Part shown: piece after piece, positions 1-64,000 of the stretch
Numbering within the stretch: position 1 is the stretch's first letter
How the letters are laid out: every line of letters starts with the position of its first letter
NCBI GenBank assembly: GCA_030765065.1
Contig: CM060990.1
Span: 11,221,501-11,285,500 of the forward strand
DNA length: 64,000 nucleotides
Direction of reading: 5' to 3'
DNA from: Deroplatys truncata
Lineage: Eukaryota > Arthropoda > Insecta > Mantodea > Mantidae
Position numbers and translations under genes: made by a program
The notes under the pieces: generated by a model
Databases searched by the model: none
Seen by the model: the letters and a program-made list of their open reading frames with translations, nothing else
What the model was told of the DNA's origin: nothing

Positions 1-544
1 AGCCTGCAAATTTCATCGCTATTTAAAAGTATTTCACAATCATTTAAATTAGTGTTCACACATTTTATTTCTGTCTCTTGCATATAAGCAACAATATTAT
101 AAGAGAAAACAATATTTTCACAATATTCCACAGGCGGACACTTTCTCGATTGGAGGAATGCATTGAATGTAGGAATACTCTCTCGAATTATCTCCCAGTC
201 TTGAATTGTCATGTATACACATTTGTCTGTGTTTTTCACTATAAGCACTGGAAAATCATAGAAGAATCCTATCTTAATGCTGTGCCTTTTCGAGATGTAG
301 ACGTCTCGGCACCCGCTTCTTACCGCCATGTTTCTTGGGTGTCTCGATGTTGCTTGTTCTATCCTCCAATAGCGTCAGCCTCCTTTGCACGTCTGCAAAG
401 CTGTTCCTCTTCTTCTTCTTCCCTTATTGCACAGTCTGAAACATTGCACAATGAAAGTCTTAGAAAGCTGCTTTGATCGAGTAAAAGCAAGCTGAAAAGA
501 ATTACATTTTTTGTTATGATACATGTAAAATGAAACACAATACA
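1..544. other. Unannotated AT-rich DNA
   Basis: I see no gene or repeat here. The longest open frame (78-476, plus) is Ser/Cys-rich at its end because of a TTC run near 405-422 and resembles no family I know, so I do not call it. Confidence 0.5.
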
Positions 545-1225
545 GAAGAATGTGTAGAGCAAATTGTGTGAATTTTAATAGAGGAAAAATATGTTGAGAA
601 AATAATATGAATGTTTACAGAAGAAGAAGCTATAGTGGAAATCATATGAATGTTTGCAAAAGAATGTGTATAGAAATGGTGTGAATGTTAATAGAAGAAT
701 GGGTTGCTAAAATTATATGAATGTTAATAGAAAAATGTGTTGAGAAATCATATGAATATTAGTAGCTGAATGTGTAGCGAAAATCGTGTGAATGTGTAGA
801 GGAACAAAGAATAAGTACAGAAAATCATGTGAATGTTCATGGAAGATGAACCTGCAGAGAAACAAAGAACGAGTATAGAAAATCGTGTGAATGAGAAACA
901 AGAATGATTGGAGAAAATCGTTTGAATGTTTATGTAAGAAGAATGTGTAGCGAATATCGTATGAATGTTAATTGAAGATGAAGCTGCAGAGAAACAAAGA
1001 ATGAGCAGAGAAAATGTATGAATGTTAATAGAGTATGAACCTGCAGAGAAACAAAGAATGAGCGGAGAAAATTGTGTGAATGTTTGTGTAAGAGGAATGT
1101 GTTGCGAAAATCATGTGAATGTTTATACAAGAAGAATGTGCAGAGAAAATGGTGTGAATGTTTATAGAAGAAGATCGAATAGAGAAAATCCTGTGAACTG
1201 AAGAACAGTATGCAGTGAAATCCAT
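545..1225. repeat. Degenerate ~38-bp minisatellite
   Basis: The motif GTGTGAATGTTWATAGAAGA (with variants such as CATATGAATGTTT) recurs about every 35-45 bp, roughly 16 times, for example near 643, 679, 713, 785, 884, 958, 1015, 1074, 1112 and 1150. Copies differ a lot, so the array is old. Minus-strand His/Phe-rich open frames across it are by-products of the repeat. Confidence 0.75.
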
Positions 1226-1719
1226 GTGAGTGTAAAGTACAGATTAAAAAACATGGTGCTCTTGTGACGATTCTTCTTTCATATACTGTTTCGTTTAAAC
1301 AAAATTAAATGTATTGTAAAAGCCAGCATTGATTTTGTATAGTTAAGTAAAAAACTCACTCACCTTGCATTGTTTGTGTTGATGTGTGCTGTACGTGTAG
1401 ATGGCCTGCACCTCTTCTTAAAATTAAAAACACCTCCCGTTGCTTTTAAAGTTCTTTAAAATTTAAATGTAAATTTAATAAGTTCAGAACAGTTCTAGCA
1501 TTTGCTGATATTTGTTTATATAGGGATCTAAACCCCCTCCAGGCGATGCCATCACGTCATCATGGTGGTGATGCTTACACATCACGTGATTATTACACCA
1601 ATGGAATTATGATCACTTGCTGCGCATGCGCAGAGGCTCTCAGCACTTCTATCCCTAATTGTTTCACTTCCTCTCGCTCTCTCTCTCCGAGTGCATCTTT
1701 AATGTCTTTACACAATTCC
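1226..1719. other. Unannotated unique stretch
   Basis: No coding signal is seen. From about 1,535 it is richer in CpG and contains the palindrome TGCGCATGCGCA at 1621-1632, followed by a CT-rich run at 1671-1688. Confidence 0.4.
1621..1632. promoter_or_regulatory. NRF-1-like palindrome
   Basis: TGCGCATGCGCA is a perfect match to the known binding palindrome of the NRF-1/EWG family of transcription factors. No transcript start or first exon can be recognised next to it, so a function is only possible. Confidence 0.25.
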
Positions 1720-2475
1720 GTATGCAGTTACAGCATCGATCTAAGTGATATATTCTAGTGTACAGAGGAAAATTAAGGAAGTCATTGAAAGATCGGGATT
1801 CGAACTAGGGACAACTGATTGGAAATTATATACAGTATTAATTATTCATCGTAGGAGCTAACAAACATGCTTTCGTCCACAACCTTATATCTGCTTGTTT
1901 CTGAGATAATGGGGATTTAAACTTAAGGATCGAACCCTGGACACCAGGTACCCGAATATACATCCACAAGGTACGACCTAATGACATAAACTTAATACGT
2001 TTATTTGGTGCCTTTATGTTAATTGTTTCCTGTGTTATTAAACTTATAAGTAAATTTCATTGAATCGGTATTCGAATACAGAACACCAGAAACAAAATTA
2101 TTTATAATATTAGTTTGACATGTTTAAAAGACCTGTATGCAGTTACAGCATCGATCTAAGTGATATATTCTAGTGTACAGTGGAAAATTAACGAAGTCAC
2201 TGAAAAATCAGGATTCGAGCTAGGGACAACTGATTGGAAATTATATACAGACATTAAATGTCTATCATAGGAACTAACCACTATGCTTTGGTCCGCACCT
2301 TTATCCCTGCTAGTTTCTGAGATAATTGAGATTTTAAAATTAAGGATCGAACCCATGGCGCCTGGTACCCTAATATACATCCACAAGATACGACTTAATG
2401 ACATAAACGTAAAAGGTTTGTTTGGCGTCTTTATCTTAATTAGTTTTGGAGTTATTAGAAGATGAATTTTTAATC
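1720..2475. repeat. Tandem duplication, ~415-bp unit
   Basis: The block starting TATGCAGTTACAGCATCGAT at 1721 begins again at 2136, and similarity (roughly 85% by eye) runs to about 2,060 and 2,475. Each copy carries two minus-strand tRNA B-box-like motifs, one near its start (1797, 2211) and one about 130 bp on (1928, 2344). Confidence 0.8.
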
Positions 2476-2590
2476 ACTCCTAGGATTCGAACCCAAGCAT
2501 CCAGGCCAGTTTCGAAGAATTCGTAAATGACGCGTCGCATCCCAAGGTTAAAATTACTTTTTATTCCTTCATTTTATCTCTTTTCATTCA

Positions 2591-3000
2591 GGGCGTGTGC
2601 GTGAGGGCGTGTGTCTGTGTGTGGTTGTGTATGCGCGTGTTTGTATGTGCTTGCGTGTGTGTGTTCGTGTGCGTATGTGTATGTGCTTGCGTGCGGGTGT
2701 GTACGTGGGATGTGTTGGTGTGTGTAAGTGAACATGTATATGTGTGTATGGTTGTGTATGTGTGTGTGTGGGCTTGTGTTGGCATGTGTAAGTGAACAGG
2801 TATACGTATGAGGTGTGTGAATGTGTGTGTGTGTGACTGCGTTTGTGTGTGTATGTGGTTGCATGTGCGTGTGTGCGTGTAGTGGTGTATGTTTGCTGAT
2901 GTATGTACAAGTGCTCGTGTATAAGTGAACGATTGGATGTGTGCAAGTCGAGAAGAAAGAAAGAGATAGATAGAAAGAAAGAAAAAGAAAGAAGAAAGAA
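2591..3000. repeat. GT-rich microsatellite with AAAG tail
   Basis: About 350 bp of imperfect GT/GTGC repeats are followed by an AAAG/AGAT-rich purine run at 2,950-3,000. Long Thr/His-rich (minus) and Cys/Val-rich (plus) open frames here are low-complexity translations and not genes. Confidence 0.9.
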
Positions 3001-3009
3001 TGGTGTCTA

Positions 3010-3740
3010 GACATCGGGATATCTAAGTATGCATCAGGGTTTAATATAAATAATTATATTTGTTAAATGCAATTTTAATCCGACCGCCCCTGCTTCAATA
3101 ATTTTATAGTTATTATATCGTTTCACTGGGTAAGATTCGAACTAGGGGCCTCCGGGTTCCTAAGAATGCAGCTCGTTAAATATTGTAATGTCATATAAAT
3201 CAAATTATATTTGTTAAACACGTTTAAATGTGACCGCCCATACTTCCATAGTTTAATATTTATTAAGCATTAGAGTTTCGCAGATTCGAGCTAGGGACCT
3301 CTGAACACCCTTTCATTAATCCGGGTAATGATATAATCATGTTTTACCCTAGCAAAGTATCAATTTGGATGCCTAAGTATGCACCGTGTTCAATATAAAT
3401 AATTATATTTGTTAAATTCATTTTAATCTGACCGCCCATACTCCCATAGTTTAATATGTATGAAGCATTAGAGTTTCGCTGGGTAAGATTCGAGCTAGGA
3501 CACTCTGAACACCCTTTCATTAATTAGGGTAATGATATAAAAATTAAATTATATTTGTTAAATACATTTTAAACTGACCTTGCATAGTTTAATAGTTATT
3601 ACGCATTAGATTTTCGCTGGGTAAGATTCCATCTAGGACCCTCTGAACACCCTTTTATTAATTAGGGTAATGATATAATAATATCTGTCATCAATTTCTC
3701 ATTAGCAATAAACGTTTGTTTGCAGTAAGAATCGAACACC
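3010..3740. repeat. Degenerate 150-200-bp tandem repeats with B-box-like motifs
   Basis: Four diverged copies share an AT-rich part (AATTATATTTGTTAAA), the string GACCGCCC (3081, 3232, 3430; decayed near 3574) and then GATTCGARCTAGG (3133, 3283, 3488; decayed near 3627). The reverse complement of the last string, CTAGYTCGAATC, resembles the pol III B box of tRNA genes (GGTTCGANNCC). Another GAATCGAAC lies at 3729. The copies look old. Confidence 0.6.
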
Positions 3741-4107
3741 GATCTATTGATATCCAAGTATACACAGGTTTAATATATGTAATGAAATATATATTAAGCG
3801 CTTTTTCGGAGTCACTGCTTGAAATGAGCCAAACAGAATGCTTGTTAACTATGCTCTGGTATAACCGTAGGACCTCGCTAAGAAATTCGGGGAGAATAGC
3901 CCCTCGGGGCAAAAACCATGATGGCTGCCTCTGACGTTGTTAAATGGTTTACGTATAGTAGGTAAACAGACCTCTTTCTCTTTCACGCGAACAAAGAAAG
4001 GGCGAGCGTAAAGCCTCCCTCAGATTCTTTTGTTAAGCACGCGGGTGTTCGAACAATGGAAAGGGACCAGCTTTGTTATAGGGCAGTGGATTGGGATGCC
4101 CGCAGGG

Positions 4108-4460
4108 GTCTTTCTAAAGAATCCTTGCCCCGGACAATAGAAAAGCGATACAATAGAACTTGTTTCTTTGTTAACGGGCTTGAGTTCTCTTTTCTTACGA
4201 CCCTAATTTATCATGGCCTTTGTTCATTTTGATAGTTGAAGGGCAAACATTGTTCTTTTGTTAAATCCTAGTGGAATGGGAATACCATGTGGTCCTTCTA
4301 AGAAGCCTTGCCCCGGACAATAGAAAGAGAATACAATAGAACTTGTTTGTTTGTTAATGGGCTTCAGGTTCTCTTTTGTCACGATCCTAATTTATCATGG
4401 CCTTTGTTCATTTTGACAGTTGAAGGACAAGCATTGTTCTTTTGTTAAATGTTAGTGGAA
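4108..4460. repeat. Tandem duplication, ~184-bp unit
   Basis: Two copies share CTTGCCCCGGACAATAGAAA, an ATAGAACTTGTTT block and CATGGCCTTTGTTCATTTTG (4213 and 4397, offset 184). Weaker partial copies of the TTTGTTCATTTYGACAGT part appear near 4,540 and 4,690. Confidence 0.75.
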
Positions 4461-5679
4461 CGATATGCCAGGTGGCTTCACCTAAAATAAACAATAGGAC
4501 TGGAGACAATAGCGTCGGTTCCTTGGTCCAGCATACTCTTTGTTCATTTCGACAGTGATGGATAGCCTCTTGCACGCTGTTAACAATATGAGTGGGGTGG
4601 GTAAACTGCTGCAGGTGCAGAAGTGGCCGGATGTGTAATGGGTAGAAAAAACATCTCGCCTTTGTTATAGAACCATACATTTACGACCCCCTTTTTTCGT
4701 TTTGACAGTTGATTGACTGCCCTAATTGCTTAACTGTCAAGCTTCCATTATACTCGACAAGATTTATGAACCTCAGCTGCACCTGGAGGTCCCAAGGAGC
4801 TGTGAGGGAAGGGGAAGTGGAGGTTGGTGAGCTTATTTGCATATGAATTCACATTCCTGCATATTCATTGTTTTTCAATGCCCATTTTTCTACTACTGGC
4901 TAGCAACTGTTCCCATTTGAATGATAATGAAGTAATGTATGAGCTGTTTTATACATCTTCCCGCTACTTTGAATGTTGCAGTGGACTAGCTACCTTGTCA
5001 CACGCACACGTGTTACAGCACCTGTCACCTAATAGCTTACATGATAGAATATGAAACAGTGCTCAAACCTAGGACGGGGCTCCCTTTTATACCGCGTCGC
5101 TGTGACGCAAAATTCCCCGTCTTATCGCCTAATATTTATTTGGATTGATTTGGCGTGGTATGAGAAAGAAATCGTTCACTTTTAGAAGTCAAGCTTCTGT
5201 TTTACTCCTTTGGTAAAACCCTATCTCTGTCTCACTACAGCTCCTGTTTCTCTTTCTAATTTCTGACTTCTTATCTAACTCCCTTGACTTTCCAAACATT
5301 TTCCCCTATCTCCTTATTTGTTTCTCCTCGGACCTCTGTTTCTCTCTCTCTCTCTTTCTGCTCTATGGAATTCTGCCTAATCCTGTGCCCGTTAGTGTGT
5401 GTATGCTTTTAACCCTGCTGCTAGCTCACTTCCTAGCTCATTATAATGTTTCTTACATCAAAGCATTACCCTTGTTACTAATTAAATGTTAGGCAAGCTT
5501 GCTGCCAGCCTATCCCTAGGCTACGTCACCGTACGATGCCAACCTTGGCGAATGGAATGTCGCTGAATTTACGGGAGGAGTTGTATTAAGGAATACGAGT
5601 GTTGTTGGCTATACGTAAGCCATGCCACCAAGAGGAAGAAGAAGAATGCGGGAAAAGCCATTTTCATGTACCACATAAC
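4461..5679. other. No gene seen
   Basis: Apart from the degraded repeat pieces near 4,540 and 4,690 and a CT-rich run near 5,340-5,360, nothing is recognisable. A 50-bp stretch at 5,418-5,462 resembles 11,390-11,436, just upstream of the gag-like fossil, and may be a shared part of that LTR family. Confidence 0.4.
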
Positions 5680-6330
5680 CTCGCGCAATTCCGCAATAGG
5701 TACATAACCATAAAATGTGAATACCTTTTGTAACGGGGATTACGTCACAGGGCCGTATTTAGAGGGGGGATTTAGGGTTCAATCCCCACCCCAAACTCCC
5801 ACTGGTTTTATTTATTTAAATTCATATCAAACCAATATAGGAAAATTCTGTTAGGTAACAGTAGGTCTGCTGCTAGTAACACTGTACAAGGAAAAGAGAA
5901 ACTCACCTTACATAGGTAAGGCGACCACACGTCCCAGCCTTTTGTGCTGTAAGGTGGAAACCTTTTCTTGTCCACATAACGTCTATATACTACAGAGTAG
6001 ATACATGGTAATTCTGTAGAGCACTGTTAAGTTTAGATCTAGTTATGGAAACCCCCCTGAAATTTTTTTCTGGGTACGGGCATATTACGTCTTTACTGAT
6101 GAAATAAACATAAGCTAATGAATCTACCACAAGTTCACACCTCGAGCAATTCCGCGATATGTAAGTAACCTTAAAATGTGAATACATTTCGTAACGGGGA
6201 TTAATTCATTTCTAATGAAATAAGCTTATTCTAATGCATGTACCACGTAACAATTAAATCACAACCTCCCGCAATTCCGCGATAGCTAAATAACCGTAAT
6301 ATGTGAATACATTTAGTAACACAAGCTAAT
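5680..6330. repeat. Diverged ~120-bp repeat, three copies
   Basis: The core GCAATTCCGCGATA followed by TAACC and ATGTGAATACATTT occurs near 5,690, 6,147 and 6,270. The last two are about 121 bp apart and share upstream sequence (ATGAAATAA..TACCAC), so they are a tandem pair. The first copy is separate. Confidence 0.65.
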
Positions 6331-6767
6331 TCAGCCATCATGCAGTTTCGTGATAATCTGCTAGTGTGATTGAGACACATTATGATTTAAATATCCCATA
6401 TTAACAAAATTAATTTCAGCAAATTATTGGGAATTAAAAAGGAATTGCAAATGCACGATAAGTATTAATGTGTGTTAGTTTGCTTAAAATCAACATCCTA
6501 CTCCCCCTTTTGCCTCAGCATTTTAATTGGCTGCTTAATGACATGACCTTACCACCTTACGATCCGTGTCAGTTTTAGCTCCGGTCCTTTCCGCAAACAC
6601 AAGTTCCCTTGATACGTCACTTCCGTTCCCCTATGGAACCGGTATTTCATTCCTTCTTACCAACCCACTTATCTTCATCGCGAATTTCGTTCTGTAATTT
6701 TGGTATGGTTTAGCAATGTGACGTAGCAAAGGGAGAGGCTGGCAGCAAGGTTGCTAAATGTTAAATA

Positions 6768-8635
6768 TAGAGGCTGAATCACTTAAAACTTGCACCATAA
6801 ATATTTCGAAAGTGGAAAGTGCTATTGATGTGCAGTTTTCACAGCATTGATTGGTAATACAGGGGCTCGTACATTTAGCCCATAAAAATTGTAATAATAC
6901 TGAGAAAGTGTATCTTTTGAGCAAACATACAATTTTTAAATGGAACAATGCCTAGATACATCAACAGAATAAAGGTAAGGTAAATTAGAATGTCAATGGT
7001 CTTTGTTGCAGGATTATAGTGCAAGTGGTTTACGAGAAATCGTATTTTGAAAAAGTTCCACCCCGACAACTGTTTGTCCCATTCAACCTGCTTAGTTGCT
7101 AGGTACGATGTTGTTATGTTTGTTTGCATTGTGTTTTCCGTTCATTGATTGCATTGCGACTTTTTGGTCAGTTAGTTTCCGACAGTTCATGCACTAAGTC
7201 GTGAGCGGAAGATGGTGTTTACTAATGCAGAAAAAGCCTACCTGCTCATGGTGTATGGAGAGTGTAGGAAGACTGCAGTTCGTTCCTGTACGGTGTATGC
7301 GGAAACGTATCCCAATAGTCGTCAACCTCTTCAACCAATTACGTGAAAGTGGTACTGTAACACCTAGAAAACGTAATAGAACAAACAAGTGACTGGAGAA
7401 GAGGCATAAATTCATGTTTTGACTGCCGTTGCAGTAGATCCGCAAATTAGTTCCCACACAATCGCACGTAGAAGTGGCATAAGTCGGGCAAGTGTACTAC
7501 GCATTCTCCATCGACATAGGGTCCATCCCTATCACATCTCTCTCCATCAAGAGCTGCACGGAAAGGATTTTGAGAATCGTGTTAACTTTTGCACATGGGC
7601 ACTAAGACATGATACTCCAGATTCATCATGTATCTTGTTTAGTGATAAGGCAACATTTACTTATCATGGCCAAGTAAACCGCAGAAACATGCACTATTTG
7701 TCTGTTGACAATCCCCGTTGGCTTCGTCAGGTGGAACGTCAGCGTCCATGGAGTTTAAACTGTCGTGTGGGATAGTGAACCATCAACTCATAGGCCCTTT
7801 GTTCATAGAAGGAATAATGAACTCGCACAAGTATTGCAGCCTCCTGACAGACCATCTGCCACAGATGCTAGAAGACGTTCCTTTGCAGACTAGCAGGAGC
7901 CTGTGGTACCAACATGATGGCTGTTCAGCCCATAGTGCACGAAGTAGTACAGCTTGTCTTAACGGATTGTTTCAAAATCGTTGATTTGGAGGAAGAGCAC
8001 CTGTACCTTGGCCGGCCCGTTTACCGGATCTGACCCGTTTAGACTTTTTTCTTTGGGGAAGGCTGAAAGACACTGTCTACAAGGATGTACCAACTACACC
8101 AGACGATATGAAACGACGTGTTACTGCTTCCAGCTCTGAAAGATCCGCTTAAATGCTAGAACGTGTGCAGGTAGTCTTTCCATAGCAGACTGGAAGCGTG
8201 TATTGAAGCTGCCGTTGGGTAATTTTGAACACAACCTTTGAAGGGCTATGTTCTCTTTACTTGTAAAAATCCACAGAACTATTGTAATTCCTTTTTGTTT
8301 TTCTTTAGTTTGTGCTCCCACAGGTTGTGCAGGTGTCGGTGCGTAAAAGTTTCAAAATAAGATTTCTCGTAAACCACTTGCACTAGAATCTTGCAACAAA
8401 CGCCACTTACATTCTAATTTACCCTATCTTTATTCTGTTGATGTATCTAAGCATTGTGCCATTTAAAAATTGTATGTTTGCTAAAAAATACACTTTCTCA
8501 GTATTATTAAAATCGGTTTATAGGCTAAATGTACGAGCCCCTGACTACCAATCAATGCTGTGAAAACTGCACATCAATAGCACTTTCTATTTCCGTAATA
8601 TTTGCGGTGCAAGTTTTAGGTGATTGGTCCTGTAT
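6768..8635 (+). mobile_element. rosa-type (DD41D) Tc1/mariner transposon, copy 1
   Basis: The ends carry inverted repeats of over 100 bp: TGAATCACTTAAAACTTGCACC on the left matches the reverse complement of the right end, and both inner parts read through TGTGCAGTTTTCACAGCATTGATTGG. TATA at both borders fits the TA duplication used by this superfamily. The inside holds a broken transposase. A sister copy lies at 26,530-28,402. The length of about 1.87 kb is normal for a mariner-like element. Confidence 0.88.
7212..8185 (+). pseudogene. Tc1/mariner DD41D transposase pseudogene, copy 1
   Basis: The start ATG at 7212 opens MVFTNAEKA..LLMVYGECRK, the usual N-terminal helix-turn-helix region of this family. 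Later pieces read GISRASVLRILHRHRVHPYH (second helix-turn-helix), ILFSDKATF (first catalytic Asp), WYQHDGCSAH (second Asp) and PDLTRLDFFLWG (third Asp). There are 41 residues between the second and third Asp, the spacing of the rosa family. It would cut and paste the element as a nuclear DDD enzyme. It is dead: the frame shifts near 7,755-7,760 and in the N-terminal part (near 7,330), TGA replaces Trp after QNR at 7981-7983, and TAA interrupts the C-terminus near 8,151. The TGA and the frameshift at about 7,757 are shared with copy 2. Confidence 0.88.
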
Positions 8636-9419
8636 ACAACATAATGATACGACACAATTTATGAAATACAAAAAAGTATGGAGTACCATGTTTTATGACT
8701 TGGAAGGGTTTTAAGAATTGCTTGTTGTACGTGCCCCAATTTTATTGCTATCTTTATCCCTCAGCTCAAAAGTGTGTTCGCCACATTTAGCTGTTATAAC
8801 CGCTGGTCTCTTGTATAGCAAATTATTCTATGATAACTCTTGCTCCGTGCATTGTGTTTGTTTTGACCGCAGCCATATCTCCTATCTCGAGTTTGCATTT
8901 ATAAATCCTTCCTTCGTATACAATCCATTTAGGGTACATTTACCCATTTTGGAATCATTGCAGTCAATTGTGTCAAGATTTCCACGAAATTCTCTGCACA
9001 CTTCATTCTATCACTCTCGTCCTGCTTATATTTACAAAGTATTTCGGCATTTATGAGATATCTAAGCCAACATTCATTATCATTCAATAATTTATTTATA
9101 ACTCACAATAATATTTGGTTTCCTGATCCAACAACACGGATTTATATGCACACTATTTCATAGTTTAATGATATCATTTTGCAACATTTCTTCTATAACC
9201 TCCTCCACTTGCTCCCTAATTGCAAAAGGTAAGTTTCTACACTGTGTGTATATGACACGAATGCATGTACGCGGTGCACTTGCCGGGTCTAGGTGAAAAG
9301 AATTCTTTACGTTTCCACAAAACACGTGATTTGATTTTTTTTAAAAAGTTTGCTTGTTTTACCCAGCTTATGATACTGTGTTTTTACTGTTTTCGTTACC
9401 TATTATCATCGCAATTACA
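8636..9419. other. No gene seen
   Basis: No repeat or coding pattern is recognised. The plus open frame 8,718-9,056 has no family features. Confidence 0.4.
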
Positions 9420-9525
9420 CAAGACACACACACACACAAACACCCATGCCCATGGCGGAGCTGGAACCCGCGACCCTCAGCTATACACTCCAGCGACCAC
9501 GGTTAGGAGGATGTGCGGCTATTTC
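9420..9525 (-). repeat. tRNA-derived SINE fragment
   Basis: Read on the minus strand it has GGTCGCGGGTTCCAGCTCC, a degraded tRNA T-arm/B box, then GCCATGGGCATGGGTGTTTG and a GT run. That order (B box, ATGGGCATGGGTGTTTGTGTG) is one I know from a tRNA-derived SINE common in insects. The A-box half is weak. Confidence 0.6.
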
Positions 9526-9949
9526 TTGATGCCATGTGCCGTCCGCCTGCCTATCGCTGCTTGTCAACAAACTGACATGTTCTGAATCGCCACAGAAGTC
9601 CTGAGTGTTGATGTAAAAATGTTCATTATCCAAGTTCTGGCTCCGGGTTTCAAAACGACTCTGTAGTTGCCCCTCTGCTTCTTCATGCAAGGTGATTGTC
9701 CCCTCGTGAATGGTACCATAGTCTTTCCCGATTTCACAATTAAACATTTATTTTCAAAATTAATAATAGCCTCCCATTAATGAAGCAATCCGAGTCAACA
9801 ATCGCCTCTTGTTGCCAACGTGGGATAATCAAAATAATTACTTGAAATGTAGTATTTTCTATAATTATCGAAAACATTGCTTGTTGCTTAACCCGTTCTT
9901 TACTCTTGGAATAGCTACTGTACAATGCACGTTTTTAATTCGCAATGAC
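9526..9949. other. No gene seen
   Basis: Short stretch between the SINE and the gag-like fossil. No feature is recognised. Confidence 0.3.
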
Positions 9950-11440
9950 ATTATTTTTATTTTCTTATGTTGCAATTTATGAAAATATTTTTAGGAGCAT
10001 ACTGGAACGCTAATGACTTGGGTTTCCCTGATACTGATTCTGATTCCCCTGCAGGTTTCTTCGGTTATTGTTAGAGTTATCATTATAATTATTATGCCCA
10101 ATGAAATGTCTGTGGTTTACTGTAGCATCCCTCTTGTTTTGTCTATCGCCATAGTTGGGTTGCTATCTCCTGTCGAACCTAGGCGCCTGATAACTGTATC
10201 TCTCCCTGGGTGAATTTTGGTCTCTCTCATTGTTAAATCTGGCACTTTGTACCCCTGTCCCCATAAAATATGACTGTTGTTTGCTATCCTGAGAGAACGT
10301 ATTTTCTGATGCCATGTCTTTACGTTACTGGCTTTTTGGTCAAAAGCTGTTATAAACTCAAGAATTTTAACAATTATTCGTGGCTGTGCAACAATGAGGC
10401 CAGTTCGAAGCGATTTATTAGAAGTGCAATTCTCTCCCTGTCCTTCATTGACGGGTCAATTTGTTTACTTTTTGAGCTAATCTTAGAACATAGCCAATTA
10501 AACTACCGTGACGCCCATTGTTGAGTTCCAGTCTCTCTTCTGTGGGTCCCCAAAGTCTAAGAAGGTATGCTTGTCTAAATTCTGCATAACAAAGGGAGTC
10601 TCCCAGGGTTAATCGCAGCCAGTTCAACGCACGACTCCTTAAGCTTTTTCTAACAACAATAATTTGATTTCCTCTGGAGTGGACTTTAACCTAAAATACT
10701 GCTACAATTCCCTTATGTATTCTTAGCATGATCCCCTTTCCCTGATCAAAAGTTAACTCGTTCAATAAATGTAAATTAGAATTGAGGGCATGTGGCACTA
10801 CGAGCACGCATGTCGCTATCATTACATGACAACGGCGTGACCCCGGTGTCCGCCCAGTCACTCATTGTACTTTTTGATGAACTCTGTTGCAATTCTAATT
10901 TCTGCATACTTTGTTTGAGTTCAACAATTTCCTTATCATGCGCACTGTTCCTTGTCTGAATAACGTTTTTAAGGTCTGCAGTCTCCTGAGTGACGTTTAA
11001 CTGTGGATAACTCGGTGAGCGTGAGTTAGAGTATTTATCTGACAAGTTACAAATTCAGAATACTTCGCCTTTATTTACATTTAGTTCCCGCCTGAACTAA
11101 GAATTTGGTTTGGAGGTTTGCTTGCTTTGCACTAATTTGCTCTAATGTTTCTTGCAACTGTCTATTGGAGTCTTTAATGTTGGTTTCTAGTTGCTCTTGC
11201 AATTTCCTATTCCATTCACTCGGTGTGGATACTAATATTAACTAGCAGGGTCTTGTCCATCGACTACGGGTTGTTGTGCTGGACTGGTTACTGAGTTTCA
11301 CCAGTTTCTAAGTGCTTAACAGCAGGCGGAGCAATGCTTTCACATGTTGCAAGCACAGTTTCTACCAATTTCATTACTTTGTTGTTTCTGCTGCTAGCTC
11401 GCCTCCTAGCTAATTACAATGTTCCTTACATCTGTCTACA
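9950..11440 (-). mobile_element. Gag-like fossil of an LTR retrotransposon
   Basis: Minus-strand pieces read like a retrotransposon Gag: a coiled-coil-like stretch (HDKEIVELKQSMQKLELQQ, near 10,900), then a capsid-type segment (FRQAYLLRLWGPTEERLELN followed by YVLRLAQKVNKL, 10,450-10,610). The spacing of Trp and the Tyr-Val-x-Arg-Leu part matches Ty3/gypsy-like and related arthropod Gag proteins. It is heavily broken, with more than ten breaks by eye, and I see no pol region. LTR limits are not resolved, though a 50-bp block near 11,390-11,436 recurs near 5,418-5,462. It is an old fossil. Confidence 0.55.
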
Positions 11441-11539
11441 AGTTATCTTACGGTGTTATATTGTGTTATTACATATTCCTAACTTCATTATTGATTTATG
11501 ATTTCTCGTAATTTACATAGCTTGCTTGTCGGGCGTATG

Positions 11540-12335
11540 TTCTCCTGCAATTCAAAGGAAACAGCTATAGTCAATTGTTCAAGAACTGGACGCTATGTGC
11601 TGGACGCTTTCCATGCAATTGCCAGAAACAACTAAAACCCGACAGCACTTGAAAAGAATTACAAAGTATTGACAATTCGAACCGTTAATAACGAATATAG
11701 TTTTGCCACAGAAAAGTTATTTGAAATAAATTGTATGCTTTAAACAGATTACATTATTTGTGTGGTACGTTTTCGTCTATCGCTTAAGTATATCAGTTAT
11801 ACAAGATTATACAAAATTCCTTTCGAATGAAGAGGACTTCACAGTCTATTCGCAGTAAATTCAAGATATGCATTTTATTTGTCATGTAAATATTTTTAAT
11901 ATATGGTATTTTATTCAAAATCGTTACAGTCATATTTGAGAAAATAAAAATTTCGAAAAATGTTCCACGTAAAGGGTAGTGGGTAGCTTTTTGAAAACCT
12001 TTATGTAGCATATTTGGAAGATACTGAAATAACACATTTAGTATTTATCCAACTTTTCGTTTTTCTGTTATGCTGTTCAAAGACACATACGCACACAGAG
12101 ACAGACATAACACACACACTCACACACCCGGGGACCTTTTTCTAAAAATGTTTTATTTAAATTCAGGGGACATTAAAACATGTATTTCCGGTGAAATCTT
12201 GATAGCAAATTTTTGCATAGAATTCAATACCTTCTTTAGCTACTATGTACGAGGTAGAGAAAGTAAAAAAGTTACTGTTTTCTCAATATATATGCCTACA
12301 TCTCTCTTAAAATTTTCACAATTATATGTGCTGTA
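11540..12335 (+). repeat. Dispersed repeat family R, copy 1
   Basis: This stretch aligns with 17,655-18,480 and with the two halves flanking the giant insertion (28,455-28,989 and 55,236-55,565). Shared marks in order: TTAAGAACTGGACG, CCATGCAATCGC, ATCGCTTAAG, AATGAAGAGGATTTCACA, AAAAATTTCGAAAA, an AC microsatellite, and TCAAAACATGCATTTCC. There are no coding features. The family is unnamed here. Confidence 0.8.
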
Positions 12336-12713
12336 GTTTGCATGAAAAAAATGATATATTTAAAAAATGGTTTGCTACTGATAAACGGCAAAAGTCCAAT
12401 ATCTTCTGGTTCCTTTTTCTCAGAAAGCAGTTGAAGCAGAGAGCTGAAGTTTTCACTAAGTATGAAGGCATTCTGTCTCTGAACTAAGGAAATTAAGCTG
12501 CCAGTAGTATTTCTGTTCTAATTTTGTTTCTCTGTGAAGAAAATGAACCAAAATGTACATCTAGATTTTTTAGACAATACCCTCAAATTTTAAAAATATA
12601 TTATACTTAAAATACAACTCTAGTTCAGTGCATATATTAGGCGGACAGAGGGGTTTTAAGGGTTCAAGTTAGGAACACACCGAGGGCTGGTGGCAAGGAA
12701 AGGTGGAAGCGCT
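12336..12713. other. No gene seen
   Basis: AT-rich stretch between repeat family R and the 130-bp tandem array. No coding or repeat signal. Confidence 0.4.
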
Positions 12714-13600
12714 TGTGACCTTGCAGTGTTCTCTGTACAGAAATATGATGTACAGCTTGAAGCCAGGGCAGCTTACTTCGATAGCAGATAGACAAGAATT
12801 AAGGAGTATTAGAAGGAACAAACGTACGTTTATCTATTAATACTGTGACCTTGCAGTGTTCTCTGTACAGAAATATGATGTACAGCTTGAAGCCAGGGCA
12901 GCTTACTTCGATAGCAGATAGACAAGAATTAAGGAGTATTAGAAGGAACAAACGTACGTTTATCTATTAATACTGTGACCTTGCAGTGTTCCCTGTACAG
13001 AAATATGATGTACAGCTTGAAGCCAGGGCAGCTTACTTCGATAGCAGATAGACAAGAATTAAGGAGTATTAGAAGGAACAAACGTACGTTTATCTATTAA
13101 TACTGTGACCTTGCAGTGTTCCCTGTACAGAAATATGATGTACAGCTTGAAGCCAGGGCAGCTTACTTCGATAGCAGATAGACAAGAATTAAGGAGTATT
13201 AGAAGGAACAAACGTACGTTTATCTATTAATACTGTGACCTTGCAGTGTTCCCTGTACAGAAATATGATGTACAGCTTGAAGCCAGGGCAGCTTACTTCG
13301 ATAGCAGATAGACAAGAATTAAGGAGTATTAGAAGGAACAAACGTACGTTTATCTATTAATACTGTGACCTTGCAGTGTTCCCTGTACAGAAATATGATG
13401 TACAGCTTGAAGCCAGGGCAGCTTACTTCGATAGCAGATAGACAAGAATTAAGGAGTATTAGAAGGAACAAACGTACGTTTATCTATTAATACTGTGACC
13501 TTGCAGTGTTCCCTGTACAGAAATATGATGTACAGCTTGAAGTCAGTACACCTACTTCGATAGCAGATAGACCAGGACTCACGAGAATTAGAAGAAGAAG
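12714..13600. repeat. 130-bp tandem repeat, six copies plus a partial
   Basis: TGTGACCTTGCAGTGTTC starts units at 12,714, 12,844, 12,974, 13,104, 13,234, 13,364 and 13,494: exactly 130 bp apart. Internal units are almost identical. The first two have CTCTGTACAG where the rest have CCCTGTACAG. The last unit decays after about 50 bp. This marks very recent amplification or ongoing homogenisation. Confidence 0.97.
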
Positions 13601-15413
13601 AAGAAAAAACAATGTGGGTTTAGCTATTGTTAGTACACAATAATGCTAGCTCACGATTCAATTAAGACATTGATGTACAAAAATCCGAGTTACATTGTCT
13701 TTTCTTCTACATCGAAAGCTGTACATTTTAAAAGGAATATCCGCTCTTATTAGCGTGTGACAGATCCACGGAAAATGGGGCTGGGGAGGTTATAGGTCCA
13801 CTTGTTCCTTTCTAATAGTCACACGTTGCTTGTGTTTCACTGAGTTACAGGTTGTTTAACACGTCCTTTCAGCTCTAATGTTACATCGGATGGTTTCGCC
13901 ATTTGTGCTGAAGTGTTCCATGTCAAATTCCCCTACAAACGATGCTTATTGTGATGATGGTTTTTAAGAACCTCTCCTTTACTTTAAACATTTTCCCACA
14001 GTTCTCCGCTGATCTATATATGCATTGCCGTCTTTTGGGTTGGGGAGGAGAGTCTCCGTCACAATACCTGGTGTCACCTATACTCCGTGCGGTAACGCGA
14101 TTGCTCCGTTTACTTACTAAGAACCTTGCCTGGTAAAAGGTTATGTCTCCCCAAGTGTTCAAAATTTTAGCCCTGGAACATTTATAGTTTTAAAAAAAGA
14201 AATAAATGTTGAGAAAAATGTTTTGAGATAATTGCAGCACAAATTTGAGTTCAAAGGTATGACTAGCATTAGTGCATTCCAGGGAAGTAATCATTAGGTG
14301 CCATTCCTGTTGCATTCTTATTTGCAGTCCTATTACCTTTTGACCTGGGATAACACGAGTTGAGATATTAAACGTTTCAGCAGTAGGGGCGTGGAACTCC
14401 AAAGTTTAAAATGACACGTATTCTGGATCCGAAGAATCACATTTTTTCATTAAAAGCAGAATAATGCCAAATTTTGTCATTTTGCATTTTCTAATCCTCT
14501 TAACATCAGATTAGAACTTGAAGCATCAGCTTCCTCCACAAAGATGATTACTTTCTTTAATTGCTGATGACATATTGTTCACTTACAAGCCCTTAACTCA
14601 TGTTGTTCAATCTATTAGATCGGAAGATATTTTGATATAAAGAAAGAAAGAAATGCAATTATATCACTTTTATTGATTTTAGCATGCAAGTTATTAACCA
14701 CTTCCTGGTACTCATACCACCAACATAGATATAGGTTAATGAACGGTGGGGGGGCACCTCGCGCGCTTCGACCTGCACAGATGTATTATGCCTACTACCA
14801 CCCAGGAGGAAGGGATGAGGAAAGGAACTACAGGAGGCCGCAGGCAGACAGGTCACAGAGAAATGGAAAGAAAACCTTAGTAAAGAAGAAACCACCCCAG
14901 CATTCGCCTGCCGATCCCGGGGAAACCACGAAGCTATTTCATTAACTTTATTCGTATGCAATATTATACATTATATAGGTACCATCTTTCAGATATTTTT
15001 CAATCACTACTACAACCACTGGCAACATCTCTGAAGATACCCCCCACAGGTAGGGACCAAATCTCATCTGAAATTATTATATTATTTAAAAAGGTTCCTG
15101 ACATTTTCGAAGATAAGACAAAGGTACATATTTCTGCATAATCAGCAATTGTTTAAGTATCAGTTACTATTTTTTACCAGCTTTCTGTCATAGTTAAACA
15201 TTGACCAGGAACTTTTAAACAGAGCAATAAAGCATGAAGCTGCGACCTGCACAGATCTATTGTGGCTACCCCCCCCCAGGAGGAAGCAATAAGGTGAAGG
15301 AACTAAATGTTAACATGGCAGAAATGCCTGAGCTGCATAAATGGACCTCATAACTATTAATGAAAATGTAAAAAGTCGTATGAATTTCTCTACGTCTACG
15401 TTCTACATAATAT
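13601..15413. other. No gene seen
   Basis: About 1.8 kb without a recognisable gene. A short block, CGACCTGCACAGATSTATTRTG followed by CAGGAGGAAG, occurs near 14,768 and again near 15,242, so the two places share a small repeat. The open frames at 14,673-14,945 and 14,659-14,961 overlap on opposite strands and look like chance. Confidence 0.4.
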
Positions 15414-15828
15414 TGTAACAAATGAGAACACCAGTTACTGCAAAAACACGCTTTATTTATCACTAGGCACTCAACGTAACACAGACGTTACACTTGATTC
15501 ACTTAGGCACACGCTCAGAACACAAATGAGCTGCTGAGTCACAACTCACACTAAACTATACTTTCCGCTTTTCACTTTGTCACTTCTAATAGAACTCAAC
15601 TGCGCAGCGCCCTTATATACGCCCCGCATGCAAAGCGGAACTTTCTAGAAGAGAAACCTGCTACAGTATGCCGAAACGAATGTTCCTGAACAGGTATGCG
15701 GCACATAATGGGTTATTATTCCACACTGCCAAGTGATCTATTGTTTCCGCAGTCACTATTGTTCCGACGGCCGGTCGAAGGCTCCATCCAAGTGCCGGGC
15801 CGCAGGAAGGTCCGCGCACGCGGTCACA
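15414..15828 (-). mobile_element. Solo LTR of a Ty3/gypsy-like retrotransposon
   Basis: On the minus strand it starts TGTGACCGCGTGCGCGG and ends CTCATTTGTTACA, so it has TG..CA ends. In order it carries a promoter TATA box (GTATATAAGGGCGC, near 15,610-15,625) and a polyadenylation signal (AATAAAGCG, near 15,450). The length of 415 bp fits an LTR, and no internal region lies beside it. Flanks ATAT and ATCT could be a decayed 4-bp duplication. It is a fossil left by LTR-LTR recombination, and its age cannot be judged without the partner. Confidence 0.75.
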
Positions 15829-17654
15829 ATCTATAATATTTAGAGCGCTTTCATCAGGACTTTAGTCAGGATAACATCCGCTTGTATATGCTCTTAATTA
15901 TGCTTTAGAACGGTTACACATGCAACTAGTCAGCTGTTGCACAAATTTATACCTATCAACTAGTAGCTCATATGACAAATTAAAAAATGGTAAATTAACA
16001 TTTTTAAGAAAACGGCTTAAAATTTGAAGAAATCTCTACATATAGTAAAATCCGTACACATGAAGCTTATTTGTCATAAACCTTAGTTTTTTTAACTAAA
16101 ATTACATTGTTCCTGTAATAATTTCACTTCTATATTTAGTTACCTACTTATATAAATGCTCACAGTATTGAAAAGAATGTACAGTCAGCACTCGAGTGCA
16201 AGTAATCCTTCAGGATTGTGTTTTAATTCGCAGTCGCCAGGGTCACTTTAGGGTGCCTGCTGGTTCACTTGAGTTGCTTATGTATCAGCAGATCATCACA
16301 CAGTCAAAATGAGGATCAGGAGTTTGTGGAATATGCAGAGTTCAACGCTCATGATGCTTTCAGCAGTGTTCTCGTTAGTTTAATCCGCGAAAACTAACCT
16401 ATAACACAGAAGCTTTAGGCATGCAAATATTTCGTTAACCAATAACACCTAACCTATTATTTCACTATTTTAAACGCGCTTCAGTGCAAAATGAGTAAGC
16501 AATATGCATAAAAAACAGACTTAGTTATTTTAACTCTTATTGCTATTAATTTTCTGCTCCTGAATGGTTACTGGCACAATGAAGGTGATTGCCACTACCT
16601 CTACTTGCGGCATCGTTGTTAATGCTTCATGGGGCTTCTACTCACGAATAGCAAGCAACCAACTGTTGCATTGCATTTGAATGTATAACAGTAATGCCTT
16701 ATTTCATCTAAAAATTATCCAGTTTTACAAAGAGCAAGTGCTATTCATTTTTCTCTTGGGCATAAACTAAGCTTTCCAGCTACAGGAAGCAATTTTCTTG
16801 AGCATAATGCCTTAATACAAAATATGATAAAGCGTCATTCCTTTCACAATAATATTGTAGACAGTTGTAGTAAGCACTTACTTTTAATAATAAGCAATGC
16901 AATTTCTCTCTTTATATTCAGACCTAGCCTCTCACAGCCACAAGCAAATGCAATTTCTTTTATATTCACATATTCAACCTTGCTATAAATTGAGAGTCTT
17001 AGATAAAGTGCAAGCAACAAGTTGCACTGCAGTAGTTTTGGACACAGCATTTATTTTATCATAAATTACTGAAACCACTGCCTTCTACATAGTTCCTAAC
17101 CAAAAAAATTAAAAACTTCTACTGTTGAGTACTTTTTTGTACCTGAGAAATCCCTTTCCTCTGTAATACTTTCTTAGGATTTTCTCTCAGAAAAGCCAAA
17201 TCACAAACTATACAAAAAAGAGCTCTTAGAAATTCCACATGTGCTATTCCTGCATCAGCAACTAAACAAAATGGAAACGTGTATCAAAGTTGCAGCAGTC
17301 GACATGCGTTCGTCGCCAAATGACCAATGGCATGCGAGAATGGAAATGACGTCATATATCTTTGCATGTTGCCATGTCTTTCACGGTTATAAATGTTCAC
17401 GGATCACACACCCTTTAAGTGCCATCTATGAATTGCAAACTTCTTTAAGCATTTGCTCACCGTGAGAGAGTGCTTAGAACTTAAAGGCTTTAGTTAACAC
17501 TTAAGGTTCGACTATGAATCCGGTCCATTTAATATGTCTTTTTGTCATCTTCAACTTATTATATTTCAATTGCTACATTTTTACAGCAAACAGCAAATAA
17601 CAATTTTCCCCAGGTGCTTCGCTTGTTGGGAAGGTAACCTTGCAATCGCTAAAC
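15829..17654. other. No gene seen
   Basis: About 1.8 kb of AT-rich sequence. Only short open frames without family features are present, and no repeat is recognised by eye. Confidence 0.4.
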
Positions 17655-18282
17655 ATCTGATGTGTTACAATCACATGATTTTCTCTACCCTATATCGCTT
17701 ATTAGTGGGTGTACGAATTATTTTTAAAAAAGTGTATTTTCCTATCTAGCTACTTCATTTTAATCGAGATAATCTTTCCAGAAATAGCTGCAATAGATAT
17801 TTCGTTAGAGATACAAAGGGAAAAGTAATAGTCAAAGGTTTAAGAACTGGACGATATATGGTGGTCTTAAAATTCCATACGTTTTCCATGATATCGCGAG
17901 AAACCACTGAAAATCGACAGGATTTTAAAAGAATGGCTAAGTATTGAACAAATTGAACCATTCATAATAGATATCTCGAAAATGACTGATGCCACAAAAA
18001 AGTTATTGGACACAAATTGTGTGTTAAAGAGTTATACATTTTTTATGAAGTACGCTTTCGTGAAGAGGATTTCAAAGGATATTCTCAAAAAATTTAAGAC
18101 ATACATTTTATTTGTCATGTAAATATATTTACCATGTGTTATTTTAATCGAAATAGTTAGAGCCATTTTTTAGAACCTCAAAAAATTCGAGAATTTTCCC
18201 ATGTAAAGGGTAGCTGTGGTGAGGGGGATGTTGTCGAAAATATTTGTGTCGCATCTTTAGAAAGTATGAACTTAATACGCGC

Positions 18283-18321
<39 letters not shown>

Positions 18322-18480
18322 AATACACAGGGACCATTTTCTAAAAATGCCCTTTTTTATTCAGAAGGCCTCAAAACATGCATTTCCAGTGAAATCTCGC
18401 TATCGAATTTTTTGATGGAAAGCAGTGCCTTATCTACTACCGGTAGGTGCCTTCGGTGGTTTACCTGCTCTGCCCTAGAT
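17655..18480 (+). repeat. Dispersed repeat family R, copy 2
   Basis: It starts near CACATGATTTTCTCTACC and runs through TTTAAGAACTGGACGATAT, ATATCTCGAAAATG, an (AC)n tract at 18,280-18,316 and CATGCATTTCCAGTGAAATC. It is uninterrupted at the point where the giant element split the third copy (TTACCATGTGTTATTTTAATC near 18,133), so it serves as a paralogous empty site. Confidence 0.82.
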
Positions 18481-20769
18481 GAAGATTAGAGAAAGCAAAA
18501 CCAAAGAAAGTTATGGCTTTACTTAGTTCGCTAGAATTTGTTGTGGGTAAATCTCGCGTGCCTTCCTGTGAAATTGAAGGTGACGTGGGCAGCTGTGCCT
18601 CACGTCCCGTTACGCCCAAATGCTCGGTAAGTGGCACTGTGACGTCACAGGGAATTTCACCCTTCCTGACAAATGGACGACAGATGCGTTTATGCAGTTC
18701 TTGGCTCGCGAATGCAGGAACGGGAGGAATATCGGACTGAAAGGGAGAAAAAGAGATGGGAAATATAAATGCATATTGTAAGAAACATACAAATCAAATC
18801 TTGTTGTGTAAATACGACCATTCATTCTGTAAGCACGTCCGAGATACACATTGTTTGTGTGCGAGTAAATACAGCTGATTCACCTACCCCTAGGTATTCG
18901 TATTTACACAGCCCCCAGTTTATAGTCTAATGTGGAAACATCGTCCCTCTTGTCCAACTCTATTGTGCTTATTCGTTATCATGTGCAACCAGCATTTACG
19001 ATGAAACGCTGAGTGAGTACCAAACAGCTGCGAAAAGCTTAAAAAGAATGATTTTTCATGGTTATGAAGCTAGCAAGTTGGCAGAGGAACATTTTGCTAA
19101 GGAGTGACTTATGTGGCCGAACGTAGTGAGGCAAACATTTGCTTCACAAGTTCGAATCTGATACTGATGTTTGTTTTTACTTCTTCTGTCTTTCTCCTTG
19201 TTTTTATTTTTTATATTTTATTTTGTGAGCCAAAGTTACAAGAACCCCAATGAGACAATTGTTCATCATATTTAGCTTCGTAAGGCGTGTTGCACCGTAC
19301 CGAAGCTGGTGTTCTACACTATGATAATTATTTTTTCATTCTTTTGGGCATACGCCGAAGATATTAAATCTAGCTGTCCTTGTAATCAACGATGTTTCAT
19401 AATTAACGCATGTGTTTACTCACATAAAGTAAGTTGTAAATGCCCTTAAGTTTACAGACAAACATGAAACCGAAGTTATTGACGGTAAGATATAAATAAT
19501 TAAACAATTAAATAATAGTAAGATAATGAATTATTTGCAATAAATAATTTCCGTTTGGTAAATCACTGTATAAAGTAATTAGCTTGAATCGAAACACTTA
19601 TCAAGAGAGGGTCATTAACGCCACTTAAGAAAGTCGCGTAGCAGCCGAATATAGAACACATTAGCTTAAAGCTTCTGAGAAACCAGTTAGGAGTTGATTT
19701 CAGTGCTTTTGCAGTCACGTAGGACAATTCTGTAAATTAGAGAGGCAAAAGAACTTCTGAGAAAAGTGAAATGCTCAGTTAGCAACAGAGTAAGAGCCGT
19801 GCATGAAGAGGGGTTAAGCATTAGCCCGGACAAGATGTAAAGTTGGAAGGGGGGAATAATATGTAGGCGGAGCTAAAATTAATAAATGTTCGTGCAATTT
19901 AGCTCAAAGAGTTACTTTGACTCTAGTACCGGCACTGGCACTTACAGTCATTCGTGCACACAGTTGTGCATACATTACTCTACTCTGGTACCGGCAATGG
20001 TGCTTACTGCTCGTGTGATATTTCAAGCGCCTAGTGACGCACTTGTGTAAGTAAGATTTCGCGGCTATTACGAGAGGTCTCGCCGATAAGCATTTTAGTG
20101 ACTTACGGCAAGTTACGCTTCTAGTTTCTTTTATTGCAGAAACAATTATTTCCAATCGTAACTTTGATATTACAGAAGTTAGGAGGCACAATAATTCAGT
20201 TGTTACAATTTCGAGCGCTATGATTCATAATCAGTTCTACTTTTTATCTTCAAGCGGGCGCCAACTCGCTTCAGAAGCTCAAGTATTTGTTCACAATAAA
20301 TTTCTGAATCAATTGAAACTGGTGTCATCCTTTAGCAATACGTTTAGGCATACCCTGAGAAAAACATCTCATAGATTAACAGTAGAGCAGCTGGCGCACG
20401 AGACAACAGAACGACCTACGAGATCACAGGAGCAGAATCAACAACGAAGCAGGTAAAGTAAACGACATCAAAAGTGACGACCATCGTTACTGCTTCAAAT
20501 TGGCGTGTCATCGGGGCATCATCTTCCTGTATCAAACTCGCGCCTCATAGTGGTGCAATAATCCTGTATGAAGATGAAATCGCAATTGTTAACGGACATT
20601 GACTTCATCAATGAAGTAAATCCTCAAAATGGTGACCCCCCCTTCACCAATGTACATGTGGACAGGTTGCCGGAGAGACGTTATTGCATGGTGTAACCTG
20701 TACGGTGCAATCTGGTTGCATTATTCATTTATGAGTACCCGTAGATGATTTGGGCTTTGTGGTACTTGC
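18481..20769. other. No clear gene
   Basis: Mostly unrecognised. A minor pair of 40-bp repeats containing GTACCGGCA lies near 19,925 and 19,992. The plus open frame 20,220-20,456 (78 aa; GRQLASEAQVFVHN near its start, LTVEQLAHETTE near its end, followed by a GTAAAG that could be a splice donor) has a transposase-like N-terminal look, but I cannot place it in a family. Confidence 0.35.
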
Positions 20770-21512
20770 GCGTAGACTCATGCCTTTAAATAATCCCAGA
20801 GAAATAAATTCAGTTAACCTGGCAGGCCATGGATCCGCATCCTCGTTCTTTTCACTAACGCCACTTCTTCTAGTGGGAATAGCAACTCTTCTTGCAGAAA
20901 TTCAAGGTATTGTGGTCCTATGAGGTTGCCTTCAAAAAGTGTGGTCCAATTAGCTGGTCAGCTAATATTCCACACCAGACTTACTGCTCCACTGTACCTG
21001 AATTATATCTTCTCTTATCCAGCGAGGACTGTCGTTCTGTCCTTGTTGTGGAATGTGGCTCTGTCGCTGAGGAGAACATTTCCTAAAATGTGCATCCATT
21101 TGTGTTTGCTGCAGTAGCCGCTGTGCAAGTATTACTCGCGTCCGTTGAGAGCCTGGCGTAGTTGTACGTAGATGGTACGGATGAAATGCAATGCTGTGCA
21201 ATATGAGTATCACTGATGCCTGGCTGATGCTGAGATCTTGTGCTATGGCCTTGGAACTGGTATGTGGATTGTTTTCTACTGCGTTTCGCACAGCATCTTC
21301 ATCGTCTCCAGAGGTTACTGGAGCATCGCGAGCAGGAGCTGCTCTACCAACTGACCCTGTTTCACGAAGGCGACTGTCAACCCTTGGAAATGTCTCCGCA
21401 TTCGGTGCCCTCTTCCTGGAAATCGTTCTTCATACAGGCGCCTTGTTGACCGTGAATTGCACCTTGCTTCTCTATAGATCAACAGCATGTCAGCATGCTC
21501 GTTTGAATACAT
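20770..21512 (-). pseudogene. Mariner/IS630-like transposase fragment
   Basis: The minus strand opens with MYSNEHADMLLIY (21,512) and RRLYEERFPGRGHR, the N-terminus typical of arthropod IS630/Tc1-mariner proteins related to the rosa group. Then comes SSKAIAQDLSISQASV (helix-turn-helix, near 21,230) with HPYHLR. SDRATFHN (first catalytic Asp region) lies near 21,050 in another frame, and LNLFLWDYLK (third Asp region, Asp replaced by Asn) near 20,790. The segment holding the second Asp is missing, so there is an internal deletion as well as several frameshifts and stops. Terminal repeats were not found. Confidence 0.75.
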
Positions 21513-21784
21513 AGTTATGTCTGAACAATAACCATGTCTCGTAGAAACATTTACAACTCTGAGTACATCACAGAGAGTTGATTCAAGCCAGGGAGTGACT
21601 CAGGCGCAAATAGCAAAAACCACTTTACATTTCTGAAGTGTTTGTAACTTGACTGAATGGGCTAAGAACAATACCATAGTAAAATACCTATTACGAAGTA
21701 GTGATTTATATCCACCTACCAGAGGAAACTATAGAGCTTTATTCTGTTTTGTGTATAATTATAATTTATAATATTACCATAATT

Positions 21785-21935
21785 GTGGTTTGTTTCACAA
21801 TATCAAATTATAGGCCCAAAGGAGTAAAGCCAACGGTAATAACGGAATTGAACTTAACACGAAGGATTTGAACCCGAACTGCAGTGGCATAGTGATGAAA
21901 GAACCATCATAACACTACTCGGCCATATTACTATA
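21785..21935 (-). repeat. tRNA-Ser/Leu-like SINE
   Basis: On the minus strand ATGGCCGAGTAGTGTTATGATGG matches a tRNA A box and D arm of the TGGCCGAGTGGTTAAG type, and about 40 bases on GGTTCAAATCC is a good B box. The tail continues with unrelated AT-rich sequence to about 21,785. No intact tRNA cloverleaf or CCA-stem pairing is evident, so I call it a SINE and not a tRNA gene. Confidence 0.6.
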
Positions 21936-22159
21936 TAATGGGAGAACTAGGATCTCGTTTCGAATCCTTAGGTGCATTTTACAGCTCCCTAAGACGTATT
22001 AAGATCTATTTGTTAGTTATGACTCAAATAATTAAATTGAATTATCAGAATCTACTATACAAGCTGTAATACGCCGTAGTGAGTGCCAGAATGGAAAATA
22101 TCTACCTAATACTTAGTATTTTTGACGTGGCTGTACAACGCCCACGTTTTGGCTAAAGT
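21936..22159. other. No gene seen
   Basis: Short stretch between the SINE and the hAT element, without features. Confidence 0.3.
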
Positions 22160-24585
22160 AAGGCTATCAGACGTCCCCATTTTCCGGGGACATTCCCAGA
22201 ATTTTTTTGTCCCCGGAGAAAATTCATCCGTGAAATGTCCCCAGATTTACTAAGTTGTCCACTGAAATCCAGGATTTTCAATGTTCATTATTCCGAGTTT
22301 GGTTTTATGACATGTCAGCAGTAACATTCCATGACCTTTCAATTCGTCATTAAACCGTAACGTATTTACAGCGTCCCCTAACTCTTTTGTATTCGGTGGT
22401 TTCTGTTCACCGTGCTATCTAACTGCTATCTCTTTGGGATTTGGTTTACTCTACTCCTTGTATCCGCTGTTTTCTTTGGAAACACGTAAATGTTAGTTTC
22501 GCATGGCGAAACTTCCACCTAGTTTGTTCGCACAGACCGTCTTCGTGTAAACACATGATTAAACTGCAGGGTGATAATTGATCTCAATTTGAAAATGTCG
22601 AAAAAGCGAAAGAGTTTAGTAAGTGATGCTGTGTTGAATGAGTTTCCTTTTCTCCGTCGAAGTGTCAACGACTCTGCAGCATTTTCTTCTTTGGCCAAAC
22701 AACATTCAGTGTCACGAGCGGCGGGAAAATTTCGGTTACAGAAGACATGGGAACAAAAAGACACAAAAGTCTTGAAATCCTGAATGTAGCAGCACGAAAG
22801 TATCCCAGTTTTTCAAGAGTTTTGTTCCTAATAAACCTAATTTGATCACTGCATTACAGGAGGAAACTTTATTATTTCATACAGTGAAACATTATCAAAG
22901 TTTTAAGTCGGTGGACTGTACTGCTGATCTCATAAGGAAGTTCAGCGAATCTAAATTCACGTGTGCCAAAACAAATATTGAGACTATTGTAGGGTTCGTT
23001 TAAGCACCCTGGGTTTTTGATGTAGTGAAATAAGAAATTCAAGCTGCTTCTTTTGTATCCATACTATTTGATGCTTCAAATCATGGAGTTTGAAAGCATT
23101 ACCTATACTTATGTTAACGTAGTCAAAGACATGACCATTAATATGCAGACTAAACTTATTGACTTTGTTGAGATTTCAGGAGAAACGTCACACTTTCGTT
23201 ACAGGCCTCACTAGAAACAGTAAAGAAATTAGGTCTTGAAAATAAAATTGTAACCATCTCTGGAGATAATACAAAAATAAATTTTGGATGTTTGAAAAGC
23301 AAAGGAAAAAAATGTATTTACCAGTGTGAAAAACCAGCTAGAAAGGAAAGTTCTTGGTTTGGGATGGATAGCCAACATGATACACAACTGTGCACATTCT
23401 GCCATTAATTCCATTCCTCTTGATGTTTAAGGAATAGTTGTGAAAGTATTTGGCTAATTTCAGATACTTACTGTCGGAGTGGAGATACCTAAGGAGTTTT
23501 TGTTGGGCAAAAATATAAAAAGTACTGAGTTAATGTCAGGTGGCTGTCCCTTCTGCCAGCAATTACAAGAATTTGTGAGATATTTCCTGCACTTCATCTG
23601 TGAAAAAAGTGCCCAATGATGTTAAAGAAGTGGTTTATCGATCCATGTACCTTGCATTGGATGAGGTTTGCTAATGCAACTTTGCCACTTTTTCATGATG
23701 CAATAATAAAAGCTGAAGGCGAGGATGTTACCTTCAGTCGAGTCATCAGTATCGTTCTCCAAATTAAAAGAAAAACTGAACTTTAGGAAAGAATATAAGC
23801 GCATTCCATCGTCAGTAAAGCAACCTCTGACATCTTTAGAAGAAGATGGTTCCTATTCTACTCCAGAATTTCTTAGTGTGTCTCGTGAATTTCATGAGAA
23901 TGATGTTGACTATTTCAGTGCTTGGATTGTGCATACACAGAGTAATAAAACTATGGAATGCATACTATTGAGATCTCCACCTCAAAGAGAAGAATTTTAA
24001 GAAACTGTGCATTAATATTTTTTTAAATGTAGATGGCCTTGATTTAAATGAAGATAATTCGTTTGGTGAAATTGCATACTTGAAGAAGTATATGACTGCA
24101 AAAGAATAGCTACGTGAAATGAAGAACATACCACACTTTCCTCTAAATGGGCCGAAGTTTTTAAATTCTTATCTGAGAAAATGATCCCACATGCACAATT
24201 ACAGAAGCTGGTTGAACCATCTTTGTGTCTTTCTGCAAGTAATGCTTCCGTAGAGAGAGTTTTCTCTTCATTGAATACGATGTGGGCATTCCAGAGGTAC
24301 AGAATGCGTTTAGAAACCGTTCGAGCCATGCTTGCCATTTTAACGAACTTCAATATGAACTGTCAGAAATTCGCTACAAAATCGTGATACAGAGAAGATC
24401 TACTTAAGAAGATTCACTAATCTGAAAAGTACTAGTATTAAGTAGTGTGTAAGGTAATTAGGCAGAGTATTTTAATCCTTTAAAATGTAACGGGAAGTGA
24501 GAATACCATAAAGTCAATCATGAAAGTAAGCTTCAGTAATTTTTAAGTCTGTCCCCGGAAATTGTGGAAAAAATCTGGTAGCCTT
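22160..24585 (+). mobile_element. Decayed hAT transposon
   Basis: The ends are inverted: AAGGCTATCAGA on the left and TCTGGTAGCCTT on the right, each with a nearby CCGGGGACA. TTGGCTAA before and TAGGCTAA after could be the 8-bp duplication of hAT elements with one change. Plus-strand pieces of the transposase are spread between. The size of about 2.4 kb fits a hAT element. Confidence 0.72.
22604..24387 (+). pseudogene. hAT transposase pseudogene (DUF4371/ZMYM-like group)
   Basis: The N-terminus reads MSKKRKSLVSDAVLNEFPFL at 22,604, as in the BED-finger group of hAT proteins, but the Cys/His finger itself is not readable. A segment near 22,850-23,000 translates as EETLLFHTVKHYQSFKSVDC and then SKFTCAKTNIETIV, typical of the KIAA1586/ZMYM-like domain. 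The C-terminal dimerisation region is well kept at 24,207-24,375: LCLSASNASVERVFSSLN followed by ETVRAMLAILTNF. Between these are many stops and frameshifts (roughly a dozen or more), so this is an old dead copy. Confidence 0.75.
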
Positions 24586-24616
24586 AGGCTAACGGCTCAT
24601 CTCCAATTGCTCACAA

Positions 24617-24845
24617 TGCGTAGATCTGTCATTTCCTTTTCAAATACTTCTGTCAACAGATGCATGTGATATGTTGTTCCTTCAGTGGGAGTTTCCATAG
24701 TTGTGTACGAATGTATGCCTCGAATAACCTATATAACGTTCCGATTGCGTAGAACTGCCACTTTCTTTTCAAATATTTCTGTCAACAATTGCATGAGATA
24801 GGGTATTTCATCAGTGGGGGTTTTCATAGGAGTGTATGAATGGCG
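24617..24845. repeat. Tandem duplication, ~131-bp unit
   Basis: GCGTAGATCTGTCATTTCC (24,619) and GCGTAGAACTGCCACTTTC (24,750) begin two units that share TTTTCAAATA, TCTGTCAACA, TCAGTGGG and TGTATGAATG-like endings. Confidence 0.75.
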
Positions 24846-26529
24846 CCAAAGAATAAAAGTTTGTAAAATCGGCTAAAAATGCTGCTAGCGCTCATAGTGT
24901 CAGCATAAGATGATTTTGGAATCAACGTACTTAGCAATTGTTTTCTGTCCCGTAATGCAGCAGGTTACTGTCTGTTCAGCGATGTTTTAACTAGTGGGTT
25001 CGGGAGCCCATTCAAGCAGGTAGGGGCTTAGCTATTGGGACGAGGTAGTGCTTACTTGGTCTGAGGCAAGTGAGGGGTAAAGACACGCGACAGAGAAAAG
25101 ACTGCTGGCTATATTCCACTGTACATGCCACGGGCGATACGAGATCTGCATTCTACGTACCCCTTCCACCAGCTAAAACTTAACATAGAGATAAGCCACC
25201 CCATTCCCTAGGTAAAACGTAGCTATCCCTCCTCTATAAATTGTTACGCAAATGAGCTCTTAGGAGACATACAAGATAGGCCTAAGGCACACATGTCGCT
25301 TGGCACGTTATATAAATTAAAAAATATCTATGGGCAGGCGGCACTCATGTGCACTTATGACTATATTTTCATAACTTGCACTACTGTCCAAGTGATAGTA
25401 AATTACAAGAGTCTTTTCTATGTGTTCTGCTGTGAAGGAAGGCTTTTTCAAAGCATGTGTACTGATAACGAAGCTGAGTATTACAGCCAGTCGATTTTCT
25501 AACCATGTGCAATCGTAGATACACATGATTTATAACTTATAACCACATTTTTCATTAAGCACAATAAAAGCAATAGACATTGTAAACACTTATGAAATCT
25601 CACATTATAGAATTATGTCATATACAAATCATCTTCATATTTAAAAATTAATCAAGAGAATAGAATGGACTCTGCGATATCCATTTGTATAACCTAGATT
25701 TAAAAACGCTTGTATTTGCTTGTTTGTTTTGTATGAGTTTATAACGTATACTGCATGCATAAAACGTGGCCCATAATGGAACGGAGCTGCTTATGTTTGC
25801 TACTGACAAAACCTAGCCCCACCCCTACCAGCAGGACCATCTCTGTTTTTTCAGCCTAGTTCTAGTCACTGGATTGCCACGCTACCTTACTTCCTCCAAA
25901 GTATGGTCGAACTGCCGAAGGTTAACATTACAACTTAAGCCTTATATTTCCATGCAACACATACATGCATACCAAGGACATCCACCTTACCTTGCGTATT
26001 AGGTTAGTTCTATGTGAACCCACAATTTAACACTATGCTACTATCTCCACCTGTATACCGATATACACCTCATCTCACCACTTCTTCCTTCCCCTCCTTG
26101 CATTACACCATCTTGGATTAGTCGAATTCCTGCCCAGATGAATGGAAGATTACAGTCAGAGAAGAAAGACTAATCCCCATCACCTCTCACCTCTCCCAGC
26201 TCTCCCTCTTCATATTACATAATCATGGACCTTCCCTCATCGCCCCAAAATAGATACATCCCACTTGTGGTGCCGTCTGCAGTAAGCACAGGTGTTAAGT
26301 GCTGTCATCTTAAGTAAAACATCCTACACCGAGATACCAACTTTTTTACATCATCAATCGCGAACCCAAACGAGCAGCATGACACTTGAATCCGCCCCAT
26401 ACAACTAGCTCCTCTCACCACGCACCCCTAAATTGCGTATGGCCGCCATGTTGTCCAAAAATAGCGCGCGCTCGATCCGTCTTATTTATCCTACTAATAG
26501 CATTCCCTTGCTAACTTTACTCACATTTA
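24846..26529. other. No gene seen
   Basis: About 1.7 kb with no coding or repeat pattern recognised. Short open frames at 25,293-25,526 overlap on both strands. Confidence 0.4.
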
Positions 26530-28402
26530 CCGGGTGAATTACCTAAAGCTTGCACCGCAAGTATTTCGGAAATAGAAAGTGCTATTGATGTGCAGTTTTT
26601 ACAGCACTGATTGGTAGTCAGGGACTCCTACATTTAGCCTATAAACATATTTTCATAATTATGAGAAAGTGTATCTTTTGAGCAAACATACAATTTTTAA
26701 ATGCAACAATGCCTAGTTACATTAACAGAATAAGGGTAGGGTAAATTAGAATGTCAATGGTCTTTGTTGCAGGATTCTAGTGCTAGTGGTTTACGAGAAA
26801 TCGTATTTTGAAAAGTTTCCACCCCGACAATTGTTTGTCCCATTCAACCTGCTTAGTTGCTAGGTAAGATTTTATGTTTGTTTGCATTGTGTTTCCTGTT
26901 CATGGATTGCATTGCGACTTTCTGGTTAGTCAGTTCAAGCCGTAAGGCGGGAGTGGAAGATGGGGTTTACTATTGCAGAAAAAGCCGACATGCTTATGGT
27001 GTATGGAGAGTGTAGGAAGAATGCAGTTCGTTCCTGTACGGTGAATGCAGAAACGTATCCCAATAGACGTCAACCATCTCGTTAATTATTTATTAACCTC
27101 TTCAACCAATTACCTAAAAGTGGTACTGTACCACCTAGAAAACGTAACAGAAACAAACAAGTGACTGGAGAAGAGGCATAAATTAATGTTTTGGCTGCCG
27201 CTGCAGTAGATCCGCAAATTTTTTCCCGCACAATCTCAAGTGGAACTGGCATAAGTCAGGCAAGCGTACTGGGCATTCTCCATCGACATAAGTTCCATCC
27301 CTATCACATTTCTCTCCATCAAGAACTGCTTGGAAACGATTTTGAGAATCATGTTAACTTTTGTACATGGGCATTAAGACATGATACTTCAGATTCATCA
27401 TGTATCTTGTTTAGTGATAAGGCAACATTTACTTATCATGGCCAAGTAAACCGCAGAAACATGCACTATTTGTCTGTTGACAATCCCCGTTGACTTCGTC
27501 AGGTGGAACGTCAGCGTCCATGGAGTTTAAACTGTGGTGTGGGATAGTCAACCATCAACTCATAGGCCCTTTGTTCATAGAAGTAACAATGAACTCGCAC
27601 AAGTATTGCAGCCTCCTGACAGACCATCTGCCACAGATGCTAGAAGACGTTCCTTTGCAGACTAGGAGGAACCTGTGGTACCAACATGATGGCTGTTCAG
27701 CCCATAGTGCACGAAGTAGTACAGCTTGTCTTAACGGATTGTTTCAAAATCGTTGATTTGGAGGAAGAGCACCTGTCCTTGGCCGGCCCGTTTACCGGAT
27801 CTGACCCGTTTAGACTTTTTTCTTTGGGGAAGGCTGAAAGACACTGTCTATAAGGATGTACCAACTACACCAGACGATATGAAACGACGTATTACTGCTT
27901 CCTGCTCTGAAAGATCCGCTGAAATGCTAGAACGTGTGCAGGTAGTCTTTCCATAGCAGACTGGAAGCGTGTATTGAAGCTGCCGTTGGGTAATTTTGAA
28001 CACAACCTTTGAAGGGCTATGTTCTCTTTACTTGTAAAAATCCACAGAACTATTGTAATTCCTGTTTGTTTTTCTTTAGTTTGTGCTCCCACAGGTTGTG
28101 CAGGTGTCGGTGCGTAAACGTTTCAAAATAAGATTTCTCGTAAACCACTTGCACTAGAATCTTGCAACAAACGCCACTGACATTCTAATTTACCTTACAT
28201 TTATTCTGTTGATGTAACTAGGCATTATTTTATTTAAAACAGTTTTATGTTTGCTCAAAAAATACAATTTCTCAGTATTATTAAAATCTGTTCATAGGCT
28301 AAATGTACGAGCCCCTACTACCAATCAATGCTGTGAAAACTGCACATAGTACTTTCCATTTCCCAAAATATTTGAGGTGCAAGTTTTAGGTGATTCACCC
28401 TA
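26530..28402 (+). mobile_element. rosa-type (DD41D) Tc1/mariner transposon, copy 2
   Basis: The left end GGGTGAATTACCTAAAGCTTGC and the reverse complement of the right end, GGGTGAATCACCTAAAACTTGC, form inverted repeats of over 100 bp. TA lies at both borders. It is close to copy 1 along its whole length, including the non-coding parts, and better preserved in the transposase middle. Confidence 0.88.
26960..27956 (+). pseudogene. Tc1/mariner DD41D transposase pseudogene, copy 2
   Basis: It starts MGFTIAEKADMLMVYGECRK at 26,960. Clear pieces follow: GISQASVLGILHRHKFHPYH (27,245-27,310), ILFSDKATF (27,410), WYQHDGCSAH (27,677), then PDLTRLDFFLWG (27,800) and a C-terminus ending near 27,956. There are 41 residues between the second and third catalytic Asp. 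TGA replaces Trp at 27,491-27,493, a one-base loss lies near 27,530, and the QNR-TGA stop at 27,754-27,756 follows. The last two are shared with copy 1 at 6.8-8.6 kb, so both derive from a source already disabled and must have been moved by a transposase supplied in trans. Confidence 0.88.
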
Positions 28403-28454
28403 TAGACCCAAAATTTAGCACTAGCATGAGCTGGTAGTGGTTTTAAGCTAAAGA

Positions 28455-28989
28455 AAACCCTTATGTGATACATTCACATGGCCTTCTCTTCCCTCTGTCG
28501 TTTCTTAGTGTGTGTACAAACTATTTATACTAGAGCTTATTTTCCTATCTATTACATGTTTATCCAATTAAACCTTTGCAAAAATAGCTACATTACACAT
28601 TTCGTTAAAGATGCAAACAGAACAGGATAATCATATGTTTAAGAACTGGTCGGTATTTGCTGGTCTTAAAATTCCATACGGTTTCCATGCAATCGCGAGA
28701 AACAATTGAATGTTTACAGGGCTGTAAAAGAATAACCAAGTAATGAACAATCCCCACATTTAAAAACGGATATCTCAGAAATGGCTTATGCTACAGGAAA
28801 CGTATTTGAAATAATCTGTGTGTTTTAAGGAATCTAAATTTTTTGTATAGTACGTCTTTATTTATCGCTTAAGATTTACCAGTTATATAAGATTAAACAA
28901 AGTTCCCTCGGAACGAAGAGGATTTCACAAGCTATTCCCAGAAAGTTCAATATATACATGTTATTTGTGATGTGAATATGTTTAATATG
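28455..28989 (+). repeat. Dispersed repeat family R, copy 3, left half
   Basis: It carries TTTAAGAACTGGTCGGTAT, CATGCAATCGCGAGAAAC, ATCGCTTAAG and CGAAGAGGATTTCACA, in the same order as R copies 1 and 2. It stops at AATATG (28,984-28,989) where the giant element begins. The matching right half starts at 55,236. Confidence 0.85.
28984..28989 (+). other. Target-site duplication AATATG (left)
   Basis: AATATG directly precedes the element end AGTAGAATAAGAATGCC and is repeated at 55,236-55,241 directly after the other end. In the uninterrupted R copies the equivalent site occurs once. Confidence 0.85.
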
Positions 28990-29039
28990 AGTAGAATAAG
29001 AATGCCAATACGGAAACAAAGGATTTGCCGCCATCTGAT

Positions 29040-29290
29040 AAGGTTCTTTGATCTATGCCGCTAGCCCCGCCCCCTCCCTTTGTGTTCTCACATGCCGGCC
29101 TGGTCGCGTGGCGCTAGCCCCGCCCCCTTCCCTTTGTGTGCTGATCTAATGCCGACAGTGTCTGTGCCGGCAGGTCCTCCCCCCTCCCCCCTGTGGTCTG
29201 GTCACGTGCCGGTGTCCCCGCCCCCCTCCCTCCCCCATACGCGTGTCCTCCCTCCCTTTTGTGTTCTGGTTGGTTCCCTGTGGATAGGTG
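29040..29290. repeat. Subterminal GC-rich repeats (left)
   Basis: Three diverged units of about 60-80 bp each have CCCCGCCCCC (near 29,064, 29,119 and 29,216), CCCTTTTGTGT-like runs and TGCCGGC. CCCCGCCCC matches the GC box bound by Sp1/KLF-type factors. Their place just inside the terminus suggests a promoter or a protein-binding block for mobilisation. Confidence 0.6.
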
Positions 29291-29559
29291 GGAGAGTGTG
29301 TATTGTTCCTATACGGTGACTACATTCCCGCCCCTCATTGTGACTTGTCTAAATCCCTGCCGTGTGATTGGCTTGGGGTAGGGGATGTGCCGCTCGGGTG
29401 ATGGGGTATAAGGGAATGGGGTTCTCGGTGCGTGACGTTGGCGATGTGGGAATGCGATTCTCGATGCCTGCCGCACATCGGCAAATCGTTTGAGTACATA
29501 ATTGTGTCAATCAATTAGGTAATGTGTGTTATTGAAAAAAGAATGCACATCATATTACT

Positions 29560-31690
29560 ACTAATGCAATTAAACGCTATTCTTCGAGCAATTAAGTATT
29601 TTTGATTGAATCGCGCACACCTGTCCCTAAACCGTTATTTATAACCTACTATTGTCAATAAATTACACGTCTAATGAAACAAGGCTAGTCTGTCGATGAA
29701 AACAATTAACTATTTTTGAATGATTAATTGACTCGCGCGCAACTGTTTGTTATCGTATATGTGTGGTAGCATGTGTATAATTATTACGAGTAATAACATT
29801 TATTTAATTCTACTTTTGAGGGAAAATATATTTTGGATTTAGAAGAATATTACAACACTTAGATGAAAGGACAGACTTGACGTAACACTCGTTATCGCGT
29901 GATAATTGCGGTGGAACACCGACCGCAACCTTCCGCTGCGAGACGTTTCACTGGAATGACTGGCTCATGGTGCTTTCAAGGGACAAGTCGACTAGCGCAC
30001 CCCCTCCACTCACGCTTCAGTTCGCTACCTACACTAGCGCGCCAAGTGGTAATATGAGTGAAACTCCAGCGAGTGTTCCCACACAGCGCCCCTGGTGGTC
30101 ATACCCGAAAGTTGTGAATTCACCATATTTAAACTCATTATAGGCGCAAGACGGCCATCTTAAGTCTATATAATTCTGCGAAATATGATTCCGGAAAAAA
30201 AATAAAGGGGAATTAACATGCAAGGGGCGTTCATGTTGGCTCCGGAGGAATTGATTATGAAATAAATAAAAAATAAATAAGACTCTCGCTGATCGATGAA
30301 TACAATTAAATATTTTTATTAATTAATGTAATTGACTCGCGCTCCTAGAGATATCTCACCCAATTATTCATCTACCATGAATATCTCACTTCTAATGAAA
30401 CGACGCAGTCTATCGATTAAAAACAATTAAGTTTTTTTGATTGATTAATGTAATTGACTCGAGCGCAACTGTTCGTTATCGTATATGCGCGATTATTACG
30501 CGTATATAACTATTACGGCTAATAACGTGTGTTTAATTCTTCTTTTGACTGGAGGGTTTATAAAAAATATTACATTGCTTAGATGAATTAAAAAGCAACT
30601 TAAAGCGAAATTGCAAATAGCTTGTATGAGACGTTAACACGAGAACCCTTTACGAAAAAACAAGACGCAATGCGACAGCTGTACCTCGTCTAAATAGAAG
30701 CGGTTAAACCAGGACGCTTGGGTTTTCCCTCAGTACCTGCTCTTAATGGCTAGGGGTATCCAGCACATCGAGTACGCTTCAACTGACGTTAAAAATAAAA
30801 GCCCTCTATGTCTCTTCTCACACGAGAGAAGTAATAATTACAATTCAAAACAGGCGTACCTGTAAGTAACACGCACGAAGACTTCAAATATAAATTTTAT
30901 ATTCGTTTTAAATGTTCTTTCTAAAGACGTAGCGAACTTTGAGAAATTCAACGAATTATTCACTTGCGTACACTGCTTGAAAGAAATATGGTGTACACCC
31001 CTGAAGAATACGTGTGTAGACACATTAGCAGGCGACAGTCCCTTCCGCATCATTAATTTTCTTCAGACGAAGTTAAAACCAAGGTCTTGTATAGAGCTCT
31101 TAGTGAACAATGAAGGGTGTTTCCAGTTCATTAAGCAGGCTAAGTGCTCTGTAAAACCACAGACCCTCGGAGTAAATAACTATTAGCGACACAAAAGATT
31201 TTCTTAATAGCTTCCCCTGTGCAGAAATTCCATCATAGACAGGGGAAAACCAAGTCTAGACATGTTTTAAGCTTACCACAAAAAATGTTTTCCCGATAAT
31301 TAATATAATTCTACATGAAGAATATTAATGATTAAGTTTTCAATTAAACGTATACTGTATAGATTCTGTACTTAAACATTCGATTGTATCTTTGTCATTA
31401 TTTAAATACTCGCGTACAAGAAATGCAAACATGATATCAAAAAATTAAACTGATTCTTTTTCGGAATGTTAAACAAAGAAATATGATTTGGCGAGAGTAA
31501 TATGAAGAATAAAAAGTATTCAGAATGATAGATATTACATACGTTATTAAAATAAATAAGGCTCTCGCTGATCGATGAAAACAATTAAATATTTTTTTAT
31601 TAATTAATTGTATATGAATTGACTTGCGCATCTGATTGGTAACGCATGTGCATGATTATTACGACTAATAGCATTTGTTTAATTCTAAAT
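29560..31690. repeat. Dispersed ~60-bp repeats in the left arm
   Basis: Five copies of a block reading roughly TCGATGAAAACAATTAA, then ATTTTTGATTGATTAA, then TTGACTCGCGCGCAACTG lie near 29,583, 29,693, 30,292, 30,413 and 31,571. Several are followed by GATTATTACGACTAATA and TTTAATTCT. Flanking non-repeat DNA differs between copies. The same five are present in mirror image in the right arm. Confidence 0.7.
30866..31186 (+). CDS. Possible exon of an unknown Cys-rich protein (left arm)
   Basis: The plus frame is open from 30,866 to a stop at 31,184 and contains FTCVHC, then WCTPLKNTC and IELLVNNEGCFQFI. A TTCTTTCTAAAG just before ACGTAG (30,927) could be a splice acceptor, and a GTAAGT donor lies upstream at 30,862. 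The same frame stays open in the right arm with only a few residue changes. I do not recognise a family, and a non-coding origin remains possible. Confidence 0.25.
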   Translation, partial: VTRTKTSNINFIFVLNVLSKDVANFEKFNELFTCVHCLKEIWCTPLKNTCVDTLAGDSPFRIINFLQTKLKPRSCIELLVNNEGCFQFIKQAKCSVKPQTLGVNNY

Positions 31691-31971
31691 AAATAATGAA
31701 ATATGGAGCCTAGCCTAAACAATCCTCGTTACTCTTAATTTATTCCATTTTTAAAAAGATTGGGCTTAGTAAACATAGGACGAGTACGATTTTAAATACC
31801 CCGTCCATTCGAGAGATATTTTTTCGAATATTCCAACATGTTAATATAAACTTAATACACACACACACACAAATTCATTTCAAGTAATCTAACGATATTG
31901 AATAAAATATTAAATGTTTAAGATATTGTAATGAGAAATGAATTGTATATCTCGAATTTTCTGGGCCGCAG

Positions 31972-32884
31972 GCTGCAGGATCGCTCATCAAATACCGTAA
32001 TGATTCAGACACCCGAACACCCGAATGGTAAGCATTCTTCAGAGTTTTTAAATAAGTAATGTAACAATTCATATTAACTTCTTTTACACATTCTATATTA
32101 TTATTTCCAGTAAGTGGACTTTATTTTGGTATCGACCATACATCGACCGCTGCACAGGCACCGCCAGGCTTCCAAACCTTCCTGGTACCAAATCATTATG
32201 GAGGCGGCTCTGCCCCGTACATACAGCAACAATCGTACGGTAAGAATTTACAGACCGGTGTTCGAGCAATTGTAACTAAAAATTACATAATAGTAGACAT
32301 ACAGTGTCGATTCTGGCACACAAAGGCATGCCTCCGACAGCATAGAGTTCTGGATTGCATAAGGAGAAAAGGATATATTTAAGGGGAGTTTCTCACCCAT
32401 ATGCAGTCACATAACTCTATCGATCGCCCAGAATGCTATGTATTTTTAACGCAGGTGTTTAAAACATGTATTTTTTTTTCACGTATAGAGTGTAGATTCT
32501 TTAGAACTCTATACTTAAACATGCTATACTATTATTATTATTTATTTTTTCCAGGAAATGGACTTTATTTCGGAGGCGGTATCGGTCAACATGCGAGCGC
32601 TGCACCGGTACCATCAGGCTTCGCGACCGTTGCACCAGTAGGCTTCGCGACCGCTGCACCGCGACCCCCAGGCTTCCAGACCTACCTGGTACCAAATCAG
32701 CAGGGATGGGGACCCTGTCCCATACATGCAGCAAGCACCGAACGGTAAGAATTTTTTCAATATTTTACGAAATTCTTTTACACATTCTATATTATTATTA
32801 ATATTGTTATTATTTTCAGGAAGTGGACTTTATTTCGGAGGCGGGTTTTTCTGGGAATGTCTCCAAAAGTATTCTTCATTCTGA
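31972..32884 (+). CDS. Gene of repeated phase-1 exons with GLYFG motif (left arm)
   Basis: Four exon-like blocks with GT-AG borders lie in a row: 31,972-32,027 (IQTPEHPN), 32,111-32,239, 32,555-32,744 and 32,820-32,884. The last three each begin with G[SN]GLYFG. The middle two continue into a Pro/Ala-rich part ending APPGFQTFLVPN or RPPGFQTYLVPN and then a Gln-rich end. All junctions fall in codon phase 1 after a shared Gly codon, so exons can be duplicated without upsetting the frame. The product would be a small Gly/Pro/Tyr-rich protein of unknown function. The true start codon may be ATG at 31,999-32,001 or further upstream. The last exon runs straight into a family R copy and ends there. 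Some exon copies look decayed in one arm or the other. Confidence 0.5.
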
Positions 32885-33420
32885 ACGACTTTTGCAAAAT
32901 TGATAAACCATAAGAGATAGACAAAATTTTACTACACAAAAAATGGAGATTGCGTTAAAATACATAATTTATATCATATACATTCTTGTTGTTGAGTAAA
33001 TCGTTTTTCGAGATATTGCTTGTTATTCCCTTTAAAATTTTCCAATACTTATACTTTTTCTCAAATTCATTATTCTTGTTTTATGTCCTCGATATGCAAA
33101 GAGAATGGAATGCACCACATAGCAACCAGCGTTAAAATATTTGACTATCGCTTAAAACCTACCATATTCACCTTGTATCGATATGAAAATTACCAATAAC
33201 ATTGACATCTCGATATCTCGATTAACATGAAGCATATAGGGAATAAGTGCTTGTAAAAATAGTTTGTACAAGAGTAGAGAAAGTCATGTGAGTGTAATAC
33301 ATCAGATTTTTTTAATTGGTTTAAATTTTCAAATACTTTTAACTTTTCTCAAGCGGTAACTCGCTATTCGTTTTTCCCGTGGTAATGCATAGAGAATAGA
33401 ATTATAAAGCCATCACATAG
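32860..33420 (-). repeat. Family R copies inside the left arm
   Basis: On the minus strand TCACATGACTTTCTCTAC, then TTAATCGAGATAT, then ATATCTCGAAAA and CAGAATGAAGAA follow the order of family R. A second partial unit lies at 33,330-33,420. The same copies sit at the mirror place in the right arm, so R entered before the arms were duplicated. Confidence 0.6.
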
Positions 33421-33814
33421 CATCAGACGTTCTTTAAACATCTGTAACGTATCTATTCACAATCGAAAGGTCGCTGGTTCGAGGACAATTATATCTACAG
33501 AAACAATACATTATTTTCACTCTGTGATTAATTTGGTAATGTAACAATAATTAAAAATGAATTTTTAGCGGTAAATGTAAAAAATAAAATATATTTTTTA
33601 TTTCCTAGCGTCATACGCAGAAGCATTCCCCTTAAGGAACGCTGGCGTGATCGAAGGATTTCCCCCATAACAGGTTTAGACGTGCTTACGAAATGCCCCT
33701 GTGCGAGGCTAGCATTTCCCTCTCCTTCTCGAATTTTTGGAGTAGCCAATCAAAATCGTTGTATTATATATCTTAAACTTTCACTCATACATTTTTTATA
33801 TCGCAAAAGAACAC

Positions 33815-33824
33815 TATAAAAAGG
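33815..33824 (+). promoter_or_regulatory. TATA box of the 124-aa gene (left arm)
   Basis: TATAAAAAGG lies about 105 bp before the start codon at 33,922. TTCTCACAGTTT about 25 bp downstream fits an initiator. The whole block is conserved in the right arm. Confidence 0.7.
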
Positions 33825-33921
33825 CTGCTTCGTCGGGAATTCTCACAGTTTCTCCGCTGAAATCAACGAGTTAAGGTCTCTGCAAACTTTTCTCATTCAA
33901 AGTGAAATTTCAACGAACATC

Positions 33922-34917
33922 ATGTCTGGTAAGTTGTAACACAACACATCATTTACTTTAAAAGTTAAATTATTACTCTGTACATTTAACTTATATTCGC
34001 GTTCTTGTTTTTAATGCATGGCATTTATATGCGAATAGCTGAGTATTCTAAAAGTTAATAGCTAGACAAGCGAATTTTCTGAAATGTGAACAGTTTAGTT
34101 AAGTATTCATTTTAGGCAAGCTTATTCTACATTTAATAGCTAACTGCGCGAATTCTCAAAATGGGAACAATTTAGTTAAGTATTCACCTTGTTGAGTAAT
34201 TATTATTCCAGATATTTAAATACAGGATTTCACAGAGTGAATTATATTCCTTTTTGGAGAAAATACAATTATTTGAATACCTTATTAACGCTTTTGCTTT
34301 AGAATATTACAAAAAGTCTGTTGCGCGAATCATTCGCTCTAACAAAGTAAATATCTACATTATATTAAAACATTTAAATTGAAAAATACAGTACTTAATT
34401 AACTTCATTAGTGAATCAGAACCTCAATTATATTTACACATATTATCATTTTCAGAAAAAAGTTAATAAGTTTGTAACTTTCAAATAATGAAATTTTGTT
34501 ATGCAACACATTCTCTAATAAAGAATGTTTTTTTCTCTTCCTAATGCAGAAAGTTTGGCATCTCAACTTAACACATTGGCTGAGGGTAGCATTTACCCAG
34601 CCGTTCAAAGACTCCAAGATCTTCAGCCAGAGGAGCCTTATAATATAAAATCCTTAAGAAAAATTGATACTCGATACGGTGCTAGAGTCGTTGCACTTTT
34701 AGAGAATAAGCAAGTGTTTCTCCCGACAAGATATTCAACCCTAACAAGCCAACAGTTGGAGGAAATGCCTGGGAAGTTTCAAATGGTATATCATGGAGTA
34801 GTACCAGCCGGCAAGTTTAAGACATGTAAATTGTCTTTTCTTCCTATTAAGGTTTGTAGAAATAATTCAGCTATCCTTTCAAAGCTTCATTTAGAGTTAC
34901 ATTCGTTGAGTTTATAA
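33922..34917 (+). CDS. 124-aa two-exon protein of unknown function (left arm)
   Basis: Exon 1 is the start ATG-TCT-G at 33,922-33,928, followed by a perfect GTAAGT donor. Exon 2 runs 34,550-34,917 after TTTCTCTTCCTAATGCAG. Together they give 124 residues beginning MSESLASQLNTLAEG. The middle has IDTRYGARVVALLE and VFLPTRYSTLTSQQLEEM, a pattern I recall from short unnamed arthropod proteins near mobile elements, but I cannot name a function. The only base change noticed against the right-arm copy is synonymous, and the protein is unchanged, which suggests selection or recent copying. A TATA box precedes it. It converges on the zinc-finger-like gene. Confidence 0.7.
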
Positions 34918-35380
34918 ATTCGCACTTCAGTAGGATAACATTTGTCTAAAGTATACATCAATATGTAAAAAAATAACGTCCAGGATGTAGTCTGAGCGAG
35001 GATCTGCAGAAAGAAGTTTAATAGTCTATTCACTGATTCTTTACCTCAAAGCAGATACCTACAGCAAGTTTCAAATAATTTCCAGCAGGATAGCAGTTGT
35101 CAAAAGCATGCATCACTGTATTAAAAAAATATGTGTAAATAATGTCTAGATTGTACTCTTTGTGATTTCGTGCAGAAAGAACTTTAATACCCCTTGCAGT
35201 GATTCTCCACATCGAAGTATATACCTACAAGAAGTTGCAAATAATGTGAATGTGTGTTACAGGAATGCCCAGCTGAATGTAAATGAAGAGGAAAAACGAG
35301 ATAGCTTAAAACATCATAAACAGAAATGTGATAGGAACATTCTCAACACCTCCCAGTAACCTCAATTAATGAAGAATTGC
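34918..35380. repeat. Two diverged ~150-bp units downstream of the 124-aa gene
   Basis: GTCCAGGATGTAGTCTGAG..TGCAGAAAGAAGTTTAATAG and TACCTACAGCAAGTTTCAAAT (to 35,075) recur as GTCTAGATTGTACTCTTTG..TGCAGAAAGAACTTTAATAC and TACCTACAAGAAGTTGCAAAT (to 35,245). The second unit continues into an open frame ending LKHHKQKCDRNILNTSQ at 35,359 that is not kept open in the right arm, so I do not call it a gene. Confidence 0.5.
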
Positions 35381-35702
35381 ACCAGCGGGGAACATACATG
35401 GAAAAAACATCCGCGTGTGTAGAATATAACAATAATATATATAAATTATGTACTCATTATTACTGCTATACCAGCCTATACCATTGATTTCATAAATAAT
35501 TTCATAATTGTTTAAGGAGAATGCCTATCTTAAAAACATTGATGCTACATGAAATCTAAACAATAAGATTATTGAACTATTACTGAAAGAGACTTGAATA
35601 AATGGGAATCTAGAAGCCAGAACCATCTTAATATTGGGCTGTATGATATGAGCTGTATAAAAAGATTAATAAAAAAATGAGGTCTATGTAATATAAACAA
35701 CA

Positions 35703-35708
35703 TTTATT
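35703..35708 (-). terminator. Polyadenylation signal of the zinc-finger-like gene (left arm)
   Basis: AATAAA on the minus strand, about 255 bp after the stop codon, is followed by a GT-rich TGTTGTTTATATT. A plus-strand AATAAA lies about 30 bp away (near 35,668), so the two genes may end face to face. Confidence 0.5.
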
Positions 35709-35963
35709 TTTATAAACATCTTCCTATTACATTCCTATACAAAAAACATACATATTTCCTAAAGACAAAGGTGATAGTCTAGACATTCTAAAACACTCAG
35801 TTATATAATCATATACATCACACAGAAAGAGACCTGCATTATCCATAAAAAACTAAACATCTCAAGAATATCTGGATGATGTATTTTATAAGTACAAGGT
35901 TTTGATATTTCAAAGTTCCTGTTAACCATGACTGTAATTGATTAACACAATTTCTCGATCATG

Positions 35964-36431
35964 TCATGCTATAACTTTAGAAGCTTTCAGCTTACTTATA
36001 ATCTCCTCAATCTCTTGTGTGTGACTATTATTACCGGCATTCCTCGATGCAATTAGTAACCTCAATATATTTACTAGTCTATTTGGATTTTCAAGCGTAG
36101 ATATCACTGAATCATCATCATATGAAGATTTCATATTCTCGCGACTCCCGCTGTATCCAGATTTTTCACCATCAGTAGTCTCCAGTGAAGGACAGAGGCT
36201 TGATTCGGTATAACATCCCCCTCTATACATCTTCGGATCTTCGAGTGTAGGAGAGAGAGTCGATCCAGTATAACATGTTGCTCTATGAAGCTTAAATCTT
36301 GACAAAGAACGATTCTTAAAAATCCGCTCGCATATACAGCATCTAATGACGTGTTTTCCTCCATGTGTAATGTATGAAAAATTGAGTTTCTCATCCGCTA
36401 GTTGCACAGATTTTCTCCGGCAAGAGCTCAT
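35964..36431 (-). CDS. 155-aa zinc-finger-like protein (left arm)
   Basis: The intact frame begins MSSCRRKSVQLADEKLNF. Residues about 30-53 read CCICERIFKNRSLSRFKLHR and then ATC, giving C-x2-C-x14-H-x3-C, a C2H2/C2HC-like finger with a slightly long loop. Two short imperfect repeats follow (CYTGSTLSPTLEDPK, CYTESSLCPSLETTD), then an acidic Ser-rich part and a helical C-terminus (EIEEIISKLKASKV). A TATA-like GGATATATACATAGC lies about 90-100 bp upstream, beside the 72-bp repeats. It may bind DNA, perhaps the element's own repeats, but that is inference. The right-arm copy differs at three residues and is also open. Confidence 0.65.
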   Translation of the reverse strand: MSSCRRKSVQLADEKLNFSYITHGGKHVIRCCICERIFKNRSLSRFKLHRATCYTGSTLSPTLEDPKMYRGGCYTESSLCPSLETTDGEKSGYSGSRENMKSSYDDDSVISTLENPNRLVNILRLLIASRNAGNNSHTQEIEEIISKLKASKVIA

Positions 36432-36575
36432 GCTAAAACTAAAAGAAATTAAATGAATAAGGGAATGCTAACGCTCGAAGGAATTAAAAGCGAATGAATG
36501 AATTCATAACACGCAGCTATGTATATATCCAGTGTGAGGACGCCGGAGGGAATCGCAATCTTCGCATAGCAGCGT

Positions 36576-36750
36576 GAAAGGATGCTCTCTGGAAACATTT
36601 GTGGAGAAGGAGGCTCTCAACAGAACATGGCGAATGCGAGCATGGAAAAAGGATGCTCTCTGGGAACATTCGTGGAAAAAGCATGCTCTCAACAGAACAT
36701 AACGAGTGCGAGCATGGAAAAAGGATGCTCTCTGGAAACTTTTGTGGATA
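36576..36750. repeat. 72-bp repeats at the arm-array border (left)
   Basis: GGATGCTCTCTGGRAAC recurs at 36,580, 36,651 and 36,723, each time followed by TGTGGA, then GCTCTCAACAGAACAT and GCGAGCATGGAAAAA. They lie between the zinc-finger gene promoter and the array and are mirrored at 47,460-47,640. Confidence 0.85.
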
Positions 36751-36783
36751 AAGCTGCGTAACAACCTGATTGCGCTATGCAAC

Positions 36784-36797
36784 AAACTGATCAGTTT
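36784..36797. repeat. Mirror axis of the giant palindrome
   Basis: AAACTGATCAGTTT is self-complementary, centred between 36,790 and 36,791. To its left is one 21-bp unit in reverse orientation (GATTGCGCTATGCAACAAA), which joins the left arm. To its right the forward array begins. Confidence 0.85.
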
Positions 36798-39700
36798 GAT
36801 ACATAGCGTGATTCCATTGTTACATAGCGTGATTCCTTTGTTACATAGCGGGATTCCTTTGTTACATAGCGTGATTCCTTTGTTACATAGCGTGATTCCT
36901 TTGTTACATAGCGTGATTCCTTTGTTACATAGCGTGATTCCTTTGTTACATAGACTGATCAGTTTGTTACATAGCGTGATTTCTTTGTTACATGGCGTGA
37001 TTCCTTTGTTACATAGCGTGATTCCTTTGTTACATAGCGTGATTCCTTTGTTACATTGCGTGATTCCTTTGTTACATAGCGTGATTCCTTTGTTACATAG
37101 CGTGATACCTTTGTTACATAGCGTGATTCCTTTGTTACATAGCGTGATTCCTTTGTTACATAGCGTGATTCCTTTGTTACATAGCGTGATTCCTTTGTTA
37201 CATAGCGTGATTCCTTTGTTACATAGCGTGATTCCTTTGTTACATAGCGTGATCAGTTTGTTACATAGCGTGACGAGGTTGTTACATAGCGCGATTCCTT
37301 TGTTACATAGCCTGATCAGTTTGTTACATAGCGTGATGAGCTTGTTACATAGCGTGATGAGCTTGTTACATAGCGTGATTCCTTTGTTACATAGCGTGAT
37401 TCCTTTGTTTCATACCGTGATTCCTTTGTTACATGGCGCGATTCCTTTGTTACATACCGTGATTCCTTTGTTACATAGCGCGATTCCTTTGTTACATGGC
37501 GTGATTCCTTTGTTACATAGCGTGATTCCTTTGTTACATAGTGTGATTCCTTTGTTACATAGCGTGATTCCTTTGTTACATACTATGATTTCTTTGTTAC
37601 ATAGCGCGATTCCTTTGTTACATAGCGTGATTCCTTTGTTACATACCGTGATTCCTTTGTTACATAGCGCGATTCCTTTGTTACATAGCGCGATTCGTTT
37701 GTTACATACCGTGATTCCTTTGTTACATAGCGTGATTCCTTTGTTACATAGCGCGATTCCTTTGTTACATACCGTGATTCCTTTGTTACATACCGTGATT
37801 CCTTTGAAACATAGCGCGATTCCTTTGTTACATACCGTGATTCCTTTGTTACATACCGTGATTCCTTTGTTACATAGCGCGATTCCTTTGTTACATACCG
37901 TGATTCCTTTGTTACATAGCGCGATTCCTTTGTTACATAGCGTGATTCCTTTGTTACATAGCGTGATTCCTTTGTTACATAGACTGATCAGTTTGTTACA
38001 TAGCGTGATTTCTTTGTTACATGGCGTGATTCCTTTGTTACATAGCGTGATTCCTTTGTTACATAGCGTGATTCCTTTGTTACATAGCGTGATTCCTTTG
38101 TTACATAGCGTGATTCCTTTGTTACATAGCGTGATTCCTTTGTTACATAGCGTGATTCCTTTGTTACATAGCGTGATTCCTTTGTTACATAGCGTGATTC
38201 CTTTGTTACATAGCGTGATTTCTTTGTTACATGACGTGATTCCTTTGTTTCATAGCGTGATTCCTTTGTTACATAGCGTGATTCCTTTGTTACATAGCGT
38301 GATTCCTTTGTTACATAGCGTGATTCCTTTGTTACATAGCGTGATTCCTTTGTTACATAGCGTGATTCCTTTGTTACATAGCGTGATTCCTTTGTTACAT
38401 AGCGTGATTCCTTTGTTACATAGCGTGATTCCTTTATTACATGGCGCAATTCCTTTGTTACATACCGCGATTCCTTTGTTACATAGCGCGATTCCTTTGT
38501 TACATGGCGTGATTCCTTTGTTACGTAGCGTGATTCCTTTGTTACATAGCGTGATTCCTTTGTTACAGAGCGTGCTTCCTTTGTTTCATAGCGCGATTCC
38601 TTTGTTACATAGCGTGATTCCTTTGTTACATAGCGTGATTCCTTTGTTACATAGACTGATCAGTTTGTTACATAGCGTGATTTCTTTGTTACATGGCGTG
38701 ATTCCTTTGTTACATAGCGTGATTCCTTTGTTACATAGCGTGATTCCTTTGTTACATAGCGTGATTCCTTTGTTACATTGCGTGATTCCTTTGTTACATA
38801 GCGTGATTCCTTTGTTACATAGCGTGATACCTTTGTTACATAGCGTGATTCCTTTGTTACATAGCGTGATTCCTTTGTTACATAGCGTGATTCCTTTGTT
38901 ACATAGCGTGATTCCTTTGTTACATAGCGTGATTCCTTTGTTACATAGCGTGATCAGTTTGTTACATAGCGTGATGAGGTTGTTACATAGCGCGATTCCT
39001 TTGTTACATAGCCTGATCAGTTTGTGACATAGCGTGATGAGCTTGTTACATAGCGTGATGAGCTTGTTACATAGCGTGATTCCTTTGTTACATAGCGTGA
39101 TTCCTTTGTTACATACCGTGATTCCTTTGTTACATGGCGCGATTCCTTTGTTACATACCGTGATTCCTTTGTTACATGGCGCGATTCCTTTGTTACATAC
39201 CGTGATTCCTTTGTTACATAGCGCGATTCCTTTGTTACATAGCGTGATTCCTTTGTTACATAGCGTGATTCCTTTGTTACATAGCGTGATTCCTTTGTTA
39301 CATAGCGCGATTCCTTTGTTACATAGCGTGATTCCTTTGTTACATAGCGCGATTCCTTTGTTACATAGCGTGATTCCTTTGTTACATACCGTGATTCCTT
39401 TGTTACATAGCGCGATTCCTTTGTTACATAGCGCGATTCCTTTGTTACATAGCGCGATTCCTTTGTTACATACCGTGATTCCTTTGTTACATAGCGCGAT
39501 TCCTTTGTTACATACCGTGATTCCTTTGTTACATACCGTGATTCCTTTGTTACATAGCGCGATTCCTTTGTTACATACCGTGATTCCTTTGTTACATAGC
39601 GCGATTCCTTTGTTACATAGCGTGATTCCTTTGTTACAAAGCGTGATTCCTTTGTTACATAGACTGATCAGTTTGTTACATAGCGTGATTTCTTTGTTAC

Positions 39701-42700
39701 ATGGCGTGATTCCTTTGTTACATAGCGTGATTCCTTTGTTACATAGCATGATTCCTTTGTTACGTAGCGTGATTCCTTTGTTACATAGCGTGATTCCTTT
39801 GTTACATAGCGTGATTCCTTTGTTACATAGCGTGATTCCCTTGTTACATAGCGCGATTCCTTTGTTACATACTATGATTCCTTTGTTACATAGCGCGATT
39901 CCTTTGTTACATTGCGTGATTCCTTTGTTACATACCGTGATTCCTTTGTTACATAGCGCGATTCCTTTGTTACATAGCGCGATTCCTTTGTTACATAGCG
40001 CGATTCCTTTGTTACATAGCGCGATTCCTTTGTTACATACCGTGATTCCTTTGTTACATACCGTGATTCCTTTGTTACATTGCGCGATTCCTTTTTTACA
40101 TACCGTGATTTCTTTGTTACATACCGTGATTCCTTTGTTACATAGCGCGATTCCTTTGTTACATAGCATGATTCCTTTGTTACATACCGTGATTCCTTTG
40201 TTACATAGAGTGATTCCTTTGTTACATACCGTGATTCCTTTGTTACATTGCGCGATTCCTTTTTTACATACCGTGATTTCTTTGTTACATACCGTGATTC
40301 CTTTGTTACATAGCGCGATTCCTTTGTTACATAGCATGATTCCTTTGTTACATACCGTGATTCCTTTGTTACATAGAGTGATTCCTTTGTTACATGGCGT
40401 GATTCCTTTGTTACATACCGTGATTCCTTTGCTACATAGAGTGATTCCTTTGTTACATGGCGTGATTCCTTTGTTACATACTATGATTCCTTTGTTACAT
40501 AGCGCGATTCCTTTGTTACATAGCGTGATTCCTTTGTTACATACCGTGATTCCTTTGTTACATAGCGCGATTCCTTTGTTACATAGCGCGATTCCTTTGT
40601 TACATAGCGTGATTCCTTTGTTACATTGCGCGATTCCTTTGTTACATAGCGCGATTCCTTTGTTACATACCGTGATTCCTTTGTTACATACCGTGATTCC
40701 TTTGTTACATAGCGCGATTTCTTTGTTACATACCGTGATTTCTTTGTTACATACCGTGATTCCTTTGTTTCATAGCGCGATTCCTTTGTTACATACCGTG
40801 ATTTCTTTGTTACATAGCGCGATTTCTTTGTTACATAGCGTGATTCCTTTGTTACATAGCGTGATTCCTTTGTTACATAGACTGATCAGTTTGTTACATA
40901 GCGTGATTTCTTTGTTACATGGCGTGATTCCTTTGTTAGATAGCGCGATTCCTTTGTTACATAGCGCAATTCCTTTGTTACGTACCGTGATTCCTTTGTT
41001 ACATACCGTGATTCCTTTGTTACATAGCGCGATTCCTTTGTTACATACCGTGATTCCTTTGTTACATACCGTGATTCCTTTGTTACATAGCGCGATTCCT
41101 TTGTTACATACCGTGATTCCTTTGTTACATAGCGCGATTCCTTTGTTACATAGCGTGATTCCTTTGTTACATAGCGTGATTCCTTTGTTACATAGACTGA
41201 TCAGTTTGTTACATAGCGTGATTTCTTTGTTACATGGCGTGATTCCTTTGTTACATAGCGTGATTCTTTTGTTACATAGCGTGATTCCTTTGTTTCATAG
41301 CGTGATTCCTTTGTTACATAGCGCGATTCCTTTGTTACATGGCGTGATTCCTTTGTTACATAGCGTGATTCCTTTGATACATAGTGTGATTCCTTTGTTA
41401 CATACCGTGCTTCCTTTGTTACATAGCGCGATTCCTTTGTTACATAGCGTGATTCCTTTGTTACATAGCGTGATTCCTTTGTTACATAGACTGATCAGTT
41501 TGTTACATGGCGTGATTCCTTTGTTACATAGCGTGATTCCTTTGTTACATAGACTGATCAGTTTGTTACATAGCGTGATTCCTTTGTTACATAGCGTGAT
41601 TCCTTTGTTACATAGACTGATCAGTTTGTTACATAGCGTGATTTCTTTGTTACATGGCGTGATTCCTTTGTTACATAGCGTGATTCCTTTGTTACATAGC
41701 GTGATTCCTTTGTTTCATAGCGTGATTGCTTTGTTACATAGCGTGATTCCTTTTTTACATAGCGTGATTCCTTTGTTACATAGCGTGATTCCTTTGTTAC
41801 ATAGCGTGATTCCTTTGTTACATGGCGCGATTCCTTTGTTACATACCGCGATTCCTTTGTTACATAGCGCGATTCCTTTGTTACATGGCGTGATTCCTTT
41901 GTTACGTAGCGTGATTCCTTTATTACATAGCGTGATTCCTTTGTTACATACCGTGCTTCCTTTGTTACATGGGGTGATTCCTTTGTTACATAGCGTGATT
42001 CTTTTGGTACATAGCGTGATTGCTTTGTTACATAGCGTGATTCCTTTGTTACATAGCGTGATTCCTTTGTTACATAGCGTGATTCCTTTGTTACATAGCG
42101 TGATTCCTTTGTTACATGGCGCGATTCCTTTGTTACATACCGCGATTCCTTTGTTACATAGCGCGATTCCTTTGTTACATGGCGTGATTCCTTTGTTACG
42201 TAGCGTGATTCCTTTGTTACATAGCGTGATTCCTTTGTTACATACCGTGCTTCCTTTGTTACATGGGGTGATTCCTTTGTTACATAGCGTGATTCTTTTG
42301 GTACATAGCGTGATTGCTTTGTTACATAGCGTGATTCCTTTGTTACATAGCGTGATTCCTTTGTTACATAGCGTGATTCCTTTGTTACATAGCGTGATTC
42401 CTTTGTTACATGGCGCGATTCCTTTGTTACATACCGCGATTCCTTTGTTACATAGCGCGATTCCTTTGTTACATGGCGTGATTCCTTTGTTACGTAGCGT
42501 GATTCCTTTGTTACATAGCGTGATTCCTTTGTTACATACCGTGCTTCCTTTGTTACATAGCGCGATTCCTTTGTTACATAGCGTGATTCCTTTGTTACAT
42601 AGCGTGATTCCTTTGTTACATAGCGTGATTCCTTTGTTACATAGACTGATCAGTTTGTTACATAGCGTGATTTCTTTGTTACTTGGCGTGATTCCTTTGT

Positions 42701-45700
42701 TACATAGCGTGATTCCTTTGTTACATAGCGTGATTCCTTTGTTACATAGCGTGATTCCTTTGTTACATTGCGTGATTCCTTTGTTCCATAGCGTGATTCC
42801 TTTGTTACATAGCGTGATACCTTTGTTACATAGCGTGATTCCTTTGTTACATAGCGTGATTCCTTTGTTACATAGCGTGATTCCTTTGTTACATAGCGTG
42901 ATTCCTTTGTTACATAGCGTGATTCCTTTGTTACATAGCGTGATTCCTTTGTTACATAGCGTGATCAGTTTGTTACATAGCGTGATGAGGTTGTTACATA
43001 GCGCGATTCCTTTGTTACATATCCTGATCAGTTTGTTACATAGCGTGATGAGCTTATTACATAGCGTGATGAGCTTGTTACATAGCGTGATTCCTTTGTT
43101 ACATAGCGTGATTCCTTTGTTACATACCGTGATTTCTTTGTTACATGGCGCGATTCCTTTGTTACATACCGTCATTCCTTTGTAACATAGCGCGATTCCT
43201 TTGTTACATGGCGTGATTCCTTTGTTACATAGCGTGATTCCTTTGTTACATAGCGTGATTCCTTTGTTACATAGCGTGATTCCTTTGTTACATAGCGTGA
43301 TTCCTTTGTTACATAGCGTGATTTCTTTGTTACATACTATGATTCCATTGTTACATAGCGCGATTCCTTTGTTACATAGCGTGATTCCTTTGTTACATAC
43401 CGTGATTCCTTTGTTACATAGCGCGATTCCTTTGTTACATAGCGCGATTCCTTTGTTACATACCGTGATTCCTTTGTTACATAGCGCGATTCCTTTGTTA
43501 CATAGCGCGATTCCTTTGTTACATACCGTGATTCCTTTGTTGCATACCGTGATTCCTTTGTTACATAGCGCGATTCCTTTGTTACATACCGTGATTCCTT
43601 TGTTACATACCGTGATTCCTTTGTTACATAGCGCGATCCCTTTGTTACATACCGTGATTCCTTTGTTACATAGCGCGATTCCTTTGTTACATAGCGTGAT
43701 TCCTTTGTTACATAGCGTGATTCCTTTGTTACATAGACTGATCAGTTTGTTACATAGCGTGATTTCTTTGTTACATGGCGTGATTCCTTTGTTACATAGC
43801 GTGATTCTTTTGTTACATAGCGTGATTCCTTTGTTACATAGCGCGATTCCTTTGTTACATGGCGTGATTCCTTTGTTACATAGCGTGATTCCTTTGATAC
43901 ATAGTGTGATTCCTTTGTTACATACCGTGCTTCCTTTGTTACATAGCGCGATTCCTTTGTTACATAGCGTGATTCCTTTGTTACATAGCGTGATTCCTTT
44001 GTTACATAGACTGATCAGTTTGTTACATAGCGTGATTTCTTTGTTACATGGCGTGATTCCTTTGTTACATAGCGTGATTCCTTTGTTACATAGCGTGATT
44101 CCTTTGTTACATAGCGTGATTCCTTTGCTACATTGCGTGATTCCTTTGTTACATAGCGTGATTCCTTTGTTACATAGCGTGATACCTTTGTTACTTAGCG
44201 TGATTCCTTTGTTACATAGCGTGATTCCTTTGTTGCATAGCGTGATTCCTTTGTTACATAGCGTGATTCCTTTGTTACATAGCGTGATTACTTGGTTACA
44301 TAGCGTGATTCCTTTGTTACATACTATGATTCCTGATTTACATAGCGCGATTCCTTTGTTACATAGCGTGATGAGGTTGTTACATAGCGCGATTCCTTTG
44401 TTACATAGCCTGATCAGTTTGTTACATAGCGTGATGAGCTTGTTACATAGCGTGATGAGCTTGTTACATAGCGTGATTCCTTTGTTACATAGCGTGATTC
44501 CTTTGTTACATACTGTGATTCCTTTGTTACATGGCGCGATTCCTTTGTTACATGGCGCGATTCCTTTGTTACATACCGTGATTCCTTTGTTACATAGCGC
44601 GATTCCTTTGTTACATGGCGTGATTCCTTTGTTACATAGCGTGATTCCTTTGTTACATAGCGTGATTCCTTTGTTACATAGCGTGATTCCTTTGTTACAT
44701 AGCGTGATTCCTTTGTTACATACTAAGATTCCTTTGTTCCATAGCGCGATTCCTTTGTTACATAGCGTGATACCTTTGTTACATACCGTGATTCCTTTGT
44801 TACATAGAGCGATTCCTTTGTTACATAGCGCGATTCCTTTGTTACATACCGTGATTCCTTTGTTACATAGCGCGATTCCTTTGTTACATACCGTGATTCC
44901 TTTGTTACATACCGTGATTCCTTTGTTACATAGCGCGATTCCTTTGTTACATAGCGTGATTCCTTTGTTACATACCGTGATTCCTTTGTTACATAGCGCG
45001 ATTCCTTTGTTACATACCGTGATTCCTTTGTTACATAGCGCGATTCCTTTGTTACATAGCGTGATTCCTTTGTTACATAGCGTGATTCCTTTGTTACATA
45101 GACTGATCAGTTTGTTACATAGCGTGATTTCTTTGTTACATGGCGTGATTCCTTTGTTACATAGCGTGATTCCTTTGTTACATAGCGTGATTCCTTTGTT
45201 ACGTAGCGTGATTCCTTTGTTACATAGCGTGATTCCTTTGTTACATAGCGTGATTCCTTTGTTACATAGCGTGATTCCCTTGTTACATAGCGTGATTCCT
45301 TTGTTACATACTATGATTCCTTTGTTACATAGCGCGATTCCTTTGTTACATAGCGGGTTTCCTTTGTTACATACCGTGATTCCTTTGTTACATAGGGCGA
45401 TTCCTTTGTTACATAGCGCGATTCCTTTGTTACATACCGTGATTCCTTTGTTACATAGCGCGATTCCTTTGTTACATAGCGCGATTCCTTTGTTACATAC
45501 CGTGATTCCTTTGTTACATACCGTGATTCCTTTGTTACATAGCGCGATTCCTTTTTTACATACCGTGATTCCTTTGTTACATACCGTGATTCCTTTGTTA
45601 CATAGCGCGAATCCTTTGTTACATACCGTGATTCCTTTGTTACATAGCGCGATTCCTTTGTTACATAGCGTGATTCCTTTGTTACATAGCGTGATTCCTT

Positions 45701-47442
45701 TGTTACATAGACTGATCAGTTTGTTACATAGCGTGATTTCTTTGTTACATGGCGTGATTCCTTTGTTACATAGCGTGATTCCTTTGTTACATAGCGTGAT
45801 TCCTTTGTTACATAGCGTGATTCCTTTGTTACATAGCGTGATTCCTTTGTTACATAGCGTGATTCCTTTGTTACATAGCGCGATTCCTTTGTTACATAGC
45901 GTGATTCCTTTGTTACATACCGTGATTCCTTTGTTACATAGCGCGATTCCTTTGTTACATAGAGTGATTCCTTTGTTACATGGCGTGATTCCTTTGTTAC
46001 ATACCGTGATTCCTTTGTTACATAGAGTGATTCCTTTGTTACATGGCGTGATTCCTTTGTTACATGCTATGAATTCTTTGTTACATAGCGCGATTCCTTT
46101 GTTACATAGTGTGATTCCTTTGTTACATACCGTCATTCCTTTGTTACATAGCGCGATTCCTTTGTTACATATCGCGATTCCTTTGTTACATACCGTGATT
46201 CCTTTGTTACATTGCGCGATTCCTTTGTTACATAGCGCGATTCCTTTGTTACATACCGTGATTCCTTTGTTACATACCGTGATTCCTTTGTTACATAGCG
46301 CGATTCCTTTGTTACATACCGTGATTCCTTTGTTACATACCGTGATTCCTTTGTTACATAGCACGATTCCTTTGTTACATACCGTGATTCCTTTGTTACA
46401 TAACGCGATTTCTTTGTTACATAGCGTGATTCCTTTGTTACATAGCGTGATTCCTTTGTTAGACAGACTGATCAGTTTGTTACATAGCGTGATTTCTTTG
46501 TTACATGGCGTGATTCCTTTGTTACATAGCGTGATTCCTTTGTTACATAGCGTGATTCCTTTGTTACATAGCGTGATTCCTTTGTTACATACCGTGATTC
46601 CTTTGTTACATAGAGTGATTCCTTTGTTACATAGCGTGATTCCTTTGTTACATAGCGTGATCAGTGTGTTACATAGCGTGTTGAGCTTGTTACATAGCGC
46701 GATTCCTTTGTTACATAGCCTGATCAGTTTGTTACATAGCGCGATTCCTTTGTCACATAGCGTGATACCTTTGTTACATACCGTGATTCCTTTGTTACAT
46801 AGCGCGATTCCTTTGTTACATAGCGTGATTCCTTTGTTACATAGCGTGATTCCTTTGTTACATACCGTGATTCCTTTGTTACATAGCGCGATTCCTTTGT
46901 TACATACCGTGATTCCTTTGTTACATAGCGCGATTCCTTTGTTACATACCGTGATTCCTTTGTTACATAGCGCGATTCCTTATTTATATAGCGTGATTCC
47001 TTTGCTACATCCCGTGATTCCTTTGTTACATAGCGCGATTCCTTTGTTACATAGCGTGATTCCTTTGTTACATTGCGTGATTCCTTTGTTACATAGCGTG
47101 ATTCCTTTGTTACATAACGTGATTCCTTTGTTACATAGCGTGATTTCTTTGTTACATAGCCTGATCAGTTTGTTACATAGCCTGATCAGTTTGTTGCATA
47201 GCGTGATTCCTTTGTTACATGGCGTGATTCCTTCGTTACATAGCGTGATTCCTTTGTTACATAGCGTGATCAGTTTGTTACATAGCGTGACGAGGTTGTT
47301 ACATAGCGCGATTCCTTTGTTACATAGCCTGATCAGTTTGTTACATAGCGTGATTCCTTTGTTACATAACGTGATTCCTTTGTTACATAGCGTGATTCCT
47401 TTGTTACATAACGTGATTCCTTTGTTACATAGCGCAATCAGG
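36791..47442 (+). repeat. 21-bp tandem array, about 505 copies
   Basis: The unit is ATTCCTTTGTTACAT followed by AGCGTG. Variation is concentrated in the last six bases (AGCGCG, ACCGTG, GGCGTG, AGACTG) and in an ATCAGT replacement for ATTCCT. The register never slips over 10.6 kb. Because 21 is seven codons and the unit has no stop in the relevant frames, very long open frames appear on both strands (IPLLHSV repeats on plus, NKGITLC repeats on minus). A marker set reading LHRLISLLHSVISLLHGV in the plus frame recurs about a dozen times or more, and a 294-bp block is repeated three times at 41,824, 42,118 and 42,412, so higher-order duplication has occurred. Confidence 0.97.
41824..42705 (+). 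repeat. Higher-order 294-bp block, three copies
   Basis: The unusual run GGCGCG, ACCGCG, AGCGCG, GGCGTG, then TTACGTAGCGTG begins at 41,824, 42,118 and 42,412, exactly 14 units apart. The first two copies also share rare variants such as TTTTGGTACATAG. Confidence 0.85.
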
Positions 47443-47459
47443 TTGTTACGCAGCCTTAT

Positions 47460-47640
47460 CCACAAAAGTTTCCAGAGAGCATCCTTTTTCCATGCTCGCA
47501 CTCGTTATGTTCTGTTGAGAGCATCCTTTTTCCACGAATGTTCCCAGAGAGCATCCTTTTTCCATGCTCGCATTCGCCATGTTCTGTTGAGAGCCTCCTT
47601 CTCCACAAATGTTTCCAGAGAGCATTCTTTCCCGCTGCTA
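47460..47640. repeat. 72-bp repeats at the arm-array border (right)
   Basis: Mirror of 36,576-36,750: units with CCAGAGAGCATCC, spaced about 70 bp. The long plus-strand repeat frame runs through them, which gives its odd C-terminal end. Confidence 0.85.
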
Positions 47641-47775
47641 TGCGAAGATTGCGATTCCCTCCGGCGTCCTCACACTGGATATATACATAGCTGCGTGTTA
47701 TGAATTCATTCATTCGCTTTTAATTCCTTCGAGCGTTAGCATTCCCGTATTCATTTAATTTCTTTTAGTTTTAGC

Positions 47776-48243
47776 ATGAGCTCTTGCCGGAGAAAATCTG
47801 TGCAACTAGCGGATGAGAAACTCAATTTTTTATACATTACACATGGAGGAAAACACGTCATTAGATGCTGTATATGCGAGCGGATTTTTAAGAATCGTTC
47901 TTTGTCAAGATTTAAGCTTCATAGAGCAACATGTTATACTGGATCGACTCTCTCTCCTACACTCGAAGATCCGAAGATGTATAGAGGGGGATGTTATACC
48001 GGATCAAGCCTCTGTCCTTCACTGGAGACTACTGATGGTGATAAATCTGGATACAGCGGGAGTCGCGAGAATATGAAATCTTCATATGATGATGATTCAG
48101 TGATATCTACGCTTGAAAATCCAAATAGACTAGTAAATATATTGAGGTTACTAATTGCATCGAGGAATGCCGGTAATAATAGTCACACACAAGAGATTGA
48201 GGAGATTATAAGTAAGCTGAAAGCTTCTAAAGTTATAGCATGA
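47776..48243 (+). CDS. 155-aa zinc-finger-like protein (right arm)
   Basis: This is an intact copy of the gene at 35,964-36,431, with three residue changes (Ser to Leu near residue 19, Glu to Gly in the second repeat, Glu to Asp near residue 90). The C-x2-C-x14-H-x3-C cluster, the acidic middle and the helical C-terminus are all kept. Two open copies in diverging arms suggest the protein has been useful to the element. A TATA-like ATATATAC lies about 95 bp upstream near 47,680, next to the 72-bp repeats. Confidence 0.65.
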   Translation: MSSCRRKSVQLADEKLNFLYITHGGKHVIRCCICERIFKNRSLSRFKLHRATCYTGSTLSPTLEDPKMYRGGCYTGSSLCPSLETTDGDKSGYSGSRENMKSSYDDDSVISTLENPNRLVNILRLLIASRNAGNNSHTQEIEEIISKLKASKVIA

Positions 48244-48500
48244 CAGGATCGAGAAATTGTGTTAATCAATTACAGTCATGGTTAACAGGAACTTTGAAAT
48301 ATCAAAACCTTGTACTTATAAAATACATCATCCAGATATTCTTGAGATGTTTAGTTTTTTATGGATAATGCAGGTCTCTTTCTGTGTGATGTATATGAAT
48401 ATATAACTGAGTGTTTTAAAATGTCTAGACTATCACCTTTGTCTTTAGGAAATATGTATGTTTTTTTGTATAGGAATGTAATAGGAAGATGTTTATAAAA

Positions 48501-48506
48501 AATAAA
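48501..48506 (+). terminator. Polyadenylation signal of the zinc-finger-like gene (right arm)
   Basis: AATAAATGTTGTTT lies about 258 bp after the stop at 48,243 and mirrors the left-arm site. Confidence 0.5.
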
Positions 48507-48839
48507 TGTTGTTTATATTACATAGACCTCATTTTTTTATTAATCTTTTTATACAGCTCATATCATACAGCCCAATATTAAGATGGTTCTGGCTTCTAGA
48601 TTCCCATTTATTCAAGTCTCTTTCAGTAATAGTTCAATAATCTTTTTGTTTAGATTTCATGTAGCATCAATGTTTTTAAGATAGGCATTCTCCTTAAACA
48701 ATTATGAAATTATTTATGAAATCAATGGTATAGGCTGGTATAGCAGTAATAATGAGTACATAATTTATATATATTATTGTTATATTCTACACACGCGGAT
48801 GTTTTTTCCATGTATGTTCCGCGCTGGTGCAATTCTTCA

Positions 48840-49290
48840 TTGATTGAGGTTACTGGGAGGTGTTGAGAATGTTCCTATCACATTTCTGTTTATGATGTTT
48901 TAAGCTATCTCTTTCTTACTCTTCATTTACATTCAGCTGGGCATTCCTGTAACACACATTCACATTATTTGCAACTTCTTGTAGGTATATACTTCGATGT
49001 GGAGAATCACTGCAAGGGGTATTAAAGTTCTTTCTGCACGAAATCACAAAGAGTACAATCTAGACATTATTTACACATATTTTTTTAATACAGTGATGCA
49101 TGCTTTTGACAACTGCTATCCTGCTGGAAATTATTTGAAGCTTGCTGTAGGTATCTGCTTTGAGGTAAAGAATCAGTGAATAGACTATTAAACTTCTTTC
49201 TGCAGATCCTCGCTCAGACTACATCCTGGACGTTATTTTTTTACATATTGATGTATACTTTAGACAAATGTTATCCTACTGAAGTGCGAA
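48840..49290. repeat. Two diverged ~150-bp units (right arm)
   Basis: Mirror of 34,918-35,380. The 60-aa plus frame at 48,997-49,179 is open in both arms on the strand opposite the 124-aa gene, but it resembles nothing known and reads through repeated units. Confidence 0.4.
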
Positions 49291-49291
49291 T

Positions 49292-50289
49292 TTATAAACT
49301 CAACGAATGTAACTCTAAATGAAGCTTTGAAAGGATAGCTGAATTATTTCTACAAACCTTAATAGGAAGAAAAGACAATTTACATGTCTTAAACTTGCCG
49401 GCTGGTACTACTCCATGATATACCATTTGAAACTTCCCAGGCATTTCCTCCAACTGTTGGCTTGTTAGGGTTGAATATCTTGTCGGGAGAAACACTTGCT
49501 TATTCTCTAAAAGTGCAACGACTCTAGCACCGTATCGAGTATCAATTTTTCTTAAGGATTTTATATTATAAGGCTCCTCTGGCTGAAGATCTTGCAGTCT
49601 TTGAACGGCTGGGTAAATGCTACCCTCAGCCAATGTGTTAAGTTGAGATGCCAAACTTTCTGCATTAGGAAGAGAAAAAAACATATTCTTTATTAGAGAA
49701 TGTGTTGCATAACAAAATTTCATTATTTGAAAGTTACAAACTTATTAACTTTTTTCTGAAAATGATAATATGTGTAAATATAATTGAGGTTCTGATTCAC
49801 TAATGAAGTTCATTAAGTACTGTATTTTTCAATTTAAATGTTTTAATATAATGTAGATATTTACTTTGTTAGAGCGAATGATTCGCGCAACAGACTTTTT
49901 GTAATATTCTAAAGCAAAAGCGTTAATAAGGTATTCAAATAATTGTATTTTCTCCAAAAAGGAATATAATTCACTCTGTGAAATCCTGTATTTATATATC
50001 TGGAATAATAATTACTCAACAAGGTGAATACTTAACTAAATTGTTCCCATTTTGAGAATTCGCGCAGTTAGCTATTAAATGTAGAATAAGCTTGCCTAAA
50101 ATGAATACTTAACTAAACTGTTCACATTTCAGAAAATTCGCTTGTCTAGCTATTAACTTTTAGAATACTCAGCTATTCGCATATAAATGCCATGCATTAA
50201 AAACAAGAACGCGAATATAAGTTAAATGTACAGAGTAATAATTTAACTTTTAAAGTAAATGATGTGTTGTGTTACAACTTACCAGACAT
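49292..50289 (-). CDS. 124-aa two-exon protein of unknown function (right arm)
   Basis: Exon 1 is 50,283-50,289 and exon 2 is 49,292-49,659, with the same GT-AG borders as the left copy. The predicted protein is identical to the left-arm one (MSESLASQLN..; IDTRYGARVVALLE; VFLPTRYSTL). A TATA box lies at 50,387-50,396. Identity of the protein, while nearby introns and flanks show scattered changes and length differences, is the best sign of coding function in the element. Confidence 0.7.
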
Positions 50290-50386
50290 GATGTTCGTTG
50301 AAATTTCACTTTGAATGAGAAAAGTTTGCAGAGACCTTAACTCGTTGATTTCAGCGGAGAAACTGTGAGAATTCCCGACGAAGCAG

Positions 50387-50396
50387 CCTTTTTATA
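50387..50396 (-). promoter_or_regulatory. TATA box of the 124-aa gene (right arm)
   Basis: TATAAAAAGG on the minus strand, mirror of 33,815-33,824, with the same initiator-like sequence downstream. Confidence 0.7.
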
Positions 50397-50799
50397 GTGT
50401 TCTTTTGCGATATAAAAATGTATGAGTGAAAGTTTAAGATATATAATACAACGATTTTGATTGGCTACTCCAAAAATTCGAGAAGGAGAGGGAAATGCTA
50501 GCCTCGCACAGGGGCATTTCGTAAGCACGTCTAAACCTGTTATGGGGGAAACCATCGCTCACGCCAGCGTTCCTTAAGGGGAATGCTTCTGCGTATGACG
50601 CTAGGAAATAAAAAATATATTTTATTTTTTACATTTACCGCTAAAAATTCATTGTTAATTATTGTTACATTACCAAATTAATCACAGAGCGAAAATAATG
50701 TATTGTTTCTGTAGATATAATTTTCATCGAACCAGCAACCTTTCGATTGTGAATAGACACGTTACAGATGTTTAAAAAACGTCTGATGCTATGTGATGG

Positions 50800-51360
50800 C
50801 TTTAGAATTCTATTCTCTATGCATTACCTCGGGAAAAACGAATAGCGAGTTACCGCTTGAGAAAAGTTAAAAGTATTTGAAAATTTAAACCAATATCAAA
50901 AAATCTGATGTGATACACTCACATGACTTTCTCTACTCTTGTACAAACTATTTTTACAAGCACTTATTCCCTATATGCTTCATGTTAATCGAGATATCGG
51001 GATGTCAATGTTATTGGTAATTTTCATATCGATACAAGGTGAATATGGTAGGTTTTAAGCGATAGTCAAATATTTTAACGCTGGTTGCTATGTGGTGCAT
51101 TCCATTCTCTTTGCATATCGAGGACATAAAACAAGAATAATGAATTTGAGAAAAAGTATAAGTATTGGAAAATTTTAAAGGGAATAACAAGCAATATCTC
51201 GAAAACGATTTACTCAACAACAAAAATGTATATGTTATAAATTATGTATTTTAACGCGATCTCCATTTTTTTGTGTAGTAAAATTTTGTCTATCTCTTAT
51301 GGTTTATCAATTTTTGCAAAAGTCGTTCAGAATGAAGAATACTTTTGGAGACATTCCCAG
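50800..51360 (+). repeat. Family R copies inside the right arm
   Basis: TCACATGACTTTCTCTAC, CATGTTAATCGAGATAT, ATATCTCGAAAACG and CAGAATGAAGAATAC occur in family order, with a second partial unit at 50,770-50,900. It ends against the last GLYFG exon near 51,365. Confidence 0.6.
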
Positions 51361-52252
51361 AAAAACCCGCCTCCGAAATAAAGTCCACTTCCTGAAAATA
51401 ATAACAATATTAATAATAATATAGAATGTGTAAAAGAACTTCGTAAAATATTGAAAAAATTCTTACCGTTCGGTGCTTGCTGCATGTATGGGGCAGGGCC
51501 CCCATCCCTATTGATTTGGTGCCAGGTAGGTCTGGAAGCCTGGGGGGTCGCGGTGCAGCGGTCGCGAAGCCTACTGGTGCAACGGTCGCGAAGCCTGATG
51601 GTACCGGTGCAGCGCTCGCATGTTGACCGATACCGCCTCCGAAATAAAGTCCATTTCCGGGAAAAAATAAATAATAATAATAGTATAGCATGTTTAAGTA
51701 TAGAGTTCTAAAGAATCTACACTCTATACGTGAAAAAAAATACATGTTTTAAACACCTACGTTAAAAATACATTGCATTCTGGGAGATCGATAGAGTTAT
51801 GTGACTGCATATGGGTGAGAAACTCCCCTTAAATATATCCTTTTCTCCTTATACAATCCAGAACTCTATGCTGTCGGAGGTAGGCCTTGTGTGCTAGAAT
51901 CGCCAATGTATGTCTACTATCACGTAATTTTTAGTTACAACTGCTCAAACAACCGTCTGTAAATTCTTACCGTACGATTGTTGCTGTATGTACGGGGCAG
52001 AGCCGCCTCCATGATGATTTGGTACCAGGAAGGTTTGGAAGCCTGGCGGTGCCTGTGCAGCGGTCGATGTATGGTCGATACCAAAATAAAGTCCACTTCC
52101 TGGAAATAATAATACAAATAATAATAATAATAATATGAACAAGAAGTTAATATGAATTGTTACATTACTTATTTAAAAACTCTGAAGAATGCTTACCATT
52201 CGGGTGTTCGGGTGTCTGAATCATTACGGTATTTGATGAGCGATCCTGCAGC
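51330..52252 (-). CDS. Gene of repeated phase-1 exons with GLYFG motif (right arm)
   Basis: This is the mirror of 31,972-32,884. The exon blocks are 52,197-52,252, 51,971-52,099, 51,467-51,657 and one ending at 51,391. The phase-1 joins, the G[SN]GLYFG starts and the PPGFQTFLVPN-type segment are recognisable. As in the left arm not every exon or border looks intact, so expression of the full product from either arm is uncertain. Confidence 0.45.
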
Positions 52253-52559
52253 CTGCGGCCCAGAAAATTCGAGATATACAATTCATTTCTCATTACAATA
52301 TCTTAAACATTTAATATTTTATTCAATATCGTTAGATTACTTGAAATGAATTTTTTGTGTGTGTGTATTAAGTTTATATTAACATGCTGGAATATTCGAA
52401 AAATATCTCTCGAATGGATGGGGTATTTAAAATCGTACTCGTCCTATGTTTACTAAGCCCAATCTTTTTAAAAATGGAATAAATTAAGAGTAACGAGGAT
52501 TGTTTAGGCAAGGCTCCATATTTCATTATTTAGAATTAAACAAATGCTATTAGTCGTAA

Positions 52560-54660
52560 TAATCATACACATACGACAGCAAGCAAATGCGCGAGTCAAT
52601 TCATATACAATTAATTAATAAAAAAATATTTAATTGTTTTCATCGATTAGCGAGAGCCTTATTTATTTTAATAACGTATGTAATATCTATCATTCTGAAT
52701 ACTTTTTATTCTTCATATTACTCTCGCCAAATCATATTTCTTTGTTTAACATTCCGAAAAAAAATCAGTTTAATTTTTTGATATCATGTTTGCATTTCTT
52801 GTACGCGAGTATTTAAATAATGACAAAGATACAATCGAATGTTTAAGTACAGAATCTATACAGTATACGTTTAATTGAAAACTTAATAATTAATATTCTT
52901 CATGTAGAATTATATTAATTATCGGGAAAACATTTTTTGTGGTAAGCTTAAAACATGTCTATACTTGGTTTCCCCCTGTCTATGATGGAATTTCTGCACA
53001 GGGGAAGCTATTAAGAAAATCTTTTGTGTCGCTAATAGTTATTTACCCCGAGGGTCTGTGGTTTTTCAGAGCACTTAGCCTGCTTAATGAACTGGAAACA
53101 CCCTTCATTGTTCACTAAGAGCTCTATACAAGACCTTGGTTTTAACTTCGTCTGAAGAAAATTAATGATGCGGAAGGGACTGTCGCCTGCTAATGTGTCT
53201 ACACACGCATTCTTCAGGGGTGTACACCATATTTCTTTCAAGCAGTGTACGCAAGTGAATAATTCGTTGAATTTCTCAAAGTTCGCTACGTCTTTAGAAA
53301 CAACATTTAAAACGAATATAAAATTTATATTTGAAGTCTTCTTGCGTGTTACTTACAGGTACGCCTGTTTTGAATTGTAATTATTACTTTTCTCGTGTGA
53401 GAAGAGACATAGAGGGCTTTTATTTTTAACATCAGGTGAAGCATACTCCCATGTGCTGGATACCCCTAGCCATTAAGAGCAGGTACTGAGGGAAAACCCA
53501 AGCGTCCTGGTTTAACCGCTTCTCATGATGGACGGGGCATTGCTGTCACATTGCGTCTTGTTTTTTCGTAAAGGGTTCTCGTGTTAACGTCTCATACAAG
53601 CTATTTGCAATTTCGCTTTAAGTTGCTTTTTAATTCATCTAAGCAATGTAATATTTTTTATAAACCCTCCAGTCAAAAGAAGAATTAAACACACGTTATT
53701 AGCCGTAATAGTTATATACGCGTAATAATCGCGCATATACGATAACGAACAGTTGCGCTCGAGTCAATTACATTAATCAATCAAAAAAAACTTAATTGTT
53801 TTTAATCGATAGACTGCGTCGTTTCATTAGAAGTGAGATATTCATGGTAGATGAATAATTGGGTGAGATATCTCTAGGAGCGCGAGTCAATTACATTAAT
53901 TAATAAAAATATTTAATTGTATTCATCGATCAGCGAGAGTCTTATTTATTTTTTATTTATTTCATAATCAATTCCTCCAAGGCCAACATGAACGCCCCTT
54001 GCATGTTAATTCCCCTTTATTTTTTTTCCGGAATCATATTTCGCAGAATTATATAGACTTAAGATGGCCGTCTTGCGCCCATAATGAGTTTAAATATGGT
54101 GAATTCACAACTTTCGGGTATGACCACCAGGGGCGCTGTGTGGGAACACTCGCTGGAGTTTCACTCATATTACCACTTGGCGCGCTAGTGTAGGTAGCGA
54201 ACTGAAGCGTGAGTGGAGGGGGTGCGCTAGTCGACTTGTCCCTTGAAAGCACCATGAGCCAGTCATTCCAGTGAAACGTCTCGCAGCGGAAGGTTGCGGT
54301 CGGTGTTCCACCGCAATTATCACGCGATAACGAGTGTTACGTCAAGTCTGTCCTTTCATCTAAGTGTTGTAATATTCTTATAAATCCAAAATATATTTTC
54401 CCTCAAAAGTAGAATAAAATAAATGTTATTACTCGTAATAATTATACACATGCTACCACACATATACGATAACGAACAGTTGCGCGCGAGTCAATTAATC
54501 ATTCAAAAATACTTAATTGTTTTCATCGACAGACTAGCCTTGTTTCATTAGACGTGTAATTTATTGACAATAGTAGGTTATAAATAACGGTTTAGGGACA
54601 GGTGTGCGCGATTCAATCAAAAATACTTAATTGCTCGAAGAATAGCGTTTAATTGCATTA
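52560..54660. repeat. Dispersed ~60-bp repeats in the right arm
   Basis: Mirror copies lie near 52,590, 53,760, 53,885, 54,485 and 54,600, with the CAGTTGCGCGCGAGTCAA core and AATACTTAATTGTTTTCATC on this strand. Confidence 0.7.
53032..53352 (-). CDS. Possible exon of an unknown Cys-rich protein (right arm)
   Basis: Mirror of 30,866-31,186. The frame with FTCVHC and WCTPLKNAC stays open. Residue changes against the left copy include Thr to Ala and Val to Glu. The opposite strand is open too (53,165-53,380), so the strand of any real coding is unsure. Confidence 0.25.
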   Translation of the reverse strand, partial: VTRKKTSNINFIFVLNVVSKDVANFEKFNELFTCVHCLKEIWCTPLKNACVDTLAGDSPFRIINFLQTKLKPRSCIELLVNNEGCFQFIKQAKCSEKPQTLGVNNY

Positions 54661-54949
54661 GTAGTAATATGATGTGCATTCTTATTTTTTTTCAATAACA
54701 CACATTACCTAATTGATTGACACAATTATGTACTCAAACGATTTGCCGATGTGCGGCAGGCATCGAGAATCGCATTCCCACACCGCCAACGTCACGCACC
54801 GAGAAACCTCACATATAACCCCTCACCCCGAGCGGCACATCCCCTACCCCAAGCCAATCACACGGCAGGGATTTAGACAAGTCACAATGAGGGGCGGGAA
54901 TGTAGTCACCGTATAGGAACAATACACACACTCCCATCTATCCACAGGG

Positions 54950-55190
54950 AACCAACCAGAACACAAAGGGGAGGGAGGACACGCGTATGGGGGAGGGAGG
55001 TGGGCGGGGACACCGGCACGTGACCAGACCACAGGGGGGAGGGGGGAGGACCTGCCGGCACAGACACTGTCGGCATTAGATCAGCACACAAAGGGAAGGG
55101 GGCGGGGCTAGCGCCACGCGACCAGGCCGGCGTGTGAGAACACAAAGGGAGGGGGCGGTGCTAGCGGCATAGATCAAAGAACCTTATCAG
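54950..55190. repeat. Subterminal GC-rich repeats (right)
   Basis: Mirror of 29,040-29,290 with GGGGGCGGGG boxes near 55,010, 55,100 and 55,152. Confidence 0.6.
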
Positions 55191-55235
55191 ATGGCGGCAA
55201 ATCCTTTGTTTCCGTATCGGCATTCTTATCCTACT

Positions 55236-55241
55236 AATATG
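55236..55241 (+). other. Target-site duplication AATATG (right)
   Basis: It directly follows the element end ..CATTCTTATCCTACT and repeats 28,984-28,989. Confidence 0.85.
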
Positions 55242-55565
55242 TATATGCTACTTTAATCAAAATCTTAGAGCCATTTTCAGAGGATCAAAAATTTCGAAAA
55301 AGTGTTGCATGTAAAGGGTATTTTGGGGTGGAGATATTCTTGGAAATCTTCGTGTCGCATCTTTGTAAGGTAGTGAACCTAAATACCAAGTTTTTGAGTT
55401 ATGCTGTTCACAGACACACACACACACACACACACAGACAGACACACTCACAGGTCTTTTTAAAAAAAATCTTGGATTCAGTGGCCTCAAAATATGCATT
55501 TCCGTAGAAATCTCGAAATCGAACTTTTGGGTGGAATGCAACCCCTTCTCTACCTACTAGAGATG
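55236..55565 (+). repeat. Dispersed repeat family R, copy 3, right half
   Basis: It continues the R order where 28,989 stops: TTTAATCAAAATCTTAGAGCC, AAAAATTTCGAAAAAG, an (AC)n tract, then CTCAAAATATGCATTTCC and CCTTCTCTACCTACTAG. The equivalent unbroken junctions are at about 11,898 and 18,130. Confidence 0.85.
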
Positions 55566-55594
55566 TACTCGAACGTGGTACAGAGATTAATTAA

Positions 55595-56130
55595 TTGAAT
55601 CATCTTGTTTTCATTTAATACTAGGCCATTAGTATTACACCATTATAAAGCGGTTCTAAGGGTGGTTTCACATCTCTAACTAATCTATCGGTATTATTAT
55701 TAGTCATGAGATAAGTTGGTGTGATCCGCACATATAATAGTTTTCATAAGTGTATTATTCGCTAAATCGTTAATAGGAATAATAAATAAAAGAGGTCACA
55801 GTTCGAAGCCTTGAGGAAAATCGCCTTTTTCTGTATTCATAAATGATATTTTATTATTAACATGAACCACTGTTTACAGTTATATAAATAAGATATAAAT
55901 GATGCAATTGTTTACCACAAATACCACAAAAATTCAATGTATCATTCAAGACCATGATTGGTACAATCAAACGCTTTGCTTAAGGCATAAAATATTCAAT
56001 AAACATAATCACCAATATGAAATTCTGTAGTAACTCCTCATATAATTTCCATTGAACGTATTGTAGACTTACCGTTACGGAAACCACATTGAATGTTAGA
56101 TAAAAGAATAAAATGCTCAAAATATTCTTA
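55595..56130 (-). pseudogene. Old LINE reverse-transcriptase relic
   Basis: Minus-strand pieces in changing frames read SNIQCGFRNGKSTIRSMEI (fingers region), SKAFDCTNH (the DFSKAFD region with its first catalytic Asp), FPQGFEL..LLFIIPINDL (the QGS..GPLLF region), CADHTNLSHD (the ADDTNL active site with one Asp lost to His) and NGLVLNENK. The order is that of jockey/CR1-type non-LTR reverse transcriptases. Many stops and frameshifts show great age. Neither end of the element is recognised. Confidence 0.75.
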
Positions 56131-56990
56131 AAGCCTGCTATACCAGGTAAGTTTGCAGTTTTATGCAATCCGTAGTCTACATTCCAACACAGAAACATGG
56201 GCTCCTATGGTAGGATCTACCCAAAGCGTGTAACATAGATATCTTTGTTTGCACACTTAATGGAATTACTAATAGTATAGCCTATGTTATAGCATCGCCT
56301 TTCAATACATTCGTAATTAGACAGCTGACGTTTACACAACTGAAAATGTATACTGGGACCAGTAAATACCACCTATTATGTTAAATTGACTATGCATGTT
56401 TCTAGATAGTTCAGATGGAATGAGTTGAAAATTACAAATCCAGTTTAGTGCGGAAGTTTTAATAGTTTAGTTTCACGATTTTGGTTCTTTGATCCAGCGC
56501 ATATTAACGTAATTTTTATATCACCATCTCGTATTTACTTTAATGAGAATAAAAAAAACACAACATGTACAAGGCCTAGACCTGAAGCGTGTTACACGTG
56601 ATTAGCGCATAGCATACAGTTAGAATTCCGCTCAGCTCCTTGGATGTTGATTGGGTAATATACACTCGCGACTTTTCATGTATATTGTAGCCTTTTAAGA
56701 CAGCTTTAATCCTTTTTGGTCGCTTTAGCGTTATAGTTTAAATGACATGAGCTGTTATGAATGTTATTTGAGATATACAGACGTGGTTTACGCCAAAATT
56801 CAATTAAACCGTTATTTAATAATCTGTGTGCCTTGATGGTACAACGTCCATTCTGAATATAGGCGTAACTCTAACTTGTCATAGCCTATCTCGTCTCTAG
56901 TTACAAAATTCCGCCATTTTCTTCAGAGCTAAGTTTGATAGAAGTAAGATATGTTAGATCCATATCATCAGAGGCGTTTACTGAATTGCG
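56131..56990. other. No gene seen
   Basis: AT-rich stretch without recognised features. Confidence 0.4.
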
Positions 56991-56994
56991 TGGC

Positions 56995-58590
56995 TATGTA
57001 CAGGGTGAGTAGGGTATACAGAGGGATTCTGGCGCAGTTTTGCGTTTGTATGGGAAAGGATAGGGAAAACGAGGGTGGATGCGGAGGAAAATGCGTTTAT
57101 ATGGGGAAGATTGAGACTACGAGGATCGAAGCTAGCCTAGATAGAGGTTGAAGGAGTAGGGATGTGCTTTATATGAGAGATACGGGGAAAACGAGGAGAA
57201 GTGTTAGACTAGACAAAGTTTGAGAAGTGGAATAGCTGTTTATATCGGAAAGATAGGGAAAACGTGAACAGATAATAGGCTAGACAGATGCTGAAGCAGA
57301 GGGAATACGGATACATATACAGGAGAGATAGAGGATACGTGGAGAGGTACTAGACTATTCAGGACTTGAAGGGTAGAGTAGGGCTTTTTATATGAAGATA
57401 CGAGGAAAACAAAGGTATATGCTAGGTTGAGAGAACCTTCAAGGAGCAAAAATGAGTTTAATGGAGAAAATAGGGGAAACGAGGAAAATTCCGAGGTAGA
57501 GCAGGGACTCCAGGAGGGAGAGATATGCTTTATACGACAGAGATAGGCCATACGAGGAAAGGTGCTAGTGTAGACAGAGGTTAAGGAGTAGGGTATACGC
57601 TTATATGAGGAATGTATGGAAAACGGAGACAGACGGTATTATAGACAGAAGCTGTGCCACTTTTGCGTTTATGTGGGAAAGGATAGGGAAAACGAGGGTA
57701 GATACGACGGTTCAAGGAGGAAAATGCGTTTATAGGGGAGAGATAGGGAATACCAGGGCTGATGCTAGGCTAGTCAGATGCTAAAGGAGGGCAGGGGATA
57801 CGCTTTATACGAGAGATAGGGAATACAAGGAAATATGCTATACTAAACAGGACTTGAAGGGTAGAATATGGCGTTTTATGTGGGGGAGATAGCGAACCGA
57901 GGAGAGGTATTAGGCTAGGAGGTTTGAATGATAGAGTAGACGTTTATATGCGAGAAATAGGGAATACTAGGGTCGATGCTAGGCTAGACAGGGCTGAAGT
58001 AGGGGAATGCGACTTACATGAGAGAGGTAGGGGAATATGAGGAGAAGTGCTAGGCTAGACAGGGTTTGAGCTGTGGAGTATGACTTTTATAGGAAAGATA
58101 GGGAAAACGTGAACAGATAATAGGCTAGGCAGATGCTGAAGGACGGGAATATAGGCTTATACGGGAGAGATAGGGAATACGAGAAGGGCTAGACGAGACA
58201 GATGCTGACGGAGGAGGGGATACGCTTTATACGGAAGAGATAGGGAATACGAGGAGAGGTACTAGACCATACAGGACTTGAAGGGTAGAATATAGCGTTT
58301 TTATATGGGAGAGCTAGCAAACCGAGGAGAGGTATTACATAGAAAGGTTTGAATGACAGAGTATGCGTTTATATGGAGAGACGAGGAAAACGAAGGAGGT
58401 GCTAGATTGAGAGAGTCTTCAAGGAGGAAAATGCATTTATATGAGAGCGGTAGGGAATACGCGGAGAGGTGCTAGTCTAGAGAGGTTGGAGGAGTAGAGT
58501 ATACGTTTATATGGGAGAAATATGGAAAACGAGAGTGGTACAAGGATAGACAGGGGTTAAAAAGGCGGAGGAATGTAGATTTATACGGTA
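56995..58590. repeat. Degenerate ~70-bp purine-rich minisatellite, ~22 copies
   Basis: The consensus pieces GTTTATATGGGAGAGATAGG, GAATACGAGGAGAGGTGCTA and GGCTAGACAGAGGTTGAAGG recur, with the GCTAGGCTAGACAG part near 57,130, 57,270, 57,767, 57,980, 58,049, 58,122, 58,190, 58,471 and more, about 68-75 bp apart. Some longer-range similarity (57,835-57,920 with 58,260-58,345) hints at higher-order copying. The purine bias is strong on the plus strand. Confidence 0.88.
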
Positions 58591-58810
58591 ATATAGAGAG
58601 TAATTAGATTATAAAACATTTCTCATCCAACGTTACAACACTTTTATATACTTTTTTCTAAACCTTACAAACTTTTTTATATGTTAAACAGTAGTGCCCG
58701 AGACAGAGAGGGACAAACTGTATATCGGTTTGCAGTGAAGTATACGTAATAACATATTCCCACCTTGTATGTTCTGGATCTTCTGATTGTCTATTCATTC
58801 CTATCATCAT
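58591..58810. other. No gene seen
   Basis: Spacer between two tandem-repeat regions. Confidence 0.3.
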
Positions 58811-58813
58811 CTA

Positions 58814-58990
58814 ACGTAGCCACGTAACAAGACGTAACACAACGTAACATAACAGCATGACAAGACGTCATACTAAGTAACATAAGCACGTAACCACGCA
58901 ACATCACGTAACCAGAAACATCACACGACGTAACAACACGTAGCAACTATGTAACCACGTAACAAAACGTAAGAACAACACGCAACCAGC
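58814..58990. repeat. ACGTAAC-rich short repeat
   Basis: ACGTAAC or close variants occur over ten times in about 175 bp, spaced irregularly by 8-18 bp (for example CACGTAACAAGACGTAACAC). Confidence 0.75.
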
Positions 58991-59409
58991 CCATTGCTAA
59001 GGTAATCTAAGCTAATCCATCCTTCATAACTTAGACAATAAGTACAAGAGCCTAGCCTAGATTAACCTGACCAATCCCAAACGTTCATCTCATCATCTAT
59101 TCCACTCAGTCATCGTCTAACCTAATCTGGCTAACCAGAGATAACCTCAACTTTCTTTTAGGGAAATTACAATATTTTATTCGGGTTTTATTATTCGAGA
59201 GTTTTAATTGAAAAGTTTACGCCAACATACCTCTATTTTAGTTCGTTGTAGGTGTCTCTCCCCTTTTTATCTAGGCTTGAGACTAGCACTAGGATTGCTC
59301 CTAATGGCAGGTTTACCACCTTCCCTTCCATCTTCTTCTTTCTTCATAGCTCGTCAGCTAGCTGCATATACAGCACACGGATAACCTTCATATTTTTAAG
59401 ATTGTAGAC
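58991..59409. other. No gene seen
   Basis: Short stretch downstream of the PolB fossil. No further Polinton-type gene is recognised. Confidence 0.35.
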
Positions 59410-61135
59410 TCACGAGAAAATCTTTATCTTTGACTTACATTCTTTTAAGCACTGTTTGTAATGGCGTAATGTAATGGCGTAATGTCCATACGCATATGTC
59501 GTTATTCCATCCTCAGCAATAATTCTTTTATCATCAAACGGAGTCAATGCAATTTTATTCACTTGCACTGTGGAAAGAGCATGCTCCCGTGACAGGATCA
59601 GATTCATAGGTGTTCTGATGATTTCTCCGGTTTTAAGACAGTCTGTATAGCTGTCAAACGAAATGTACTGCTTAATAGCGCTACGTTTTATACCTTTAAT
59701 CTTTTTTATCATTGAACCTTGAATATCTAAGGCATACTTCTTAGGACGTAGTCCAACAAAGCGTAGGATGATTTTACCATTAGCCTCATCTTTAAATTTT
59801 CCCAACACCTTCTTGTTTAGAGCTGAATAGCATATATGGTTGACAGGGTAATCAGCTGTATTTAAGTGTTCGAGAAAACGTAGCTTGTCGTGGAACACAT
59901 CTTCAGTAGTAACACGATGAATGAACGAATCAGTGTCCATATACATAAGCTTCAGGTTTTCAGCTCCATAACAAGGCAACAACACGTCGTAATGATAGTT
60001 ATACATTAATATCTTGGAGATATCCAACACACTCATACCGATGTATATAGGCTCGTTGAACACGATCTGACGAGAGGCCATATGCACAGTAGCTAGATTA
60101 GAAGCGTATATCGTCCTGTCGATAAACGTAGGCTTTGCAATTAACTTTTCCAGAGTCTTCTCGTTTGTCACCAACCGGATATCCACACGATTACGAAGGT
60201 TCTCCATTGTTTTTCCAAAAATGGCGTTGTTAAACAGTTTGTAGAGATCCTTCTCAAAATCATTTGCAGCTTGTTGTCGTAGTCTGTTATTAAATTCCAC
60301 ATATGGTTTTAACCACTGTGACTGTCGAAATTGTAGCACACGATGAATTTTTGTTAACCGTAGTCCATGATTAAGAGCTTGCTTCATAGTCATGTAATGT
60401 GCTACATACTTCTTTCGAGGTCCAAGGTGAGGTATCAGTTTCTTTGTAGTCGAGTCCTTTGGTTTCAGACACTCAGGCAGGAATGGTAAATCGTTATGCA
60501 GATCGTGAAGTTCTGTAGGATACTCAATGTCGACTTGTAATATATATCCATGAGCATCATCTTCTTGTAGCCTTTCTATGTCGATTTCTTCAGGCGAAAC
60601 GCACTAAAATCCACCAAAAGGAAGGGTGTGACACATGGCCCACCCATATTGGTTATTGGCGTCCTCGTATGTGATAAATTGGGTTGGTGTCGACGGATCA
60701 AACTTATCCATGTAAGTGTTATTAGCCTCTGCATACCGATGGGACACTTGGCATAAACCTCCTCTTATGCCGGATTCCACCATGAGTAGTTGCTCATAAT
60801 CTTGCAACAGTTCCAGTTCGATTCCAGTATACAGTAACATGGCGTCCCATGTAAGTCCTGGAGAGGTAAAATAATGTGCTGGATCGACTTTATGCGTTTC
60901 GAGAGCTTGATCTCTAAATGTCTCAAAGACATCAGCTAGAAGAGGTACATCAGATATTAAGTAAAGGTCACTGTATTCTCCCAGGTTTCTCACATTGAAC
61001 AGTCTCCATACATTTCTAGCATGTTCGTAGTCAGCATCACTAATTTCTTCTTCATTCAGTTTATTGTAGAAGTAGTTCTTAGGAGGCAGGCAGGTTTCGT
61101 TCAAGACGTTCGTGTTCGAGACCTTGAGGGGAGAG
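59410..61135 (-). mobile_element. Polinton/Maverick-like protein-primed DNA polymerase B fossil
   Basis: The minus strand carries the protein-primed family-B polymerase of the DNA_pol_B_2 type. The upstream part has LPPKNYFYNKLNEEEISDADY, LYLISDVPLLADVFE, AHYFTSPGLTWDAMLL and ITYEDANNQYGWAM (palm motif A region). The downstream part has NNAIFGKTMENLRNR and KLMYMDTDSF (motif C). This polymerase type is known from Polintons/Mavericks, adintoviruses and relatives. No integrase, ATPase, protease or capsid part, and no terminal repeats, are seen nearby. It is broken, with a few breaks, yet long stretches stay open, so it is not very old. Its 5' side ends where a LINE begins. Confidence 0.88.
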
Positions 61136-61301
61136 GTCGTATCAGGACGTTCCAAGTACACGCAGGTATAAACAAGTAGCGGCCATGGGGGTGGAGTTGA
61201 TGGTTTACCGAGCAAGGATCGGAATGCGGACGGGTAGGGGATCGTGGATAGCAGGTAGTCGGGTATTAGGTAGGACGAACGTAACGTCCAAGTGTTATTT
61301 T

Positions 61302-62177
61302 ATGGCGTTTATTTTAGTAATTTTGCTCGTGATAGGAGGTGTTGAATTAAACCCAGGACCTGTGACTGATGAAGGATGAGGGAGCTGCAACAAAGCTTTA
61401 AGGACAGGACTACAATGCAGCAGCTGCGCGAAGTGGTACCATTTTGGTTGCCAAAAAATTAAGAGGGACCAGAACATCGAAGAAAACTGGGAATGTAAGG
61501 ACTGCAGGGGAACTGAAACTGTCATCGCAAATCAGAAGAAACTGGAGAAGCTGCAAGAAGAAGCACGGGTGTTACGCGAGAAGCTCCAACGCGCGGAAGA
61601 GAAAATTCGGAAGTTAGAAGAAGAGAATAGCCAACTCAGGGAGCTCAGGAAAGAAAATGGACAAGAAAAGGGGAAACCATGTTTGATAGTCGGAGACTCT
61701 ATTGTGAGAAATGCGGGGAACCCGAATGCAGAGGTAGCTTGCTATCCTGGCATAAGGACTGAAGGACTGCTGGGGGAAATCGAGAAAAAGCAAGAGGAGA
61801 TGGAAGACAGCTATAAGACGATTGTATTGCACGTTGGGAGCAATGTCCTGCGGAGAAGTGTAAACTACGTGATGGGAGACATGTACGACTTAGTTAAACG
61901 GACAAGGCAGCTATTTCCCTCAGCGAAGATCGTCGTTAGTGGAGTTTTGAGACGACGCGATGTCAACTGGAGGAAGATAATGCAGGTAAACGACTCGTAT
62001 GCATGGGTAGCGGAGCGACTGGGCGCGAAGTTTCTGGACCCAAATTCGTGGATTGAAGACTGGGACTACGGACGGGACGGTGTGCACTTAAACCGAAGTG
62101 GATCTTCGAAGTTGGCAGCTTTGTTCGGGAGGGTGACGACGTGGAGCGATGGCAGCAAGCGGCAGAAGCAACAGTGA
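61302..62177 (+). CDS. LINE ORF1: 2A-like leader, PHD finger, coiled coil, SGNH esterase
   Basis: I choose ATG 61,302 because it opens a hydrophobic leader leading to GGVELNPGP, a 2A-like ribosome-skipping motif with Gly in place of the usual Asp. TGA at 61,377 then interrupts the same frame. Directly after it comes a PHD-type Cys/His finger (CSSCAKWYHFGC, then WECKDC), a coiled coil (KLQRAEEKIRKLEEENSQL) and an SGNH hydrolase domain with GDSI at 61,692-61,703, HVGSN and DGVHL near 62,080, the expected Ser, Asn and Asp/His blocks. PHD plus esterase ORF1 proteins are known in the CR1/L2 group, where they bind element RNA and possibly lipids. If the TGA is a mutation, one base separates this copy from an intact ORF1. 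Confidence 0.85.
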
Positions 62178-62219
62178 CAACAACCTCGGAGAAACGAAGA
62201 TTCACAGGTAGGGGCTGGC

Positions 62220-64000
62220 TTTTTAAGGCTGTTACAGGTAAATTGCCGTAGTATTATGAATAAAGTTGTAGAGTTTTGGAATTTAATGGAGATATGTAAC
62301 CAAATGTAATTATAGGTACGGAGTCATGGCTAAATGTTGATATAAATGATGCGGAAGTTTTCAGCTCAGATTACAGTGTGTTTAGGAGGGACAGGGACGG
62401 AAGGGGAGGGGGAATTTTTATTTGCGCTAAGTCAGAGTTACAAAGCAAAGCGCTATGGGTAGAAGAGGATGTAGAGATTATGGCAATTGAAATTATTGAT
62501 CAAAAAAACGAAGGTAATAATATAACAATAATAGCTTGCTACAGACCACCTAGCGAAACTAATCACAAAACGTTGCATAAATTAATAGAAAAAATCTCTT
62601 CCGTAAAGGGAAACGTTATTGTAGCAGGGGATGTAAATCTGCCAAATGTAAACTGGAAAGGTCAGTTAATAGGAGGCGAAGACCAAAATCTTGTTAATTT
62701 TCTGGTTTGGGAACAGGGTTTGTTGCAAGTCGTTAACACAAGTACTCGGCAATCAGCCTTACTAGATGTATTTTTATGCAGGCCTCAGTCTTTGTTTGCT
62801 GAATGTGAGGTCTTGCCAGGTATCAGTGACCACCATTGTGTGCAATTAGATGTAAGCTGGGGGGGACGATTGAACCGGTTTGAATTAGAACAAACATCAA
62901 TTAGCTGGAATTTCCAGAAAGCGGACGGGGCTGCTATTCAGAATTTTCTACGCGAGCAATATTGGTCTTTCGTAAAATCTGCCACTAGTGTAAATGAAGC
63001 CTGGGCTAGCTTCAAAACACTTACTTCGGAAGCAATTATGAAACATCTACCTTTTAAATTTATGAAAAATAACGCTGATCCAGAATTTTATACAAAACGT
63101 ATTAGGTCACTTAAAAGGAAAACAAGGCGCGCGTATCATAAAAGGAGGAAATCAGAATGGCATTTTATTAAATTTAAAGAACTAACCAAGAATTTACAAA
63201 ACGAAAAGTTGCAAGCGCAGGAGCGGTTCTTAGAACAAATTTTAAATAAGGAAAGTGATGGATGGAAAGCATTTTACAATTATGTGAGGAGACGCAGGGG
63301 TAATAAAGAAGGCATACCAGATTTCAAAGTTAACGGGACTGCCGTAATAAATGATAAGGAAAAGGCGAACATATTAAATGCACATTTTGTATCGGTGTTT
63401 CATCAAATGGATGATAGTCCTGAACGGGAAAATAGGAGTGGTGGAGAATCGCTATTTGAAATAATGGCGCCAAAATTACGTAAAAGGATCAAGATGCTAC
63501 AGAATCGAAAATCAAGAGGGCCGGACAACGTACCTACTGAAATATTAAAAATAGGGGGAGAAGCCATGATTCCCTACCTAATGCTCTTGTTTAACATGTC
63601 AATTAACAACCGTGCACTACCGGAAGACTGGAAATCCGCTATTGTAGTTCCAATATACAAAGGGGGTAATAAAACAGAAATAAATAATTATCGGCCTGTC
63701 AGCCTAACGTCGGTAGTGTGTAAAGTAATGGAGCATCTAATTGCAGAATACATACGGGAGGAATTAGAAAACAAACAGTGGTTCAACAAAGCGCAACATG
63801 GGTTTAGATCCGGGTATTCATGTGAAAGTCAAACAACTTCATTAATTCAAGATTTGGCAGATGAGGTGGATGCAGGGGGAAGGACTGATGCAGTGGTGAT
63901 AGATTTTTCTAAAGCTTTTGACGTAGTGCCACATAGTTTACTCATCCGGAAACTAGCAAATGCGGGACTTGATAATCGCGTTGTATTGTGGGTAGAACAA
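62220..64000 (+). CDS. LINE ORF2: APE endonuclease and reverse transcriptase (partial)
   Basis: It begins just after ORF1 with LLQVNCRSIMNK (Asn of the endonuclease). The frame shifts once near 62,297, after which GTESWL (Glu), RRDRDGRGGGIFI, ACYRPPS, GDVNLPNVNW and GISDHHC (catalytic Asp-His) complete an AP-type endonuclease by about 62,850. A Lys/Arg-rich linker follows. The reverse transcriptase starts with KSRGPDNVP, IYKGGN, NNYRPVSLTS, QHGFRSGYSC and VIDFSKAFDVVPH (first catalytic Asp near 63,900). The frame is then open to the window end, before the YADD motif. It nicks target DNA and copies element RNA by target-primed reverse transcription. Over 560 open codons after the single frameshift mean a young copy. 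Confidence 0.92.

Follow-up and report, generated by a model that had tools for sequence, protein, structure and literature searches.

A 26-kb palindromic element in the genome of Deroplatys truncata is a probable copy-back derivative of a Polinton

The long palindrome in the window (the whole stretch of 64,000 nucleotides analysed here) is, at roughly three chances in four, a non-autonomous copy-back element of Polinton/Maverick descent; it would have been made by strand fold-back during replication and moved by the enzymes of intact Polintons. Each palindrome of the group that we read at both ends has one target duplication, the termini are common to these elements, the outer arm is of Polinton origin, and there are palindromes of both Polinton ends. 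We infer that such palindromes originate when the replicating strand folds back or switches template. No palindromic Polintons were found in the literature searched.

The AATATG on either side, together with the AGTAG termini, delimits the element proper to 28,990-55,235, or 26,246 bp (Table 1). Both termini read AGTAG[A/G]ATAAGAATGCC, and an inverted alignment of 28,985-36,786 with 55,240-47,421 gives 97.8% identity over 7.8 kb. All 487 of the array units matched run in one direction and none in the opposite one. When the flanks are rejoined with a single AATATG, they align through the insertion point with the copy of repeat R at 11.5-12.3 kb (70.8% over 758) and with the copy near 17.8-18.4 kb (69.5% over 732). 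The original prediction of a 26-kb palindrome inserted as one unit is thus borne out by AATATG on both sides and by flanks that together make up one R copy.

Table 1. Coordinates of the palindromic element, its parts and its flanks in the window.
Feature	Position	Strand	Remark
Interrupted repeat R, left half	28627..28989	+	
Target-site duplication AATATG, left	28984..28989	.	
Left arm	28990..36794	+	Polinton left end with internal deletions and reordering; runs to the turn-round point
Match to the ~620-bp terminal inverted repeat (TIR) of the linear Polinton	28990..29607	+	AGTAG start; arm 6-623 vs L018, 93.9%
ORF A	34525..34917	+	130 aa
ORF Z	35964..36431	-	155 aa
72-bp tandem repeat	36577..36754	+	Inner end of left arm
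Turn-round point	36787..36794	.	Self-complementary CTGATCAG; joint of left (short) arm and array; position counted from sequence
21-bp array	36795..47434	+	506.7 copies (repeat finder), unidirectional; loop of the palindrome
Right arm	47435..55235	-	Left arm copied inverted
ORF Z, second copy	47776..48243	+	
ORF A, second copy	49292..49684	-	Listed ORF 49292-49723
Target-site duplication AATATG, right	55236..55241	.	
Interrupted repeat R, right half	55242..55559	+	

The 4.29-Gb host genome holds 623 exact and 2,043 near matches to the arm marker. Among the first 100 of the 623 exact matches listed, 86 form 43 inward-facing pairs and there is no pair in any other orientation; by chance, a marker would have a neighbour within 30 kb in 0.4% of cases. 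The remaining 14 of these 100 are unpaired, which counts against the copy-back reading. Fifteen elements were read at both ends (nine left-end palindromes like that of the window, five right-end palindromes and one linear Polinton), and all 15 have identical 6-bp target duplications, as re-read by script. In all 14 palindromes, a single duplication brackets the whole palindrome, which speaks against a chromosomal inverted duplication, for which no target-site duplication is expected. That the palindrome is one mobile unit, as had been proposed, is confirmed by other genomic copies that end at the same kind of terminus, in different flanks and with 6-bp duplications of their own. Copies running on past the termini had been named as the sign to the contrary; the copies stop at the equivalent terminus instead.

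The source of the arms can be traced to a linear Polinton/Maverick at C16:251,640,834-251,661,070 (pieces L016-L018), with a TIR of 627 bp (L016/L018, 96.2%). It encodes PolB (L016; PF03175, 1.7e-22), an rve integrase (L017; 2.9e-9), a Pox_A32-type packaging ATPase (L017; 1.5e-7), a double-jelly-roll (DJR) capsid (L017; 3e-110) and a PLA2-like domain (8.9e-13), and an ORF in L017 looks protease-like, with a weak Pfam match only (Josephin, 0.047). Over its leftmost 5-6 kb, this Polinton aligns with the window arm in blocks of about 90-95% identity. Copies C5 and C9 differ from the linear copy by 0-0.8% over the outer 1.5 kb, and the arm of C14_149 tracks the left half of the Polinton through PolB, with deletions. 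The inner ~2.5 kb of the window arm, including ORF A, has no match in the linear copy except for a 128-bp stretch, and no linear parent with the 21-bp array was found, the reading having covered one linear copy; both points count against the copy-back reading. Since the arms match the left end of the linear Polinton with losses, and other palindromes double the right end, the layout is that of a non-autonomous Polinton in which one end is doubled. Judged by sequence, the window element is a non-autonomous Polinton derivative that took its ends and body from a Polinton and lacks the enzyme genes: among its ORFs we found no PolB, rve integrase, packaging ATPase, protease or capsid gene, in agreement with the earlier statement that no transposition enzyme is recognisable. 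Kinship with Polintons, which the original prediction had left as inference, gains firm ground from the AGTAG terminus, 6-bp duplication and left-end sequence that the linear copy shares with the window element. The earlier view that the element matches no known class in full has to be given up, as the element derives, by rearrangement, from a known one.

Five palindromes carry the right end of the linear Polinton doubled. In C10, arms of 5,507 bp (99.84%) enclose a loop of about 5.4 kb (joint L017-161/6113). C9_40 measures 21,299 bp end to end, and its inner arms are 99.90% identical over the 6,701 bp compared; AAAA/TTTT closes its loop of 18 nt, at a place where the linear sequence continues differently, and the rve integrase is present by DNA match. 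Going by the assembly, a palindrome of 21 kb whose loop measures 18 nt can exist in a chromosome. The copy-back layout, in which one parent end occurs twice, facing outward, around an asymmetric or short loop, is found in the left-end family, C10 and C9_40. Complementarity at the turn points, counted by eye, ranges from 8 nt in the window element (CTGATCAG) through 5 in the commonest class, 4 in C9_40, 3 in C1_125 and 1 in C16_670 to 0 in C10, which is consistent with a switch of the replicating strand. The array of C1_125 itself reverses, with 74 units in plus orientation followed by 58 in minus. The small palindromes C16_670 and C3_56 are about 16 kb long. Several types of left-end junction could have arisen from a single older palindrome by deletion of its centre, which would make the independent events fewer than the junctions and counts against the copy-back reading.

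The parent would be a linear Polinton that was being replicated by its own family-B polymerase. The growing or displaced strand, having run in from the left end, may fold back within the minisatellite or close to it, needing little complementarity or none, and would then copy out to the same end, so that two outward-facing left ends enclose the array as a loop. Because it has two good termini, the palindrome could be copied in trans and integrated with a 6-bp duplication, probably by the enzymes of intact Polintons elsewhere in the genome; what is seen is that it occurs together with a complete Polinton and has the same termini. The arms would be matched at a hairpin or panhandle stage that precedes insertion.

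Arm-arm identity inside single elements is 97.6-99.95%, and the two arms are sisters in nine out of nine elements, with the weakest support (0.78) for the window element. Between C16_670 and C5, the first six 500-bp windows of the arm diverge by 0.6, 7.9, 6.0, 1.6, 2.0 and 0.0%, while over these windows the arm-arm differences inside either element are 0-0.4%. Sequence comparison thus reveals that different elements are mosaics, yet the arms are near-identical within each element. The 127 substitutions between the window arms fall in clusters, with a variance/mean of 4.3 per 500 bp that none of 2,000 shuffles reached, the longest identical run being 561 bp (p 0.011). Nine elements show 156 arm differences in their outer 2.1 kb, and for 84 of these both states occur in other elements. 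The clustering and these shared states imply that some arms already differed when they were inserted, or that partial exchange followed; the uneven divergence and the shared states count against the copy-back reading.

A linear Polinton could also break, have its end resected, fold at a short inverted repeat and be filled in, with no switch of the polymerase. The small loops (18 nt and about 30 nt) and the short complementarities at the turn points fit this equally well, but the 5.4-kb loop of C10 with 0 nt of complementarity better fits a jump to a distant template, and we regard such a repair origin as unlikely. Another account has the palindrome made once and its arms kept alike after insertion by chromosomal gene conversion, as in the gene palindromes of sex chromosomes. 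Those palindromes resemble ours in having gene-bearing arms of very high identity, but no target duplication is known to flank them, nor are they known to move. The sister arms in all nine elements and the patchy divergence of the window arms suit gene conversion, which may act alongside a copy-back origin, so the odds of these readings are not exclusive. However, left-end and right-end palindromes cannot have one source, neither C9_40 nor C10 can be turned into the other by deletion, each containing sequence that its counterpart could not supply, and conversion alone yields no copies with target duplications of their own. This account therefore seems to us quite improbable.

A palindrome might be imitated by the head-to-head insertion of two Polintons or by faulty assembly, and Polinton copies are numerous (159 exact matches to the capsid marker in the host genome). 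The one duplication around each of the 14 palindromes argues against this, as do structural variants common to both arms, such as the 371-bp and 157-bp duplications in C16_110; an artefact of mirrored reads would mirror the flanks too, but the flanks differ. We consider it very unlikely. Equally unlikely is a foldback-type or other cut-and-paste transposon that has no kinship with Polintons and shares just the 6-bp duplication: no enzyme was found in the window element, as this would allow, but arms and terminus have sequence identity to the linear Polinton, which refutes this reading unless the Polinton captured the arm. Foldback elements have very long inverted arms, tandem repeats that build those arms and a stem-loop form. 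The window element resembles them in its long arms, tandem repeats and stem-loop, but its array is the loop and its outer arms are Polinton sequence. A Foldback element was rejected because the long array sits in the loop and the arms carry short repeats alone, the largest being a 72-bp unit in 2.5 copies and the others reported by the repeat finder being short.

Polintons have a 6-bp target-site duplication and AG ends. The window element has a TIR with AG ends (AGTAG at both) and resembles them in terminus, duplication and outer-arm sequence, and a relative with capsid and PolB lies in the same genome; it differs in having one end doubled and no PolB, integrase, ATPase or capsid gene. It also has 7.8-kb arms instead of a ~0.6-kb TIR, a 10.6-kb internal array and a length of 26 kb instead of 15-20 kb (PMC4028283, PMC5718144). 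Copy-back (snap-back) defective viral genomes likewise carry one end of the genome in two inverted copies on either side of a loop, have short complementarity where these are joined and coexist with intact parents, but those in the literature found belong to RNA viruses, whereas the family described here is DNA, inserted in chromosomes and present there in high copy number. The phi29 polymerase belongs to family B and is protein-primed in the phage. In a study of its multiple displacement amplification (PMC1855051), 406 of 475 chimeras were inverted, with a deletion in between, and at 76.8% of junctions 2 or more bases were complementary, features similar to ours. Those chimeras are a test-tube artefact, never inserted or inherited.

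We know of no direct observation of Polinton replication and movement. The Polinton literature consulted names the enzymes and not an observed cycle. The many mirror-image copies in this genome may be a record of the mode of Polinton replication. We lean slightly towards the wider view that Polintons here repeatedly yield copy-back palindromes from either end, and that one lineage is now a self-perpetuating selfish element with, by extrapolation, hundreds of insertions and with arm identity renewed in the replication cycle. Such a lineage would be to DNA transposons what defective interfering genomes are to viruses, and would keep an inherited record of putatively protein-primed replication. 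If the copy-back reading is true, palindromes whose turn points can be read and whose arms are mosaic yet matched would preserve in nature how strands fold and how arms copy each other, with predictions that can be tested in any Polinton-rich genome. Virus-like transposons would then seem to have defective parasites of their own.

The arms had also been said to carry genes, which is right in part: two ORFs per arm are indeed open here and in most copies read, but no purifying selection on them could be shown. ORF A, for which no database relative was found, is open in the 14 copies found and was not found in the arms of C14_149. The frame of ORF Z is broken in copy C2_184, and its last 42 residues have 83% identity to the C-terminus of the Polinton gene L017 2781-3602.

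The palindrome in the window is best placed as a Polinton derivative. Its arms are 97.8% identical across 7.8 kb, and the loop between them is an array of 10.6 kb whose 21-bp unit runs in a single direction (487 units one way, 0 the opposite way). The flanks are the two halves of a copy of the dispersed repeat R. When they are rejoined with a single AATATG, they align across the insertion point, over >700 bp and with 70-71% identity, to the R copies that lie close to 11.5 kb and 17.8 kb. Among the papers listed by our literature searches, none was about palindromic Polintons. To our knowledge, a copy-back-like form is so far known from defective viral genomes.

The parentage can be read from a linear Polinton/Maverick on contig C16 (C16_251; element copies are named by contig and rough Mb place), which encodes a family-B polymerase (PolB; PF03175, 1.7e-22), an rve integrase, an A32-type ATPase, a phospholipase-like protein, and a double-jelly-roll capsid protein and has an inverted repeat of 627 bp (96.2%). 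The window arm matches the left side of this element in blocks of 90-95% identity (arm 2-2173, 2104-2981, 2983-3858, and 3863-5297); relative to the linear Polinton, the final two blocks have changed places. The inner 2.5 kb of the arm gave a single match of 128 bp to the linear element, the C-terminus of the 155-aa ORF Z. The C14_149 arm has retained the Polinton order with deletions in between; it contains N-terminal and C-terminal portions of PolB, the zone of 67-bp repeats, and the end of a gene that lies beyond the integrase. In the linear Polinton, a 67-bp tandem repeat (L017 1193-1773) lies between PolB and the integrase, near the place corresponding to the palindromes' array. Intact-looking Polinton genes are abundant and recent, because the capsid protein gave at least 100 scored matches at 99-100% identity as printed, with an open frame in every one, and a 36-bp capsid marker has 159 exact copies in the genome.

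Identical 6 bp stand on either side of each of the 15 elements for which the two ends were read, and a script re-read all of them (see the table). C2_184 and C16_444, with one end read each, are outside this count. C3_56 and C4_160 were read at the ends and centre; for C4_95, C2_275, and C16_687 the ends alone were read, and their palindrome status comes from matched ends and from capsid genes paired in inverted orientation.

Target duplications (6 bp) and arm-arm identities of the elements with both ends read
Element	Position and length	6-bp duplication	Arm-arm identity
Window	28,990-55,235 (26,246 bp); duplication at 28,984-28,989 and 55,236-55,241	AATATG	97.84%
C16_251 (linear; L016-L018)	C16:251,640,834-251,661,070 (20,237 bp)	AGTATG	
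C16_670		TGACCT	99.86%
C5_202		CATAAG	99.49%
C14_149		GGGGGG	98.95%
C9_8		ACCTTC	99.75%
C8_21		CTTACA	99.78%
C16_110		ACGCTA	99.91-99.95%
C3_56		CATTTC	97.6% (outer 2 kb)
C4_160		CACATT	98.7% (outer 2 kb)
C10_54		CATGCT	
C9_40	C9:40746983-40768281 (21,299 bp; L084, L085)	CGTGTC	
C4_95		AATGAA	
C2_275		CACGAC	
C16_687		GGTGTC	

The right end of the Polinton can also be present twice, inverted around a loop. Four inverted capsid pairs within 25 kb (C9, C4, C10, and C16) were found among 100 scored capsid matches, and C2_275 is a fifth, from 100 places listed of the 159 exact marker matches; such pairing is absent from the remaining capsid matches listed. All five pairs face outward, as expected for a doubled right end. 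The C10 element has arms of 5,507 bp (99.84%), and its strand can be followed from the right end past capsid, ATPase, and integrase region as far as L017:161, where an inverted join leads to L017:6113. The sequence in which it is inserted (L029 490-561, L030 from 8247) looks tRNA-like by eye and may come from a gene or a SINE. In C9_40, the arms are 99.90% identical over their inner 6,701 bp, around a loop of 18 nt. At its turn point the linear copy reads ...GATAAATTTTGAAATG and the element ...GATAAATTTTACAATATC, a sequence that looks like the product of TTTT folding onto AAAA and then being extended. Because C10 and C9_40 each hold sequence that the other could not yield by deletion, the palindromes require a minimum of two events at the right end and one at the left. 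Long palindromes with tiny loops are generally regarded as very unstable; C9_40, 21.3 kb with its 18-nt loop, is present in the assembled chromosome.

For the left-end family, besides an initial set, both inner ends were read in 19 more elements and the centre in one other. Joint classes and complementarity were assessed by eye, leaving out L045, L049-L050, and L039-L040, where the stretch read was insufficient. The most frequent joint class is GGAAACGTTTG|TTACATAGCG, with 5 nt (ACAAA) in common, and a second class is GCTATGTA|CCTGACCAGTTTG. The window joint lies at the self-complementary CTGATCAG (36,787-36,794), C16_670 has a loop of ~30 nt without an array, and C4_160 and C2_61 have individual joints. 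Deletions at the centre of an older palindrome could account for some of these joints. In C1_125 the array itself turns, with 74 units one way and then 58 reversed (joint CCTTTGTTACAAAGG), and this looks like a fourth event. The centres of C1_162 (L047) and C2_26 (L088) enter sequence not seen in the other palindromes (GGAAACACTCGTCAT...).

How might such forms arise? The family-B polymerase of the linear Polinton would copy from the ends; PMC5718144 and PMC6431247 name a protein-primed PolB. Most probably, a loosened strand end folds back and is extended along its own complement until it reaches the end of origin. The phi29 polymerase shows the same behaviour in the test tube as we propose for the Polinton strand: 406 of 475 chimeras formed in vitro were inverted, with at least two complementary bases in 76.8% (PMC1855051). 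The product would have two ends usable for replication and integration and would depend on the enzymes of intact copies.

The arms of one element resemble each other closely. A tree built on the outer 2.1 kb places them as sisters in all nine left-end palindromes having both arms (support 0.78 for the window and 0.93-1.00 for the others where printed). Structural variants are common to both arms: C16_110, for example, has duplications of 371 bp and 157 bp in each. Judged by their sequence, the left-end elements are mosaics of one another. In the outer 1.5 kb, the left-end copies C5 and C9 lie 0-0.8% from the linear Polinton and C8 and C16_670 0.4-8.5%; beyond 2.5 kb, these four are mutually within 0-1.6%. 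Within each of them, the arms differ by 0-0.7% in the outer 1.5 kb, by 0-1.0% anywhere, and by 0-0.2% in 50 of 60 comparison windows. Given this mosaicism between elements and the near-equal arms inside each, an exchange in one arm is therefore present in the other. A single strand of the palindrome could form a hairpin with the two arms as its stem; if it were repaired or copied in this state, the arms would be equalised before insertion. Two results count against this simple picture: the arm-arm difference in the window varies from 0.2 to 4.4% per 500 bp, an unevenness above all 2,000 shuffles, and among the 156 differences between arms in nine elements, 84 show both states in other elements.

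The genome searched comprises 4.29 Gb in 818 contigs (window at G000:C16:11,221,501-11,285,500). The terminal 416 bp gave 40 scored places of 2,635 candidates; counted by eye, 16 inverted pairs with a spacing of 16-32 kb account for 32 of them, and the other 8 stand alone. A terminus pair by itself is not proof of a palindrome, because the linear Polinton accounts for one of these 16 pairs and another (C7:194.7 Mb) has one scored capsid match. For a 39-bp marker taken from the arm, 623 places in the genome match exactly and 2,043 match when up to 3 mismatches are allowed; its reversed control matches 0. Pairing was judged on the first 100 exact places of the 623 (contigs C1 to C3): 86 form 43 inward-facing pairs (spacing 1.2-28.7 kb, median 4.0), 14 are single, and pairs in any other orientation number 0 among these 100. 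If the remaining places behave like the first 100, the 623 exact places would extrapolate to about 270 palindromes, and the 2,043 near matches to more.

Other features of the window deserve mention. Two family-B polymerase ORFs at 59410-61299 (-) have 51% and 41% identity to the Polinton's polymerase over 169 and 166 residues and therefore point to a second, diverged Polinton remnant ~4 kb right of the palindrome; the Pfam search reported no family-B polymerase there. A 130-bp tandem repeat at 12714-13594 (6.8 copies at 98% identity) lies near one R copy. Two copies of one element at 6752-8636 and 26532-28420 (91.3% over 1.9 kb, inverted ends of ~300 bp) likely represent another DNA transposon family, and an ORF at 61380-62177 (+) that encodes a PHD finger and also a GDSL-like domain probably belongs to a retrotransposon.
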